IMG/VR virus record: IMGVR_UViG_3300023223_001138
Location: 1 to 50,612 of that record
Source of the DNA: a virus
Length of the DNA: 50,612 bases
Reading direction: 5' to 3' (one strand)
Made by a program: the position numbers and the translations under genes. This document shows, one piece after another, positions 1-50,612 of this stretch. How positions within the stretch are numbered: position 1 is the first letter of the stretch; each line of letters opens with the position of its first letter. Under the pieces are notes generated by a model. It did no database searches, had not been told where the DNA came from, and saw only the letters and a program-made list of their open reading frames with translations.

Positions 1-468
1 CGTCCCCAGATCCATGACCTCAAAGTTGTTCTGCATCGACACAGTAAGGTGTCTCTCGGCCGCGTCACACGATTCTTCCGAGATAGCCCGCTGTAGCTCT
101 CGGACGCACTCGGTAGCGCCCTGTAGGAGCCGCTGAGAGCGTCCGTACAATCTCGCGCGCGCGAACACGAAATCGCGGTTGAGCTTCCCGCCCTCCCATG
201 ACGCCTGCATCGAGCTAAAGACCTCGGCATAGTGATCAGCATCGTCCTCATGCTTGTCTTTCAGGTCATCAATAATGTCGGCGAAGTGCGATCCAGGCGG
301 CGTTTTAAACCGGTCAAGAAATGACTTGAGCTCTCTGAAAATGCGACGGTGAAGCGTCGTAAAGACTTCAGGCGGTAATAGATCAATAGCGACAATGCTA
401 CCGCCTGGCGACTCATCAAACGCTATGATGGTGAGAAGTGACTCCTGCTCGAATTGTCCAAAACTCAT
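1..468 (-). CDS. DnaB-like replicative helicase, N-terminal part (gene cut by window edge)
   Basis: The 156 visible codons begin MSFGQFEQESLL and run off the left edge with no stop. Residues about 5-50 have the pattern of the DnaB N-terminal helical domain: an early E-x-x-L-L, then DLLPPEVF followed by LHRRIFREL. The visible part ends in VMDLGT, which resembles the linker before the RecA-like ATPase domain. That motor domain with its Walker motifs lies outside the window, so the call rests on the N-domain alone. DnaB-type helicases unwind the replication fork as a hexameric ring. No good Shine-Dalgarno precedes the ATG at 468. A TCGTATGTT promoter-like element lies about 70 bp upstream, inside the end of the preceding gene. 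A helicase-primase or another DnaB-fold protein remains possible. Confidence 0.6.
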   Translation of the reverse strand, partial: MSFGQFEQESLLTIIAFDESPGGSIVAIDLLPPEVFTTLHRRIFRELKSFLDRFKTPPGSHFADIIDDLKDKHEDDADHYAEVFSSMQASWEGGKLNRDFVFARARLYGRSQRLLQGATECVRELQRAISEESCDAAERHLTVSMQNNFEVMDLGT

Positions 469-520
469 TTGAGAAGTAGGTGCAAAAGCCCGTTTTTAAT
501 GTAGCCCGGGAACTGTGAGG

Positions 521-925
521 CTATCGCCGCCTGTTGCAACATACGACTCGCAACGATATCTCCAAATCTCGTTTTTCGATCCAGACCATCAGCGCTCTCA
601 GGATTACGATGCGGGCGTTTTGATCCTGATACTTTCTCAATACGGGTCCTTTATGTTTTTGGAATTCGCTGACCAATCTCTCGCAAGACGGTAGAGCTGT
701 CTTAAAAATGTTGTGCAACCCAGTACGCGAGAACACCGCGAGAGGCGGTAAAGTCTGATGGTGATCCTCTTTCATCACATTACGAACAGCGAAATACCAT
801 TCATGATAGAGGGATTGTTGATTCGTGTTCCCAGTTCGCGCCGATTCCCTCAAGAGAACCTCGGCCGCGACTTCGGCCGCGAGTTTGCGCAGCTCTGGCA
901 ATTTCATCGTCTCGAGACCAGTCAT
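521..925 (-). CDS. Hypothetical protein, 134 aa
   Basis: I do not recognise this protein. Its start is well supported: GAGAGGAG lies 5 nt before the ATG at 925. It sits between thyX (14 bp upstream) and the helicase gene, so it probably belongs to the replication operon. The N-terminus (TMKLPELRKLAAEVAAEVLLRE) looks helical. The middle is mixed and the C-terminus is basic, ending CCNRRR. No membrane segment or signal peptide is visible. The last codons overlap a promoter-like element serving the helicase gene. Confidence 0.65.
   Translation of the reverse strand: MTGLETMKLPELRKLAAEVAAEVLLRESARTGNTNQQSLYHEWYFAVRNVMKEDHHQTLPPLAVFSRTGLHNIFKTALPSCERLVSEFQKHKGPVLRKYQDQNARIVILRALMVWIEKRDLEISLRVVCCNRRR
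532..543 (-). promoter_or_regulatory. TATGTT -10-like element upstream of the helicase gene
   Basis: On the minus strand AGTCGTATGTTGCAAC reads toward the helicase gene. The hexamer TATGTT is at 543-538, followed by GCAAC and then A at 532. It matches the element found directly before many start codons in this window. If transcription starts at the A, the leader would be 64 nt. It lies within the last codons of the upstream gene. Confidence 0.45.
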
Positions 926-939
926 TTATTCTCCTCTCG

Positions 940-1638
940 CTACTCCGCTGTGGATTTACTTTCCCGAAATAGTGACCACGTGCGCGGGAAGTGCTCTTCG
1001 ATCATCAGATCGAGCGCCTCGGCATAAACCCGGATCTCATACTGCGCATGCGAATCGAGTCGCAACGATTGAAAACCTAGCCAATTTCGAAGATTCGCAC
1101 TCGCTCGCATCTTCGAATACCTCCCCACGGGCATTGTGACCCGCGCGACTTCCTTCGGCACGCCCAGCTCGAGCCCGCGCTGATACACCGCTTCCGCTTG
1201 ACAATAAGACGCCCGCACATCATCACGCCACTTCTTCACCTCACTCGAACTTGGGCATCGGTCCGTCGATCCCCGGGCTTGTCTGTTACTCGACACCGCC
1301 GGACGACACCGCGAAATATCAGGAACATAATGCTCATCAGGAATCGGCACATAGCGCGCTGACATTTCGTTGTAGCTTTGCGTTCGATGCCGATGCCATT
1401 GCCGGAATACCAGGATCGGCGCTTTCACCTCGACCGTTAATCCACACATCTCAAACGGTGTGAAATGTTTATTTTTCCATAAGTAGCGAAGCAATCCCAG
1501 ATCGCCGTTCGGATGACCCTGATAAGGCTCCCATGAAACGAAACCACCGGCAGTGCTCATACGAGCTGATTCGATGATCATCTCGTCCGAACCCCATACA
1601 GTAACGCAACTTAAATAACCATGATCTAAAACTTTCAT
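940..1638 (-). CDS. thyX: Flavin-dependent thymidylate synthase ThyX
   Basis: ThyX makes dTMP from dUMP using FAD, NADPH and methylene-tetrahydrofolate. The diagnostic ThyX motif RHRxxSxNExSxRY is complete at residues 83-96 (RHRTQSYNEMSARY). Further family signatures follow: ARVTMPVGRYS and a C-terminal block with SLRLDSHAQYEIRVYA. Length 232 aa is normal for the family. I chose the ATG at 1638 because AGGAG lies just upstream; an in-frame ATG at 1683 would add 15 residues that do not fit the family. It follows a short unknown gene by 14 bp and precedes another by 14 bp. With the dCTP deaminase at 31.3 kb it gives the phage its own route from dCTP toward dTTP. Confidence 0.95.
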   Translation of the reverse strand: MKVLDHGYLSCVTVWGSDEMIIESARMSTAGGFVSWEPYQGHPNGDLGLLRYLWKNKHFTPFEMCGLTVEVKAPILVFRQWHRHRTQSYNEMSARYVPIPDEHYVPDISRCRPAVSSNRQARGSTDRCPSSSEVKKWRDDVRASYCQAEAVYQRGLELGVPKEVARVTMPVGRYSKMRASANLRNWLGFQSLRLDSHAQYEIRVYAEALDLMIEEHFPRTWSLFRESKSTAE

Positions 1639-1652
1639 TGTGGATTCTCCTG

Positions 1653-1880
1653 TTAGTAAGGGTCCGGGAAATTCTTCGCACACCAGTCACACCAGCGAAT
1701 GTGCGCAAAAATCCGCATCTGATACCCTCCATCGCTTGTCGCTTCGATATAACCTAGAGTTATCAAATCCGCGATGACTAAAATTGGATGATTCTTATCG
1801 TTCCCCGCACCAATTTGGCTAACTACCTCGGTTTGTGATTTATCAAGATTCTCAAACAAAAGATCATTCATTAATCTCAT
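1653..1880 (-). CDS. Hypothetical protein, 75 aa
   Basis: A small soluble-looking protein that I cannot assign. The segment DKNHPILVIADLITLGYIEATSDGGYQMRIF resembles a small winged-helix-like helix followed by a beta hairpin, but this is only an impression. Its start overlaps the stop of the upstream gene by one base (TAATG), indicating translational coupling. It ends 14 bp before thyX. The C-terminus holds WCDWCAKNF, a CxxC pair. Confidence 0.6.
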   Translation of the reverse strand: MRLMNDLLFENLDKSQTEVVSQIGAGNDKNHPILVIADLITLGYIEATSDGGYQMRIFAHIRWCDWCAKNFPDPY

Positions 1881-2131
1881 TAGCCCCTCAAACTTTCCAT
1901 ACGCTTATCAAACAACGCATCAAACTCTAGATCCCACCCCTCGCGCTCGTAAAGATCAATAGTTCTCAACACGATTTCGTCACACTCAATCTTTCGCCAA
2001 CGCTCGTACTTAGCAACGCGTAATCTACACGCTTCTGAATACTCCGATTCACGGACGCTCTTAGCGTAATCGTACCAAGCTTTCATCGAGCAGAATAATA
2101 TAAAGACCGAAATCCCATATAGAGTGTTCAC
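1880..2131 (-). CDS. Hypothetical small membrane-anchored protein, GTG start, 83 aa
   Basis: The start is GTG at 2131, overlapping the upstream stop as GTGA, so it is probably read by re-initiation. Residues about 4-16 (LYGISVFILFCSM) form a short hydrophobic stretch that could anchor the protein. The rest is charged and helical (RVAKYERWRKIECDEIVLRTIDLYEREGW and onward). No family is recognised. Confidence 0.55.
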   Translation of the reverse strand: MNTLYGISVFILFCSMKAWYDYAKSVRESEYSEACRLRVAKYERWRKIECDEIVLRTIDLYEREGWDLEFDALFDKRMESLRG

Positions 2132-2382
2132 GATTTCACCCCCGTCTCATCAATCTCTACCGGCTCCCCGCGATGGTCGGTCGACTCCGCAGCATCGAGT
2201 AGCATATGGGCGAGCTCTCGTGCGGCTGCTACGAGCATCACACGGCAATCGGGATCGTGTTCGAATTGTATGGAGACGAACCGCCCGCCCGCCTGGGTGT
2301 AAGCGCTAACAGATACCGTCTCTCCGGGGATCATCCCCGGACGGCAAGAATGGACGTAAGTGAACACCGTAACAGGGATCAT
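2128..2382 (-). CDS. Hypothetical protein, 84 aa
   Basis: I start this gene at MIPVTVFTYVHS (ATG at 2382). That codon overlaps the upstream TGA as ATGA and follows GAGGTGA. A longer in-frame reading to 2445 would overlap the neighbour far more. The protein looks like alternating beta strands followed by one helix (CRVMLVAAARELAHMLLDAAE). No known domain is recognised. It is coupled to genes on both sides. Confidence 0.6.
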   Translation of the reverse strand: MIPVTVFTYVHSCRPGMIPGETVSVSAYTQAGGRFVSIQFEHDPDCRVMLVAAARELAHMLLDAAESTDHRGEPVEIDETGVKS

Positions 2383-2831
2383 GATTTCACCTCGGTCTCT
2401 ACCGGCGGGGAAGGGCGTGCGGGTGGGGTAGGAGATGGCCACCACTGATCCGTATCAGGATATATGGGATTTCTATCGGCACTTCGGTACCACCCGGGGA
2501 TGTGGGGCTGTGGTACCCAACACACAAACTCTGGCTCGCCTTCGAAGATGATGACGATGTTCGCGTCCTTCGGCGCCTCACTCATGGGGCGGGGCTCCTT
2601 GGCGGCCTTGAGCCTGAGTCCAATATTTTCCTCAATCGTGAGATTCATGAGCTTGATTGCCCTGTCTTTTTCTGCCCGGATATCAGACGCTTTTTTAGTC
2701 AGTCGGCCAGCGTGAGCTTTGGCGTTTGCTGCCTTGGTCTCGAACTCGGCCACTTTGGATTCGCACCAGTCCGCACGCGACTTCTCACAAGCAAAACACT
2801 GTCTCAACGGATACAGGCCATGCTCACACAT
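2379..2831 (-). CDS. DUF551-like protein with N-terminal Cys/His cluster
   Basis: Three parts are visible. The N-terminus has a putative metal site, CEHG with CFAC and a later Cys. A charged helical stretch follows. The C-terminal module starts RPMSEAPKDANIVIIFEG and ends in a Trp-rich segment (WVPQPHIPGWYR, DQWWPSP). That layout is typical of small phage proteins with a DUF551-like domain, whose function is unknown. The start is uncertain: ATG 2831 overlaps the upstream stop by 8 bp, while ATG 2861 would add RCTCEADAE and two further Cys. The same SEAP module recurs in the gene at 42354-42788. Confidence 0.6.
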   Translation of the reverse strand: MCEHGLYPLRQCFACEKSRADWCESKVAEFETKAANAKAHAGRLTKKASDIRAEKDRAIKLMNLTIEENIGLRLKAAKEPRPMSEAPKDANIVIIFEGEPEFVCWVPQPHIPGWYRSADRNPIYPDTDQWWPSPTPPARPSPPVETEVKS

Positions 2832-3486
2832 TTCCGCATCGGCCTCGCACGTACATCTCATGGGCGTGAGCCAGCTTCCCCTTGAGCTCGGACACGCTTT
2901 CATCTTGCTTCACCATACGGGCTTTATCTTCAACTGAGATTTCAAGACACCTCTCTTCGAGCTCGGCCACTTGCCTTTTCAGTCGACAATTCATCAGCCC
3001 CATACGACGACCACGCTTCACCTCATCTCCCATCAGCCTGTCGAATTCTCGGGTTCTGTTATTGAGAAGCCTTCTTAACAGTCCATTACGATACTTGTTT
3101 AGCTTACCCTCGAGCTCGGCCACGCGTCGATCAGCCGTGTCTGCTCGATCAGTTTCTGCACAACGCAACTCCACATCCTCGACATGCGCCGCGTTGACGT
3201 CATCTGCTTGCGCCTCGAGCTCGGCCTCGCGTTCCTGTTCCTTAATCAGCAACAACTCAGTAGCGTTACCGTCATCTGTAGCTATTTTGGCGTTTTCCTC
3301 CCAATACTTAGACTGAGCCTCGGCTCTCTGGGCCCTTTCACGCCAATGAATCACGAGAATAACCTCTCTGACCGTTTTGAGCAGAGACAAACTGTCTTCA
3401 GCTTTCTTAGCTCGCTCTTCTTGGATCCTCAGAAGCTCCATAAACTTCCGAGTTGTTTCAGCAACTGCTGCCGTAGTTTCATGCAT
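2824..3486 (-). CDS. Coiled-coil protein, 220 aa
   Basis: Almost the whole chain is charged heptad-like helix: RIQEERAKKAEDSLSLLK, then RERAQRAEAQ and KEQEREAELEAQ. A short unit V-A-E-L-E or V-S-E-L-K appears several times, encoded by near-identical GGCCGAGCTCGAG-type DNA, suggesting growth by small duplications. The start at 3486 is supported by GGAG 8 nt upstream. No catalytic motif is visible. It probably forms a rod or oligomer. It overlaps the next gene by 8 bp if ATG 2831 is used there. Confidence 0.6.
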   Translation of the reverse strand: MHETTAAVAETTRKFMELLRIQEERAKKAEDSLSLLKTVREVILVIHWRERAQRAEAQSKYWEENAKIATDDGNATELLLIKEQEREAELEAQADDVNAAHVEDVELRCAETDRADTADRRVAELEGKLNKYRNGLLRRLLNNRTREFDRLMGDEVKRGRRMGLMNCRLKRQVAELEERCLEISVEDKARMVKQDESVSELKGKLAHAHEMYVRGRCGNV

Positions 3487-3498
3487 CGTTTTTCTCCG

Positions 3499-3777
3499 TT
3501 AAAGTTTCGATAGCGCTTCCCATTTCTTAGATCTTTCTGAGTGATACGCCCTAGCTGCATCTATGCGCAATCCAACACTATGAGCATCGGCCCACTGAAC
3601 TACGCTTTGGAAATCATACAGGATGATGGGGTTTTCATTACCCACTACCATACGATACGGGAGCTCCTCCTCTTGTCGCCAACGTCGAAGCGTGCTGGCA
3701 CTTACGTTGAACAGAACCTGCATCGTGCCCACTGGGATCAAGTTATTCAGCACTTCAAATTTCATGATCTGTCTCAT
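3499..3777 (-). CDS. Putative helix-turn-helix DNA-binding protein
   Basis: Residues roughly 15-65 (VGTMQVLFNVSASTLRRWR, then ILYDFQSVVQWADAH) match the layout of MerR or excisionase-like winged helix-turn-helix domains. There is a recognition helix with S-A-S-T-L-R-R-W, a wing, then a short helix. Such proteins bind operators or assist recombination. I start at ATG 3777, where AGGAG precedes by 4 nt; GTG 3819 would extend it and ATG 3765 would shorten it. It overlaps the preceding gene. Lying next to a region with three operator-like repeats, it is a reasonable candidate regulator, but that link is inference. Confidence 0.6.
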   Translation of the reverse strand: MRQIMKFEVLNNLIPVGTMQVLFNVSASTLRRWRQEEELPYRMVVGNENPIILYDFQSVVQWADAHSVGLRIDAARAYHSERSKKWEALSKL

Positions 3778-3991
3778 CAGACTCCTGAGCAGCTCTTTCT
3801 CCAACTGAAGCTTCTTCACTAACAGGGCGCTTGAAGAATGCTACGGAGGGATTACCTACTATAATCTGAACGAGTTCCCAATCCGCAGCGCCTTGCCAGT
3901 TTAATTGATCAACAACACTTTTATCAGTCTTTGAACTCGTGTCTAATGAAACGTCCAGGTATTCCCATTTGCAGCCTAGTCTTTTCGCCAT
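3755..3991 (-). CDS. DUF4177-like small protein, 78 aa
   Basis: The pattern K-W-E-Y-L-D-V, then LNWQGAADWELVQII and a terminal FFKRP is the usual form of DUF4177-like proteins (kWEYk, LN-x-x-G-x-x-GWE, FKRP), whose role is unknown. It is the first gene of the leftward early operon. The ATG at 3991 lies exactly 5 nt after TATGTT, implying a leaderless mRNA. No Shine-Dalgarno is present. It overlaps the next gene by about 23 bp. Confidence 0.7.
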   Translation of the reverse strand: MAKRLGCKWEYLDVSLDTSSKTDKSVVDQLNWQGAADWELVQIIVGNPSVAFFKRPVSEEASVGERAAQESDETDHEI

Positions 3992-4002
3992 ATTTCAACA
4001 TA
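3992..4002 (-). promoter_or_regulatory. Leaderless promoter element for the leftward early operon
   Basis: The minus strand reads GATCGTATGTTGAAAT and then the ATG of the DUF4177-like gene. TATGTT occupies 4002-3997, with 5 nt between it and the start codon. No -35 hexamer at normal spacing is apparent. Confidence 0.5.
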
Positions 4003-4048
4003 CGATCGCAACTGTGTTCAACATGGAGAATCGCGAAAGAGTATGAGT

Positions 4049-4172
4049 GAGCTCGCTCCGCTCGCAAAGCCCGCGCCCTATCGGGCGCAGACTTTCTTTT
4101 TCTTTGTTAAACCTTATTAATGATTAGCCGTGAGCGGAGCGAAGCGGCTAATATTGCGAGCGCAGCGAGCTC
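4049..4172. repeat. Inverted repeat pair, 17-bp arms
   Basis: The left arm GAGCTCGCTCCGCTCGC (4049-4065) is the reverse complement of the right arm GCGAGCGCAGCGAGCTC (4156-4172) with one mismatch. Between them lie a terminator-like hairpin, an AT-rich operator-like motif and the smaller palindrome ATTAGCCG to CGGCTAAT. The arms could form a long cruciform or RNA stem. Confidence 0.55.
4073..4101 (+). terminator. Rho-independent terminator-like hairpin
   Basis: GCGCCC (4073-4078), loop TATC, GGGCGC (4083-4088), followed by AGACTTTCTTTTTC. The stem is short but GC-only and the T-rich tail favours rightward termination. Confidence 0.45.
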
Positions 4173-4325
4173 CTCATTGGGACATAACTGCGGGAAACGC
4201 GCAGCGAGAATCTCAATTTGACCACAGGTGTAGCCTTACTATCCTCATTAATAAGGGTTCCCGTTGCACCATTTATCCAACACGCGTGCTTCCCGGGAAC
4301 TTAGAGCTTTTCATTAATAATGAAA
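4113..4325. repeat. Three copies of the TTATTAATGAA operator-like motif
   Basis: Copies are CTTATTAATGA at 4113-4123, TCATTAATAAG at 4245-4255 (inverted) and TTCATTAATAATGAAA at 4310-4325 (self-palindromic). The ATTAAT core with flanking TTA/TAA is shared with copies near 44.15, 44.8 and 49.8 kb. Confidence 0.5.
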
Positions 4326-4423
4326 CGAGCGGAGTAGGCTAATTTCCGCTTCCCGCCAGAGAGAGCGAATCGATCTCTGACGTACGTGCCTTTCCAACCT
4401 TGTTACCTCAGGAGGTCCTATTG

Positions 4424-4462
4424 ATGCCCTCGGTTCTTCCGGCCCGCGAGCACCCAAAATAG
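4424..4462 (+). CDS. Possible 12-aa leader peptide
   Basis: ATG CCC TCG through to TAG encodes 12 residues (MPSVLPAREHPK). The sequence AGGAGGT lies 8 nt before the ATG, the best ribosome site in this region. It is followed about 90 bp later by a strong terminator. It may be a leader peptide or chance; nothing else supports it. Confidence 0.2.
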   Translation: MPSVLPAREHPK

Positions 4463-4550
4463 GGCTTGTGTCGCGGTGGTCTTTGTTTTATGTTCACAGA
4501 CAGTGGGCTGGATGTTCACCGTCTGATCTTTTGCGAGGTCGATTTTAGAG

Positions 4551-4581
4551 CCCGGTAGCGAGAACTACCGGGTTTCTTTTT
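4551..4581 (+). terminator. Strong rho-independent terminator
   Basis: CCCGGTAG (4551-4558), loop CGAGAA, CTACCGGG (4565-4572), then TTTCTTTTT. The 8-bp perfect stem and T tract indicate a rightward transcript ending here, although no clear protein gene precedes it. A small RNA between about 4.1 and 4.58 kb is possible. Confidence 0.75.
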
Positions 4582-4870
4582 GTCTTGAATACTAGGTCAT
4601 GTGTTGAAAACTAAATAGCGCCGCCACTCCAACGGAACCGCATTCACCGGTTTATGTGCGCTCTCGGTAGATGGAATGGCTAAAGACTTTCATCGTCTCT
4701 GGGAAGTCGTCTGAATCGAAACTCGTTTGTCCATACCAAAGCTGGCTTACGCGTGACGAGTCGCGCCTCTCACCCTACGCTGTCTTGCGCAAAAGGTCAA
4801 AGGCGCGTAAGCTGATCACTCCGCTGACCCAGGCCCACCCAAGCCGGGCGGATCCATGTAGTCAATGCTC

Positions 4871-4910
4871 CCCCGCGATCGGTTCCTTTTTCCCGATCGC
4901 GGGGTTTTTT
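4871..4910 (+). terminator. Strong rho-independent terminator just upstream of the endolysin
   Basis: CCCCGCGATCGG (4871-4882) pairs with CCGATCGCGGGG (4893-4904) around a 10-nt loop, followed by six T. The 12-bp perfect stem insulates the endolysin promoter, which begins 10 bp later, from rightward transcription. Confidence 0.85.
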
Positions 4911-4920
4911 ACGCGTGGTG

Positions 4921-4931
4921 TATGATGAGGC
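4921..4931 (+). promoter_or_regulatory. Leaderless promoter element for the endolysin
   Basis: GTGTATGATGAGGC immediately precedes the ATG at 4932: TATGAT at 4921-4926, then GAGGC. The spacing to the start codon is 5 nt, the same as in eight other genes here. GAGG could alternatively be a ribosome site, but only 1 nt would separate it from the ATG. Confidence 0.55.
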
Positions 4932-5402
4932 ATGGACACCATTCCCTCAATTTTTGAAGTTGCTCTCGCCCAGTACGGCGAGAAAGAGAAACCCGGATCG
5001 GGCACGAACCCCGACATCGACCGTTATCACAAGTACACTGGCCATCCTGAGTGGAATGAGGATGTCTCATGGTGCTCTAGCGCGATGAACTATTGCGCTT
5101 TCATGGCGCGGTTAGAGAGATCCAATAACGCAACTGCGAAGTCATGGATGAAGATCGGCAACACTGTTCATGACATGCAGGATGCTCGTATTAACAACTT
5201 GATCGTCTTGCACAATGGCGACCCTAATAAATGGCAAGGGCACGTGGGCTTGTACGTCAATCACACATCCACTCGTGTTTGGCTGTTAGGTGGGAATCAG
5301 AGCAATATGTTTTGCATCAAAGCTTATTCACGCAAACTCGTACGAGAAAACGGGATCCGGCAACTCTCATATCACTGGAAGGACACAGGGCCTAGAGAAT
5401 GA
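4932..5402 (+). CDS. Endolysin, CHAP/NlpC-like cysteine peptidase of the TIGR02594 type
   Basis: The protein probably cleaves peptidoglycan at the end of infection. The N-terminus (IFEVALAQYGEKEKPGSGTNPDI) matches the family pattern A-x-x-x-G-x-x-E-x-x-G-x-x-x-N-P. The catalytic Cys is C48 in VSWCSSAMNYC. The His is H104 in WQGHVGLYVN, followed by WLLGGNQSN, the usual LGGNQ segment. Length 156 aa is typical. No signal peptide is visible, so release would need a holin, and none is evident next to it. It is the first gene of a short rightward operon and shares ATGA with the next gene. Confidence 0.85.
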   Translation: MDTIPSIFEVALAQYGEKEKPGSGTNPDIDRYHKYTGHPEWNEDVSWCSSAMNYCAFMARLERSNNATAKSWMKIGNTVHDMQDARINNLIVLHNGDPNKWQGHVGLYVNHTSTRVWLLGGNQSNMFCIKAYSRKLVRENGIRQLSYHWKDTGPRE

Positions 5403-5668
5403 GCTCTTCAAAAGAAACGACTAAGCATTATTGGGGCGCCTACTTGCATCACGATATACTTACAGCGGGAATGTTTGTTTTTCAAAGGCAATACTACGAC
5501 GCTGGCGGAATGCAGTGTATGGCCTGCAAGCATACGGTTTTATTTTGGGAAGAAAAATTTAGAGAGGACGCGGGCAAAATTGAGAAACGAGACACAGGCA
5601 AAACGGCTAACGACCTTCCTAAATTAGGTTGCTCGGGTTCACCCCTAATTTTGGCAGTGTCATGTTAA
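5399..5668 (+). CDS. Hypothetical protein with CxxC, 89 aa
   Basis: It starts at an ATGA overlap with the endolysin stop. The central part (ILTAGMFVFQRQYYDAGGMQCMACKHTVLFWEEKF) contains MQCMACKH, a possible half of a metal site. The C-terminus runs into the next gene by 7 bp. No transmembrane segment is clear enough to call a holin. The function is not recognised; co-transcription with the endolysin suggests a lysis-phase role. Confidence 0.55.
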   Translation: MSSSKETTKHYWGAYLHHDILTAGMFVFQRQYYDAGGMQCMACKHTVLFWEEKFREDAGKIEKRDTGKTANDLPKLGCSGSPLILAVSC

Positions 5669-5976
5669 GAGAGCGATTTGATCCCGAGTGCGAGTTTTGT
5701 GGTGCCGAATTGAAAGGTATCAGAAGCAATATGTCGTTTTGCTCATGCCCGCGCGCTAAAGCCAAAGGAGACCCACCAGAGCCTGTCAAAAAGTATCAGG
5801 GCGTCTATTCATTACCAGAGTACAGAGCCGCACTCACTGAAGCGTACCCGCACGTGAGACGGCAACTAGAAACGGGTTTGCACGCGCAAGACAGAAGAGA
5901 CGCAGCAGCGTGGCTCAATAAATGGGCGCCTTTCGTTCAAGCCTTGAAAATTAAAAAGGATGGTGTAGAGTCTTAA
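5662..5976 (+). CDS. Hypothetical protein with a CxxC zinc-finger-like N-terminus, 104 aa
   Basis: I start at ATG 5662, inside the last codons of the preceding gene; an in-frame TTG at 5629 is less likely. CEFCG near residue 10 and FCSCP near residue 30 form a CxxC plus CxC set that may bind zinc. The rest is helical (LPEYRAALTEAYPHVRRQLETGL, then DAAAWLNKWAPFVQALK). It is the last gene of the lysis operon before the tRNA-like region. No family is recognised. Confidence 0.6.
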   Translation: MLRERFDPECEFCGAELKGIRSNMSFCSCPRAKAKGDPPEPVKKYQGVYSLPEYRAALTEAYPHVRRQLETGLHAQDRRDAAAWLNKWAPFVQALKIKKDGVES

Positions 5977-5983
5977 AACTTAT

Positions 5984-6113
5984 GGGCGTAGTGACTCTGA
6001 TCCGGTGGACCATGGAGAAACCAGTGAAGTTGGCAACATCAACCTCTTGCAAGAACTCACGGCCGGACTCGATAGCCGTGTTTATGAGCCGGGTTCAAAT
6101 CCCGGTGCGCCCT
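5984..6113 (+). ncRNA. tRNA-like RNA candidate, 130 nt, with matched acceptor ends and a canonical T arm
   Basis: The 3' part is a perfect T arm: stem CCGGG at 6089-6093, loop TTCAAAT, stem CCCGG at 6101-6105. It is followed by TGCGCCC at 6106-6112. That acceptor strand pairs with GGGCGTA at 5984-5990 over 7 positions, one G-T. The span is about 130 nt, far longer than a normal tRNA. I could not place canonical D and anticodon arms, though CACGGC (6058-6063) pairs with GCCGTG (6075-6080). It may be an interrupted or decayed tRNA, a tRNA-mimic RNA, or a captured tRNA 3' end such as an attachment core. Confidence 0.35.
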
Positions 6114-6129
6114 TCCTTTTAATCTTTTT

Positions 6130-6199
6130 GCGCGGGTCGTCTAAAGTAAGACGCCGGGGTTACTCCCAGAAATGAGCGGTTCGAGACCCTCCCCAAGCA
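6130..6199 (+). tRNA. Degenerate tRNA-like sequence (possible pseudo-tRNA)
   Basis: The order and lengths of a cloverleaf can be laid out. They are a 7-nt acceptor, TC, D stem GTCT with AGAC, and an anticodon arm CCGGG with loop GTTACTC (anticodon would be TAC). A short variable region and T loop TTCGAGA follow. The acceptor, anticodon and T stems each contain two mismatches, so it is probably a relic or does not function. It lies directly after the longer tRNA-like element. The reverse strand here can be translated, but only as the kind of frame tRNA genes often give. Confidence 0.25.
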
Positions 6200-6346
6200 C
6201 CGAAGTCACCTTAGCAGGGAACTTTTGAAATCGTAAATAGTTAGCGGCGTTTAGTGTATGGAACGTGACTAAGGGATAAGGGAAACCTTTCGGGATAGGA
6301 TGAGTTAGCCCGGGGCACGCCTGACGCTCATTGAAAAACACTCTTA

Positions 6347-6383
6347 AGCCTCGCCCGGGTATCTCGACTTTGGCGGGGCTTTC
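6347..6383 (+). terminator. Hairpin, weak terminator
   Basis: AGCCTCGCC (6347-6355) pairs with GGCGGGGCT (6372-6380) over 9 bp including one T-G, followed by TTC. The T run is short, so termination is uncertain. It precedes the promoter of the next gene by only a few bases. Confidence 0.4.
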
Positions 6384-6384
6384 G

Positions 6385-6395
6385 TATGTTAAAGC
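6385..6395 (+). promoter_or_regulatory. Leaderless promoter element
   Basis: TTTCGTATGTTAAAGC ends directly before the ATG at 6396; TATGTT is at 6385-6390, then 5 nt. It shares the G before TATG and the C before ATG with most other copies. Confidence 0.5.
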
Positions 6396-6623
6396 ATGAT
6401 GATCACAGTTTGTGCTGAGTGCAAACAAGCTTCTTGTTGGCATGGTGTTTTTATGTGCTGGAAATCAGCTAACGCTGACACCGTCGAAATGAGCGTCAAG
6501 CAACTCACAGAGCTCGCACTAGAGCACCCGGACAACTGGGATATTTGTGAGGATCACGGCGTCGCTCGAGACGTTATGGGCGGTTGTGGGTGCCCTAAGG
6601 CATTGCCACGTCCTCCACGATAG
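6396..6623 (+). CDS. Small Cys-rich protein, probably metal binding, 75 aa
   Basis: The N-terminus CAECKQASCWHGVFMC and the C-terminus CEDHGVARDVMGGCGCPKA each hold a cluster of Cys and His, a common layout for small phage zinc proteins. The middle is one amphipathic helix (SVKQLTELALEHPDNWDI). It has its own leaderless promoter element and no ribosome site. Its last 29 bp overlap the 3' end of the leftward fibre-like gene in convergent orientation. The function is unknown. Confidence 0.6.
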   Translation: MMITVCAECKQASCWHGVFMCWKSANADTVEMSVKQLTELALEHPDNWDICEDHGVARDVMGGCGCPKALPRPPR

Positions 6624-8733
6624 ACTCGCCCGCTACATCAATGTCTTCAGTCGCCTCAACCGCGAAAATGCAGAACTTGATCGCGGCGGCGGGATTCGTT
6701 ATCCATTGAATCGTTGATATTTGCGCGAGTGTCGTGATTCGACCTACAAGAGTGCTCGATCCTGAAACAGAGCTACAGTCTACCGCATCGAGTGTGGACA
6801 CAAGCTGCTCTGGCAACGTTGGAGACGTGGCAGGAAGCTGTCTGATACTCTTACAGCCCTGATTGAGTGGCAAGGCCGCACCCTGAGACCAACGAGCACC
6901 TAGAGCCCCGCCCGCGGGCCCGTCATCAGTTCGCGCGCATGTCACGATCCCAAGTAGTCCAGGCTCGAAGCCCACATCAGGCAACGGTTCACTAGTGCCA
7001 TTAACGCCACCGGATTCTTTAGTGAAATCACCGACAAAGAATCCCATGCCAGGCAACTTGAAAGCGAGGATATGCGCGTAATCACCGTCTGTTCCGGACC
7101 ACGTGATGCCGTCCGCCGTGAAACTCGTTACAGACATGATCCAATTAATCGTGGATCCGCTGATTTGAGCGAGAAGCGATCCAGGAATCAGGGCACAGTT
7201 CTTATTCGTGTCTTGCTGATTGTTAGCCATCAGCCACTGGTCACCCGCCGCTCCTGGATTCTTCGCGACGCCAAAGCACGTTAGGGCAAAAGTGGAGTCC
7301 GATACACTGCCGGAAGGCAAGCCATTAGTCATTGCGATGACGCCGTCGGCCTCAAACCCGAAACCCGAAACCGAGCCGTCATTGATCTCAACAGCCTTTA
7401 GTGCTGATTGAACTGAGAGCCCGCCAAAGATCGTGATCTGAAGGAACACTCCCGGTGTATTGACGATGAAATCGATATCCAATCCGACGTCCGTCATAAC
7501 GGGAGTGCCTCGGACTAGATCGGCTGCTCCACCGTCACCACCACTCATTACGATTAGCGAGCCTATGCCGTTAGATCGTTTGCGCTGGTAGGCCTCAAAA
7601 GGCGATACCTGTGCGCCCGCACACATGCCCATCGAAGTGTTCCCTGACACGAAACAGATGCACGAAACAGAGCCTGACTCAAGAGTGTTTAGGGCCGTGT
7701 TCGCTGTAGCTCGAATGATTGCAAAGGAAGGCGCGTCAAATTCCACATCAACAACTACGTTGACAACGCCAGTTGTGCCATCGGTTGTGTAAATGCGTGA
7801 TGTGTAATGAGTGTCTCGAGACTGTATATTAATGGCGAAAGCTGAAGAAATCAGTTCAGATCCGCCACCTGCGTCCGATAGAACAAACAAGAATCGAGCG
7901 CCTTCGCCAACGGTTCCAAGATTAATGAAATCCCAGTTGAGAGTACTTGTAGTGACCCCACTAATCTGTTGAATCTGTTTATTCGCAGTCGCGAAGATAG
8001 TGCTATCTGCAACATAGAGAGCTGTGATACCTGTAGTGAACAGATCAACTCCATTGACTGCCAAGTTGAGGTTGTCAGGCTCAACTTCATTTCCTCCGTC
8101 TACGTCGTTAATAACAGGTGCTAAAGGTGCGGGTGCTTCAAAAAAAGAAGCAAGCGTAACCGCAAAAGCAGACGATCCATTGAACGTCCAAGCGAACTGA
8201 CCCGACGCTTCAGACGGCACGATGTGAGCCGCTGCGTGCGTCACGGCATCATCGCCACCGGGACTGACAACATTGCCGTCAATCACCATCGTAGCGGAGC
8301 CGGATGGAGTGAGACGCGAACTAAGCGTCAAGCAACTAACTGCGAAATCAGTCGCGTCTTTTACAACGGTTCTAGTGCTAGATGAGGTGCCTGAAATGAG
8401 GTTTGCTGAATCAATCGCGTGCACAGATCCCGTTTGCAAAATACCTTCCACAGCATAGACGGTCATTCCTCGACCTTGATTGTTGTGATTAGGTGAAGGT
8501 ATTTGCTCAAACGTAACTGACGCACTCACCAGGTCGCCAGCGGCTAGCCAATAGATTCCACTGAAGCCCTCACCGAAACCCCCAAGCGCGGGATCTTCAA
8601 AGACTGCCAAGGTCATCGGCACAGCGTCGGCCTCATTTGTATTGGACGAGAACGTGCTCAAAATGGAGCGAACCGATGTGCAAACAATGTACATCACGTC
8701 GTTGCCCGTTAAATTGGACAACGTCGCGGTCAT
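6595..8733 (-). CDS. Putative virion protein, tail fibre or appendage, 712 aa
   Basis: This is the last gene of the leftward tail module. The sequence is rich in Ser, Thr, Gly, Val and Asp with alternating beta strands and few charged helices, as in extended beta-structured tail appendages. Two or three segments look related to each other (for example GNDVMYIVCTSVRSIL, LESGSVSCICFVSG, SVSDSTFALTCFGVAKN and LLGIVTCARTDDGPAGGALGARW), suggesting repeated beta domains. No enzyme motif is visible. The ATG at 8733 has no obvious ribosome site. The assignment rests on position and composition. Confidence 0.6.
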   Translation of the reverse strand: MTATLSNLTGNDVMYIVCTSVRSILSTFSSNTNEADAVPMTLAVFEDPALGGFGEGFSGIYWLAAGDLVSASVTFEQIPSPNHNNQGRGMTVYAVEGILQTGSVHAIDSANLISGTSSSTRTVVKDATDFAVSCLTLSSRLTPSGSATMVIDGNVVSPGGDDAVTHAAAHIVPSEASGQFAWTFNGSSAFAVTLASFFEAPAPLAPVINDVDGGNEVEPDNLNLAVNGVDLFTTGITALYVADSTIFATANKQIQQISGVTTSTLNWDFINLGTVGEGARFLFVLSDAGGGSELISSAFAINIQSRDTHYTSRIYTTDGTTGVVNVVVDVEFDAPSFAIIRATANTALNTLESGSVSCICFVSGNTSMGMCAGAQVSPFEAYQRKRSNGIGSLIVMSGGDGGAADLVRGTPVMTDVGLDIDFIVNTPGVFLQITIFGGLSVQSALKAVEINDGSVSGFGFEADGVIAMTNGLPSGSVSDSTFALTCFGVAKNPGAAGDQWLMANNQQDTNKNCALIPGSLLAQISGSTINWIMSVTSFTADGITWSGTDGDYAHILAFKLPGMGFFVGDFTKESGGVNGTSEPLPDVGFEPGLLGIVTCARTDDGPAGGALGARWSQGAALPLNQGCKSIRQLPATSPTLPEQLVSTLDAVDCSSVSGSSTLVGRITTLAQISTIQWITNPAAAIKFCIFAVEATEDIDVAGESIVEDVAMP

Positions 8734-8767
8734 TGGAGGCGGACTAGATCAAGAATATTCCAAGACA

Positions 8768-9277
8768 TTACGCTACAGCTCTAGGGGCTCGTTTCCCCAT
8801 TAGTTTCTCACTGTCTGTTACCACAATTGGACTGCTCACGAAACTCAAAGTCAGCAACTCTATTTGAAGATCAGGATCATCGCCATTATCATGAATGGTG
8901 TCTGAGTAGCTAGAAAACGACCCGTTATTCAAACGAAAGGATGTTTCCACTCCACCGCTCTCAGTGAGTTGAAAGATTTCAATCTTCTGAATATTCAAGA
9001 TGTCGAAACCCTGCAAAGCGGCCGTCTCTCCAAACTTTCGAAGCCTTGAGATAATGAGAGTGTTCCCCGTCTGAGTCGATGGCAAAGCAGGATCAATGTA
9101 GTTCACGAAATCTAAACGATCGAACCTGAAATACTCGCCCAACACCGTTGACTCAGACACGAGAACCGTGTCCGCTCTCAAAGATTGCGTGGACACTTCC
9201 GAGTCTAGAAAAGGAGACGAATCGAACACGATATCATCTCCGCCGTTGACATAAACAACGATTCTAATGTCATGCAT
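8768..9277 (-). CDS. Hypothetical structural protein, 169 aa
   Basis: Beta-rich and acidic, with no Cys and no membrane segment. It begins 2 bp after the DUF2793-like gene ends, with GAGG upstream of its ATG, so it is translated in the same tail operon. The sequence EIFQLTESGGVETSFRLNNGSFSSYS suggests beta hairpins. It is possibly a small tail-tip or fibre-associated protein; no family is recognised. Confidence 0.55.
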   Translation of the reverse strand: MHDIRIVVYVNGGDDIVFDSSPFLDSEVSTQSLRADTVLVSESTVLGEYFRFDRLDFVNYIDPALPSTQTGNTLIISRLRKFGETAALQGFDILNIQKIEIFQLTESGGVETSFRLNNGSFSSYSDTIHDNGDDPDLQIELLTLSFVSSPIVVTDSEKLMGKRAPRAVA

Positions 9278-9279
9278 GA

Positions 9280-11526
9280 TTAGGTGAACCTCACATGCAA
9301 GTAAAGTTTTTTGCGCTTGCTAAGTGTTCCAATCGGGAACGTGCCTAGAAAAGTAGTGTTTGCCACGAAAATATCATTAGCAGAGAACGCCACAGGGGAT
9401 CCAGGTACCAACACCCCACTGTTAGCAGCGCCAACTAGAGACACAACACCCACAGACACCAGACTAGCTAGGTTAGGACCCTTGAACAATTCTACTGAAA
9501 AAGTACCGCCTGCTACCTCTGTAAGCACTCCAGGTATGATGTAGAGTTCTTCGATCTGGCCCGCGGTTCTAGGAGAGAACTGAGTTCCGGTGTTCGCTTC
9601 GACCACATGAGGCGCTACAATTGTGAGGACCACTGATCTTTGAACACTTGTGGTCGGGCTACCGCTACCACCTCCGCCACCAATTGATCCCGCTGCATTC
9701 AACTCGAAAAAAGTAGCGTCATTTAAATCGGAAATACTTTTTGGAATATCAATCGCGTATCTAGGTAACCAAGGCTTGTTCAAAAGTATTTTGACAGATT
9801 GGATCTCTTCAGTAGCAGTGCTATTTGATGGGTTATACTCAACTTGCGTGTATTGAACAGCAGTACGGCCATCAGGATCACGGTAGATGATGTTTAGCGT
9901 GTTGCGGTTGTTGGCCATTGTGGACAAACCTCCCGCACCATCATCTCGTTGCAAAACGTCTATGTCTGTCTCAGGCGACGTGACTAACTGTGGTGAACCT
10001 GTACCGTCATCCTGAAAATGAATGAAGTTAATATCAGTGTCTAGCGCTTGGGATTTCGTATTGGGATTTCGGCGATTCAAAGCCGTGCCATCGCGATTGA
10101 TCTCAGGTGAGAACATCGCTCCAGCAGTGACCTCAAGTCCTAATGCGTTAACAGTGTCCCGGGAGTAATCATTTCCGCCAGCGTTGAACAGTCCTGCGAT
10201 TCGCAGTAAATCCTGATTCGCTTGCCAGCCCTCATACAGAGCTGTACCTATAGGGTAAAGCCTAGTTACGGATCCTGTTTCGTGTGTCGCAACAGCTACA
10301 TAAATACGCGAACGCTCTTCTTCAAGAGTAGGCTTAGTGATTTGTTGCTGAAGTAGACCGCCAGAATCGACATAAAAGAACGTTGCGAACGCTGTTGCAA
10401 CGGCGGTTACAGTTACAGTGACATAGGGTCCCGCCGCGACCGGCGTTTGAGTTGGGTCTGTCTCACTCGTCGCATTGTCAGTAATGAGACCCTCACCCGA
10501 TCCTAGAGAAATCGTCGTTGCTGCGAAACCTGTAGGCTGCCAACCGAAAAAGAGGCCCGTCATGGATCCCTCAGAACGAGAACTGATATGCCTCACCCAC
10601 TCTGACGAGCCGTCTGTCTTAGGCTGCAAGGTCTCGTATTTTGCAGTTGAGCCCGCGGCCTGCGTATTTAGAGGCAGGGCATCGGCTTGTCCAAACTGAT
10701 GACGCGTTGTCGCGTGATTGGGCAAAGGTCCCATCACTAGAGCGTTGCCGCCCGCGGACTTTAGAACTTCATCTACATTGATCGCACCTGTTCGGAGATT
10801 CTCTACTGTAACTGTGTCAGAGCCTCCTAAAGAGTGATCCGCCGCATGAGGACCTCCGCCTCCACCACCGGCTCCTGCACCCGTGTGGAAGATTTGAGTA
10901 GGCTTTGCGGAAGCGCAGGATGGTCCGATGAACCCAAAGTGATCGATATCCGCGCCAACGGCTCCCGTGTCCAGATCTCCACCGTTAAGATCGATCCACT
11001 CGCCCGGTTCAAAATGAACTTCGAGACTGCTCGCGTTTTGCTCAAAAAAGATCGTATAGAGCCGCCCCGCTTTCATGTTTATTGGGGCTTTGAGTTCATT
11101 GCTAGCGAGAGTCAGGACAACGTACGCTGTCGCGCCTAGAGCGACATCCCAAACGATATTGCCCGATCCATCAGGCACAATTGTTTGACACCCATCCCAC
11201 GCTGCGAGAGCTCCGTTGGAATCCACTCCGACGAGCATGTCTTCGTCCTCGATCAAGAACGTCATGCCCACCTTCGGCACCATCACGATCCAGGAGTTCA
11301 GCCAAACGACTAAATTGCCATCGAGCGTGTCCCACAAACCCGTCCCGCCTGTAGCGACGAGATAGGCGTCAAAATCAGAAGGTGACCCAGGCGGGACTGA
11401 TAATACTCGGCTCTTTATCGTGCCGTGAGCGGTCTTCTGACGAGCTATCAGCTCGTTGTAAATCATCTCAGCTTGAGGCGTGCCATCAATGAGAAATCTG
11501 GAATCGTAATAAGGATCGTTTGCCAT
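9280..11526 (-). CDS. DUF2793-like tail/fibre protein, 748 aa
   Basis: Residues about 25-130 show the DUF2793 pattern: helix YNELIARQKTAHGTIKSRVLSVPPGSP, then AYLVATGGTGLWDTLDGNLVVWLNSWIVMVPKVG and a closing ALAAWDG. Such domains are common in distal tail proteins of phages and gene transfer agents. The middle contains GAGAGGGGGGP and HAADHSLGGSD, typical of fibre linkers. The C-terminus (from VQRSVVLTIVAPHV) is a beta domain. It follows the gpJ-like hub by 7 bp. It is probably a receptor-contacting or baseplate-extension protein. Confidence 0.65.
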   Translation of the reverse strand: MANDPYYDSRFLIDGTPQAEMIYNELIARQKTAHGTIKSRVLSVPPGSPSDFDAYLVATGGTGLWDTLDGNLVVWLNSWIVMVPKVGMTFLIEDEDMLVGVDSNGALAAWDGCQTIVPDGSGNIVWDVALGATAYVVLTLASNELKAPINMKAGRLYTIFFEQNASSLEVHFEPGEWIDLNGGDLDTGAVGADIDHFGFIGPSCASAKPTQIFHTGAGAGGGGGGPHAADHSLGGSDTVTVENLRTGAINVDEVLKSAGGNALVMGPLPNHATTRHQFGQADALPLNTQAAGSTAKYETLQPKTDGSSEWVRHISSRSEGSMTGLFFGWQPTGFAATTISLGSGEGLITDNATSETDPTQTPVAAGPYVTVTVTAVATAFATFFYVDSGGLLQQQITKPTLEEERSRIYVAVATHETGSVTRLYPIGTALYEGWQANQDLLRIAGLFNAGGNDYSRDTVNALGLEVTAGAMFSPEINRDGTALNRRNPNTKSQALDTDINFIHFQDDGTGSPQLVTSPETDIDVLQRDDGAGGLSTMANNRNTLNIIYRDPDGRTAVQYTQVEYNPSNSTATEEIQSVKILLNKPWLPRYAIDIPKSISDLNDATFFELNAAGSIGGGGGSGSPTTSVQRSVVLTIVAPHVVEANTGTQFSPRTAGQIEELYIIPGVLTEVAGGTFSVELFKGPNLASLVSVGVVSLVGAANSGVLVPGSPVAFSANDIFVANTTFLGTFPIGTLSKRKKLYLHVRFT

Positions 11527-11533
11527 GATGAAC

Positions 11534-14443
11534 CTACGCTATGACTGAGCAATCCGCGGATGCGAATCGAACTCCGTTACCCTGAATGCAAAAAGTTCTG
11601 AGTCGCCCTGTGCCAATCGATGTACTGTCTCGCCGTATATCGAACTTGAGCCACTCAGACGGAACATTGGGATCAAACCCGTTCTGTTCCGCGTCTGTGA
11701 TCTGTTCCGCACGCGTGTATGAGAACACGATTTGAGAATTAGCAGCGAAACAACCCGCGACGGTCCTGACCTCAACCCACTCATCTTGCGCGATGTTGGG
11801 TCGAAAAATGATGCACTTGAAACTCAGGGCGTCTGTTTCAATTGGCGGCTCTACAGTTGGAACGGGAAAGACACCGCTGAAAATTCTAAATGGCACTCGA
11901 GTTCTAGACGTGCACCATAGACAAACATCAGAACTATTCTTTCGAATCGCCCACACGCCATGCACTGAAAACGGCTTGAGGCTCTGCGCTATCGGTTTTA
12001 ACTGCGCATCGCTGCCAATGCCCTGGTCTTCAACAGATCGACCCGAAGGAACCGCTCTAACCGTTCGCTGATTGTTGAAAGCGCTAGGCTCTAAATCGAA
12101 GAACGTCGCGCCCTTAGCTATGAAAAGCATCACGAAACTTGCGCCGATAGGTGATTGTCTCTCACTAAACACTTCAGTGTTTCGACGACCGCGAATCAAA
12201 CCTGACAGGGTGTAGCTGTTTGAATCAATCAGAGTTGCAGTCTGAAATCCTAGAATCTCACCTCCAATGAGACACCAGTTTGTTCCACCCGCAACTTGCT
12301 CCTCATTGGAGTTGTCCAGCATTCCAAACCCATCCATAACTACATCTACAGTACCCGTGTAGTCCCAAAAATAGGGACTAGCAGGCGGAAGACGTGTTGT
12401 CACCCTGCCCGTAACGCCTGGAATAGAGAACGATGACTCTAGATCCCATAGGATTTGATCGTTTGAAGAGAACAGTGTGCCGCCCGGAAATCCAAAAGCG
12501 CCTTGGCTTGTTCTGACAGCGACCGTAATCCCAAAAGTTTGAGCTTCGACAGAAGTCAAAGGAGGAATATCGAGCACGATCGGGCTCATAAATGGGGGGA
12601 AAGGCAACCCTAACGGAGCCTCAGGAAGCGTGTACGACCCCCCTGTTTGCACATAGATTGATGAGTCGTCTAACTGTGCTTCGACCTTCATCAGTCCCTG
12701 TGAACCCCTATCAACCTTCACAAGACGGCATTGGACTAGAGAGCCGTTCGGCAGTGTGACTAAAGCGCGATCACCTGGAATAAGATTTGAATAACTGGGT
12801 GGAAGTGAGAACGCGATCCGATCGTGACGCAAAATCAAAGCCCATAAAATGACTCTGATTCTGGCGTCTGCTTCAGTCTGAAGCATTGTCACCGATACTG
12901 TGAGCTTTTGCTGATTGCGTACCGCGGATTGAACAACGGAATAACTGACCGTACCTGGTAGAAATACGTCTAAATTATCATTTCCGTGCCCTACGATATA
13001 ATCTAGAATTATCTCTTGCGGGAGGTCTTCTTTTGTTGCTCGAGTGATTTGAGCACCTAGCGGTCCCTGTTGACCAAAATCACTCGCACCCAAATCTTTA
13101 GCGGGAATAGTTACGGTCTGAGTGTCAACTCTAGGAAGTATCTGAAGGCTAGGTTGTGGGGTGACTCCTCCAGGAGCGATGACCGAGACCTCCTGCATCT
13201 CGAGATCATACAAGAGCAACAGCTGATCCATCATTTCAGAGGGTGCGGAAGGTCCAATTAAGAACAAGCCTCGCGTTTTGATGTTCGCTGAAACAAGCCG
13301 GCTAACGTCAAGCCAACTCAAATCAAAGCCCTCTGTACGAGCCACTAACGCTATCATGACGTCCTCAATAGGCTTAGGTCCCTCAACCTCCTCAACCCAC
13401 GCTTCAAAAGCAGGCAGGGTGCCCGCCCACTTCGTCATGTTGAATTGGGTAAGAACGCAATACGTTGTTCCACGAAAAGCGGGAACTTGACCACTGCCCA
13501 CATGCGATTCGAGAAGTGGATCCGGTTGCTGTAAATCGTTGCCGTCGTAGCAGGTAATCTCATCAAAGTAGGGCGAAAACGGATCAACAATTATTTGTTC
13601 GAAAGTAACAACGATGTTGTTCTGAGGCGTTCCAGGATCACAGCCTGTGCCCGCAATCGGATCACAAAATGAGGAGTCAATACCTACAATGTCATCATAT
13701 TGTGGTGTGCACTTAATAACGATTAACTCATAAACAGTTAAACCCCCACTCTCATGCGATCCCGCCCCCTGAAGTTCAAACGTGCCGGCGTTATTAGCAA
13801 ACAATCCCGGACCTGAGATTGTTACAGGCTGATTTGATTGTAAAAAACTGAATTGCTCTACAAATGTCGCCCCAACTTCGCTACTAAAAAACCTATATAT
13901 GATTCTCTCAGCAACAATTCTCTCAGACGCTAAACCATCAGGCGTGTTGCATAGAGGTGGTGATTCCCCCTCAACATCGAAAATGCCCCATTCAGTAATA
14001 GGCTCAACATTGCACTCTCCTGTGCCTGTAATGAGTTGATCGCCTCCAATAAATATTAACTCACCGCTGGCCCAAATCTTTTTGATTTCGCCAAAGGTTT
14101 GATTTCGACACCACCCAATCGCGACATCTGACTTGAACTCAAAAGCGGTGTGATTCGCGCCCTTTCCTTTCGAGCTATCTTGCTCGGACGTCTGAAACAC
14201 GTCCGACATGAAGATGATTTGTCCGGGGACCCTTACGTCACCGCCCTGAATCCAGGGCGCTCCGAGACCCTCATCGGCGTTTGGGTGGCGAAGTATGTCC
14301 GGTGGTTGAGGGCTCGGAAGCTGAGACCTCTGGATCGCGTTGATCACCAGCGTGTCGATTACCGCGCCCACTGCCGCCCCGATGATCGCCGCTCCCGGGA
14401 CTGGGATCGCCGCTCCTACTACTCCTAGAACTAGAGATGCCAT
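11534..14443 (-). CDS. Central tail hub / tail tip protein, gpJ-like
   Basis: This is the 969-aa protein expected after NlpC/P60 in this tail type. The N-terminus (MASLVLGVVGAAIPVPGAAIIGAAVGAVIDTLV) is the Gly/Ala-rich start typical of this family. It is followed by PNADEGLGAPWIQGGDVRVPGQIIFMSD and the segment HTAFEFKSDVAIGWC. A long middle with AFRGTTYCVLTQFNMTKW and VEGPKPIEDVMIALV matches the hub domains of PF13550-like tail proteins. The C-terminal half is beta-rich with fibronectin-like appearance. It plugs the tail end and contacts the host. Its first 173 bp overlap the end of the peptidase gene. Confidence 0.75.
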   Translation of the reverse strand: MASLVLGVVGAAIPVPGAAIIGAAVGAVIDTLVINAIQRSQLPSPQPPDILRHPNADEGLGAPWIQGGDVRVPGQIIFMSDVFQTSEQDSSKGKGANHTAFEFKSDVAIGWCRNQTFGEIKKIWASGELIFIGGDQLITGTGECNVEPITEWGIFDVEGESPPLCNTPDGLASERIVAERIIYRFFSSEVGATFVEQFSFLQSNQPVTISGPGLFANNAGTFELQGAGSHESGGLTVYELIVIKCTPQYDDIVGIDSSFCDPIAGTGCDPGTPQNNIVVTFEQIIVDPFSPYFDEITCYDGNDLQQPDPLLESHVGSGQVPAFRGTTYCVLTQFNMTKWAGTLPAFEAWVEEVEGPKPIEDVMIALVARTEGFDLSWLDVSRLVSANIKTRGLFLIGPSAPSEMMDQLLLLYDLEMQEVSVIAPGGVTPQPSLQILPRVDTQTVTIPAKDLGASDFGQQGPLGAQITRATKEDLPQEIILDYIVGHGNDNLDVFLPGTVSYSVVQSAVRNQQKLTVSVTMLQTEADARIRVILWALILRHDRIAFSLPPSYSNLIPGDRALVTLPNGSLVQCRLVKVDRGSQGLMKVEAQLDDSSIYVQTGGSYTLPEAPLGLPFPPFMSPIVLDIPPLTSVEAQTFGITVAVRTSQGAFGFPGGTLFSSNDQILWDLESSFSIPGVTGRVTTRLPPASPYFWDYTGTVDVVMDGFGMLDNSNEEQVAGGTNWCLIGGEILGFQTATLIDSNSYTLSGLIRGRRNTEVFSERQSPIGASFVMLFIAKGATFFDLEPSAFNNQRTVRAVPSGRSVEDQGIGSDAQLKPIAQSLKPFSVHGVWAIRKNSSDVCLWCTSRTRVPFRIFSGVFPVPTVEPPIETDALSFKCIIFRPNIAQDEWVEVRTVAGCFAANSQIVFSYTRAEQITDAEQNGFDPNVPSEWLKFDIRRDSTSIGTGRLRTFCIQGNGVRFASADCSVIA

Positions 14444-14924
14444 CTACTGATAACTCGTTTTCTTTTATCTGGTGATTAGGAGTGGGGCCGGTTCTGAGAT
14501 CGAACGCTGCGAAAATGCGCTTAGACCAGTATGGCCCAAGTGTTGTCCTAACAACACCCTTAGCTTCGGGATAGGCGTGTATGATCCGGCGACCTTCCCA
14601 AATCGCTATGTGTTGAGGGATAAGGCGTTGCCGCACCCAAAAAAGGTAGACGGATGCAATCTGAACTTGATCGACAGGAATCTCATTGAGACTCGCGCGT
14701 AAGTGCCGATAAACCCGCATTCCATAGGCGTGATGTCTCGAGTAACTAATGTATTCAGGGAAATACAGACCGCACGATTCGAGCACGTGCCAGATAAGAC
14801 CAGCGCAATCCATACCCGCATATTTCGTCCGCTGATTGAGATGAAAGGGTGTTCCTATACATGAGGCGGCCTCATGTATAACGCGCTGGCGCGTGTTAGC
14901 TGACAGAGATGCCACGCCGTGCAC
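14271..14924 (-). CDS. NlpC/P60-type tail peptidase
   Basis: Tail-tip cysteine peptidase that probably opens peptidoglycan during entry. With the chosen start the catalytic Cys is in GMDCAGLIWHV and the His in LIPQHIAIWEG, followed by RIIHAYPEAKGVV, as in NlpC/P60. The GTG at 14924 is preceded by a perfect AGGAGG at 5 nt; a GTG at 14951 is possible but has a poorer site. The last 58 codons, from about SVDGISSSRSSRSG onward, are low-complexity and lie inside the next gene in another frame, an unusually long overlap. The enzymatic domain ends before it. The gene sits between DUF2163 and the hub, the standard order. Confidence 0.85.
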   Translation of the reverse strand: MHGVASLSANTRQRVIHEAASCIGTPFHLNQRTKYAGMDCAGLIWHVLESCGLYFPEYISYSRHHAYGMRVYRHLRASLNEIPVDQVQIASVYLFWVRQRLIPQHIAIWEGRRIIHAYPEAKGVVRTTLGPYWSKRIFAAFDLRTGPTPNHQIKENELSVDGISSSRSSRSGDPSPGSGDHRGGSGRGNRHAGDQRDPEVSASEPSTTGHTSPPKRR

Positions 14925-15795
14925 GGTCGCCTCCTGGAATAAATGGCTCACCTTGAAAGTTTATCAGATTGTCATAGCGTGTCGTGCAATGACCATCATG
15001 AATATGGTCGCAACCGGGTCTCAAAATAACCTGTTCTGCAACGGTCATAGGAAAGGGTGTTCCCGTTTGGAGGATCACGTCGCCGACGGGAGTATTGAAA
15101 GCGTAGGATTTAATAACAGCAGTGAACCCATACATTTGAGACGTTGGCGAGTTGAAAAATATTACGCCGTCATTTCCGTAGGTGTTCTCAGTCCAAAGCG
15201 GATTAACGACAGTGAACGTGAATCGGAAGCTGTCATCAACGACCGTTAAAATAGGAACGATTTCTTCAAACTGTCCGGGAGCTAAATTGCATTTACCGTT
15301 CCCCTGAGAGAACAAGGGTATTCGGCACATGGGTCCCCAAGCATCTCCTACAGGGCGTTGCAGTAAGGATGTGAGACCGCCGATATCAGCCGTCCACTGT
15401 GCTCCATCAAAGCTCACTTGACGAATAAAATACGTTGTATGGTCGATAGCTCCCTGAAAAGGAATGCGGTAATCAACTAGATACTCGTCCACTCTTGCGT
15501 TTTGAAATAAACCCTTCTCAAGCATCTCAAACGTGATTTCATTTGACGAAACGATTCCGCGGGCGTCTTTGTTTGTTGCTTTTAGATTCTCTTCGCGACG
15601 AATCGCACTAGAATCCATTGAAGACATGGCTTTGTAAATCGTATCGTCAAACAACAACAAATCTTCCGTGTGATCTGTCAGGCGAAAAATGACGTTGTTG
15701 ACAGCTGTCAACTGGATTTTCCAGCAACGCGCGCGGAAGTGTAGACACGTTTCCGTGACCTGACTCCTTAGAACTCCCGGGATTGAAAAGGTCAT
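14896..15795 (-). CDS. DUF2163-family distal tail protein
   Basis: Recognisable features in order are CWKIQLTAVNNVIFRLTDHTEDLLL near residue 24, then EITFEMLEKGLFQNARVDEYLVDYRI. After these come WTADIGGLTSLLQRPVGDAWGPMCRIPLFSQGNGKC and a C-terminal GCDHIHDGHCTTRYDN. This is the TIGR02218/DUF2163 layout with its conserved Cys positions. These proteins sit between the DUF2460 protein and the NlpC/P60 peptidase at the tail tip in lambda-like tails and gene transfer agents. The start overlaps the upstream stop as ATGA with TAGGAG just before. Length 299 aa is normal. Confidence 0.85.
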   Translation of the reverse strand: MTFSIPGVLRSQVTETCLHFRARCWKIQLTAVNNVIFRLTDHTEDLLLFDDTIYKAMSSMDSSAIRREENLKATNKDARGIVSSNEITFEMLEKGLFQNARVDEYLVDYRIPFQGAIDHTTYFIRQVSFDGAQWTADIGGLTSLLQRPVGDAWGPMCRIPLFSQGNGKCNLAPGQFEEIVPILTVVDDSFRFTFTVVNPLWTENTYGNDGVIFFNSPTSQMYGFTAVIKSYAFNTPVGDVILQTGTPFPMTVAEQVILRPGCDHIHDGHCTTRYDNLINFQGEPFIPGGDRARRGISVS

Positions 15796-16439
15796 GCTCC
15801 TACCAACTCTAGCATTTTTTTGGAATTCAGAGTTTTGATAAAATTAGTGTCCGCGTTTTTTATGTGCTGTTCAAGATGATCGCGCACCTTAGTTGGTAAA
15901 CCCGGAAGCATCTCAAATACATCCTGAGGCACACAGTTCTTACTAAGCAGTCCTGCACTCACGCGGAGTTTCAAACGGTGTAGCCAGTAATCCTGTTCAT
16001 ATTCCTGGCGCTTATCTTCTGTGATGACTCCCAACGTGAAGCGAAGTTGACGCGCTTGTTCAGCAAAGCGCGTCGTCTCTCTAATGATCTCGCGGTGCTG
16101 TTGTTGAACACTCAATTTACTGCGTCGGAGCTTTTCGATTTCCAACACAAGGCGCTGCTGTTCAAATTGGTGCTTTTTGCCCCATCCCCATTTCTTCAAC
16201 TTGTGAAGACACTCTGCAATGGAGATGTCAAAAACTTTGACACTATGCTCATTATCTGCGATCGCCGTTTTGCGATTATGCAACTCGCGCAAGACTTGCT
16301 TGTACATGCCCCACGGGTGATGATCGCCAGAGTTACTAGTAATGAAACAGTCGATCTGAAATTCAGAATGAAAGAGCTGATGGTCCTGAAGAACATTGTC
16401 GACGAAAGACGAAAGCTCGAGTGGTGTTTGAATGCTCAT
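15792..16439 (-). CDS. Hypothetical protein within the tail module, 215 aa
   Basis: The start is MSIQTPLELSSF (ATG 16439), sharing ATGA with the preceding gene; an upstream in-frame codon would add six residues. Residues 25-60 (LFHSEFQIDCFITSNSGDHHPWGMYKQVLRELHNRK) carry an HHPWGMYKQ motif. The centre is a long basic coiled coil (FEQQRLVLEIEKLRRSKLSVQQQHREI). This is an insertion between DUF2460 and DUF2163, which normally adjoin. It may be a tail-assembly or regulatory factor; the family is unknown to me. Confidence 0.55.
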   Translation of the reverse strand: MSIQTPLELSSFVDNVLQDHQLFHSEFQIDCFITSNSGDHHPWGMYKQVLRELHNRKTAIADNEHSVKVFDISIAECLHKLKKWGWGKKHQFEQQRLVLEIEKLRRSKLSVQQQHREIIRETTRFAEQARQLRFTLGVITEDKRQEYEQDYWLHRLKLRVSAGLLSKNCVPQDVFEMLPGLPTKVRDHLEQHIKNADTNFIKTLNSKKMLELVGA

Positions 16440-17773
16440 GGTAGATTTGCCACGCACCAGCTGCCCTCCCGATCATCCTTGCTGCCCCATGCAGCCGTAG
16501 ATCGAGAGATATAGGTTTGCGTCACTTCATCATACTGCCTATGAAGAGCGCTTAGTCCACTAGTGGACTCCCCCATTCCAAAAGTCAGCTTGCTCTCAAT
16601 ACCCGCTAGCACCTCTACACCTTGACCTATCGCAGCTACAGGTATCTGAGGGCGAGCAGCCCAACTGCCCACAGGACCGCCTCCAGTGTACCTCAAATGA
16701 ATATTTGAGGCGTTCAGAGGCACGCCCGCTGTCTGAACCACAGTAGACCCGCCCAAAACGTGAACCGCGCCGCTCATATGGACCATCGAAACTTGAGAAC
16801 GATTAGGCGTAGCGAGACCCGGCAAAGGAATAGGCCCTTGAGTGCCTGTGAAATGAGTGTTGATAGTAGAATCGTAGAGATGGAAATAATGATTTTCCGC
16901 GGTGTCTGGCTCTGTCTCTGGCTTCCCTATTAACAAGTAAGCCCACCATGTGTCATTGGGAGACAGCGCTCCGCCGGCCGTCATTCCTAAATCAAATAGA
17001 ATGGGCGACCCAAAAGGATTTAAAAGAGAGGACACCGTCGCCCAAGCATCTGTATTGGGATCGTAAATTTCAGGGAGATTCTCAAACAGTAGCCCCGACC
17101 ATGAAAGATACATCTCTGTTATGAGCCCCGTACCGTCTCTAAGTCTCGCGGATCCCGTTAACTGATTATTAGCGGCGGACTGCTGCCGTCCTGAGTGCGT
17201 GTCAAACGTGTACTCAAAATGCGCAAATAAGTGTTTGTGAAAGGACCGAAGGTCGCCGTCTCCTAAATCTAAGGTATTGACAGCTTGTGCAAAACCTACA
17301 TCTCCAGGACAGTCAGTGCCTTGTGACCACGTGTCTGTGATGTGCTGGTAAAGCCACGTGTCACGGTCGAGAGCCCCTTCACCGCCAAATGAGACCGTGG
17401 GCGGTGGCGGATCGGGAGGCGGCTCGTGTACGCAAGGATTCGTATCAACAAACCAGTCACCCGCTGCATCGGGCTTCTTTTGAACACCCACAAACCCACA
17501 CTCTCCCGCACCTAAAGATGTCACGAGACCCGCGTCAAAATCTCGTAAATCCAATGAGAAACTGGTGTTATTCACTATTAAGAAATAGAGAAATCCAGTC
17601 TTGTCGATTTTGGTCGCATCAGGGAGATTGACGGTGACCGTTCCAGTTAGAGAGCTTTCCGTGAAAAATAAAACCCGCCGCGTGTCCCCATATACGATCG
17701 TGTAGGTAGGCGTGGAATCGGTAAACTCAAAATGATTTGACCCACCGTGGAATTCAAACGTGCTGAAGGTCAT
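16436..17773 (-). CDS. Putative tail protein with beta-module and kelch-like C-terminal region, 445 aa
   Basis: Residues about 40-112 form a beta-module (TVTVNLPDATKIDKTGFLYF, NNTSFSLDLRDFDAG, ending DWFVDTN). It resembles the C-terminal 70 residues of the upstream DUF2460 protein. A proline-rich hinge follows (HEPPPDPPPPT). The remainder has spaced Trp/Gly-rich units (WLYQHITDTW, MYLSWSGLLFENLPEIYDPNTDAW, GAVHVLGGSTVVQ) suggestive of a kelch-like propeller, but I cannot count blades reliably. AAGGA precedes the ATG by 10 nt. It is probably a virion surface protein. It is inserted between two genes that usually adjoin. Confidence 0.55.
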   Translation of the reverse strand: MTFSTFEFHGGSNHFEFTDSTPTYTIVYGDTRRVLFFTESSLTGTVTVNLPDATKIDKTGFLYFLIVNNTSFSLDLRDFDAGLVTSLGAGECGFVGVQKKPDAAGDWFVDTNPCVHEPPPDPPPPTVSFGGEGALDRDTWLYQHITDTWSQGTDCPGDVGFAQAVNTLDLGDGDLRSFHKHLFAHFEYTFDTHSGRQQSAANNQLTGSARLRDGTGLITEMYLSWSGLLFENLPEIYDPNTDAWATVSSLLNPFGSPILFDLGMTAGGALSPNDTWWAYLLIGKPETEPDTAENHYFHLYDSTINTHFTGTQGPIPLPGLATPNRSQVSMVHMSGAVHVLGGSTVVQTAGVPLNASNIHLRYTGGGPVGSWAARPQIPVAAIGQGVEVLAGIESKLTFGMGESTSGLSALHRQYDEVTQTYISRSTAAWGSKDDREGSWCVANLP

Positions 17774-17782
17774 GGGCGATCC

Positions 17783-18781
17783 TTACACGAAAACCCATTG
17801 TTTAGCACCGTTCACAGTAGCCATAAATAACTGCGCAACAGAATCAGTCGACATTTGAAAGAGAAAATCGCCGCTAGGGTTATCTACTAGATCCAGAGCA
17901 AACGAGTTAGAGAGATTCCTAAACACGAAAATGGGACCACCATCAGGCACAGCGTCTTTGGGAGGGAGAAAAACCTCTAAACCCGCTTGGAGTGGACTGA
18001 AAGCTTGCACGCGCCCATTGACTTCAGACACGGTTAGATTACCGTTGATCTGACCGTGATCCTTAGAGCCGCCATAGTGAAAGTCTTGAGAGATGCTGCG
18101 CGGCTCGAGCTCTTCTATGAGATCGAACCCGGGTATCGCTTGAGACTCCGTAGTGGCCTGCATCGCCACTTGAAACGCCTTGTCGGTATTGTCCGCGAAT
18201 CGGACCGGAACAAGGTATTCAAAGCCCCCTTCAGCGAAGTTGATAGGATCGACAACGCCGCCAAAAGTGATGATTCCGGTTTCAGCATCGACCGAGTCAT
18301 CTGAAGTTGGCGTCCCATTTAATGAATAAAAGCCCACTGAAGGCGTTCCTTGAGGATCATTTCTCGCGCCTATTTTCGTGATGGGTCTAACGATAGAAGT
18401 GACGCCATCAGAGTAACGAGCCACGGCTTGATATTGACGATTGCCAAGAGACACTAGTTGAACGTCAAAAGATCCCGGATTGGCGTCTCCTACTCTATGC
18501 GTTGTCCTAGTCGCGGTTGTGGCGTGATCTAGCGGGTCCCAAAATTTAAATGAATTCAGGCTTCCTTGACGCAGCATGTAGAATTCATACAACCCTCGAA
18601 TAAGGTCCGTATCTGCCGTCCCCTGAAGGATCGTGTACTTCCTTCGCCCCCAAGGATTGTACCGCGCGACTCTTTCCTCAACTCCGCTGTCGAGAGAAAC
18701 AACGCGAGTGTCATAACTAATCGTGCTGATAGATCCAGCAGAGTAACGCGTAGGCAGAGTAACGGCGTGATATCCAGACAT
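17783..18781 (-). CDS. DUF2460 (TIGR02217)-like distal tail protein with extra C-terminal module
   Basis: Residues 1-190 match DUF2460: LPTRYSAGSISTISYDTRVVSLDSGVEERVARYNPWGRRKYTI, then LYEFYMLRQGSLNSFKFWDPLDHATT. A following block holds GIITFGGVV and a region ending FEYLVPVRFADNTD. The family forms the ring below the tape measure, equivalent to the distal tail protein. Residues about 255-332 are an added beta-module (FVFRNLSNSFALDLVDNPSG, ending QWVFV) that recurs at the start of the next gene. The ATG overlaps the tape measure stop by one base (TAATG). Confidence 0.85.
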   Translation of the reverse strand: MSGYHAVTLPTRYSAGSISTISYDTRVVSLDSGVEERVARYNPWGRRKYTILQGTADTDLIRGLYEFYMLRQGSLNSFKFWDPLDHATTATRTTHRVGDANPGSFDVQLVSLGNRQYQAVARYSDGVTSIVRPITKIGARNDPQGTPSVGFYSLNGTPTSDDSVDAETGIITFGGVVDPINFAEGGFEYLVPVRFADNTDKAFQVAMQATTESQAIPGFDLIEELEPRSISQDFHYGGSKDHGQINGNLTVSEVNGRVQAFSPLQAGLEVFLPPKDAVPDGGPIFVFRNLSNSFALDLVDNPSGDFLFQMSTDSVAQLFMATVNGAKQWVFV

Positions 18782-21700
18782 TAGAACCTTTGCATCCTCG
18801 CCGCTCTTAACGCGTCATCTTGGATCTGGGCAGACGAAGACCGGAACGCGTTTGGATCCAAGGTGGTGATGTTCTGTTGAACATTCACGATCCGATTACC
18901 ACCCCTAGCAATCTCTTGTCTACTCGGGTTCTCGGATGCGCCGGTGCTCACTGAAGCGCTTACGAAAGGTTGGCGTAACGAGGTGCGGCGCTGCGGCCTA
19001 GAATCCACTTGAGCCACGCCTAGGTTGCCCGACGAGTCCCTCTTGAGAGGCAAGATAGCCTCAGGACCCGCTTCGCCTGCCAGGCCGAGAGGGAAGACTG
19101 TGGGGCCTCCAATGATTCCGCCATTGGCGAAAGCCTGCAAATTGCCATGCCTAAAAGCGTTTCCCTGCGCACTGCCAAGAAAACCGCCACCACCGGCCGC
19201 GCCTCCAATAGCCGATCCGATACCCGCTTTAAGAGCAGCAACGAGCGGCTCGATCGCTAGCTTGCGCAACGCCAAGCGGCTGATTTCTCGAAAGAAATCC
19301 AATGCGGCCTCGCCCGCAGTCTTAGAGCCCGTGATAATTTCTTCAAAAAAGTTACCAAACGACTCCGCCAAGCCTTCAGCAACATCCTTCAGGCGATCGA
19401 TAGATTCCAGCTGTCGAAGATTTTGATCGAACTCTGCAATGCTCCCATTAATAGCTCGTTGTTTAGCGAAAAACGCATCTTGGTCAATGATTCCCGCCTC
19501 TAGTTGCGCTCTGTAACCCGCCACCGCGGTATCAGCAAGCGACTTGAACTCATCAAGCGGATCGACAGCGGCTTTGATTGACTCCGAGAGCTCTAGCATG
19601 GATTGCTCAGCAGCTTGTCCATCCTTGACCAATACTAGAAGCCCACGATTCGCAGCTATTTGATCTAGGTTTTCATTAATCTTTACTAGACCATCAATCA
19701 ACATCTCAGGAGTTTGATCCATAGCCCGTAGAGCAGTGCGAGCCGCCTCAGAAGCTTCCGCGAATTCTTGCTGAATCAGAACCCTTGTTCGATCGGCGCC
19801 CGCAGCTAGCAAAACCTCAAGCTCATCATTCGTGGCTTTTAGAGCACCCTCAAGTGCCTGTACAGCCTTCTCTCCATCGAGGAACACTTGCTCTAAGGCC
19901 TTGTTGTCACCGATCTCTTGCTGTTGTTCGGCTATCAGAGCGATTCCTCGTTGCAGCTCATCAAACTCGAGATCAGACAAATCTGCTTCATCTCGAGCGC
20001 TTTTCGCCGCGAGAAACAAATCGCTAAATGCGTTTTGCAATCTCTCCACTTGAACAGTGAATCGACTAAGACCAGATTCCTCAACTGAGAGAAGCTGAGA
20101 CTCTTGAAACTTTGCGAGCTCTTGCTGCGCTTTAATACGATCCTTAGTAGCTTTCTCAGCGGCTTTGATTGCCCGTTCTTGGCGCTCTATTTCACCCGCG
20201 AGGGCTTTTTCAAGCTTTAAAATCTGTTGAGTTCCTTTATCAGCGTCCTGCTGCTGCCTTGCCGTTAACTTCGTAACGCCAAATTTTTGCTTTGCAGCTT
20301 CAACATTGACTCGCAAAAGATCGCGCGCGACTTGCAAGTCTTTAATGTCTTGAATCGATGCGCCTTCTCGTAAGCGACGCAACTTGATCGCAGCATCGTT
20401 AAAACGATCTAGGGTGCCTTGCAAGATTGCTCGACCTTGCAAACGTGATCGGTTCAAGTCTTCAATAGCCTTTATCTGCTCTTTAGTCGCTATAGTGCTC
20501 TTCTTCTGAGAGCTCTCTAAATTCTTAAACTGATCCGCGATATCGTCAATAGCCTCGTTTGTCTCTGACAGAGCGGCTACCAACTCCCCTACGACTACGA
20601 CAGCAACGCCTATGCCTGTGGATATCAGAGCCGTTCTCAGAGTTTTGAGAGATGCTGCAAAGCCTAGCGTGGCGGCCTTAGCCGCGGCCGTCTCAAGAGC
20701 GATGACGCCAAGTCGGACGCCATAAACCGCGAGGCTGGCAACCAATACTTTAATAATGATTGCGAGGATCTTCGCAGCGGTGCTAACTTTGGTAGTCCCA
20801 TCATCAAAGTTAGACATTGCTAACGCAGTGTCTCTCAGAAGAATCACCAGAGCTCTGAAGGCTTTCCCTAATACACCATCCCCTATCGCTATAAATAGCT
20901 CCTCAACGGCACTCTTAAGGGCCAGCAAAGACCCTTTCAGAGTGTCATTCATTACCCGGGCAAGCTCAGCCGCAGTGCCGCCTGCTTCCATATTCGCGGC
21001 CGTGAGTTCGCGTATTTTCTCAACATTAGCTACCAGAGCCAAAGCAGCAGGAGCCTGTAGCCTTCCGAAAATGCGAATGAAATCTTGGGTACTCGCGCCA
21101 GCGTCTCGAAACGCCTGAAAAATATCAGCGAGTGAGTTCTCCGTAATGTCGAAGATTTTCCGCGTTTCGCCTAAGCGTTTCGCCAGGATGTCCAGCGTTG
21201 CCGCTGCTTTGCCGATGGGGTCCCCCAACCGAGAAAACACGCCTCGTAAACCCGTGCCCGCTTGAGAGGCGTCTAAACCTGAATCCGCGATGACACCTAG
21301 AGCCGCCGCGGTACTCTCAAGATCCTTGCCAAAGCTCGCCGCGATCGCGCCAGAGAACTTCATAGCCTGCGCTAAGCCCTCAACATTAGTTGTCGCGCTA
21401 TTCGCAGTGTTGACTAAGATGTCAGTGACGCGAACCGCTTCTGTAGCTTCAAGCCTGAATTGCTTCAGGGTGATTGCGGTGATTTCCGCCGATCGCCCAA
21501 GCTCTAGTTGGGCACCTGAAGCCAGATCCAAGACAGCGCGCGAGGTCTTCAGAGTCTCGTTGACGGTGAACCCTGCTCGCGATAGCGCTAGCTGAGCGTC
21601 TGCCGCTTGTCTGGCGCTGAAGCGGGTGACCGCGCCCAACTCTCGTGCCTGTTTTGTGAGGGTCTCAAAGTCCTCTCCAGTGGCTCGAGTGACGCCTCCG

Positions 21701-21984
21701 ACTTCCGCCATTGTTTGCTCGAAATCGGCAAACACCATCGTGGCTTGACGGAGAATCAGAAGCGCTCCGATCCCTGCGACTAGCCCCTTGATGCGGCTAG
21801 TCATGTCGGAATAGGATCTATTTAGTTTTTTGACAGTTTTGTTTTTAGCTTCAAAGGTCTTTTGAGCTTTTTTGGAGTTCTCTGCGGCTTTCTTGACGGC
21901 TACGCCGAACGCGTCAAGATTCTTCTTCGCTTTAACGGCTTCGAGGCTTTTTATTCTTAGTTCGAGTTCCGCTAGAGTTGCCAC
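18781..21984 (-). CDS. Tape measure protein
   Basis: This 1067-aa protein sets tail length. By the usual rule of about 0.15 nm per residue, the tail would be near 160 nm. A TP901-like core occupies residues about 85-280 (FADFEQTMAEVGGVTRATG, TRFSARQAADAQLALSRAGF, AAALGVIADSGLDASQAGTGLRGVFSRLG). Hydrophobic segments follow near residues 395-470 (ILAIIIKVLVASLAVYGV, IGVAVVVVGELVAAL), then long coiled coils. The lambda-type C-terminus has ALDFFREISRLALRKL and FANGGIIGGPTVFPLGLAGEAGPEAILPL. The GTG start has AAGGA 9 nt upstream and overlaps the chaperone gene by 53 bp. Confidence 0.93.
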   Translation of the reverse strand: MATLAELELRIKSLEAVKAKKNLDAFGVAVKKAAENSKKAQKTFEAKNKTVKKLNRSYSDMTSRIKGLVAGIGALLILRQATMVFADFEQTMAEVGGVTRATGEDFETLTKQARELGAVTRFSARQAADAQLALSRAGFTVNETLKTSRAVLDLASGAQLELGRSAEITAITLKQFRLEATEAVRVTDILVNTANSATTNVEGLAQAMKFSGAIAASFGKDLESTAAALGVIADSGLDASQAGTGLRGVFSRLGDPIGKAAATLDILAKRLGETRKIFDITENSLADIFQAFRDAGASTQDFIRIFGRLQAPAALALVANVEKIRELTAANMEAGGTAAELARVMNDTLKGSLLALKSAVEELFIAIGDGVLGKAFRALVILLRDTALAMSNFDDGTTKVSTAAKILAIIIKVLVASLAVYGVRLGVIALETAAAKAATLGFAASLKTLRTALISTGIGVAVVVVGELVAALSETNEAIDDIADQFKNLESSQKKSTIATKEQIKAIEDLNRSRLQGRAILQGTLDRFNDAAIKLRRLREGASIQDIKDLQVARDLLRVNVEAAKQKFGVTKLTARQQQDADKGTQQILKLEKALAGEIERQERAIKAAEKATKDRIKAQQELAKFQESQLLSVEESGLSRFTVQVERLQNAFSDLFLAAKSARDEADLSDLEFDELQRGIALIAEQQQEIGDNKALEQVFLDGEKAVQALEGALKATNDELEVLLAAGADRTRVLIQQEFAEASEAARTALRAMDQTPEMLIDGLVKINENLDQIAANRGLLVLVKDGQAAEQSMLELSESIKAAVDPLDEFKSLADTAVAGYRAQLEAGIIDQDAFFAKQRAINGSIAEFDQNLRQLESIDRLKDVAEGLAESFGNFFEEIITGSKTAGEAALDFFREISRLALRKLAIEPLVAALKAGIGSAIGGAAGGGGFLGSAQGNAFRHGNLQAFANGGIIGGPTVFPLGLAGEAGPEAILPLKRDSSGNLGVAQVDSRPQRRTSLRQPFVSASVSTGASENPSRQEIARGGNRIVNVQQNITTLDPNAFRSSSAQIQDDALRAARMQRF

Positions 21985-22327
21985 GATTGGTCATTCCTTC
22001 AAGCCAGGCGTCATCTAGCCGCCTGATGATATCGATCTCCCAAGGCTGGAGATCGAAGCCGTAAAGTTGTGACCAAGCGTGCACCTCAACAAATGAGATC
22101 GGAAGTGAACCATTCACCCCCGCCTGTCGAGTTGCGGAAAGTTCTAGAAAAGAAGTCCAGATCCACATTAACTCGTGCGGCGGATCTGGCGTGCTGTAAA
22201 AGCTTCGAATGAATTCGTCTGGGTCTTTCCTCTCGGCTTTCGCTAGCTGTCGTAAGTGATCGGAATAGGTTTTGCCGTCTTTTTGAGGCGCTGCAAGCTT
22301 GAGTACGTCTTCAAAGTACTCAAGCAA
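21932..22327 (-). CDS. Tail assembly chaperone, downstream (gpT-like) frame
   Basis: This frame has no ATG of its own with a ribosome site; the first in-frame start-like codon is TTG at 22327. It is open upstream to the slippery site at 22351-22345, so it is probably translated only by -1 frameshifting as the second half of a 293-aa fusion. The sequence LMWIWTSFLELSATRQAGVNGSLPISFVEVHAWSQLYGFDLQPWEIDIIRRLDDAWLE has the tail-chaperone pattern of a conserved ATRQ, then PI, then WE and LDD. The fusion helps fold the tape measure during tail assembly. It ends within the tape measure gene. Confidence 0.8.
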   Translation of the reverse strand: MLEYFEDVLKLAAPQKDGKTYSDHLRQLAKAERKDPDEFIRSFYSTPDPPHELMWIWTSFLELSATRQAGVNGSLPISFVEVHAWSQLYGFDLQPWEIDIIRRLDDAWLEGMTNRGNSSGTRTKNKKPRSR

Positions 22328-22335
22328 TTCCTCAA

Positions 22336-22812
22336 CTAATTGCCCAAAAAATGCGATTCCTCGCCAATAAACTCCGTGACTTGTTCAAGGATCCAGGAGA
22401 ACTTAGCGTCCGAGTAAACTTTACGAACGTTTCCAGCGTTGCACGCAAGATTCTCGTCACCGATGACAAAGTTAGTCCACGCACGAGTACACATGACCGC
22501 GAGGTCAAGGGCGTCTTCTTCGATCTCCTTAGCCGTGATTTTTACACGTCCCTTGCGTGACGCCGCGCCGAGTTTCTGATTTTGCTGCTTTTGACGAAAA
22601 ACAACAGCCTCCCGGCAATCCATTCTAACTAATGAAATCGTGATGGGCACGAATGCCGGTTTGCCTTGATCGTCTAATTCTCCTTTCGGATCGGGAATCT
22701 TGAGAGTCTTACCGTCCTCTGGTGATTTGAGGGTGAGAGTTGCAGTGTCCGTGAGAGCAAATGAGTCTAAGCCTTGCATGAATGTTTGTTTCCTGAATGG
22801 GTGAGAAGCCAC
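22336..22812 (-). CDS. Tail assembly chaperone, upstream (gpG-like) frame, GTG start
   Basis: The 158-aa product lies between tail tube and tape measure, as lambda gpG does. It begins GTG (MASHPFRKQTF), exactly 5 nt after TATGAT, implying an extra leaderless transcript starting here inside the tail operon. The N-terminus (SFALTDTATLTLKSPEDGKTLKIPD) is beta-rich and the C-terminus is helical (ILEQVTEFIGEESHFLGN). A TTTTTTG slippery site sits three codons before its stop and links it to the next frame. Confidence 0.8.
   Translation of the reverse strand: MASHPFRKQTFMQGLDSFALTDTATLTLKSPEDGKTLKIPDPKGELDDQGKPAFVPITISLVRMDCREAVVFRQKQQNQKLGAASRKGRVKITAKEIEEDALDLAVMCTRAWTNFVIGDENLACNAGNVRKVYSDAKFSWILEQVTEFIGEESHFLGN
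22345..22351 (-). promoter_or_regulatory. Programmed -1 frameshift slippery site T TTT TTG
   Basis: Reading the minus strand in the gpG-like frame gives CAT TTT TTG GGC AAT TAG. The heptamer T TTT TTG fits the X XXY YYZ rule. A -1 slip gives TTT TTT GGG CAA TTA GTT GAG, which stays open into the downstream chaperone frame. This matches the conserved frameshift between tail chaperone genes of long-tailed phages. The fusion would be 293 aa. Confidence 0.85.
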
Positions 22813-22823
22813 CTTCTATCATA
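22813..22823 (-). promoter_or_regulatory. Leaderless promoter element inside the tail operon
   Basis: Minus strand GCGCGTATGATAGAAG then GTG. TATGAT occupies 22823-22818 and overlaps the last codons of the tail tube gene. The start codon here is GTG, yet the 5-nt spacing is kept. Confidence 0.5.
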
Positions 22824-24294
22824 CGCGCAAATTAGATTTTTGGATCCAGATCGAAGTTGCGGCCGAGTTCCCTTCGCCGATACCCTCAACAGTTGCTTCG
22901 AGCGCGCGAAAAGCCATGTTCAAAGGAACTGGACCTTCAGTTGGAGGATCCATATCGCTGCTCGTGTATTTGACCCGAGGCATCACGATATTCATAAATG
23001 AGGCAGGATCCGCAGGCTCTTGAAGTTTAATGAATAAGCTTGAATCGGTCTCACTAAAGAACTTGTTATAGAGCGAGCTGCCCCTAAGGAAAGCTGTCAG
23101 AGTTCCTGTGATTGAGCATCGTCCCTCAAACACTCCAGGCGAGAACTTGTCGCCCACGACTGCCTCAAGTGTTCGGTTATTCTCAATTGAGAAGTCTACA
23201 CCACTCACCACGAAGTTTTGAACGCCTCCTTCATACAACCGTCCGTCGAACGCCGCGAAAGGCGTTGTCAAAGGCGCGGGGACCGGAGCTTCTGCGATGA
23301 TTGAAGGTCCCATCGCTTCCGAACGCATGCCTAAAATACCGAAAGTGCCGCCCACAATGGACTCAGGCGAGATTGACCACGCCATGTCATTAATAGTGCA
23401 ACCGTTGTATTCACGGAATTGAATGATGTCGTCGAAGCGTTGCTCAAAAGTGAAGGTGCGAAGCACTAGCCCGATATCCATTCGCTCACCGGGGTAAGTA
23501 ACGACGCCAACGCTTCCCGCTTCGGTCACAGTCACGAGATCGGGATCATCGATCACGATAGTTGACCCATCGCCCGCGACAGATAGGATTCTGAAAACGG
23601 CGTTGTTACCGGCGTTCGCAAACGTGTTGTTGGAAATCAAGTCGCCAGGGCGGTAACCCGCTGTCGTGTACGCGCCCAGAGTTGACCCGATAGTCGATTG
23701 ACCGGCTGTAGGTACGCCGACGGTCATGTCTTGTCCGGTCACGTCAGCGGGCGTCACCCAATCGCCAGACAAGTTGCCGCGGATCATATCGTCGTAAGAG
23801 ACGAGCGAGAGCTCATAACCCGGGCTGCCCTCAACTTGATTGAATCCATGCCGCACGTCGGCAAACTGACGAGTTGGCCGGACTTCCTCCGACTCGAGAG
23901 TGTCTTTCGTAAGGTCGAGTTGGCGCCCTGTGGCCCGCAAAGTGGAAAGAGTGATCTTGGCCGCTCCGCCGCCCGCAGCCTCATCAACGCCAACGTTAGC
24001 CGTGTCGTAGAGAATGATTTGAAGCGCTGTAACGGATTTGACGCGAAATGACGTGTTGTTCGCGGGCGCGGTCCATCCTGAAAGGAGGAGAACTTGATCC
24101 GCCAAAACATCATCATCGTCAATAAAACTGCCCGCGACACGATCGAGGTTAAACTCATCCGTGCCCGCTCCTGTCTTATCCGCTGAAATGGTGCCCGTAA
24201 GAGAGGTCACGCCTGAGGGACGCACACCGCAATCGGCTTCTTCTGTGTATGTGAGGCTTACTCGGGTTCCTGATGCAATGTCGGTACAGGCCAT
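22819..24294 (-). CDS. Major tail tube protein
   Basis: At 491 aa this is a long member of the phage tail tube family (PF18906-like). The diagnostic block is LRATGRQLDLTKDTLESEEVRPTRQFADVRHGFNQVEGSPGYELSLVSYDDMIRGNLSGDW near residues 125-185. A second tube-like half follows with MAWSISPESIVGGTFGILGM and FVVSGVDFSIENNRTLEAVVG. A repeated insert type (TAPANNTSFRVKSVTALQIILYD and NNAVFRILSVAGDGSTIVID) occurs twice, a small beta domain often found on tail tube surfaces. The tube surrounds the tape measure. It is followed at once by the chaperone genes. Confidence 0.85.
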   Translation of the reverse strand: MACTDIASGTRVSLTYTEEADCGVRPSGVTSLTGTISADKTGAGTDEFNLDRVAGSFIDDDDVLADQVLLLSGWTAPANNTSFRVKSVTALQIILYDTANVGVDEAAGGGAAKITLSTLRATGRQLDLTKDTLESEEVRPTRQFADVRHGFNQVEGSPGYELSLVSYDDMIRGNLSGDWVTPADVTGQDMTVGVPTAGQSTIGSTLGAYTTAGYRPGDLISNNTFANAGNNAVFRILSVAGDGSTIVIDDPDLVTVTEAGSVGVVTYPGERMDIGLVLRTFTFEQRFDDIIQFREYNGCTINDMAWSISPESIVGGTFGILGMRSEAMGPSIIAEAPVPAPLTTPFAAFDGRLYEGGVQNFVVSGVDFSIENNRTLEAVVGDKFSPGVFEGRCSITGTLTAFLRGSSLYNKFFSETDSSLFIKLQEPADPASFMNIVMPRVKYTSSDMDPPTEGPVPLNMAFRALEATVEGIGEGNSAATSIWIQKSNLRV

Positions 24295-24303
24295 GATTGT
24301 TTC

Positions 24304-24756
24304 CTAGGGGGTGTGCGGCGTGATCACGTGAGCACGCCAGAATACCGTTACTGGTACTGTGTACCACGCGGCGCCAAAAGTATCAGTCCTACCCGCCCCG
24401 CGCTCGGAGCGAAATATGTGAATCTTGCAGGTAGCTGATACATTTACGAGATTTTGACCGGGTTTCATAACGGTTTTTATTGCTTCCGTAATCGCTCCGA
24501 TCGTCTCCGTGCCTTCACCCTTAGGGGCAAAGACGTCATAGGTTACAATACCAAGCACTGTAGTCATCTCGAACGCTTCAAGAACCTCTGATAAGACGAC
24601 AAGAGATTCCCTAAACCATTCGTTACCCGCAGCAACGGGAGGAGTTTCAAAAGGCCTATTTTCCCAAGCCTGAAAAGGCGCAGCAGGCAAGGGTGATGCT
24701 GTTAAAAGCTGATCTCTCAACAGTCGGCGAGACTCTTCAACATCAAGAGCGGACAT
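24304..24756 (-). CDS. Tail terminator protein (DUF4128-like)
   Basis: The N-terminal helix MSALDVEESRRLLRDQLL is followed by FQAWENRPFETPP. This A-x-E-N-x-P-F-x-P-P segment is typical of tail terminators that cap the tail before head joining. Beta strands with GIVTYDVFAPKGEGTETIGAITEAIKTVM continue the family layout. Length 150 aa and its position between the gp10-like protein and tail tube fit. It overlaps the preceding gene by 14 bp. Confidence 0.75.
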   Translation of the reverse strand: MSALDVEESRRLLRDQLLTASPLPAAPFQAWENRPFETPPVAAGNEWFRESLVVLSEVLEAFEMTTVLGIVTYDVFAPKGEGTETIGAITEAIKTVMKPGQNLVNVSATCKIHIFRSERGAGRTDTFGAAWYTVPVTVFWRAHVITPHTP

Positions 24757-25198
24757 CAGGAGCCTTTAATCTCGCCAGGGTAACGGCTCTGTTTAATTTC
24801 AAAGTCAATTCGAAGAATGTAATTTCTAGCATTCCCGCCGGAGCTTGGCGGCTGCTACCCTTCTCGAGAAACTCGATGTAAGGCAAGTTGTTCGTGATGT
24901 GAACATTTTGCCCAAACTTGACCTGAGCGGCTTTGAGTTGATCCGCGATTTCAGTTTTAGTCGCCGGTCCTTGCCCTACTTCTCTACTAGAGCGCTTTCT
25001 CTCTGGCGCTACGCTGGCGTTGACTCGATTGATACCCACTCGCCAACTCGCTCGAGCGCGGCCCGTATCAACGGGCGTGCGGCCTAACAGGCCTGCAAAA
25101 GCATCAAACGCTAACTTTTGAATGACAAAATCCGCCCGGATATCCACAATCTGTGTGAATTTCTGGATAGTTTTAACGAATTTGTCTTCACCGGCCAT
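24743..25198 (-). CDS. Neck / tail completion protein, HK97 gp10-like
   Basis: The family signature is clear: TPVDTGRARASWRVGIN near residue 41, then NNLPYIEFLEKGSSRQAPAGMLEITFFEL toward the C-terminus. Proteins of this type join the head completion ring to the tail. Length 151 aa is normal. Its start and the upstream stop share one base near 25198, so it is coupled to the head-closure gene. Confidence 0.85.
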   Translation of the reverse strand: MAGEDKFVKTIQKFTQIVDIRADFVIQKLAFDAFAGLLGRTPVDTGRARASWRVGINRVNASVAPERKRSSREVGQGPATKTEIADQLKAAQVKFGQNVHITNNLPYIEFLEKGSSRQAPAGMLEITFFELTLKLNRAVTLARLKAPDVRS

Positions 25199-25602
25199 TA
25201 GCGTCTCAGGTGTAGGCGCACCGCTACATTGCCATCGCCCGCGTTATAAGGGTTCACTCCCAAAACTAAGTACTCTTGCCCTTCAACCGTGACGAACACT
25301 TGCGCGTTGCTTGAGGGCTCAATATCGAAACCCTTAGCCTCATAGTGAACGGTCGTTACTACCATCACGGTATCCCCGATCTTGACAGTGTTCTGAGTTC
25401 CGCCGAAAGTTCCGCCTACTTCGCCTTTGCCAAAAGGCGCGGGCGGTCCTGTTAGGAAAGTGGCGTTGATATCTGTGGGCGTAGACACGCCAGCGGATTG
25501 ATCATAAACCGTTTCGCGCCGTCGGAAAGCCCTCTCAGTATCAACAAAAGTCTCAACTAAAACAGGCGCGACAACATCAAAGATTTCATTAAAAAGACCC
25601 AT
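25198..25602 (-). CDS. Putative head closure / neck protein
   Basis: This 134-aa beta-rich protein lies between the adaptor and the gp10-like protein, exactly where a head-closure (stopper) protein is expected. The sequence has VKIGDTVMVVTTVHYEAKGFDIEPSSNAQVFVTVEGQEYLVLGVNPYNAGDG, which looks like the small beta barrel of stoppers, with a loop then a strand pair. The N-terminus is helical (IFDVVAPVLVETFVDTERAF). The assignment is mainly positional. Confidence 0.65.
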   Translation of the reverse strand: MGLFNEIFDVVAPVLVETFVDTERAFRRRETVYDQSAGVSTPTDINATFLTGPPAPFGKGEVGGTFGGTQNTVKIGDTVMVVTTVHYEAKGFDIEPSSNAQVFVTVEGQEYLVLGVNPYNAGDGNVAVRLHLRR

Positions 25603-26366
25603 TACGCCCTCAGAAGAGTCACCACTCGCGACCGCTGACCTCCTACGGTTTCACTGAGAGTGCCCAGATATCTCATCTTGTTGAGAAGGTAATCTGGAAT
25701 CATTTTCTCGACCATCAAGTGATCAACAGTAACGGCGAACGGACCGGGCATTGACGCCTTACTAAAGCCTAGGCCTAGAAGTTTGGGCGTGCTCGCTAAG
25801 TCGCGCTGCAAGAGATACAGCGCCATCTCAGCGGTCACACACTTGAGAATAAAGGGAATCGTGTCTCGGTCGACATTGTAGCCGTCGAGATCAAGTACTC
25901 CCGATCGAGGCCATCGTAAAGTTTGCTCTAGAGTTCTTTTGCGCTTGGAACCGGACCAATCCATTTGCACATCGAGAACACGCGTCGCCCACAAAAGACC
26001 CGCCTCCCTATCGTTCGATGTCAATCGTCGAACAGGGACACCGTCAGGTGTGTCAGTGACTAGAGCAGGCGTGATATCAACACTCGCGGCGGGACTGGCT
26101 ACGTCGCTAACGATCGCATACTCTGTAAGATTGCCATCGATCGTGAACCGGTTCCCCGCTCCAAAATTCCCTTTTCCATTTTTCAAAGGAATCGTAGTAA
26201 CACCGGCCAACAACGGACCATCAATGACGTATTCGCGCGCATCAGGATCTTGAGTCGCATTGTCCCAAGCTGCTGTGAACGGTCTGTCATCGAGGGTATT
26301 ATCCGCATCGTCAAGACTGACGTACGAATTAGCCCTTAGATCCGCTGGATCGGTGAAGAGTGACAT
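25602..26366 (-). CDS. Head-tail adaptor protein with inserted beta domain
   Basis: The flanks match the adaptor family often labelled DnaT-like. They are ANSYVSLDDADNTLDDRPFTAAW at the N-terminus, and NDREAGLLWATRVLDVQMDWSG with TLRWPRSGVLDLDGY and IPFILKCVTAEMALYLLQRD in the second half. Residues about 45-112 are an inserted beta segment (VTTIPLKNGKGNFGAGNRFTIDGNLTEYAIVSDV) between the first two helices; most relatives lack it. The same type of small beta insert occurs in the coat and tube proteins of this phage. The protein binds the portal ring from below. Confidence 0.75.
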   Translation of the reverse strand: MSLFTDPADLRANSYVSLDDADNTLDDRPFTAAWDNATQDPDAREYVIDGPLLAGVTTIPLKNGKGNFGAGNRFTIDGNLTEYAIVSDVASPAASVDITPALVTDTPDGVPVRRLTSNDREAGLLWATRVLDVQMDWSGSKRKRTLEQTLRWPRSGVLDLDGYNVDRDTIPFILKCVTAEMALYLLQRDLASTPKLLGLGFSKASMPGPFAVTVDHLMVEKMIPDYLLNKMRYLGTLSETVGGQRSRVVTLLRA

Positions 26367-26368
26367 GA

Positions 26369-26797
26369 TTAGAATTGAGCGCGACTAGTGGGAAGCTTTG
26401 TATTTTCCCTGACTTGCAAGATCGCCTTGATGTGATCGTCTTTGGACCGAAGTTTGCTCAAAACATCAGGCGGTATCATCTTGTACTCCGCCAGCTGTTT
26501 CAAGTCCGCGAGCCTCATCGTCGGCAATCGCATATCCTCTTCCGTATAAAGGCTATGGCGCACAGGCTGGGCCGCAGGAATCGTTTGGGCAATCTCGAGA
26601 TCGTCCAACTCATCGCCGTTCAATTCCACATAACGATCTTTGGGATACTTTTTTGAGCCATAAAATTTGGCGCAGAGTTTGACAATCGTCCCCGTTCGCT
26701 TGCAGCGGTACGCCGTCGTTTCGCGTAATCCTGAAGGGGGAAAAGGTCCTAACTTTTCAGCAGGCAGTGTAGCGAGTGTGATTGATTGTTGAGCCAT
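26369..26797 (-). CDS. Hypothetical protein in the head region, 142 aa
   Basis: It is coupled to its neighbour by a one-base stop/start overlap at 26797 and ends 2 bp before the adaptor. The N-terminal half resembles a small beta fold (AYRCKRTGTIVKLCAKFYGSKKYPKDRYVELNGDELDDLEIAQ). The C-terminus is a helical pair ending LRSKDDHIKAILQVRE. It may be a head decoration or connector accessory; I do not recognise the family. Confidence 0.5.
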   Translation of the reverse strand: MAQQSITLATLPAEKLGPFPPSGLRETTAYRCKRTGTIVKLCAKFYGSKKYPKDRYVELNGDELDDLEIAQTIPAAQPVRHSLYTEEDMRLPTMRLADLKQLAEYKMIPPDVLSKLRSKDDHIKAILQVRENTKLPTSRAQF

Positions 26798-27426
26798 TAC
26801 TTATTTCCTTCTATTTTCACTAAAGAGTGGTGCTTTTTGAAGATCCTGCACAGTTGTTGAGCGCAAGTTCTTAGAGACACCTTGTCTCTAGATGATAGAT
26901 CTATACCATGTCCGTAAAATGCCCCCAAGTACAACAACGCCTTGTCAGTGGCACACACTCTATAAAACCGCGCTTGCTCACACTGACCCACATCAAAAAA
27001 CTCGCCTAACACTGAGTTTCTGTCCATTCCAAACTTTCGAACATCTGAAAAACCCTCAGTGTTCACATTAGTGAGTAGCGTAGAATAATCTTGATCGATG
27101 CGAACTTGCTGCCACTCATTTCGAAGCGGCGGAACTCTTGAGTCGCAGACCTCAAATAAAACAGAACTTTTCAACACTGATCCAGGCGATGGAATTCCCC
27201 CTCCATTTTCACTCTTAATAATGAGTACTCTGTTAGTGTTAGACCCACTCAGGTACTCTTGGATCAAGTTGTAGACTTTGTTGATGTTCGCGTAACCAAC
27301 ATCCTGTTTGGCGCTGGCGCGGCGTTTTGCAAACTCTCGAACAATCCCGATCAACGCCACAAGCCCGCCAGACGAGACGATGGCTATGAGCACTTGTTGG
27401 GTAAAAGTGAGAGTTGTCGTAATCAT
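26797..27426 (-). CDS. Membrane-anchored protein of unknown function, 209 aa
   Basis: Residues about 8-28 (QQVLIAIVSSGGLVALIGIVREF) form one transmembrane helix, followed by a basic stretch and helix. The remainder is a globular alpha/beta domain (TNRVLIIKSENGGGIPSPGSVLKSSVLFEVCDSR, then ALLYLGAFYGHGIDLSSRDKVSLRTCAQQLCRIF) with a GAF/PAS-like feel. An inner-membrane protein in the head-gene cluster is unexpected. It might be a holin-associated or entry protein. The ATG at 27426 overlaps the preceding TGA by one base. Confidence 0.5.
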   Translation of the reverse strand: MITTTLTFTQQVLIAIVSSGGLVALIGIVREFAKRRASAKQDVGYANINKVYNLIQEYLSGSNTNRVLIIKSENGGGIPSPGSVLKSSVLFEVCDSRVPPLRNEWQQVRIDQDYSTLLTNVNTEGFSDVRKFGMDRNSVLGEFFDVGQCEQARFYRVCATDKALLYLGAFYGHGIDLSSRDKVSLRTCAQQLCRIFKKHHSLVKIEGNK

Positions 27427-27863
27427 CAAATCGTCTCTAAAAACCCGTAACCCACAATGCTGCTCACAACTATTTCCGCCGTAGTCACATACAAATCAGC
27501 GCCTAAGGGCAAAGGAACGCCAGGACCATTATAGGTGAACACACCATTCACACTATGATCCACACGAATAAGATACGAGTTAACGGCGTCCACATTAGTT
27601 CCGACGCCCCAAAAGACACGAGCGTCATCACCATCAATGTCTAATGAGAGCTGCAACCATTGAACCCAAAAGCGCTGTTGACCCGAGACATTTAACGCCG
27701 TTGGCGTGTTAATAGTCAGTGCAAAGGCCGGAATTACTTGACCTGGCGAAGCCGTGCCTCTACGCGCAAATCTAACGTATTGACGAGAAGACGGTGAAGA
27801 ATCGCTGAGAATACAACAACTAACGGATGATGCAGCTACCACAGGATCACACGGACAAGCCAT
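27426..27863 (-). CDS. Hypothetical structural protein after the coat gene, 145 aa
   Basis: I start at ATG 27863 (MACPCDPVVAASS) because GGAG lies 6 nt upstream; the longer in-frame reading to 27908 would run through a hairpin. The N-terminus carries Cys pairs (ACPC, SCC). The body is a beta-rich domain (RFWVQWLQLSLDIDGDDARVFWGVGTNVDAVNSYLIRVDH), suggesting a capsid-surface or decoration protein. Its position directly after the coat gene supports that, but the family is not recognised. Confidence 0.5.
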   Translation of the reverse strand: MACPCDPVVAASSVSCCILSDSSPSSRQYVRFARRGTASPGQVIPAFALTINTPTALNVSGQQRFWVQWLQLSLDIDGDDARVFWGVGTNVDAVNSYLIRVDHSVNGVFTYNGPGVPLPLGADLYVTTAEIVVSSIVGYGFLETI

Positions 27864-27887
27864 TTTTGAGCTCCGAAAAGTAGAACA

Positions 27888-27908
27888 GTGGCCGGGGTGG
27901 CCGGCCAC
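27888..27908 (-). terminator. Hairpin between coat gene and next gene, possible attenuator
   Basis: On the minus strand GTGGCCGG, loop CCACC, CCGGCCAC is a perfect 8-bp stem, followed by TGTTCTACTTTT. It may partly terminate transcription after the coat gene, lowering expression of downstream head and tail genes. Confidence 0.5.
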
Positions 27909-27931
27909 AGACTAAAGAAACCGGCTAACGA

Positions 27932-29011
27932 CTAACCCGCGAGACGTACGCCAAACCCGGGACGGATCAAAGTTTCGACGCGGAGCGCCAACCCTGAAAT
28001 TGGATCCACTGCGCTTGCAGTGATGACGCCGAGTCCAGGACCATGGCTTTGTAGCGGTCGACTAGCGAACGCGATAGCCTGGCGATGGAACAGAAGGTTG
28101 TTGACATGAGTGTTAACAACATCGACCGCTTCCGATCCCGCAAGAGCGACGCGAAGCGGCGGACTAATTGAGATTGCGGCCGCGGCTCCTGCAACATCGG
28201 CAGTGATGACGTAGGTTTGCGTGTGATTCGCAAACGTCAGGATGTCGCCCTTTGTGAAATCACCATTGTTGCCGGCGGATGCTACGGCGACTGATGTCAC
28301 TCCAATGCTATGCGCACCATTTACGGTGTAATCGTCAGGCGGAGATGCCGCTGTGGTGTGCGTCAACACGTTTTGATTCATCCACCAGCCGAAACCCATC
28401 TTGCGATTCAGGTTGCCGTTGATGATGGTATCCGGGCTGCCATTCCAGGACATGTCCTGGAACGCACGGATATCAAGCGCTTTCGCTTCAGCATCGGGAT
28501 CCAGGAGTGCCCAACGATCATCGAGCGGCGCGAGGCCTTGATTCAAAAGCTTTCGGCTCTGAGTCGCATCGGTGGTGTCGCCGGACGAAAAGGGTGTCAC
28601 ACCGGCCGTGCCGGTGTACCAGTAAAATTGTTTGCCGAGTTCCTGAATGAAAACATCAACTTCATTCGCGATGGCCTTGATGGCCTCGCTTGCCTGCATC
28701 GGCATGATGTCGGTGAGCGCTTCCTTCATATCCTTGTCAGATAGAAAAAATGCGGCCTCTTGCCACTGATCCAGCGGAATGGGAACGCTTGTGGGTTGCG
28801 TGATCCCTGGATCGGGCGCCACGTTGGCGGGCGTCACCGCGGAAGTCGCGATAGCCGATGGAATAGGCACATCGATCGTGCTGCCTAGTTGGCCCGCTTC
28901 TCGCTCATACTGGCGATTGACCAGGCGAGGTGTAACGGCATTCTCGCGCAAGGCCATCAACCCTTGAGCCAATAGTTTCGGAATTACTTCTGTCAGAATG
29001 TTGTCAGCCAC
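27932..29011 (-). CDS. Major capsid protein, P22 coat-like
   Basis: This 359-aa protein matches the P22 gp5-like pattern. The N-terminal part is AVTPRLVNRQYEREAGQLGSTIDVPIP. A central segment has MGFGWWMNQNV, and then comes the inserted beta region GDILTFANHTQTYVITADVAGAAAAISISPPLRVALAG. The end is VNNLLFHRQAIAFASRPL with GLALRVETLIRPGFGVRLAG. The start is GTG at 29011, preceded by AAGGAAG; an in-frame stop lies just upstream. Its leader holds two hairpins and a second strong ribosome site. No scaffold or portal gene adjoins it; a scaffold-like gene sits 21 kb away. Confidence 0.78.
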   Translation of the reverse strand: MADNILTEVIPKLLAQGLMALRENAVTPRLVNRQYEREAGQLGSTIDVPIPSAIATSAVTPANVAPDPGITQPTSVPIPLDQWQEAAFFLSDKDMKEALTDIMPMQASEAIKAIANEVDVFIQELGKQFYWYTGTAGVTPFSSGDTTDATQSRKLLNQGLAPLDDRWALLDPDAEAKALDIRAFQDMSWNGSPDTIINGNLNRKMGFGWWMNQNVLTHTTAASPPDDYTVNGAHSIGVTSVAVASAGNNGDFTKGDILTFANHTQTYVITADVAGAAAAISISPPLRVALAGSEAVDVVNTHVNNLLFHRQAIAFASRPLQSHGPGLGVITASAVDPISGLALRVETLIRPGFGVRLAG

Positions 29012-29043
29012 GGTTTTTTGCTTCCTTTAGTCTTTGTTCACCT

Positions 29044-29084
29044 CCTTTCCGCCGGAAAGGCGAAGACGCTCGCCGAGAGTCTTC
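29044..29084 (-). promoter_or_regulatory. Tandem hairpins in the coat gene leader
   Basis: GAAGAC to GTCTTC (29084-29062) forms a 6-bp stem extendable over CTC/GAG. Directly after it CCTTTCC, GGC, GGAAAGG (29060-29044) forms a 7-bp stem next to GGAGGTG. They could stabilise the coat mRNA or control ribosome entry. Confidence 0.45.
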
Positions 29085-29088
29085 AGAG

Positions 29089-29307
29089 TTAGTTGTCTCT
29101 CACTGAGAGACTAGACTTAAGGAAAATACCGCCGATTGATTTTAGTTGCAACAATTGAATTGCGACAACCGCGGCGGCAACAATAGTCACGGCGTAATAA
29201 ATAACAAGCAAGTTCGAAGCTTGATGCCTCAGTAAGTTTTTTACCTTCTTCCGATCCCCAAAGACCTCAAATAGAGCCGCGCGTCTCGTCCGCTGTAACC
29301 GTGCCAT
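29089..29307 (-). CDS. Small single-pass membrane protein, 72 aa
   Basis: A basic N-terminal half (MARLQRTRRAALFEVFGDRKKVKNLLRH) is followed by one transmembrane helix (NLLVIYYAVTIVAAAVVAIQLLQL). The ATG at 29307 lies 67 bp inside the exonuclease gene and has no clear ribosome site, so a shorter version is possible. It could be a holin-like or membrane-localising protein; composition alone does not decide. Confidence 0.45.
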   Translation of the reverse strand: MARLQRTRRAALFEVFGDRKKVKNLLRHQASNLLVIYYAVTIVAAAVVAIQLLQLKSIGGIFLKSSLSVRDN

Positions 29308-30068
29308 TCTAAGTCAGAAGAGTTGAGACGTATTTTCAAATTACGTTTCATCCTCACTAATCTGTAGCTTAGATCGATATCAAAATCACCTAGAGCTTTG
29401 CAAAGTTTGGGTGACAAGTCGGCTCTGTGCCTACGTGCTTCTCTAGCCGTTCCGTACTCATGAATAAGCTTAGTGGCCCGAACCTTACCCACTCCTAAGG
29501 CTCCAGGGATATCGTCAACGCGATCACCCATGAGGCATTGAACTTCTATGATTTGATCAATGCGTACGCCCCAACTCGCTTGAGCTGATTTCCAAGTGAC
29601 CCATTGCCCTTTGATGGGTTCATAAATAGAGACTCCAGGCTGCAACACTTGCTCAATATCCTTGTCTCGAGTCACTACTACGATTTCAACATGGGGCGTC
29701 GCGCAGATGTCACAGAGAGTTGCGATACTATCATCAGCTTCCCACCCTTCTATTTTGAGAGTGGGAACTTTGAGCCGCTTCAGGGCTTTGATGATCTGCT
29801 CTACCTGCCACCCGAAGTCGTCTGGCGCTTTCTTGCGACTAGCTTTGTAATTGGGATAGAGCTCGCGACGAACAAGGTCCTTTCGCGGACCGTCTAAAGC
29901 TACGACTAAATAGTCGGGCTTCAGGACGTCGATCAAGCTGTCGAAGATTTTGAAAAATGCAACGATGCCTCCAATGGTACGGCCATCCCTATCCCTAATC
30001 TGCGACGCCGTGCGAGAGTACAGCGCCCGGTAGATTTGGGAATGGCCGTCAATAATGACAAATCTCAT
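29241..30068 (-). CDS. 5'-3' exonuclease, PolA N-terminal domain type
   Basis: This 275-aa flap or 5' exonuclease probably removes RNA primers and processes DNA ends. Motifs in order: VIIDGHSQIYRALYSR at the start, VVALDGPRKDLVRRELYPNYKASR, EGWEADDSIATLC, VVTRDKDIEQVL, and the helix-hairpin-helix CLMGDRVDDIPGALGVGKVRATKLIHEYG. The acidic metal ligands expected for the family are visible in each. It is a free-standing version without the polymerase domain. It follows a small gene by 6 bp. Confidence 0.92.
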   Translation of the reverse strand: MRFVIIDGHSQIYRALYSRTASQIRDRDGRTIGGIVAFFKIFDSLIDVLKPDYLVVALDGPRKDLVRRELYPNYKASRKKAPDDFGWQVEQIIKALKRLKVPTLKIEGWEADDSIATLCDICATPHVEIVVVTRDKDIEQVLQPGVSIYEPIKGQWVTWKSAQASWGVRIDQIIEVQCLMGDRVDDIPGALGVGKVRATKLIHEYGTAREARRHRADLSPKLCKALGDFDIDLSYRLVRMKRNLKIRLNSSDLEWHGYSGRDARLYLRSLGIGRR

Positions 30069-30074
30069 GAGTCT

Positions 30075-30359
30075 CTAAGCGGCTTCTGACTCGCTGAAAC
30101 TTTCACGCAAGGTTTCAAGACCTTGAAGCACTCGCGATAGTTGCCGCTCCCATTTCAGAGTATCGGCCGTCCTAGAATTGCGCATTTCGAGAATCGTTAA
30201 CTCGTTCGCGTCTATGCGAATCATCGCGAAAGCCAACTCCCTATACGACTCGTCATTTAACTGAAAAGAAACAACTACGACACCGCGAGTTGCTTTCGCC
30301 GACAGAGCTCCGCACTGTAGAGCTTTCAAAGCCAGTTGTTGTGCTTCTTGCTCGTTCAT
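30075..30359 (-). CDS. Hypothetical protein, 94 aa
   Basis: A short alpha/beta protein (LALKALQCGALSAKATRGVVVVSFQLNDESYRELAFAMIRID). It begins 6 nt after TAGGGT, a possible -10 for a leaderless message, with no other ribosome site. It lies just before the exonuclease gene and is probably co-transcribed with it. It is not recognised. Confidence 0.55.
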   Translation of the reverse strand: MNEQEAQQLALKALQCGALSAKATRGVVVVSFQLNDESYRELAFAMIRIDANELTILEMRNSRTADTLKWERQLSRVLQGLETLRESFSESEAA

Positions 30360-30398
30360 GAGTGAACCCTAGTATTGAAACATTAAGAAATCAATAGG

Positions 30399-30863
30399 CT
30401 AACGAGTATCTTTGTAAGAATACTCTAACCACCATCCCAAACACTCGTCATCTGCCATCAGAGACCCTGTGAGAGCGCCAATCATGTTCAAGTCGTGCAC
30501 GAAATGAAACGTTGAAGCGTGACCGCGGCGCAAAACCCACAGTTCTACAACTAACTGCGGAGACTCCTTTGAGATTTCAAACGCGATTTCATTCCAATGA
30601 GTGGACGTGGACAAATAACCGTCTCTCAAAAGCTGAAGATACTCGCGCGCGTCAATCGACAGGGCTCGAATCTGGCTCCCTTTTCTAGGGAAAATATTTA
30701 TCACTCGTCCCTTATCTGTTCGATAGACGTCAGGACGGCCCTGTATGCGTCTCTCGCCTTTTATTTGAGGTCCATCGGGCATCTGGGCCAGAACGGACAT
30801 GCGAGCGCTCATCTCAGCGCACAGCCGCGTCAAACAGATTACAGAAGCATCAGGGATCGCCAT
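30399..30863 (-). CDS. Hypothetical protein, 154 aa
   Basis: Soluble mixed alpha/beta protein with a basic, Arg-rich middle (GERRIQGRPDVYRTDKGRVINIFPRKG) and a C-terminus ending GWWLEYSYKDTR. No motif is recognised. Its ATG is exactly 5 nt after TATGAT. It forms a divergent pair with the rightward gene at 31049, separated by a structured 185-bp spacer. Confidence 0.55.
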   Translation of the reverse strand: MAIPDASVICLTRLCAEMSARMSVLAQMPDGPQIKGERRIQGRPDVYRTDKGRVINIFPRKGSQIRALSIDAREYLQLLRDGYLSTSTHWNEIAFEISKESPQLVVELWVLRRGHASTFHFVHDLNMIGALTGSLMADDECLGWWLEYSYKDTR

Positions 30864-30874
30864 GTCTAATCATA
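30864..30874 (-). promoter_or_regulatory. Leaderless promoter element
   Basis: Minus strand TTATGTATGATTAGAC then ATG: TATGAT at 30874-30869 and TAGAC before the start codon. Confidence 0.5.
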
Positions 30875-30879
30875 CATAA

Positions 30880-31010
30880 AACAGCCCGAACTAGCCGGGC
30901 CGAGTACTCGATCGACGGTGCTACCCGCCTCAAGCCGCGGATGGTTCCCCACTCTCCGCTAGGGCCTCTCGAAAGAGGATGCTTGGTCACGGCCACTGCT
31001 AGCCGCGTCA
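30880..31010 (-). ncRNA. Structured intergenic sequence, possible noncoding RNA
   Basis: The spacer between two divergent genes is GC-rich and folds repeatedly when read on the minus strand. Stems include GCTAG with CTAGC, and CCTCT-TTCG-AGAGG with a UUCG-type loop. GCGG...CCGC encloses TGG-GGAA-CCA with a GNRA-type loop. Finally GCCCG-GCTAGTT-CGGGC is followed by TGTTTTA, which is terminator-like. I cannot match it to a known RNA family. The complementary strand folds similarly, so the strand is uncertain. Confidence 0.35.
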
Positions 31011-31037
31011 AACGATAGCACTTCCTAGCGTTTGCCG

Positions 31038-31048
31038 TATGATGCTGC
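31038..31048 (+). promoter_or_regulatory. Leaderless promoter element
   Basis: TTGCCGTATGATGCTGC precedes the ATG at 31049; TATGAT at 31038-31043 and 5 nt spacing. Confidence 0.5.
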
Positions 31049-31360
31049 ATGGCTGACAAATTCCATGAAATCGCCAACATGCTCCGCGACTATAACCCTA
31101 GAGGCGTGAAAGTGAGTGGTGATGGATCAATAGGATCCGCGATCGATTATCTCCATACTTGGAGCTCTAAGTTCGATCCCATACTCCTGCACATTTTCGT
31201 GAGAAGTGAGAGAGAAATAACGATCAAAATCAATTGGCCATCAAAAGGCGCTCAAACTCCTCACGTTGCAAACAACTTCACGGAAGCTATGAATGAAATC
31301 ATGCGTCTCAACTCTGAGATTCAGGAGATTTTGGAGCGCCCTGGCGAGTCGCCGGAGTAG
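31049..31360 (+). CDS. Hypothetical protein, rightward single gene, 103 aa
   Basis: A small alpha/beta protein (MADKFHEIANMLRDYNP, later REITIKINWPSKG and a C-terminal helix FTEAMNEIMRLNSEIQEILERPG). It stands alone on the plus strand among leftward genes. Its last 53 bp overlap the 3' end of dcd in convergent orientation, so the transcripts are antisense to each other there. No family is recognised. Confidence 0.6.
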   Translation: MADKFHEIANMLRDYNPRGVKVSGDGSIGSAIDYLHTWSSKFDPILLHIFVRSEREITIKINWPSKGAQTPHVANNFTEAMNEIMRLNSEIQEILERPGESPE

Positions 31361-31895
31361 GCCCTTTTTGATCCTGATAATGAGAACCGCGCTCTTTGCC
31401 GTAAGGGATTGAGCAAGGGCGCGAGAGCTCCGACAACTCGAGTTGACAGAGCATAACGCCGGGCCTGAGGATGATGGGACGGGGTCCATGATTCACGAGC
31501 TCTAATGTTATCTGCCCTGAGAATCCAGGATCAATGAACGCTGAGTCATTGCAAATACTGAGGCCCATGCGCGCGGGCGTGCTCTTATTGTGAATCACGC
31601 CTCGCAATGAATTGCCGAGACGAACACTCTCCATCGTAGTCGCTAAAAGAAAGTCGCCAGGCTGCATATAGTACCCCGACACGCTCATCAAAACGCACTC
31701 CGTCATGATGCTCTGATTTTGAACATTGACGTAATCAGTATCATACACGCCGCCCACAATCCGCCGCAGTTCATTGCCTAAACGCAAGTCAATGGAAGCG
31801 GGCTGGATCTGTTCTGTCAAATCCAAGAAGTCCGTAATTGAGAATCTTTCTTCAAGGATAGCTGTAGCGATGTCTGAGTCACACAAACAGGTCAT
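31308..31895 (-). CDS. dcd: dCTP deaminase
   Basis: The enzyme converts dCTP to dUTP, supplying dUMP for ThyX. Family motifs: QPASIDLRLGNELRR near residue 31, QPGDFLLATTMESVRLG, then RGVIHNKSTPARMGL with AFIDPGFSGQITLELVNHGPRPIILRPGVMLCQLELSEL. The C-terminal YGKERGSHYQDQKGPTPA corresponds to the usual YG-x-x-S-K-Y-Q-x-Q-x-G-P. Length 195 aa is normal. Its ATG follows TATGAT by 5 nt. Whether it also hydrolyses dUTP, as some bifunctional members do, cannot be told here. Confidence 0.93.
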   Translation of the reverse strand: MTCLCDSDIATAILEERFSITDFLDLTEQIQPASIDLRLGNELRRIVGGVYDTDYVNVQNQSIMTECVLMSVSGYYMQPGDFLLATTMESVRLGNSLRGVIHNKSTPARMGLSICNDSAFIDPGFSGQITLELVNHGPRPIILRPGVMLCQLELSELSRPCSIPYGKERGSHYQDQKGPTPATRQGAPKSPESQS

Positions 31896-31906
31896 GTGAC
31901 ATCATA
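31896..31906 (-). promoter_or_regulatory. Leaderless promoter element for dcd
   Basis: Minus strand TTGAGTATGATGTCAC then ATG; TATGAT at 31906-31901. It lies in the 12-bp gap after the Cys-rich gene. Confidence 0.5.
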
Positions 31907-31907
31907 C

Positions 31908-32306
31908 TCAATCACAAATGATTTCGATATCCCTCGTGAAGAGAGCACACCGCTGCGCGCTTATCTCATCGTGGCAATCATTCTCGAAGCACTCCATTTG
32001 AAATACTTGGATCTGGCGAAAACACTTCTCATTAAATGGAATCCCGCACCGGTCTTTCATACATGCGCGACGCTCATACCATTCACTTAACTGACCCGTT
32101 CGAACAACGCACTCTTTCCAGCCGCACGGGTCAGTCGTCGAATCAAACTCAGCACACGTAGAGAACATGCCATCGGGCTCGCACTCAGGAGGCATTTCAA
32201 TGCACGACAGATCGTACAGATCGACTATCTCCTGGCGTTCGAGCGATGGACTTTCCTCGTAACACGCCAAATTGAGACCCAAGATCATTAGTAGAGTGCG
32301 TGCCAT
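31908..32306 (-). CDS. Cys-rich, probably exported protein, 132 aa
   Basis: The N-terminus MARTLLMILGLNLAC looks like a short signal peptide ending in a lipobox-like LNLAC, so C15 may be lipidated; the -3 residue is unusual. The remaining chain has 12 further Cys, spaced through LSCIEMPPEC, DPCGWKEC, RACMKDRC, EKCFRQ, MECFENDC, QRC and IICD. The even number is consistent with six disulfides in an oxidising compartment. No known family is recognised. Such a protein could act at the host envelope, for example in superinfection exclusion or as an outer-membrane spanin, but that is inference. A TAGAGT -10-like hexamer lies 6 nt before the ATG. Confidence 0.6.
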   Translation of the reverse strand: MARTLLMILGLNLACYEESPSLERQEIVDLYDLSCIEMPPECEPDGMFSTCAEFDSTTDPCGWKECVVRTGQLSEWYERRACMKDRCGIPFNEKCFRQIQVFQMECFENDCHDEISAQRCALFTRDIEIICD

Positions 32307-32310
32307 ATCA

Positions 32311-32667
32311 TCACTCTACCGCAAATCGGTCTAAGCGGACAAGACCCTCAAGATCCCGAATGCGCAAATAAGCCCAGTCTCGATCAGTTAGATCGCTCCA
32401 CTCACCTATGAATTTGGGAAGAAAACCAGCCACCTGAACAACAGTTCCTCGCCAAATAGAAATGCCCACGAGATCAGGACCATTCATCATATTGACGATG
32501 TTCATCGATCTATTATTTACGTAATACTCCATCACATCCTCAGGATGTGAGTAATCTGGAGGGTCGCCTAATAGACAACTGTTCCACGCAAACAAGGTGG
32601 TCACGTGAGGTTCGAAAATAGGGCAAGAGGCAACAGCAACAGCTTTGTACACTAAATAGGAACTCAT
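32311..32667 (-). CDS. Hypothetical protein, 118 aa
   Basis: It starts with an ATGA overlap on the upstream gene. It contains SYLVYKAVAVASCPIF at the N-terminus and a well-formed alpha/beta middle (GPDLVGISIWRGTVVQVAGFLPKFIGEW), ending LRIRDLEGLVRLDRF. No membrane segment is convincing. It sits directly before the Cys-rich gene, so a shared process is possible. It is not recognised. Confidence 0.55.
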   Translation of the reverse strand: MSSYLVYKAVAVASCPIFEPHVTTLFAWNSCLLGDPPDYSHPEDVMEYYVNNRSMNIVNMMNGPDLVGISIWRGTVVQVAGFLPKFIGEWSDLTDRDWAYLRIRDLEGLVRLDRFAVE

Positions 32668-33023
32668 GACGTCACCTGTTTGATCTGATTCATGAGATTA
32701 CCGATTTTAATGAATAGGCCGCCGTAGCCTATGACATCGCTTGGCGAGTTACCTCTAAAATCACTTGAAGTTACCTGAAAAACAACGTCGCCTTCAGTAG
32801 GGACAAAAACTCCCACACTAACAGCCACATAGCCGCAAACCTTATCCTGTACAAAGTACTTGTACAGTAAAGAGACGGAGTTCAAATCGACCTCTGAAGG
32901 ATTGCCAATCCAAACACCACCTTTGTACACTATCCTGTAAGACGAGCTCTTGCTTTCCACATCCATATGGTGATCGATTATCGCTTTTGCGCGATCCAGC
33001 TTAGTTATTTTTTTATCGGTCAT
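32664..33023 (-). CDS. Hypothetical protein, 119 aa
   Basis: A beta-rich protein (RIVYKGGVWIGNPSEVDL, CGYVAVSVGVFVPTEGDVVFQVTSSDF). It is first in a leftward operon of three before dcd. Its ATG follows TATGGT by 5 nt, with GAGGC between, so either leaderless or very short-leader translation is likely. No family is recognised. Confidence 0.55.
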   Translation of the reverse strand: MTDKKITKLDRAKAIIDHHMDVESKSSSYRIVYKGGVWIGNPSEVDLNSVSLLYKYFVQDKVCGYVAVSVGVFVPTEGDVVFQVTSSDFRGNSPSDVIGYGGLFIKIGNLMNQIKQVTS

Positions 33024-33034
33024 GCCTCACCATA
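33024..33034 (-). promoter_or_regulatory. Leaderless promoter element (TATGGT variant)
   Basis: Minus strand CGGTCGTATGGTGAGGC then ATG; the hexamer is at 33034-33029. It carries G where other copies have A or T. Confidence 0.45.
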
Positions 33035-33153
33035 CGACCGAGAAGCGTTTCTTCCTTGAAACCTTGGGCGAAACTTGAGCTTTTGCCAAGAGTCCCTACG
33101 TAAAAAGGTAGCCAGCGCTAGGGCACGTGTTACGGTCGCACCAGGAGAACTCT

Positions 33154-33351
33154 ATGGACTGGCTAACGGTTGCGCTTTTTGTGGGTCTGCTTCTCAGCGT
33201 GTGTAGGAATTGGGTGAAAAGCAGCGCCAACGCGGACACCTTGAGTAATTTAGCAAATGATGATCACACTAGTAATGAGCTGAGACTCTTCAAAAAGAAA
33301 ATGAATCTTGAGATCCAGCTCATTAAAAACAAGCTTGACGCCGAGCCCTAA
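33154..33351 (+). CDS. Small membrane protein, 65 aa
   Basis: I start at ATG 33154 with CAGGAG 6 nt upstream, not at an earlier in-frame ATG. One transmembrane helix (WLTVALFVGLLLSVCRNWV) precedes a charged helix (LRLFKKKMNLEIQLIKNKLD). This N-in single-pass layout with a soluble coiled tail is seen in small holin partners and i-spanins, but nothing specific is visible. It is a single rightward gene; its stop overlaps the convergent leftward gene by 4 bp. Confidence 0.55.
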   Translation: MDWLTVALFVGLLLSVCRNWVKSSANADTLSNLANDDHTSNELRLFKKKMNLEIQLIKNKLDAEP

Positions 33352-33830
33352 AGTTTAGCGTCGCTGAAATCTTTAGGAACTTTGTAGATCTCTTTGATCT
33401 CTTTGATCTTGGTCAAGAGTTCCGCGGCGCCTAGATGAGGACGTTTCGAAGACTCTTCAAACACGTCTTTCCAACCCGCTACGAAGACTTCGCAGTCCAA
33501 CAATACGTGAATAGGATCCACCGGAGGAGTGAGACCCGCGAGGACGAAGATTAGGCCTGGAGTTTTGTTCTCTTCCTCAATTTGTTTCGTGAGCATCTCC
33601 GTCGGCTCAGGTCTCGCGTAGACTTCCGCGGTTCTCTTCGCGCTGATCATGCGGGCGTGACCCCAAACGGCCTGAATACCCTGCAAAATCTCATGAGGCA
33701 TCACTGCCAGGAATGTTTCATTGGCCGGTTTGCCTTGAGCTATGTCCGCGGCTTTCGCGGTGATAGATTGAAAGGTTATTTTGCCAAGCTCCAATAGAGC
33801 TGCTTTGAATTCTTCGTCTTCGGTGTTCAT
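33348..33830 (-). CDS. Hypothetical protein, 160 aa
   Basis: Mostly helical (FKAALLELGKITFQSITAKAADIAQG, GIQAVWGHARMISAKRTAEVY) with a loop PGLIFVLAGLTPPVDPIHVLLDCEVF. It is coupled to the upstream gene by ATGA. No family is recognised. Confidence 0.55.
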   Translation of the reverse strand: MNTEDEEFKAALLELGKITFQSITAKAADIAQGKPANETFLAVMPHEILQGIQAVWGHARMISAKRTAEVYARPEPTEMLTKQIEEENKTPGLIFVLAGLTPPVDPIHVLLDCEVFVAGWKDVFEESSKRPHLGAAELLTKIKEIKEIYKVPKDFSDAKL

Positions 33831-34045
33831 ATTTTCTCGTCTGGGAACAACGTACGCAACAGGGGCAATTCTTTCTCGAGACTGAGACGGACGGCGGCGC
33901 TTTTTTGGCAGCGTTCAAGTAACGTCGATCCTAACGCCTCATATTGATCCAAACGCTTAAACATTAGGTGAAGCACTTTAGCGGTATCTTCAAGATTCAG
34001 AGTAACGCTTTCGCAGGCTGGCTTACGCTTCGCAGTGGTAGTCAT
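33827..34045 (-). CDS. Hypothetical helical protein, 72 aa
   Basis: I start at MTTTAKRKPACES (ATG 34045); an in-frame start at 34102 would run through a promoter-like TATGTTATATT. The chain is basic at the start and then helical (LEDTAKVLHLMFKRLDQYEALGSTLLERCQK). GGGAAAG upstream may serve as ribosome site. Confidence 0.5.
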   Translation of the reverse strand: MTTTAKRKPACESVTLNLEDTAKVLHLMFKRLDQYEALGSTLLERCQKSAAVRLSLEKELPLLRTLFPDEKI

Positions 34046-34119
34046 TTTCAAGCTTTCCCGGGAGCGTCTAATATAACATACGGGATCATGAAAAACCCCC
34101 AAGTCAGAACCGCGTAAAC

Positions 34120-34154
34120 AAAAAAGGGCAAGACGATCACCGTCCTACCCTTTT
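34120..34154 (-). terminator. Rho-independent terminator
   Basis: On the minus strand GGGTAGGACG, loop GTGAT, CGTCTTGCCC pair over 10 bp with two G-T pairs, followed by six T. It ends the transcript of the 34198-34620 gene and separates the virion cassette from the metabolic genes. Confidence 0.8.
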
Positions 34155-34197
34155 ACCAGCCGTGTCCGACTAGCCGGAATTGATTCGCTGACTATTT

Positions 34198-34620
34198 CTA
34201 GTACAGCTCGACAGTGATAGATGTGACGGGATCGTTGGGTGTTCCCGCAGTGTAATCGCGATTGAGTTGCAGCACTGATCCCACAGGGATTTGATTGATC
34301 TCAATGTCGGCGACTTGAAATGTGCCCGCGCCGGTGACGTTTGAAAGACTAGCCGTCACGAGAGCTTGATCCACGTCAGCACCGGCTGCATCCTGGTACC
34401 GTAGAATGTACGCCACGGTTTCGGCGGCACCGTACACGCCATCAGAGCGGATGATCACTCGAGCTCGAGCTAAAGGTTGGAACACCTTGACAGTTCCTAT
34501 CGAAGTGGTGTCGTCCGCACCAGAGGGAAAACTTACCCCAAAACTGTTGAGGGCAAGGCTGAGTTGTTGGGCGGACATGTGTCCAATGAGTTGATTTGAT
34601 GTGAGTTGCTGAAATGGCAC
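34198..34620 (-). CDS. Putative structural protein, 140 aa
   Basis: GTG start at 34620 with CAGGAG 9 nt upstream. The sequence is Ala/Ser/Thr/Val-rich and beta-structured (ARARVIIRSDGVYGAAETVAYILRYQDAAGADVDQALVTASLSNVTGAGTFQVADI), like head decoration or small tail proteins. The N-terminus contains repeated QQL/NQL units. The gene ends before a strong terminator. A virion role is inferred from composition and from the neighbouring PKD protein. Confidence 0.5.
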   Translation of the reverse strand: MPFQQLTSNQLIGHMSAQQLSLALNSFGVSFPSGADDTTSIGTVKVFQPLARARVIIRSDGVYGAAETVAYILRYQDAAGADVDQALVTASLSNVTGAGTFQVADIEINQIPVGSVLQLNRDYTAGTPNDPVTSITVELY

Positions 34621-34661
34621 TGTTTTGACTCCTGTTTAGGTACCCACAAAAGGGTGATTGA

Positions 34662-34988
34662 CTATACCACGTCGGAGCGCTCTAGAGGAGAACAGGCAAG
34701 TTTGCCTGAGACATCAAGATAGATTGTCAAAGCCATTCGTACTTGTTCTACGACATCCATCATTTTCGAAACTTCAAGGTCAGCGCAATCCATGCTCGTG
34801 AGCTTAGGTTTTTCAGAGTCAGACAACTCCCACAAACCGTTTTTCGCATTAATGTCAAATTTCGTACTACATACCCGACCACAAAAGAACACCTGCACAC
34901 GAAAAGGCATACATGTGAACGAAGTGAGTGATTCATGGCGCTTTTTAAGATCGGAGAGAACCTTCTCGAGTTGCTCGTAAACTTCCAT
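34662..34988 (-). CDS. Hypothetical protein, 108 aa
   Basis: Helical ends around a beta-rich middle (TSFTCMPFRVQVFFCGRVCSTKFDINAKNGLWELSD), with four Cys. Its ATG is 5 nt after TATGTT, so it has its own leaderless promoter, separate from the structural gene downstream. It is not recognised. Confidence 0.55.
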   Translation of the reverse strand: MEVYEQLEKVLSDLKKRHESLTSFTCMPFRVQVFFCGRVCSTKFDINAKNGLWELSDSEKPKLTSMDCADLEVSKMMDVVEQVRMALTIYLDVSGKLACSPLERSDVV

Positions 34989-34999
34989 GTCTCAACATA
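34989..34999 (-). promoter_or_regulatory. Leaderless promoter element
   Basis: Minus strand TTGATCGTATGTTGAGAC then ATG; TATGTT at 34999-34994. It is almost the same as the element before the 3991 start codon. Confidence 0.5.
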
Positions 35000-35016
35000 C
35001 GATCAACTCCGATTTT

Positions 35017-36729
35017 TTAGACCGGCGGGATTGTGGGCAGGGTGTCTGTCACCTCGAGCCATGCGGGCGTTTCCGCATCCAAAATCGTTAGCGCGTTTGC
35101 ACTGTTATGATCCAAGATGATCGTGTCACCCGGAATCGTCGCTGAGTTTTTCGTCATATTCCAACGACTAGTGTTTGCAGGCGTGTCGATATCCTCAACG
35201 GCAAAGTAATGAATACGCCCAAACATTTCTCGACTCACTGAGTCAGAAGTTCCGCGCCTTGCCCCGATAGCCCATTCTAGCGTAACAGGTTGATTTAGAT
35301 CTGTCCCTGATACGACACTGACATCATTAACGAACAACTCGTAATCTCCCCCACGAGCTTCCATCCTCACGTCATATCGAGTGCTCGTTAATACCTCTAC
35401 AGTGCTGCTAACTGCCGCGGGCCCATAAATCGCCCAATCACCGCCGGCACCATTCCGCGCAAAATAAATTCGACTGGATTCCGTGCCACCGAAAATCGTC
35501 ATGAAATCTTCAGTGATAGTTGCGGGCGTGTCGAACAATATACGCGCATCGTAGTTGTCCGACATTGTTTTGAGAGGCATCAAAACTCGAGTGCCTCCCG
35601 TTAGATCAAGTTCCCAATCGGGGTCACCCGCGCCTGAAGTGACTTCAATGTAGTCAGTTTTGACTTCTGCATCGGCACCGCCCGGTCCCGTCACAGTCAG
35701 CGTGACGGTGTAATCGCCGACAGCGTCGTACTCGTGCGTTGGATTCTGTAACGTGCTCGTGTCTGTGTCTCCAAAATCCCAGAGGTAGGACGTGACGCTG
35801 CCTGTCGATGCGTCTGTGAACGTGACAGTGTATGGATCGGTTCCTGTGAGCGGAGTGCCAGAGAACGCAGCCACCGGCGCGGGTACCAGCACCTCGACGT
35901 AGTCAGTTTTGACTTCCGCATCGGCTCCGCCTGGTCCTGTGACGGTGAGCGTGACGGTATAGTCACCGTCAGAATCATATTCATGAGTTGGATTTTGGAG
36001 TGTGCTCGTGTCTGTGTCTCCGAAATCCCAAAGATACGAAGTCACAGCACCTGTTGACTCGTCTGTGAAGGTGACGGTGTAGGGATCATTGCCAGTGAGC
36101 GGTGTCCCCGAAAATTCGGCCACAGGTGCCGGCACCAGGACCTCAATATAGTCCGTCTTGACTTCAGCGTCTGCACCTCCAGGCCCTGTCACTGTCAACG
36201 TGACTGTAAAGTCACCGTCACTGGTATACTCGTGCGTTGGATTCTGGAGTGTGCTTGTATTCGTGTCTCCAAAGTCCCAAAGGTAGGATGTAACCGCTCC
36301 TGTTGACGCATCTGTGAAGGTGACGGTGTAGGGGTCGTTTCCTGTTAACGGTGTGCCTGAAAACGCTGCTACAGGTGGTGGATCTGTGGCCTCAACATAG
36401 TCAGTTTTGACTTCAGCATCGGCACCGCCCGGTCCAGTCGCGACGAGTGTGACGGTATAGGTGTCCGCGGCGTCGTACTCATGCGATGGATTCTGAAGCG
36501 TCGAAGTATCCCCATCTCCAAAGTTCCAAGCCCAACTAGTAACGTCACCCGTGGTCAAATCTGTGAAGACGACCGTGTACGGAAAAACGCCAGTGAGCGG
36601 CGTGCCTGAAAACTCTGCTACAGGCGGTGGATCGCCAGGAGGTCCGTCTATGCCTCGACCTAATCCCGTGCGCGTTAAACCTATTTCGGCTAGCGTCGCT
36701 TGAACAAGTGAGTTTCTAGAGATAGGCAT
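35017..36729 (-). CDS. Virion surface protein with four PKD repeats and a LamG-like C-terminus, 570 aa
   Basis: A short N-terminal region (MPISRNSLVQATLAEIGLTR) is followed by four tandem PKD-type domains, 83 residues each, beginning at about residues 36, 119, 202 and 285. Each carries the PKD core W-x-F-G-D with FSGTPLTG, HEY and VTLTVTGPGGADAEVKTDY. Residues about 370-570 are a beta-jelly-roll-like domain that resembles the protein at 37436-38125 (shared YELF, IGARRG/IGGRRN, and DTPANT). PKD domains mediate surface or carbohydrate contacts in many phage appendages. The repeats are so alike that they probably arose or were homogenised recently. Start context has no clear ribosome site. Confidence 0.75.
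   Translation of the reverse strand: MPISRNSLVQATLAEIGLTRTGLGRGIDGPPGDPPPVAEFSGTPLTGVFPYTVVFTDLTTGDVTSWAWNFGDGDTSTLQNPSHEYDAADTYTVTLVATGPGGADAEVKTDYVEATDPPPVAAFSGTPLTGNDPYTVTFTDASTGAVTSYLWDFGDTNTSTLQNPTHEYTSDGDFTVTLTVTGPGGADAEVKTDYIEVLVPAPVAEFSGTPLTGNDPYTVTFTDESTGAVTSYLWDFGDTDTSTLQNPTHEYDSDGDYTVTLTVTGPGGADAEVKTDYVEVLVPAPVAAFSGTPLTGTDPYTVTFTDASTGSVTSYLWDFGDTDTSTLQNPTHEYDAVGDYTVTLTVTGPGGADAEVKTDYIEVTSGAGDPDWELDLTGGTRVLMPLKTMSDNYDARILFDTPATITEDFMTIFGGTESSRIYFARNGAGGDWAIYGPAAVSSTVEVLTSTRYDVRMEARGGDYELFVNDVSVVSGTDLNQPVTLEWAIGARRGTSDSVSREMFGRIHYFAVEDIDTPANTSRWNMTKNSATIPGDTIILDHNSANALTILDAETPAWLEVTDTLPTIPPV
35638..36624 (-). repeat. Four tandem 249-bp PKD-coding repeats
   Basis: The four units have a period of 83 codons. 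Units 2, 3 and 4 differ at only a few residues each (for example TNTS or TDTS, EYTSDGDF or EYDSDGDY). Unit 1 is the most diverged. DNA differences fall mainly at third codon positions, so protein identity is maintained beyond DNA identity. Confidence 0.85.
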
Positions 36730-36750
36730 GGCGTCAACACCCTACCTAAA

Positions 36751-37062
36751 TTATGGTAACGCGGCGGCGCTAAAGGTGAAGTGCTCTGCACACAAACCTA
36801 TTTCAATATCAGGCGAGGACGCTCCTGCTAAGTTGACTGTCAATTCCATATTTTCACCCAAGGTGATCGCACGCTCACCCGCAACGGCCAGCGTGTCTTG
36901 ATCGGCTAAGGGCTTATGTACTCCGGCACGATCCAGATAGCCAAAAGTGATCAGCCCACTACCTCCAAAATTCCCATGCACCACTAACAGAACCTCGCTG
37001 ATATTGTGCTTTTTGCCTAAAACTACCGTGCCGTTCGCAGTGAGCCGAAACCATCGAAGCAT
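36751..37062 (-). CDS. Small beta-rich structural protein, paralog of the next gene, 103 aa
   Basis: It starts MLRWFRLTANGTVVLGKKH and shares its whole layout with the neighbour at 37127-37423: MLxW at the start, G-K/R-K-H, NFGG or DFGG, F-G-Y, a run of ITLGENMELTVNL, and SSPDIEIGL near the end. The two arose by duplication. The ATG at 37062 is 6 nt after TACTTT, a possible leaderless -10. It is probably a virion head-fibre or decoration subunit; that is inference. Confidence 0.6.
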   Translation of the reverse strand: MLRWFRLTANGTVVLGKKHNISEVLLVVHGNFGGSGLITFGYLDRAGVHKPLADQDTLAVAGERAITLGENMELTVNLAGASSPDIEIGLCAEHFTFSAAALP

Positions 37063-37126
37063 GGCGCCAAAGTAACACCTCGGCGCCGCGAGTTCTAGTG
37101 ATTTTGAATACGGGTTTTACTAATGA

Positions 37127-37423
37127 CTAAAAAGAAGCCGTGAAGAAGTCAGCCCCGATCCCGATATTCAAATCGGGCGAAGTTGATCCCGTCAACTCTG
37201 CCATTAATACGACTCCGTTAGCCATGGCCAAAGATGCCTCAGTTGCAGCCGTCAATGATGCACCCTCTGCAAAGTCTCGATAGGTATTATCCTGATCTTT
37301 GTAGCCAAAGCGAAGCGTACCGCCCCCAAAATCGCCATTTAACAGGATGGTCAAGTCACCATCTTTATGCTTGCGACCTAGCTCTATCTGCCCGTCTGCT
37401 GTCAAATTTGCCCACTGTAACAT
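37127..37423 (-). CDS. Small beta-rich structural protein, paralog of the previous gene, 98 aa
   Basis: MLQWANLTADGQIELGRKHKDGDLTILLNGDFGGGTLRFGYKDQD aligns residue by residue with the 36751-37062 product. Its closing motif is STSPDLNIGIGADFF. GAGAGA lies about 9 nt before the ATG. The pair sits between two larger proteins that also share a domain, so this whole cassette grew by duplication. Confidence 0.6.
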   Translation of the reverse strand: MLQWANLTADGQIELGRKHKDGDLTILLNGDFGGGTLRFGYKDQDNTYRDFAEGASLTAATEASLAMANGVVLMAELTGSTSPDLNIGIGADFFTASF

Positions 37424-37435
37424 TGTTTTGTCTCT

Positions 37436-38125
37436 CTACAATTCTTGCGCAGTTAGCAGGGTATTGGACCAATTGTCGGACACAGGAGGATTTACCTGTG
37501 TTAGCGGGTTGAGATCGTTTTGATCATTAATAACGTTGTTGATTGGCGTCCAGCACTGACGCCTGAGAAAGTTCCACGTTTTCGTGTTTGCGGGCGTGTC
37601 GAGATCATCGATCTGGAAAGCGCACACTTGACCACGAATCTTTTGGTCGACAGCGCTGCCGTTGCGCCGGCCACCGATGGCCAAGTCCAAAAGTGTGGGC
37701 GCCGTACCAGCAGAACCCGTAAGCGTGCTCACTCCATCAATGAACAGCTCATAAGCCGTACCGGTCACCGCGAGCTCGACCAGATAGATTTGACCGGCCA
37801 CCACATCACCTGGGTTCGACTCTTCAAAGTCGCTCCTAAAGTCCACACGCCACTCTCGCGCAGCAGTAGCGCTCACTTTGAGATCATCGGGATTCTCATC
37901 GCCGAAAAAAGCTATGGTACCGCTATCAGCGCCAGGACCAATGCTTGCCACCGTTCGAACTCGGTAATTGGTCGGAGCCGTGATCGCGGGCGTGAGCAGT
38001 CCTAAATCAGCATCGGTTGTATCATATACCCACCGGCAAGAAGCGTTCGCACGTTGGGACGCACGGAACAATCCGGCACCTTTTGAGCCCAGTCCTCCCC
38101 CAAAAATCGATTGAACGAGCGTCAC
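37436..38125 (-). CDS. LamG-like beta protein, paralog of the PKD protein C-terminus, 229 aa
   Basis: GTG start at 38125, just after TAATAT. Residues about 90-190 (YLVELAVTGTAYELFIDGVSTLTG, LLDLAIGGRRNGSAVDQKIRGQVCAFQIDDLDTPANTKTWNF) match the C-terminal domain of the PKD protein (DYELFVNDVSVVSG, LEWAIGARRGTSDSVSREMFGRIHYFAVEDIDTPANTSRWN). The N-terminus FGGGLGSKGAGLFRAS is Gly-rich. Concanavalin-like folds of this kind often bind sugars. It is probably a virion adhesion protein. Confidence 0.6.
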   Translation of the reverse strand: MTLVQSIFGGGLGSKGAGLFRASQRANASCRWVYDTTDADLGLLTPAITAPTNYRVRTVASIGPGADSGTIAFFGDENPDDLKVSATAAREWRVDFRSDFEESNPGDVVAGQIYLVELAVTGTAYELFIDGVSTLTGSAGTAPTLLDLAIGGRRNGSAVDQKIRGQVCAFQIDDLDTPANTKTWNFLRRQCWTPINNVINDQNDLNPLTQVNPPVSDNWSNTLLTAQEL

Positions 38126-38199
38126 GTGAAAGATATTACGCTCAATCGATGATTCTCGCTAACCTTTCCAGACTAGACAAAATATCAAGATCTGTTCAT

Positions 38200-38574
38200 C
38201 TAATCGAATAAGAAAAACCCGCGCGATGGCTTACGAAAATCATAGATTGTGAGCCGGTGGGCCCGTGCTCGTCGAAGCATGTCCGCGGATCCAAAACCGC
38301 CTGGAAAGATAGCTAGAGCCGTCGAGTACTCAGCCATTTTCTCATTTCTGAGAAGTGGAGCGACCCTCCAATATCCTGTGTAATCAGGAAAAAAGACTTT
38401 GACTTTCAGGCAATGATGCTTTGCCCACGACTCGCCACATCTATCAACGCCTCGAGCACCACCCGACACAACCTCACCCACGGGCAAAAGCTCCGCTAGC
38501 ATCTGATACTCATTACAAGAGAGTTTGCGATCACGCCCGCCCGCGATGATGAGTCGATCAATCATATCAATCAT
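38200..38574 (-). CDS. SLOG-superfamily protein (DUF2493/YspA-like)
   Basis: The Rossmann-like SLOG pattern is clear: RLIIAGGRDRKL at the start, VVSGGARGVDRCGESWAKHH in the first third, then VFFPDYTGYWRVAPLLRNEKMAEYSTALAIFPGGFGSADMLRRARAH. SLOG proteins bind nucleotides or related ligands, and several occur in phage-defence or anti-defence contexts. The role here is unknown. Length 124 aa is typical. The start is ATG 38574, with ATG 38565 as alternative; the upstream stop lies 2 nt before. Confidence 0.8.
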   Translation of the reverse strand: MIDMIDRLIIAGGRDRKLSCNEYQMLAELLPVGEVVSGGARGVDRCGESWAKHHCLKVKVFFPDYTGYWRVAPLLRNEKMAEYSTALAIFPGGFGSADMLRRARAHRLTIYDFRKPSRGFFLFD

Positions 38575-38575
38575 A

Positions 38576-38974
38576 TCAATCCTGAGTCACGAGAGCCGCG
38601 CTCAGGATGGCGTCCTGCTCAGCGGATCGATGTCCCTTGCGACGGGATCGGTAGTGGTCTTTGCGCCTACTCGTGAATTTGTCTTGAGCCATATCGCCAT
38701 TTAGGTCGTGCAACTCTCGAGCTGCTTTCAGGCTCAAAATCTCGTTTTGAATCATCTTCCCCCGTTGCTTACGGGCTCTTTCAATAGCAGCCTTATTCAT
38801 TTCTACCTCGCGGCGCAACTCATCAATCTGATCGTTCTGTGCCAGGTAGACATTGTAACCTCGGACAATCCAAAACGCGATAAACACAACTAAGGCGATT
38901 AGAACAAACATGAATCTGACAATCGGCTTGTACTTGTCAGAAACTATTTGTTCAAAATCGCCTACATCAACCAT
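38576..38974 (-). CDS. Membrane protein with coiled-coil tail, 132 aa
   Basis: I use ATG 38974, which overlaps the methyltransferase stop by 8 bp. One transmembrane helix (FMFVLIALVVFIAFWIVRGY) is followed by a charged coiled coil (DQIDELRREVEMNKAAIERARKQRGKMIQNEILSLKAARELHD) and a basic tail. The topology is like an inner-membrane spanin (Rz-like), but no partner outer-membrane lipoprotein adjoins it. The function is therefore unproven. Confidence 0.6.
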   Translation of the reverse strand: MVDVGDFEQIVSDKYKPIVRFMFVLIALVVFIAFWIVRGYNVYLAQNDQIDELRREVEMNKAAIERARKQRGKMIQNEILSLKAARELHDLNGDMAQDKFTSRRKDHYRSRRKGHRSAEQDAILSAALVTQD

Positions 38975-39788
38975 ACTCAATTTTTCTTAGTTCTTGCTGG
39001 AACCAATTACCCTTAGCTTTTTGGATCCGATCTTCCGCATCTGCGAAATACTCAGGGTCTAGTTCGATTCCTATGAAGTCCCGCTCACTGGTAACGGCGG
39101 CCACGCCTGTGGTGCCGCTACCCATCGTGAAGTCTAAAACCGTCTCACCGGGGCGTGTGTAGGTCTCAATCAAGTATCTCATGAGACTAACAGGTTTCTG
39201 AGTCGAGTGCGTGGGCTTCGACTCAGAAGCGAAGTCTAGTTGTGTGCAAGGGTAGCCTTCAAACTCCTGTGTATACTCTCCGAGTCTGAAGGTGTCATCC
39301 TTAACCTTGTCCTCATGATCGTACCGATATCCTAGATACGTGGATCGTGAGCGGTTGTGATTTGTCTGTTTCTTGTCAACGCGCCTCAACCCTTGTGGGT
39401 AATAGTTCATGTTTTCATTCGCGCCGTTCGCGACTGAAGCGCGAGAGAACACGAGAACCGACTCATGTGCGCCCATGGGTTTAATCTTCGCGCGCACGAA
39501 GTCAGTGCGCCGCGTCTTGTTCCAAACCCAATCGTACTTGAACAGCGCCTTGTTAGACATTACCAGGACGCTGGTGAAGGGCTGAGTTGCTGTGAGCACG
39601 ATTGCCCCTCGCGGCTTGATCACACGCTCCGCTTGAGCCCACATACGACCTAATGGCAACGGGGAATCCCATTTGCAACCGGTGGATCCGTACGGCAGAT
39701 CGGCGAGAATCATGTCTACTGACTCAGACGGGATTTCAGGCAAGATGTCGAAGCAATCTCCCGGGACTAGGACTGTCGTGCTAGTCAT
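38967..39788 (-). CDS. DNA methyltransferase, beta-class (N6-adenine or N4-cytosine)
   Basis: This 273-aa enzyme transfers a methyl group from S-adenosylmethionine to DNA. The catalytic motif IV is D-L-P-Y at residues 30-33 (MILADLPYGSTGCKWDSPLPL). The cofactor-binding motif comes near the C-terminus (STQKPVSLMRYLIETYTRPGETVLDFTMGSGTTGVAA, then FIGIELDPEYF). That order defines the beta class. No restriction endonuclease is adjacent, so it is probably an orphan enzyme protecting phage DNA or regulating expression. Start ATG 39788 overlaps the upstream stop by 8 bp. Confidence 0.92.
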   Translation of the reverse strand: MTSTTVLVPGDCFDILPEIPSESVDMILADLPYGSTGCKWDSPLPLGRMWAQAERVIKPRGAIVLTATQPFTSVLVMSNKALFKYDWVWNKTRRTDFVRAKIKPMGAHESVLVFSRASVANGANENMNYYPQGLRRVDKKQTNHNRSRSTYLGYRYDHEDKVKDDTFRLGEYTQEFEGYPCTQLDFASESKPTHSTQKPVSLMRYLIETYTRPGETVLDFTMGSGTTGVAAVTSERDFIGIELDPEYFADAEDRIQKAKGNWFQQELRKIEYG

Positions 39789-40329
39789 CTTCTGGCGGTC
39801 CAAGCCCGTAACCCTCTGAATCGTTTTCAAGATCAGTTTCAGTCCTAGCAAACAAATTTACGGTCAAAACCCTTTTGCATTTACACTCAACAGTGTTTTG
39901 GCCCTTAGGTGCGGGCAAGACGATTAGGAGAGACCGGCCACAAATACACTTGTAACGAACTGTTCCTATTTCAGACTTAGTGGCATCCTCTCGAAACTCG
40001 AGCCCTTCAATGATCACGCGATCGTCTTCATCAACCTCACCCGCATCAATCTTTCTCTGATGCTCGCAACCCGCTTCGAAAGCGTCAACTTCTCGATTCT
40101 CTAACGGCTCACTATTCTTTTTTAAGATCTCAAGACCCTCCGCGAGCTTGTCATCAATAGACTCAAGCACTAGATAGATGGATTGAAGCGTGTCTTGTTC
40201 AACTTCGACAAGAGTCTCATTGTCCATTATTTTCGATAAATCCAAATCAGTCATTTCGGTTTCTTCGTCTTCGATTTGGCCGTCGTCCTTAGCACTCAGG
40301 CCGTCATCTTCATCATACTCCCTGGGCAT
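39781..40329 (-). CDS. Acidic protein with zinc-finger-like C-terminus, 182 aa
   Basis: The N-terminal half is very acidic (EYDEDDGLSAKDDGQIEDEETEMTD) and then helical. The C-terminal third has YKCICGRSLLIVLPAPKGQNTVECKCKRVL, two Cys pairs resembling a zinc ribbon. It overlaps the upstream gene by 17 bp and the methyltransferase by 8 bp. It might be a DNA mimic or an RNA-polymerase-binding factor; no family is recognised. Confidence 0.55.
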   Translation of the reverse strand: MPREYDEDDGLSAKDDGQIEDEETEMTDLDLSKIMDNETLVEVEQDTLQSIYLVLESIDDKLAEGLEILKKNSEPLENREVDAFEAGCEHQRKIDAGEVDEDDRVIIEGLEFREDATKSEIGTVRYKCICGRSLLIVLPAPKGQNTVECKCKRVLTVNLFARTETDLENDSEGYGLGPPEDD

Positions 40330-40582
40330 TTTCTACCGCCCGCATGCGCGTTGCTTGCTTTAGAAGTTGTTTTGCATCATCTCTGTGACCCTCGGCGAGG
40401 TTCAAGAGTCTGTCGCGACGCTTGTCCGTCCGCGCTCTTTTGGCGCGTCTCTCAAAGCGTTTGGCGCGTCTCTCAGAACGTCCCGCCCAGCGGTCTAGAC
40501 CGGCCGAGGAATGTCTTTCGCGTCTCAAAGTGCCCAGGCCATTTAGTATCTTGTCAATGATTTCACCAGCGATATCACTCAT
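40313..40582 (-). CDS. Highly basic small protein, 89 aa
   Basis: Residues 18-60 are dense in Arg and Lys (RRERHSSAGLDRWAGRSERRAKRFERRAKRARTDKRRDRL), predicted helical, suggesting nucleic acid binding. It lies next to a very acidic protein. The ATG is 6 nt after TAGACT, a possible leaderless -10. It is not recognised. Confidence 0.55.
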   Translation of the reverse strand: MSDIAGEIIDKILNGLGTLRRERHSSAGLDRWAGRSERRAKRFERRAKRARTDKRRDRLLNLAEGHRDDAKQLLKQATRMRAVENAQGV

Positions 40583-40626
40583 TTGACGAGTCTACGATAT
40601 CGCCGGCTGAATTCCTAACGTGCTCG

Positions 40627-40959
40627 TTACTCCGCCATCCAAAGGTAAAGCCATATAGCGATCCAGACCGCTCCAACGAAGAGCGCAAACCGAATTAGAA
40701 GAGCAATCATGAATATCACTCGAATCCATTCGAGTCTCAGACTGCTGTCACCTATGGCATCGACTAATTTGTGTGCTCGTTTGGCATTATTTGCCGCGCA
40801 CAGTTTTATAACAGATGGTATGAATACATCCTTTTTAATTTGAATACCATGGATACCAATTAGGGCTTCTAAATTTCCAGTCAAACCCTCCCCTCCCTGA
40901 TTAATGGCCTCATGCACCTCACGCAGGAATTCTCGTTGATCTATAAAAAACAAACTCAT
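40627..40959 (-). CDS. Membrane protein, 110 aa
   Basis: Start MSLFFIDQREFLREV at ATG 40959, overlapping the upstream TGA as ATGA. The soluble part is helical. The last 30 residues (WIRVIFMIALLIRFALFVGAVWIAIWLYLWMAE) are strongly hydrophobic, long enough for one or two membrane helices. Tail-anchored topology is likely. The function is unknown. Confidence 0.55.
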   Translation of the reverse strand: MSLFFIDQREFLREVHEAINQGGEGLTGNLEALIGIHGIQIKKDVFIPSVIKLCAANNAKRAHKLVDAIGDSSLRLEWIRVIFMIALLIRFALFVGAVWIAIWLYLWMAE

Positions 40960-41210
40960 TGTGATTTCGCTTTCTCTCGCCGCTGTTGTGCTGTGGCCAT
41001 CATCTTCTCTCGCTTGTCCCTCATACGCTTGGCGCACGTATCCCAATGACTGACAAAACCCGTACCCTTAGTAATGATTGAACCTTCACTACTAAATTTA
41101 GGGCTATCAACCGTTGCGGGCTTCTTCCCATAGTCGAATGGGCGCCATTGATCATCAATCTCCATCCACAGAATCGGTGCTTTGCATTTGTTACAGTTTG
41201 CGTTAGACAT
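40956..41210 (-). CDS. Small zinc-binding-type protein, 84 aa
   Basis: CNKCKAPILWMEID followed by WRPFDYGKKP and later HWDTCAKRMRDKRE is a recurring layout in small phage proteins. A CxxC and an H-x-x-x-C appear able to bind one metal ion. The C-terminus is a basic helix. It is coupled on both sides by overlapping stop and start codons. Confidence 0.6.
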   Translation of the reverse strand: MSNANCNKCKAPILWMEIDDQWRPFDYGKKPATVDSPKFSSEGSIITKGTGFVSHWDTCAKRMRDKREKMMATAQQRREKAKSQ

Positions 41211-41614
41211 TATTCTCCGGTGATCTTGCCATCAACTCCAGTTTTACCACAGGCGTGACAATCCCAAACCCACGAGATGTCGGGATTGTCTGGGGTGCCA
41301 AAGTCTGAGGCTTGAGCGTCGCAGTGTCTGAGTGGACACCCGCACGTGTTTAGCATGGCTAGAGACTCTTGGGTGCGCTCGTCCTCATAGGGTTCGAATC
41401 GTCGCCAACGTGGGAACTTCCTCGCCGCAACGGACCTTGCCTGGCGTTGCGAGGGTATAAACAAGATCCAGGACTTAGAGCCCCTTTGATAAGAAGCGAG
41501 AGACCAGTTTCCTGATCCGGCGTCCTTCTCATTTTTGGGAATCCAAACGTGAACACTTTCCTGATCTTTGGGCCGATCTTTGAAAACATGAAAAACTTGA
41601 TTTGAATCGCTCAT
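41210..41614 (-). CDS. Hypothetical protein with C-terminal Cys cluster, 134 aa
   Basis: I start at MSDSNQVFHVFKDRP (ATG 41614), an ATGA overlap; an in-frame start at 41671 would overlap far more. The N-terminal half is beta-rich with WSLASYQRGSKSWILFIPS. The C-terminus has CGCPLRHCDAQ and WVWDCHACGKTG, a possible zinc site made of two Cys pairs. It is not recognised. Confidence 0.55.
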   Translation of the reverse strand: MSDSNQVFHVFKDRPKDQESVHVWIPKNEKDAGSGNWSLASYQRGSKSWILFIPSQRQARSVAARKFPRWRRFEPYEDERTQESLAMLNTCGCPLRHCDAQASDFGTPDNPDISWVWDCHACGKTGVDGKITGE

Positions 41615-41808
41615 TTGCCGTCCTGTAAATCCTCTTGCGCCTCTAGCTCTGTCAAGAAAGTGCGCTCCCAATTAACATACAGATTATCAGTAATTGCCAC
41701 GCTGCCCTCACGACCGGAATGATCCCCGCTCACACTGTCCTGTGAAATGCACAGACAACCGGTGTGGAAGAAAATAACGGTCTCATGCTTGAGAGGACAG
41801 CGTCTCAT
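41611..41808 (-). CDS. Hypothetical protein, 65 aa
   Basis: AAGGT lies about 9 nt before the ATG. The sequence has HTGCLCISQDSVSGDHSGREGSVAI, a Cys pair followed by a Gly-rich turn, and an acidic helix at the end. It is first of three tightly overlapping genes. The function is unknown. Confidence 0.5.
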   Translation of the reverse strand: MRRCPLKHETVIFFHTGCLCISQDSVSGDHSGREGSVAITDNLYVNWERTFLTELEAQEDLQDGK

Positions 41809-41824
41809 GCTTACTTACCTTTCA

Positions 41825-42367
41825 TTACTCTTCTGTAGTGTAGCGCTCAGGGACTTCGATTTCAGTCACATCGCCCCAAGTGTAGTCCTCTAGGAGCGTT
41901 AGTCGTCGCTTGCTCTCATCGAGGCGATCAATCACGAACGTAACCGGATCGGGTGAGTGACCATCATTCTCAGCATACACGAGACGATTGAATTCGTGAA
42001 ACAAGTAGGATTGCAACGGAGTTATCACTCTCCTAAGTCCTGAGCACTCAGCCGTGAGTATCTCGACTCGCTCGTTAGCGATATTCAGCTTCCCTCGCAA
42101 AGCGAGTCGATCTAAGCCCTCATCATCCTCGCCTGTAGCGACTCGATACTCCTCTAGTGTTTGCGCAACCGTTAGCCACTTCTTTGAAGCAGTGGTGATA
42201 ATGCCATTAAGGTCAACCGATTCGCGCCTTGAGTCCGATAAAAGAGTCTTCAGATGTTCGATCGTATCCGCGTCGTGACGGATCCACTCCTTCGTCTCTT
42301 GGTCAATGTGGCCATCTACAAAGTGGCCGACTTCGTCGCCTCGCAAACAACTTTTAAATGGTTCCAT
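41825..42367 (-). CDS. Hypothetical protein, 180 aa
   Basis: Helical, acidic protein (DADTIEHLKTLLSDSRRESVDLNGIITTASKKWLTVAQTLEEYRVATGEDDEGLDRLALRGKLNIANERVEILT). A coiled coil is probable in the middle. It starts 14 bp inside the upstream gene. No family is recognised. Confidence 0.55.
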   Translation of the reverse strand: MEPFKSCLRGDEVGHFVDGHIDQETKEWIRHDADTIEHLKTLLSDSRRESVDLNGIITTASKKWLTVAQTLEEYRVATGEDDEGLDRLALRGKLNIANERVEILTAECSGLRRVITPLQSYLFHEFNRLVYAENDGHSPDPVTFVIDRLDESKRRLTLLEDYTWGDVTEIEVPERYTTEE

Positions 42368-42788
42368 TTTTCATCTCTTTCATCTCTACTGGGAGCCAGC
42401 CAGCAACAATGAGTTCATTGATCACAGCGCCATGCCTGTCGTACCAACGCTTGGCCAGGCGGTAGGGTTCGTCCTCCCGATAGTATCGGGCCACATGAGT
42501 AGGACCTATCAACCGCACCGGGGTCCCATCCCTCGGGGCTTCACTCATGGAGCGGGGCTCCTGGGTGGATTTGAGTGCTTTGAGGGTGCTGGCACTCAAG
42601 CGCGTCACGGCTTCGCACCATGCGGCGTACATGCGGTGGCACTCCTCATGCGCCTCATAAAACCAGGCCCCGTAAACGTCCCAAGATCCTAGGTCATCTG
42701 CTTTGACGATCATCTCGCGATCCTTGACGAGAATCGTCAACTTGACCCAAACCCAATCTACAAAATCTTTGTCTTCGTGCCATTTCAT
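42354..42788 (-). CDS. DUF551-like protein, 144 aa
   Basis: The C-terminal module begins EPRSMSEAPRDGTPVRLIGPTH and ends AGWLPVEMK, the same SEAP-P-x-D-G to GW-x-P layout as the gene at 2379-2831. At DNA level the shared segment is also similar (around 2572-2600 and 42537-42570). The N-terminal half (MKWHEDKDFVDWVWVKLTILVKD) differs. The promoter element TATGTT lies upstream; a 10-nt leader with AGGTGA precedes the ATG. Role unknown. Confidence 0.65.
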   Translation of the reverse strand: MKWHEDKDFVDWVWVKLTILVKDREMIVKADDLGSWDVYGAWFYEAHEECHRMYAAWCEAVTRLSASTLKALKSTQEPRSMSEAPRDGTPVRLIGPTHVARYYREDEPYRLAKRWYDRHGAVINELIVAGWLPVEMKEMKNGTI

Positions 42789-42798
42789 GAGTTCACCT

Positions 42799-42809
42799 GT
42801 TTCAACATA
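42799..42809 (-). promoter_or_regulatory. TATGTT promoter element with short leader
   Basis: Minus strand GGATCGTATGTTGAAAC, then A. If RNA starts at that A (42798), the leader is AGGTGAACTC, which is itself the ribosome site of the next gene. The element is nearly identical to leaderless copies elsewhere. Confidence 0.5.
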
Positions 42810-42815
42810 CGATCC

Positions 42816-43346
42816 TCAAACTTTTATCCCGTTGCGCTTGTAATGAACCAAAGTCCAAGCCTCTCCAAGCGTGCGAAACTGATCGTCAGACAAGGACATC
42901 AGCCCTTGCTGCATTGAACGCGAGTCAGAACTCAGGATGATGTGCTTATGCTTGCGCAACACTTCGTTGTTCACTGAATTCATGGCTAATCTCAGACACC
43001 TGAAATGTCTCACGTCTATTCGACCTAGTTGCTTGAACATGAACTCAGAATCTAAATTAAGAGCAATATAATCATCCTGTGGAATCGTGCCCTTGAGAAA
43101 CTCACGCTCCTTTTTTGCCTCTCCTGTGATCACCCTTACTCGCTCTACCATAAGCTCTTCAGGCAGCTTCGGAGAACTCACGGGTTCTCCTGCCGGCAGC
43201 TCTAGCGGTTTCTGAGACTCTTCTTCGCAGAATTCCTTAACGACAGCGGCTTCAAGTCTGTCTATGCGAACACAGGCTTTCCGGAGCACTTTCCCATACA
43301 CGATAGCCAAAATGAAAATGGATGCGATAGCGGCTTCAGCGAGCAT
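42816..43346 (-). CDS. Membrane-anchored protein, 176 aa
   Basis: An N-terminal transmembrane helix (MLAEAAIASIFILAIVYGKVL) is followed by a helical, charged linker with a Pro-rich part (LELPAGEPVSSPKLPEEL) and a helical domain ending SLSDDQFRTLGEAWTLVHYK. No known family is recognised. It is downstream of three coupled small genes. Confidence 0.55.
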   Translation of the reverse strand: MLAEAAIASIFILAIVYGKVLRKACVRIDRLEAAVVKEFCEEESQKPLELPAGEPVSSPKLPEELMVERVRVITGEAKKEREFLKGTIPQDDYIALNLDSEFMFKQLGRIDVRHFRCLRLAMNSVNNEVLRKHKHIILSSDSRSMQQGLMSLSDDQFRTLGEAWTLVHYKRNGIKV

Positions 43347-43363
43347 GATTAAACCATCTCAAT

Positions 43364-43603
43364 CTAGACGGGAGGTGCGTAGCGCTTTGGGTCTCTCGGA
43401 AAAGTGATGAAAACCTGTTCACCATCGATTCTTGTTACTAGTGAAGGGTGACGATTATCCATCTCCTGGATCCGCCTATCAGATCGACACTGAATCTCTT
43501 TTCCACATACTAGCCACGTCTCGAGATGCGGACATATGGGGACGGATTTGATCAACTTAGCTTCCGCCGTTTTGCCATTACTCAATGATACTTTCATTTC
43601 CAT
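43364..43603 (-). CDS. Hypothetical protein, 79 aa
   Basis: Small beta-rich protein (MEMKVSLSNGKTAEAKLIKSVPICPHLETWLVCGKEIQ). GAGTAGG directly precedes ATG 43603; a second ATG two codons later is equally possible. It contains C-x-H and two more Cys. It is not recognised. Confidence 0.5.
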   Translation of the reverse strand: MEMKVSLSNGKTAEAKLIKSVPICPHLETWLVCGKEIQCRSDRRIQEMDNRHPSLVTRIDGEQVFITFPRDPKRYAPPV

Positions 43604-43606
43604 TAC

Positions 43607-43819
43607 CTACTCGCAATCCGCCCAGCGCATCGAGATTTGTAGGAGTTCATCGTAACTCCCGCTCATTGCTTCAGCTCGATATTGGTCTACTTCCTTTAGA
43701 GTGTACCCAGCATTTTTAAGAGCTGTCATTACAGCACCTGTGACGGCATAAGCGTTCCCGTCAACGCCATCCAGCTCTACAGTAGGTCTTCTTGAATCGG
43801 TTTCAGGATTTTTTAGCAT
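43607..43819 (-). CDS. Small conserved-type phage protein, 70 aa
   Basis: The sequence VDGNAYAVTGAVMTALKNAGYTLKEVDQYRAEAMSGSYDELLQISMRW has the pattern of a widespread family of short phage proteins (DGNAF/Y, helix, EA-x-SGDYDxLL) of unknown function. Upstream lies a hairpin that ends 3-10 nt before the start codon and has a close copy before the next gene in the cluster. Confidence 0.65.
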   Translation of the reverse strand: MLKNPETDSRRPTVELDGVDGNAYAVTGAVMTALKNAGYTLKEVDQYRAEAMSGSYDELLQISMRWADCE

Positions 43820-43821
43820 CT

Positions 43822-43860
43822 CAATTGCCCAAACCCCGCTGCGGTGAGACCGAGCGGGGC
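43822..43860 (-). promoter_or_regulatory. Hairpin leader element, copy 1
   Basis: Minus strand GCCCCGCTCGG, loop TCTCA, CCGCAGCGGGGTTTGGGCAATTG, directly before the ATG at 43819. The stem is strong and the T run short. It may be an attenuator, or may control access to the start codon. A copy lies at 44073-44110. Confidence 0.5.
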
Positions 43861-43878
43861 TTAGATGGTGTCGCTTGT

Positions 43879-44073
43879 CTATGAGATATGAATTTCAGCA
43901 TCACCTCCCCAGGATGCTGAGACCCGTCCTGCTAGTCCACTTTGGATAACCGTAGCGTACCAGTGGTCTGGATACTGGCCACCAGATGCGGCTTTGACGG
44001 TGTCAATATTTCGGTTCCATTCTGCTTCAGACTTTGAACCGCTCATGATTTCAGCAACTTTTTCGGGTGTCAC
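43879..44073 (-). CDS. Hypothetical protein, GTG start, 64 aa
   Basis: The chain SEAEWNRNIDTVKAASGGQYPDHWYATVIQSGLAGRVSASWGG resembles small phage proteins with EWN-x-N-x-x-VK and YPDxWY-x-x-I-x-SG motifs; function is unknown. The GTG at 44073 sits right after the hairpin leader copy 2, in a context GGGCAATTGTG, parallel to GGGCAATTGAGATG of the next gene. Confidence 0.6.
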   Translation of the reverse strand: MTPEKVAEIMSGSKSEAEWNRNIDTVKAASGGQYPDHWYATVIQSGLAGRVSASWGGDAEIHIS

Positions 44074-44110
44074 AATTGCCCGAGCCCCGCTGCGACTTCT
44101 CGAGCGAGGC
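44073..44110 (-). promoter_or_regulatory. Hairpin leader element, copy 2
   Basis: Minus strand GCCTCGCTCG, loop AGAAGT, CGCAGCGGGGCTCGGGCAATTG. It shares GCAGCGGGG and GGGCAATTG with copy 1 at 43822-43860 and stands at the same distance from the start codon. Confidence 0.5.
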
Positions 44111-44146
44111 TGATGTTATTGAGCTGTTCGTGAGTAGAGACTCTCA

Positions 44147-44184
44147 CTATTAATGAATAAGGTCAAGCGCTATTCATTAATAAG
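44147..44184. repeat. Inverted pair of the TTATTAATGAA motif
   Basis: CTATTAATGAATAA (44147-44160) faces TATTCATTAATAAG (44171-44184); 12 bp are perfectly inverted, cores 27 bp apart. The minus strand has TTGACC just before the second copy in transcription order, so the pair probably lies in a promoter for the leftward gene at 44073. Confidence 0.55.
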
Positions 44185-44194
44185 TTAGGCGCCT

Positions 44195-44419
44195 TTAGCT
44201 CCCCCTCTCAATATGCATAGTCATTTGATCCAATCGCAACACGTAGCGCTTATTATTGATAGGCTTCCCAAACAAATAGACCCAGCACGCGCCATAACTA
44301 TTAGCTGAAGCGGCAACAATGGCCAACCGACCCGCGAACTCAGGATGATTCTTGATTGTGCCAATATCGTGTTGTTTGAACTTAATCATTTTAGAGAATG
44401 TCTTCCCTGCGCTACTCAT
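44195..44419 (-). CDS. Hypothetical protein, 74 aa
   Basis: Small basic protein (MSSAGKTFSKMIKFKQHDIG, then FAGRLAIVAASANSYGACWVYLFGKPINNKRYVLRLDQ) that looks like a small beta barrel. It starts 3 nt after the upstream gene ends and is last in this leftward transcript before the operator pair. It is not recognised. Confidence 0.55.
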   Translation of the reverse strand: MSSAGKTFSKMIKFKQHDIGTIKNHPEFAGRLAIVAASANSYGACWVYLFGKPINNKRYVLRLDQMTMHIERGS

Positions 44420-44421
44420 TA

Positions 44422-44721
44422 CTAAGCGGCGAGATAAGCTCCAACGTGCTTTGGAGCTTTGACCGCTTTTTGCGCAATAAGAATCCGCAGCGCTGTGGCT
44501 TGAATGCGGGGGTTAGTGGTGCAAGGCTCCCAAGAGTACTTACCTGATCGGTTCAAATCGCGGGTAATGCCTGCTGCTACGGTACGAACCGCTTTGGCCA
44601 ACTCATCGTCACTAGTAAGCTCTGCAAGGCGATAAGCAGCGTAGCGTGCATGCCATGGAGTGCCAGCGTCGCCAAGTTGTGCAGAGAAAGAAACGATGGA
44701 GAGTGAGTCGGCGCGGTTCAT
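44422..44721 (-). CDS. Hypothetical protein, 99 aa
   Basis: Helical protein (WHARYAAYRLAELTSDDELAKAVRTVAAGITRDLNRSGKY, then NPRIQATALRILIAQKAV). A promoter can be read on the minus strand: TTGCGC, 17 bp, TACAAC, then 6 nt to the ATG. The spacer contains TTCATTAATAAGG, an operator-like motif. This makes the gene a good candidate for repressor control. Confidence 0.6.
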   Translation of the reverse strand: MNRADSLSIVSFSAQLGDAGTPWHARYAAYRLAELTSDDELAKAVRTVAAGITRDLNRSGKYSWEPCTTNPRIQATALRILIAQKAVKAPKHVGAYLAA

Positions 44722-44841
44722 GAGTTAGTTGTATCCTTATTAATGAAGAAGCGCAAGACCTTATTAATGAGTAGTGCCCGCCGCGCTCTTATTAATGAAT
44801 AAAGAGGTTGCGTTATTCATTAATAAGAGTATCTTCAATTC
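44722..44841. promoter_or_regulatory. Divergent promoter region with four operator-like repeats
   Basis: Four TTATTAATGAA motifs have cores at 44739, 44763, 44791 and 44819. The last two form a perfect 17-bp inverted repeat (CTCTTATTAATGAATAA and its complement). Leftward promoter: TTGCGC-17-TACAAC-6-ATG(44721). Rightward promoter: TTGCGT-16-TATCTT-6-ATG(44842). In both, one motif copy lies between -35 and -10, where a bound repressor would block polymerase. Both messages would be leaderless. Confidence 0.6.
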
Positions 44842-45084
44842 ATGCTTAGCGTTGTCGAAATCCTCACCCCCAAAAAACCCACCGTCGCCATCGCATTTTT
44901 GAAGCGCGCCAAGGATATTGGCCGAGCGAAATTTCAGGCGGAGCTTGAGATGTTCGATGATGAGTTCGTTGCCACTGTCAAAGCGTACTGTACCGCGGTA
45001 ATGTGTTGGCAGAACCCCGACCTTGCCGAGTCCATCAACTACGTTCCAAGCCAGATCGGCGACTCCACTAATGTGTGGTGCTAA
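44842..45084 (+). CDS. Hypothetical protein, 80 aa
   Basis: A mixed helical protein (MLSVVEILTPKKPTVAIAFLKRAKDIGRAKFQAELEMFDDEFVATVKAYC). I prefer this strand to an overlapping leftward open frame because it begins right after a matching promoter and is followed by a rightward gene with a good ribosome site. It is the first gene of a two-gene rightward island. It is not recognised. Confidence 0.5.
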   Translation: MLSVVEILTPKKPTVAIAFLKRAKDIGRAKFQAELEMFDDEFVATVKAYCTAVMCWQNPDLAESINYVPSQIGDSTNVWC

Positions 45085-45109
45085 CTTCAAAGCAACAAAG
45101 GATTGAAAA

Positions 45110-45592
45110 ATGATCATTGGAATATTCATTATGAGCGCTCTTCTATGGCTGCTGATTAGCGGATATGGTGTGCCAGTTATCCCTAAAACACTGTCACCCG
45201 CTACCATCAAAACACCGAGAACCCCTATCCAGAAAAAGCCAGGTCCAGGAGTGGCTGATCCGAACTATCGCGGCGATGACTGGAAATTACTTTATGCGAG
45301 CGCCGTCTTGGGTATACCTCGCGAGAACTTTGACCGTGCGTCAAGAGAGAAAAAGAGAAGAGAGAAAATGATTAAGGTGAATCTGAGAAACGAGAATTAC
45401 GATCACAATGATAGGAGACTAAAAGCGGAAGCCTCAAAAGATGAAGTTTACGTCGCCATTGACGAAGTTTCGGGTCATTGGGGTATTTTCGAAACTAAAA
45501 CCGGTATAAAAGTGATCCGTCGCCTATTCAAAACGCCAGCGGCCGCAAGAGCGCACATCGAAGAAAATACGCCTGCTAATCGCTCTCATTAA
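45110..45592 (+). CDS. Membrane-anchored protein, 160 aa
   Basis: AAAGGA lies 7 nt before the ATG. Residues 1-22 (MIIGIFIMSALLWLLISGYGV) are a transmembrane helix or uncleaved signal. A Pro/Lys/Thr-rich linker follows, then a basic helix (FDRASREKKRREKMIKVNLRNEN). The C-terminal domain is VYVAIDEVSGHWGIFETKTGIKVIRRLFKTPAAARAHIEE. The last part looks like a small alpha/beta domain. Its 3' end overlaps the convergent leftward gene by 17 bp. Confidence 0.55.
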   Translation: MIIGIFIMSALLWLLISGYGVPVIPKTLSPATIKTPRTPIQKKPGPGVADPNYRGDDWKLLYASAVLGIPRENFDRASREKKRREKMIKVNLRNENYDHNDRRLKAEASKDEVYVAIDEVSGHWGIFETKTGIKVIRRLFKTPAAARAHIEENTPANRSH

Positions 45593-45860
45593 CAAGAGAC
45601 TGCACCCACTCGGCCGATTTCACAGCCCGCGTCTCCCAGAACTCCGCCAACATCGTTGCGCGGAGTTCTTCGTTTAAGTGGATCCAGTAACTGCGACCGG
45701 TCTTCAGTTTCCCATTGAGAAAGTTGAACTCCAGTTCATCAATGAACTGGTCAATTGTGGCGAGGTCCTGCCATTGATCAAACTGACCGAAAGCGGCGAA
45801 CCATTCAAGCAGGCAGAATGCGTTGACTCTTTCTTTAGAGTCCGAGGTTTTTGATTTCAT
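45576..45860 (-). CDS. Hypothetical protein, 94 aa
   Basis: Helical protein with aromatic residues (FCLLEWFAAFGQFDQWQDLATIDQFIDELEFNFLNGKLKTGRSYWIHL). Its ATG lies inside a TTATTAATGAAA sequence and 26 bp inside the upstream gene. It is last in the leftward run. It is not recognised. Confidence 0.55.
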   Translation of the reverse strand: MKSKTSDSKERVNAFCLLEWFAAFGQFDQWQDLATIDQFIDELEFNFLNGKLKTGRSYWIHLNEELRATMLAEFWETRAVKSAEWVQSLVNESD

Positions 45861-46131
45861 TAATAAGCCTTTGTGATCGTTCTTCTAACAACACTCCCGC
45901 CTTTAAGGCTTTTTGCAAGTGTTTCTCGAGCCAACGCACATGAGCTATCAAAGCCGGAATGTCTTGTCGGGCGTGGGCGATGAAAGCCGTGTCTGCGTCC
46001 TCTGAATGGGCAGAAGCACAAATCGTTTCGCTGTTCGCTGTGACATAACCAGAGCCTTCCTCAAACTCCCAAGGCCCCTCAGTAGCAGCATTCGCCCGGA
46101 CTTCGATTTTGTCTAGTTCTTCGTTAGTCAT
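45835..46131 (-). CDS. Ea22-like phage protein, 98 aa
   Basis: It has the frequent phage pattern: IEVRANAATEGPWEFEEGSGYVTA, then HSEDADTAFIAHARQDIPALIAHVRWLEKHL. This matches Ea22-like early proteins (aRA-x-AATxGPW, ADAxFIAxAR-x-DIPALI). The function is unknown. It overlaps the upstream gene by 8 bp. Confidence 0.7.
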   Translation of the reverse strand: MTNEELDKIEVRANAATEGPWEFEEGSGYVTANSETICASAHSEDADTAFIAHARQDIPALIAHVRWLEKHLQKALKAGVLLEERSQRLINEIKNLGL

Positions 46132-46318
46132 TGACCTTGAACCTCTTTCGAAAAAACTCCGCTCGTGAGTGAACTTGATCCCTGTTTATGCGAACCATCG
46201 CCGCGCTGAAAAGTTCCGTCGGTCCAAGTTCAATTAAAAAACTAGTAGCGGCGTTTAGTGAAGTCTGCGCAAGCTCCAATTGTTGGATAACGTGTTTTTG
46301 GATTTGTTCCTTAGTCAT
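46124..46318 (-). CDS. Hypothetical helical protein, 64 aa
   Basis: MTKEQIQKHVIQQLELAQTSLNAATSFLIELG is one long helix, followed by a basic tail FRKRFKVND. Its start shares the TAATG with the upstream stop. It is not recognised. Confidence 0.5.
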   Translation of the reverse strand: MTKEQIQKHVIQQLELAQTSLNAATSFLIELGPTELFSAAMVRINRDQVHSRAEFFRKRFKVND

Positions 46319-46569
46319 TACTCTCGCACTTTCCAGCCTTCAGGCCAACCCTCATCCGGCTCTTGTGGATGAATGCTCCATCTCTCATTATAAACGTGTT
46401 CATCAAAGCCGAAGTCATCCCAAGGCGCAACGGCTTCCTTGACCACACTTGGCTTGAGAACCCCGTTTTTGTTGAAATCTTCGCGACTGACTTCAATCTC
46501 CACTCTGCCCTCAAGGGCTCTTGTTTGCTCGTAATCGATATCAACTGTGATTTTGATTTTATTGATCAT
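46318..46569 (-). CDS. Hypothetical acidic protein, 83 aa
   Basis: I start at MINKIKITVDIDYEQ (ATG 46569), overlapping the upstream TAA by one base. An N-terminal beta strand pair is followed by a Trp- and Pro-rich C-terminus (PWDDFGFDEHVYNERWSIHPQEPDEGWPEGW). The end pattern PEGW recurs as PEEW in the upstream gene product. The function is unknown. Confidence 0.5.
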   Translation of the reverse strand: MINKIKITVDIDYEQTRALEGRVEIEVSREDFNKNGVLKPSVVKEAVAPWDDFGFDEHVYNERWSIHPQEPDEGWPEGWKVRE

Positions 46570-47084
46570 TAGCTGCCATCCCAACACTCGTCGACCCGTT
46601 CAAAGCACAATCCAACAAAGTGTTTTTGATTGCATCCTGCAAATTGTTCGGAGTTCCCGCAATCATTGATCACAGGCTCCTCAGACTTCCACTCTTCAGG
46701 CCACACACCTGTTTGCCAAGGGTCCTCGTTGCACTCTTTGAACCACGCCCATTCCTGTTTAGTGAGTCGCCGCGGCGTTCCAAAGTCAAGCCCGCCATCC
46801 ACTTCGCCGTAACGGTCTTGAGTGTATTCCGGTTCACACGGTATGATCCAGAGACCATCGGCTAATAATTTTTCACAATCGCTCCATTCATACTCATCTT
46901 CCAATTGACCCTTTAAATCGCCCTCGCACGCTTCGAAATCGTTCGCGTTACCACAGTAGTCAAGCAGCAACGCGTCTCCGTTGTGAATAAGGATCAGCAC
47001 TAGGCCTGGCGTTCCCGGCTTCCATGCTGAGAATGAATCGGGCTCCGATTCACGTGCCTCAATTGTGAGTTCTTGGATCTTCAT
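46569..47084 (-). CDS. Hypothetical acidic protein, 171 aa
   Basis: Strongly acidic with many Trp and Cys (FEACEGDLKGQLEDEYEWSDCEKLLADGLWIIPCEPEYTQDRYGEVDGG, then EWAWFKECNEDPWQTGVWPEEW). The acidic surface could mimic DNA, but that is only a possibility. It is coupled to the upstream gene by ATGA. No family is recognised. Confidence 0.5.
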   Translation of the reverse strand: MKIQELTIEARESEPDSFSAWKPGTPGLVLILIHNGDALLLDYCGNANDFEACEGDLKGQLEDEYEWSDCEKLLADGLWIIPCEPEYTQDRYGEVDGGLDFGTPRRLTKQEWAWFKECNEDPWQTGVWPEEWKSEEPVINDCGNSEQFAGCNQKHFVGLCFERVDECWDGS

Positions 47085-47287
47085 AAGATTTTGAGATGTT
47101 TGGCAACCCGCAGCGCAATCGCAATAGCCTCTCTCCTAGTTCGAGAAGCTATCATGTCTCCACATACGCCACAGAAATACACGTGAACGCGGTACATTTG
47201 ACGAGATGTTCTAGTGACGATGACCTTATCGAGAATCCCTTGAATACGTAGGATTTGATGTGCTGAAAACCGTTTCTTCTTAGTCAT
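47081..47287 (-). CDS. Hypothetical basic protein with CxxC, 68 aa
   Basis: The sequence MTKKKRFSAHQILRIQGILDKVIVTRTSRQMYRVHVYFCGVCGDMIASRTRREAIAIALRVAKHL has a CGVCG pair in the middle and basic helices around it. It overlaps the upstream gene by 8 bp. It is possibly a small nucleic-acid-binding protein. Confidence 0.5.
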   Translation of the reverse strand: MTKKKRFSAHQILRIQGILDKVIVTRTSRQMYRVHVYFCGVCGDMIASRTRREAIAIALRVAKHLKIL

Positions 47288-47549
47288 CCGTGTTCTCGCT
47301 CATTGACACCATTACGCCTAAGCCTTCCGCAGCAGCGATCATCAGAGCCTTATTGGCGTTGTCCTTATCGCCGCCCGACAACGCCATCACAACAGGAACA
47401 AGGAGGCAAGCCAAATCAGAAGGCGGTATCTTTCCACCTTCTGATTCCAGTTGAGCGACCATGGGACCATGCAGTTTAATGCCTAGAGTATCCTCGCCGG
47501 TAATATCGACAGTGAATAGAGGGATTCTTGTTTTTTCGTTATTAGGCAT
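47280..47549 (-). CDS. Hypothetical protein, 89 aa
   Basis: It begins MPNNEKTRIPLFTVDITGEDTLGIKLHGPMVAQLES and continues with a hydrophobic helix (DLACLLVPVVMALSGGDKDNANKALMIAAAEGLGVMV). It is not clearly membrane-spanning. It lies 3 bp after the previous gene. It is not recognised. Confidence 0.5.
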   Translation of the reverse strand: MPNNEKTRIPLFTVDITGEDTLGIKLHGPMVAQLESEGGKIPPSDLACLLVPVVMALSGGDKDNANKALMIAAAEGLGVMVSMSENTDD

Positions 47550-47552
47550 TTC

Positions 47553-47765
47553 TTACTCATCTCCCGCTTTGAACAGCGATCCATCTTCAGCGCGATACGT
47601 GGGATCACGCCCACGTAACACATCTAGAACGTAGTGCGCAGCCCGTATTTCTGCCTGGTACGCTGCCGTGTCAGGTTGCCAAGGTACCTCGATAGCCGTG
47701 ACCTTGTTGGCCCACTGGCGCAGCCTCTCGAGCTTCACAAACTGTCTGTTACCTGTCTTGCTCAT
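47553..47765 (-). CDS. Hypothetical protein, 70 aa
   Basis: A short helical protein (VKLERLRQWANKVTAIEVPWQPDTAAYQAEIRAAHYVLDVLRGRDPTYRAEDG). The AAYQAEIRAAHYVLDVLRG part resembles common small phage proteins, but I cannot name a family. It follows the previous gene by 2 bp. Confidence 0.55.
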   Translation of the reverse strand: MSKTGNRQFVKLERLRQWANKVTAIEVPWQPDTAAYQAEIRAAHYVLDVLRGRDPTYRAEDGSLFKAGDE

Positions 47766-47767
47766 GT

Positions 47768-48091
47768 CTACGATCCTTGCCCATCAGGCCACAGTGCTTC
47801 GGCCACCCACGCTGGCGGTGTATCATTCAAAGATTGTAAAATCTCGTCCTCCATGTCTGAAGGGAGGAGATCAATCACTTCCTTCACGATAAACTGTTCG
47901 TCACCGTTACTAATGACAAGCTCATCGCGCACCGTCAAATAGGTCACAGTGCTGACACGGCTAATGGTGCAAGTATAGGCCGCAACTTTGGACTCTCTGT
48001 TCAAAGTAGTGACATCTTTGACTCGCCATTTGTACTCACCACTGACCGTTTGGTCGTAAACCCGTTGAGCTATTTGTTTCTTATCCACCAT
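47768..48091 (-). CDS. Hypothetical protein, intact copy of a duplicated gene, 107 aa
   Basis: Start MVDKKQIAQRVYDQTVSGEYKW (ATG 48091). Beta-rich middle (VAAYTCTISRVSTVTYLTVRDELVISNGDEQFIVKEVI) and a helical end (MEDEILQSLNDTPPAWVAEALWPDGQG). The N- and C-terminal segments recur in the broken gene immediately upstream, so the two arose by tandem duplication. An in-frame start at 48151 would lie within the broken copy. The function is unknown. Confidence 0.6.
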   Translation of the reverse strand: MVDKKQIAQRVYDQTVSGEYKWRVKDVTTLNRESKVAAYTCTISRVSTVTYLTVRDELVISNGDEQFIVKEVIDLLPSDMEDEILQSLNDTPPAWVAEALWPDGQGS

Positions 48092-48349
48092 TTTTCTGTC
48101 CCCATACCGCGTTCTCAATCCAGTCTGGAATTCCGTCCTTTGTCGCTTCAATCGACGTCGTGATAGCAGTTAGCAGGCTTGAACTAGTTAAGCGGCCAAC
48201 GTTTGAGATCACGAGACTAGCCAAACCTGGACACCACTTGTAGGTGTCTTGCGTTTGTGCTCCATCACCTCAGATTCCACTTTCCACGTGAAAGCGCCTC
48301 TGATCGTTTGGTCGTAAATCTGTTGAGCTATTTGCTTTCTGTCTATCAT
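48081..48349 (-). pseudogene. Frameshifted, shortened paralog of the adjacent gene
   Basis: From ATG 48349 one frame reads MIDRKQIAQQIYDQTIRGAFTWKVESEV and then stops at 48209. A second frame, opening after about 48269, reads YKWCPGLASLVISNVGRL and later IPDWIENAVWGQKNGG, ending at 48081. Together they mirror the intact neighbour: MVDKKQIAQRVYDQT, LVISNGDEQ and PAWVAEALWPDGQG. The copy lacks part of the middle. A deletion plus frameshift, or a sequencing error, explains it. A TATGAT element lies 9 nt before the ATG, so it may still be transcribed. Confidence 0.6.
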
Positions 48350-48352
48350 CGC

Positions 48353-48364
48353 TACCCTATCATA
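48353..48364 (-). promoter_or_regulatory. TATGAT promoter-like element
   Basis: Minus strand GAGCGTATGATAGGGT then A; TATGAT at 48364-48359. A start at the A (48353) would give a 4-nt leader before the ATG of the broken paralog. Confidence 0.4.
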
Positions 48365-48701
48365 CGCTCTCGAGGATTCTTTTCATGTCCTGGCGAACTA
48401 GATTCTTCAGATAGCCGACCATTTGCGAGATAGCGTTCTTGTCATCAACAACGCCTGAGAACACCATCACCTCCTTGTCACCGATGATTGAGCTCACGGC
48501 TTTCCAATGACAGTCGGGACAATAGTGGTACTCAAAAGGCATGACTAGAGAGACGCCTTTTGTCCCATCTGCGGATTGCAAGACCTCGTAAAAAGTGTCA
48601 GTCCAGATGATCCCGGATTTCTCGAATTCACACTTCGCGTGTTTCGATTCTTCAGAATCAGGGCATTTGTTGGGCGGTTTGCTTTTAGTGAAGTTGGCCA
48701 T
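48360..48701 (-). CDS. Hypothetical protein with Cys pairs, 113 aa
   Basis: An N-terminal KPPNKCPDSEESKHAKCEF and a central EYHYCPDCHWKAVSS form possible metal ligands. The C-terminus is helical (NAISQMVGYLKNLVRQDMKRILESV). It is coupled to the upstream gene at 48701. It is not recognised. Confidence 0.5.
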   Translation of the reverse strand: MANFTKSKPPNKCPDSEESKHAKCEFEKSGIIWTDTFYEVLQSADGTKGVSLVMPFEYHYCPDCHWKAVSSIIGDKEVMVFSGVVDDKNAISQMVGYLKNLVRQDMKRILESV

Positions 48702-48943
48702 TATTCAATCGACTTTCTTAGCGTCGTCATCGCGCGCTCTAAGCTGTGTTCGGCTTCGGGAACGGTCCTACCATAATGTGAAACGTGCACCTTAACCACT
48801 TTACAAACTTGACCATTACTCACCTCAACGTTCAAAAAGTCCTGAGGGCCACAAACGAGAGTCGCTGGTACCCAACTCAGAGTAACAAAATGTCCCGTCC
48901 CATCAGGCTGAAGCGCTACCATTAGTTTGATCAGTTCTTCCAT
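48701..48943 (-). CDS. Hypothetical protein, 80 aa
   Basis: Alpha/beta protein (ELIKLMVALQPDGTGHFVTLSWVPATLVCGPQDFLNVEVSNGQVCKVVKVHVSHYG) ending with a helix EAEHSLERAMTTLRKSIE. The start lies just after the upstream stop. The function is unknown. Confidence 0.5.
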   Translation of the reverse strand: MEELIKLMVALQPDGTGHFVTLSWVPATLVCGPQDFLNVEVSNGQVCKVVKVHVSHYGRTVPEAEHSLERAMTTLRKSIE

Positions 48944-48946
48944 TTG

Positions 48947-49327
48947 CTATTCTTTCGTGATTGCTTCGATGCGGCGGAGTTGATCAATTGAGAGATTACC
49001 GGTTGAAGAATAGCGGCTGAAACCTTCTCTCAATAGTGTGTAGATGCGATCACTATCCAGGTTGTCTTGCAAGTCTTGACGAGTTCTGAAGCAATGTAAC
49101 CGCCTTCCACAATCTCTGACTTCCCACAGGGTTTGCAAACTCCACTGAGTTGTTGATTTCCAAGAGCTCTCAGGAGCCAGTGGCATTGTGTAGAAATACT
49201 TGCGGCCAACCTTCACCACTCTCAATTCCACGATAACGTTTTCTATGGGCTGCGGGGATCTGCTAAGCGGGCGAGCTTTCAAATAGTAAACGCTGTCCCC
49301 TACTTTGATCTTCGTTTCTTTAGTCAT
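48947..49327 (-). CDS. Hypothetical protein, 126 aa
   Basis: The N-terminus (KIKVGDSVYYLKARPLSRSPQPIENVIVELRVVKVGRKYFYTM) looks like a small SH3-like beta barrel. A helical part follows (LQDNLDSDRIYTLLREGFSRY, SIDQLRRIEAITKE). Proteins with this beenie-bar layout are common in phage accessory regions. It overlaps the upstream gene by 8 bp. It is not recognised. Confidence 0.5.
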   Translation of the reverse strand: MTKETKIKVGDSVYYLKARPLSRSPQPIENVIVELRVVKVGRKYFYTMPLAPESSWKSTTQWSLQTLWEVRDCGRRLHCFRTRQDLQDNLDSDRIYTLLREGFSRYSSTGNLSIDQLRRIEAITKE

Positions 49328-49544
49328 CAGGGTTCTCCCTTACAAACATCATACGAATCCAGCCATCAACATAGACGCCGTTTTCACCTATTTCAGGAGT
49401 GTCTTTAGGATGCAGTTTCTCACCCGGCTGGAACTCTTTCACTAGTTTCAGACCCCAGCGATCTTTCATAACCCTGAGTTTCTTTTCCTTTTCTCCTGGT
49501 CCGATTGGGTAGCTAGTGAAACAGTATCTGGGTTCTTTGCTCAT
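49320..49544 (-). CDS. Hypothetical protein, 74 aa
   Basis: Short beta-rich protein (RYCFTSYPIGPGEKEKKLRVMKDRWGLKLVKEFQPGEKLHPKDTPEIGENGVYVDGWIRMMF). TAGGAT lies 6 nt before the ATG and could be either ribosome site or -10. It is not recognised. Confidence 0.5.
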   Translation of the reverse strand: MSKEPRYCFTSYPIGPGEKEKKLRVMKDRWGLKLVKEFQPGEKLHPKDTPEIGENGVYVDGWIRMMFVRENPDD

Positions 49545-49558
49545 GATTGAATCCTATT

Positions 49559-49750
49559 CTACTTCAAACGCTCAACTCGCACTCTATAAGAATTTCCTCT
49601 TGGCAAATAAACGGTTCCTAATGTATGTTCTCCGCCTTGGAGTTGTTCAATACTGTGCTGATCCGTATCCGTTACGATGTCTGAAACCTTAGTAGTTTTT
49701 AAGACAATTCCAAGAATGTTACGGATCTTGTACTCTTTCTCGTTACTCAT
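49559..49750 (-). CDS. Hypothetical protein, 63 aa
   Basis: MSNEKEYKIRNILGIVLKTTKVSDIVTDTDQHSIEQLQGGEHTLGTVYLPRGNSYRVRVERLK is probably a small beta protein. It is the first gene of the long leftward accessory transcript. A clear sigma70-type promoter with two upstream operator-like motifs precedes it, so it marks the regulated start of that unit. Confidence 0.55.
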   Translation of the reverse strand: MSNEKEYKIRNILGIVLKTTKVSDIVTDTDQHSIEQLQGGEHTLGTVYLPRGNSYRVRVERLK

Positions 49751-49844
49751 TAGTTCGTTCTCGCTTCTGATTCCTTTATATACCCGGAATCCTTATTCGT
49801 CAACAGTGCTATTCATTAATAAGGGTTTTTCATTAATAAGACAC
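49751..49844 (-). promoter_or_regulatory. Sigma70-like promoter with two upstream operator-like motifs
   Basis: On the minus strand TTGACG, 17 bp, TATAAA, then about 26 nt to the ATG at 49750. Upstream lie CTTATTAATGAAAAACC and CCTTATTAATGAATAG (cores at 49832 and 49815, 17 bp apart). Unlike the 44.8 kb promoters, the motifs lie upstream of -35, where activation is also possible. Confidence 0.6.
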
Positions 49845-49876
49845 AAAAAAGCCCTCGCGGCGGGAAACGCGAGGGC
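49845..49876 (-). terminator. Rho-independent terminator after the scaffold-like gene
   Basis: Minus strand GCCCTCGCG, loop TTTCCCGC, CGCGAGGGC then six T. The 9-bp GC-rich stem ends the transcript of the right-edge gene and separates it from the accessory operon. Confidence 0.85.
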
Positions 49877-49906
49877 TCGGGTGGGTGAGGTGCGCGGTTT
49901 TAATGA

Positions 49907-50612
49907 CTATTCAGGCGATGCTGAGAACTTCATCTTTCCCGAGGCGATATCCGGGAGGTGTTTTCCGACGAGAGCCGTGTCACTTGGGTCAATCTCCAAG
50001 TGGCTTGAGCTCGTGGTCATTTCACTAATGTGTTCCCCAATTGTGAGAGGGTTCCCCGACGGGCCAAACAGTTGCTGATCCCCATTCAGGGCGACCATCT
50101 TTCCGTCTCTCATCTGGAAAACGCCAAGTGTGCGATTCAAAATGTCTTGCAGTGCTGTTCCACGAGGACGGAGTTTTGTTGCGGCAATGCTTTTTGTAAC
50201 CTCGCTACCGATCAACATACGAGAATGCTGAGTTGTCAGATCGGCGTGTTGGCCTTGAAGTTTTGTGTAGGCATCACTTTTGGCCTCCAACTGCTCAGTG
50301 AAAGTATGGCGCAGAGCTTCAGTGCGCTTTGTCATCACTTCGTCAAGCTTACCGTCTGCAATCAGGGCTGCTTCTTCGCTGCTCTCAATCTTAGCGAGAG
50401 CATCAAGGGCTTTCTTGTGTTGGGCTAGGTCGACGCCTTCGTACTTCTTCTTGAATTCTGCTAGTTCAGCGTTCTGTTTTTGGAGATTTATATTGTGACT
50501 TCTAAACTCACTTACTTTAGACTTCTCATGGTCTCCGGTGAGTCCTAGGGTGTATCCCGCTTCAAGATTCTCCGGATCTACGGGCGTATAGTGCTCCCTG
50601 ACTACTTCGGGA
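49907..50612 (-). CDS. Scaffold-like capsid assembly protein, C-terminal part (gene cut by window edge)
   Basis: About 234 codons are visible and the frame is open to the right edge. The visible N-part has FRSHNINLQKQNAELAEFKKKYEGVDLAQHKKALDALAKIE and ADGKLDEVMTKRTEAL, typical of long helical phage scaffolds. It is followed by TKLRPRGTALQDILNRTLGVFQMRDGKMVALNGDQQLFGPSGNPLTIGEHISEM, a block common in scaffold-like proteins near the coat gene. The start lies beyond the window. It is odd that the coat gene is 21 kb away. A different helical virion-assembly role remains possible. Confidence 0.6.
   Translation of the reverse strand, partial: PEVVREHYTPVDPENLEAGYTLGLTGDHEKSKVSEFRSHNINLQKQNAELAEFKKKYEGVDLAQHKKALDALAKIESSEEAALIADGKLDEVMTKRTEALRHTFTEQLEAKSDAYTKLQGQHADLTTQHSRMLIGSEVTKSIAATKLRPRGTALQDILNRTLGVFQMRDGKMVALNGDQQLFGPSGNPLTIGEHISEMTTSSSHLEIDPSDTALVGKHLPDIASGKMKFSASPE

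Follow-up and report, generated by a model that had tools for sequence, protein, structure and literature searches.

A putative -10-only promoter class with a TATG core, set five nucleotides before start codons, on a phage contig

The contig analyzed here, a window of 50,612 nucleotides (50.6 kb) from an uncultured tailed phage, probably carries a -10-only promoter class of the sigma70 family that gives leaderless middle and late mRNAs, together with an early promoter of the ordinary sigma70 type. The sequence gives good support for a -10-like, phage-wide class that makes transcripts begin at the start codon. The original prediction had proposed a leaderless promoter class at nine genes on both strands, in which TATGWT or TATGGT is followed by 5 nt and then the start codon. 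All nine sites were recovered at their positions (Table 1), as were the G preceding TATG in 9/9 (14/14 with related copies included), the CGTATG form in 6/9 and the C before the start codon in 7/9. A -10-like class is borne out by position, specificity of the spacing, association with operon heads and terminators, the initiator base and leadered copies with a Shine-Dalgarno at an identical offset, from which leaderlessness is something we infer.

The spaced pattern TATG[AGT]T-N5-ATG is found at 8/149 ORF starts versus 1/1348 other ATGs (Fisher p = 7e-8), and nine times in the window versus a mean of 0.80 and a maximum of 4 in 300 dinucleotide shuffles of the same DNA. An unbiased scoring of all hexamers and gaps returned CGTATG, 7 nt before ATG, as the strongest fixed-distance word, which none of 500 random ATG samples equalled. 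When hexamers of the form TANNNT at the 5-nt spacing were collected without selection, 8/9 proved to be TATGDT and 0/9 TATAAT. Conservation runs on past the G of TATG, through W, an invariant T and mostly G. Eight of the nine cases are solid, and in all of these the first T of the element lies at -11 from the start; C precedes the A of the start codon, the presumed +1, in seven of the eight.

Upstream of the element there is little else that is constant. As had been predicted, no consistent -35 box is present: the best match to TTGACA averages 3.14/6, identical to random positions (3.14), and no canonical sigma70 -35 was found at 16-18 nt. Nor do the 14 copies have the TG that marks an extended -10, the required position being C in 11, T in 2, A in 1 and G in 0/14, and inspection of the counts discloses no more than a weak preference for A/T at 15-18 nt before TATG. 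The element thus resembles phiEco32-type promoters in being one conserved element without a -35. A Shine-Dalgarno-like word is absent upstream in 6/8 cases; the starts at 4932 and 33023 carry GAGG at a distance of one base from the ATG, too short for it to function as one. None of the eight start codons has a usable Shine-Dalgarno sequence, and all eight have the TANNNT that marks leaderless (TA-led) genes, its first T near ~12 bp upstream.

Operon heads account for 6/8 element genes versus 13/75 other genes (Fisher p = 0.0015), and three copies, including that before the head-tail operon, directly follow a hairpin and T-run. Family profiles align from residues 2-7 of the dcd, 4932 and 6396 products, so these start codons fit, and the element ORFs score as coding in frame; the one exception, 6396-6623, is backed by its family match. 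The genes were said to include endolysin, dcd, a tail chaperone and the first early gene. The tail chaperone case (22812, with a GTG start) is doubtful, because the site lies inside the tail operon, the TGA stop of the upstream gene falls within the element, translation could start at Met12 instead and homology sets in only from residue 51-59. The label "first early gene" is unsupported, the best canonical early-type promoter being at 49803(-).

Of the related copies with short leaders proposed at 543, 42809 and 48364, that at 42809 is real and has an AGGTG Shine-Dalgarno. The 48364 copy has only a 46-codon ORF downstream, and a hairpin, judged by eye to be terminator-like, separates the 543 copy from the next ATG. 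A copy that had been missed, at 49353 before gene 48947-49327, is better than 42809 and has AAGGGAG as its Shine-Dalgarno. Among the leadered copies, gaps of 9, 15 and 20 nt to the start codon occur. The copies at 42812 and 546 retain C followed by A at the same offset, with no start codon there to force it.

Table 1. Putative promoter elements and neighbouring features of the window
Feature	Position	Strand	Context
TCGTATGTTGaaatATG, promoter-like element and start codon	3989..4005	-	gene 3755-3991(-); heads unit reaching HTH_17 gene, towards thyX
GTGTATGATGaggcATG, element	4918..4934	+	precedes endolysin/tail-lysozyme gene 4932-5402(+)
TCGTATGTTAaagcATG, element	6382..6398	+	precedes 6396-6623(+), phrog_10857
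ATGTATGATTagacATG, element	30861..30877	-	precedes 30399-30863(-), the gene next upstream of the head-tail run (from 30359 to 6595)
CCGTATGATGctgcATG, element	31035..31051	+	precedes 31049-31360(+); divergent from 30861..30877 element
GAGTATGATGtcacATG, element	31893..31909	-	precedes dcd (31308-31895, -); 12 nt past end of upstream gene
TCGTATGGTGaggcATG, element	33021..33037	-	precedes 32664-33023(-); upstream gap 324 nt
TCGTATGTTGagacATG, element	34986..35002	-	precedes 34662-34988(-); within 28-nt gap after PKD gene
GCGTATGATAgaagGTG, doubtful ninth copy	22810..22826	-	precedes tail chaperone ORF 22336-22812(-)
TCGTATGTTGaaac / AGGTGaactcATG, leadered copy	42786..42812	-	precedes 42354-42788(-); Shine-Dalgarno begins at presumed +1
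TCGTATGATGtttg / tAAGGGAGaaccctgATG, leadered copy	49325..49356	-	precedes 48947-49327(-)
GCGTATGATAgggt / agcgATG, copy	48347..48367	-	precedes 46-codon ORF
Intrinsic terminator, 12-bp stem and T-tract	4871..4910	+	just upstream of 4918 element; -25.2 kcal/mol, z -6.15
Terminator-like hairpin	6346..6384	+	T-run adjoins 6382 element; -21.1 kcal/mol, z -3.96
Terminator-like hairpin	30876..30905	-	T-run adjoins 30877 element; -12.6 kcal/mol, z -2.68
Early-type canonical sigma70 promoter, TTGACG-17-TATAAA	49775..49803	-	precedes 49559-49750(-); contrasts with TATG class
Operator-like palindromes, TTATTNATNAATAA	49809..49839	.	beside early-type promoter; more copies at 44147-44183 and 44737-44826

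How might such an element work? Motif, spacing, specificity, placement and the lack of a -35 suggest a promoter class specific to this phage, with the element as its -10 box, and the start site, translation and timing given here would follow from that reading. A bacterial RNA polymerase with a sigma70-family region 2 would read GTATGWTG without -35 contact, TA...T being the melted bases, and RNA would start on the A six bases past TATGWT. In eight units this +1 A would coincide with the first base of the start codon; their mRNAs would then be leaderless, and presumably ribosomes would recognize the 5'-AUG itself. An equal start point would leave leaders of 4 to 15 nt in two or three other units, and two of these leaders have a Shine-Dalgarno. 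Middle and late genes (head-tail run, endolysin, dcd) would be under the TATG class, and in the likely early region a small gene would be under a promoter of ordinary type, TTGACG-17-TATAAA with operator palindromes on its flanks, of which there is at least one.

Which factor would read the element? A phage-encoded or modified polymerase or sigma factor had been suggested and stays plausible. Searches of the 50.6 kb with Pfam, PHROGs and the sigma sequences of relatives gave no sigma factor, nor did any known sigma-remodelling protein turn up there. General annotation showed no RNA polymerase families among the window ORFs; a search of the window for a T7-type RNA polymerase was uninformative, the control also being without a match. 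Four window proteins of no assigned function gave nothing significant in a PDB sequence search. The 50.6 kb yielded neither a terminase nor a portal, which makes it likely that the contig is partial. Three relatives have proteins with sigma70 region 2 (sigma70_r2), W01 and G007 over the cut-off and G014 below it. We lean towards a phage-made specificity factor, either a sigma or a sigma-remodelling protein, that picks TATG over TATAAT, as what best explains why the G is uniform. The fuller scheme, in which the phage's own factor is encoded outside this contig and reads only GTATGWTG, and in which joining this box to start codons at a constant 5 nt lets the phage switch transcription and the mode of translation in one step, from host sigma70 and leadered early mRNAs to phage factor and leaderless late mRNAs, is put forward tentatively and is rather doubtful.

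Scans with single proteins (capsid, tail host-specificity protein, dcd) found no near relatives; when alignments were used for scanning, 80 relatives were recovered through the capsid (best 53%) and 80 through the tail (best about 36%). The class is carried by 0 of 31 tail-module relatives and is at chance in 41 other records, 40 of them sought through the capsid. A lack of enrichment of this spacing among relatives had been named as grounds to refute the original prediction; that test, run in part, gave no enrichment, and the code is thus special to this phage, not family-wide. Three genomes with relatives of the capsid gene have 2-4 spaced patterns in 3-4.9 Mb, the control level, versus 8 in 50.6 kb here. 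Among viral contigs the exact pattern occurs in six, each with at most three relaxed-pattern copies, the three being in one 247-kb contig. By sequence, the class is phage-specific, found on one contig only among those searched. An excess on the forward strand in Pseudomonadota (22 matches to the stricter form in 120 genomes) was discarded: of 17 sites inspected, 16 open fewer than 40 codons, just one exceeds 37 (with 89), and many lie in a single recurrent RMMGH-coding sequence.

Parts of this arrangement are familiar. The middle and late promoters of phiEco32 that are read by its gp36 sigma (tAATGTAtA) rest on one strongly conserved element without a -35, transcription starting 6-8 bp past it, and its early genes are under host sigma70 promoters (PMC8948821). 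The likeness extends to the single element and, on the present reading, to the start shortly downstream and the middle and late units; however, the sequence is another one, the sigma is known there and none was found in this window, and PMC8948821 describes no leaderless transcripts, the word being absent from it. Bacterial TA-led genes have TANNNT ~12 bp before the start (PMC3160421). They share position and the TA...T core with the present element, which is phage-borne and has a middle fixed as TATG[AT], a preceding G and a constant 5-nt spacing. Transcripts of Thermus phage P23-45 are reportedly often leaderless. Its middle and late promoters form a -10 class that does not depend on a -35 and comes into use once the host has been taken over (PMC7403470). 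That class is also phage-wide, but there the -10 is extended and gp39 displaces sigma region 4, whereas TG is absent here. The commonest form of the element, TCGTATGTTG, lies within what we take to be the E. coli lac P1 promoter sequence, located in 3278/5426 E. coli genomes. There that word serves as the lac -10 box; lac differs in having a -35 as well as a CAP site and a leader. Late promoters of phiKZ start on the G of TATG and are transcribed by the multisubunit phage polymerase nvRNAP (PMC5312081); they resemble the present class in the TATG core and the lack of a -35, and differ in the G start and the polymerase. Computed phage promoter motifs are fallible, TGATGT as predicted for phage 7-11 (PMC4331800) not being the late promoters mapped later (PMC8948821), and this counts against the present reading, as do the restriction of the class to one contig and the negative searches of the window for a sigma factor or a known sigma-remodelling protein.

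Could the unmodified primary sigma of the host read the same class, host promoters being leaderless with a TATG-type -10 and no phage factor needed? We regard this as a real possibility, as TCGTATGTTG belongs to the lac P1 sequence. Many bacteria make leaderless mRNAs from TANNNT ~12 nt before starts, but the middles of host TA-led elements are described as TAnnnT at high GC and as TAtaaT at medium GC rather than as TATG (PMC3160421). The phage also bears a TTGACG-17-TATAAA promoter, the three capsid-relative genomes are at control level, and 16/17 inspected Pseudomonadota sites open only short frames, all of which speaks against host sigma as the reader.

It is unlikely that the element is instead a regulator or ribosome binding site, or a translation signal laid over start codons. 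Constant spacing would be expected of such a signal too, and ATGWTG supplies an out-of-frame upstream ATG; but the copies cluster at operon heads and not at operon-internal genes, T-run hairpins adjoin three of them, others stand at 9-, 15- and 20-nt gaps, two with their own Shine-Dalgarno, and TA...T followed by pyrimidine-A at a distance of six bases is how a promoter is built. Recognition of TATG by a phage polymerase in the manner of nvRNAP, with a start on G and leaders of ~8 nt in place of leaderless mRNAs, would explain the shared core and missing -35, and is very improbable given that conservation past the G is what a -10 box would show and that no phage RNA polymerase was recognized in the window, the T7-type search lacking a working control. 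To our knowledge, multisubunit phage polymerases are confined to jumbo phages, which also counts against it. Chance plus selection of examples by eye is hardly credible: the nine sites were so picked and 22812 is weak, but the shuffles and the unselected fixed-distance and TANNNT tests already refute it.

Single-element promoters as in phiEco32 and leaderless TA-led genes are known separately, and it is their combination that would be new in the -10-only class. With one element kept at a single exact distance from the start codon in eight units of one phage, the choice of promoter would also set the mode of translation. If confirmed, the element would be a compact part of ~17 nt that unites promoter and start codon, would offer a clear route to the factor that reads it, and would allow a test of whether infection by phages moves cells towards leaderless translation. 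Relatives with the same structural module lack the class, which shows the speed at which promoter codes change among phages.

Is the recurring TATGDT element (D being A, G or T) distinguishable from a chance word? TATG[AGT]T-N5-ATG occurs nine times in the window, compared with a mean of 0.80 and a maximum of 4 in 300 dinucleotide shuffles, and is found at 8 of 149 ORF starts (ORFs of at least 55 codons) versus 1 of the 1348 remaining ATGs (Fisher p = 7e-8). Across all hexamers and gaps of 0-34, the strongest fixed-distance word in the window is CGTATG, seven bases 5' of ATG, and none of 500 equal-sized samples of other ATGs matches its signal strength. With TATG not required, TANNNT lies 5 nt 5' of nine ORF starts, eight of them reading TATGDT and none TATAAT. 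The pattern is real and non-random. All nine sites of the original prediction, named here by start codon, are present as described. Eight solid cases remain, because the site at 22812 is weak: it starts with GTG, lies mid-tail operon, holds the stop codon of the upstream gene inside the element, has Met12 as a possible start, and is homologous to relatives only from residues 51-59 onward.

The TA...T core, the preceding G and the pyrimidine-A six bases downstream fit a sigma70-family -10 box and initiator. Of the eight element genes, six have either an opposite-strand neighbour or a gap of 100 nt or more on their 5' side, versus 13 of the 75 others (Fisher p = 0.0015), and three copies start right at the end of a hairpin that carries a T-run, the 30863 copy heading a long minus-strand run with capsid and tail genes. 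The claimed lack of a -35 box was borne out (best matches average 3.14 of 6, the random level), the TG of an extended -10 is absent, none of 14 copies having a G at the position it would occupy, and there appears to be a weak A/T preference 15-18 nt 5' of the element. By known promoter geometry, such a -10 box would place the first RNA base at the A of ATG, about six bases further on. The leadered copies, among which the original prediction overlooked a better one at 49353, independently support this offset: at 42812 it lands on the first base of AGGTG, which is a Shine-Dalgarno sequence 10 nt before ATG, and at 49356 one base 5' of AAGGGAG. In leaderless TA-led genes the first T of TANNNT is about 12 bp 5' of the start (PMC3160421), compared with 11 here. 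For dcd, 4932 and 6396, alignments to family profiles begin at residues 2-7, in keeping with the start codons.

Among canonical promoters on the same strand as the gene they precede, the best is TTGACG-17-TATAAA at 49775-49803 (-). It lies 5' of the small gene 49559-49750 with a leader of 24 nt and adjoins palindromes TTATTNATNAATAA. These number 18 at no more than 2 mismatches, compared with 2.25 in mononucleotide shuffles, cluster in the intergenic gaps of what is likely the early region, and are probably repressor or activator sites. Early versus late timing of the two promoter types is inferred from gene content only.

The window, a complete IMG/VR virus record (50,612 bases, linear, 50% GC, no tRNA), is that of a tailed phage, encoding a P22-like coat protein (41.6% identity to Vibrio phage MAR10), a tape-measure protein and a tail host-specificity protein resembling gene transfer agent counterparts. 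The contig is probably partial, since a scaffold-like gene lies at its right end and neither terminase nor portal was found in it. Some 20 kb, containing replication genes and dcd, separate the scaffold-like gene from the capsid gene; in relatives such as L047 it is directly 5' of the capsid gene. The element at 3989-4005 heads a unit whose second gene, 3499-3819 (-), encodes an HTH_17 (excisionase/MerR-like) protein; the match is under the Pfam cut-off, and the protein weakly resembles PDB entries for terminase small subunits (E 0.09).

What reads the element? The closest model is phiEco32 (PMC8948821): it has its own sigma factor without region 4, for which tAATGTAtA is the sole promoter element, and transcription starts lie 6-8 bp beyond it. 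Searches with Pfam, PHROGs and the relatives' sigma sequences recognised no sigma factor in the 50.6-kb window. Three relatives have a sigma70 region-2 protein, over the family cut-off in MW202657 and G007 and under it in G014. We lean slightly towards a phage-made specificity factor. That the unmodified host sigma reads the element is somewhat less likely; host sigma70 could in principle do so, since TCGTATGTTG occurs in the lac P1 promoter sequence, which is present in most E. coli genomes.

Positions of features in the window and in relatives' records
Feature	Record	Position	Strand	Remark
Capsid gene	window	27932-29011
Scaffold-like gene	window	49907-50338		right end
Hairpin with T-run	window	before 4932		12-bp stem; -25.2 kcal/mol, z -6.15
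Hairpin with T-run	window	before 6396		-21.1 kcal/mol, z -3.96
Hairpin with T-run	window	before 30863		-12.6 kcal/mol, z -2.68
Palindrome TTATTNATNAATAA, operator-like	window	44147-44183, 44737-44826, 49809-49839		partial copies 4114, 4307; 49809-49839 adjoins TTGACG-17-TATAAA
sigma70_r2	G007	40362-40514
sigma70_r2	G014	2671-2847		weak
Sigma-like gene	L003 (MW202657)	8386-8973	(-)	between portal and terminase

The fixed-distance-word test applied to 11 near-complete relatives gave Shine-Dalgarno words in most and nothing in one; MAR10 gave a mixture of SD-like and TTACTA words. The first 50 kb of MAR10 contain 210 copies of TTACTA/TAGTAA and 206 of TTAGTA/TACTAA, roughly an eightfold excess over the approximately 24 expected from base composition. 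In G007 (L094-L097) some 15 starts have a recurrent block with ATTAGGAGATA and ATAATT directly 5' of their ATG, which makes for a highly uniform ribosome-site context. Enrichment of the 5-nt spacing in relatives, which the original prediction proposed as a check, was not found: the spaced pattern occurs 4 times in 41 other records (40 sought via the capsid family, plus phage MW202657), compared with about 5 expected by chance (hand-computed), and 0 times in 31 records with the common tail module, several of which have 8-11 structural genes in common with the window. The relatives' pooled ORF starts show no peak at 5 nt, and in three bacterial genomes with capsid-gene relatives on their contigs the spaced pattern is at control level. 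A stricter pattern gave 22 matches in 120 Pseudomonadota genomes versus 4 for the control; of 17 inspected, one opens 89 codons and the other 16 fewer than 40. Many sit within a single coding sequence that recurs and reads RMMGH. Within the reach of these searches the putative class is peculiar to this phage, which leaves conservation unusable as evidence for function.

A published computed motif for phage 7-11, TGATGT (PMC4331800), proved unlike GTAAtg-16-aCTA, the form of the late promoters that experiments mapped afterwards (PMC8948821); the present case has a stricter positional test behind it, from sequence alone. The element most likely represents a class of -10-only promoters specific to this phage, which would give leaderless middle and late mRNAs, a variation on already known kinds of system.
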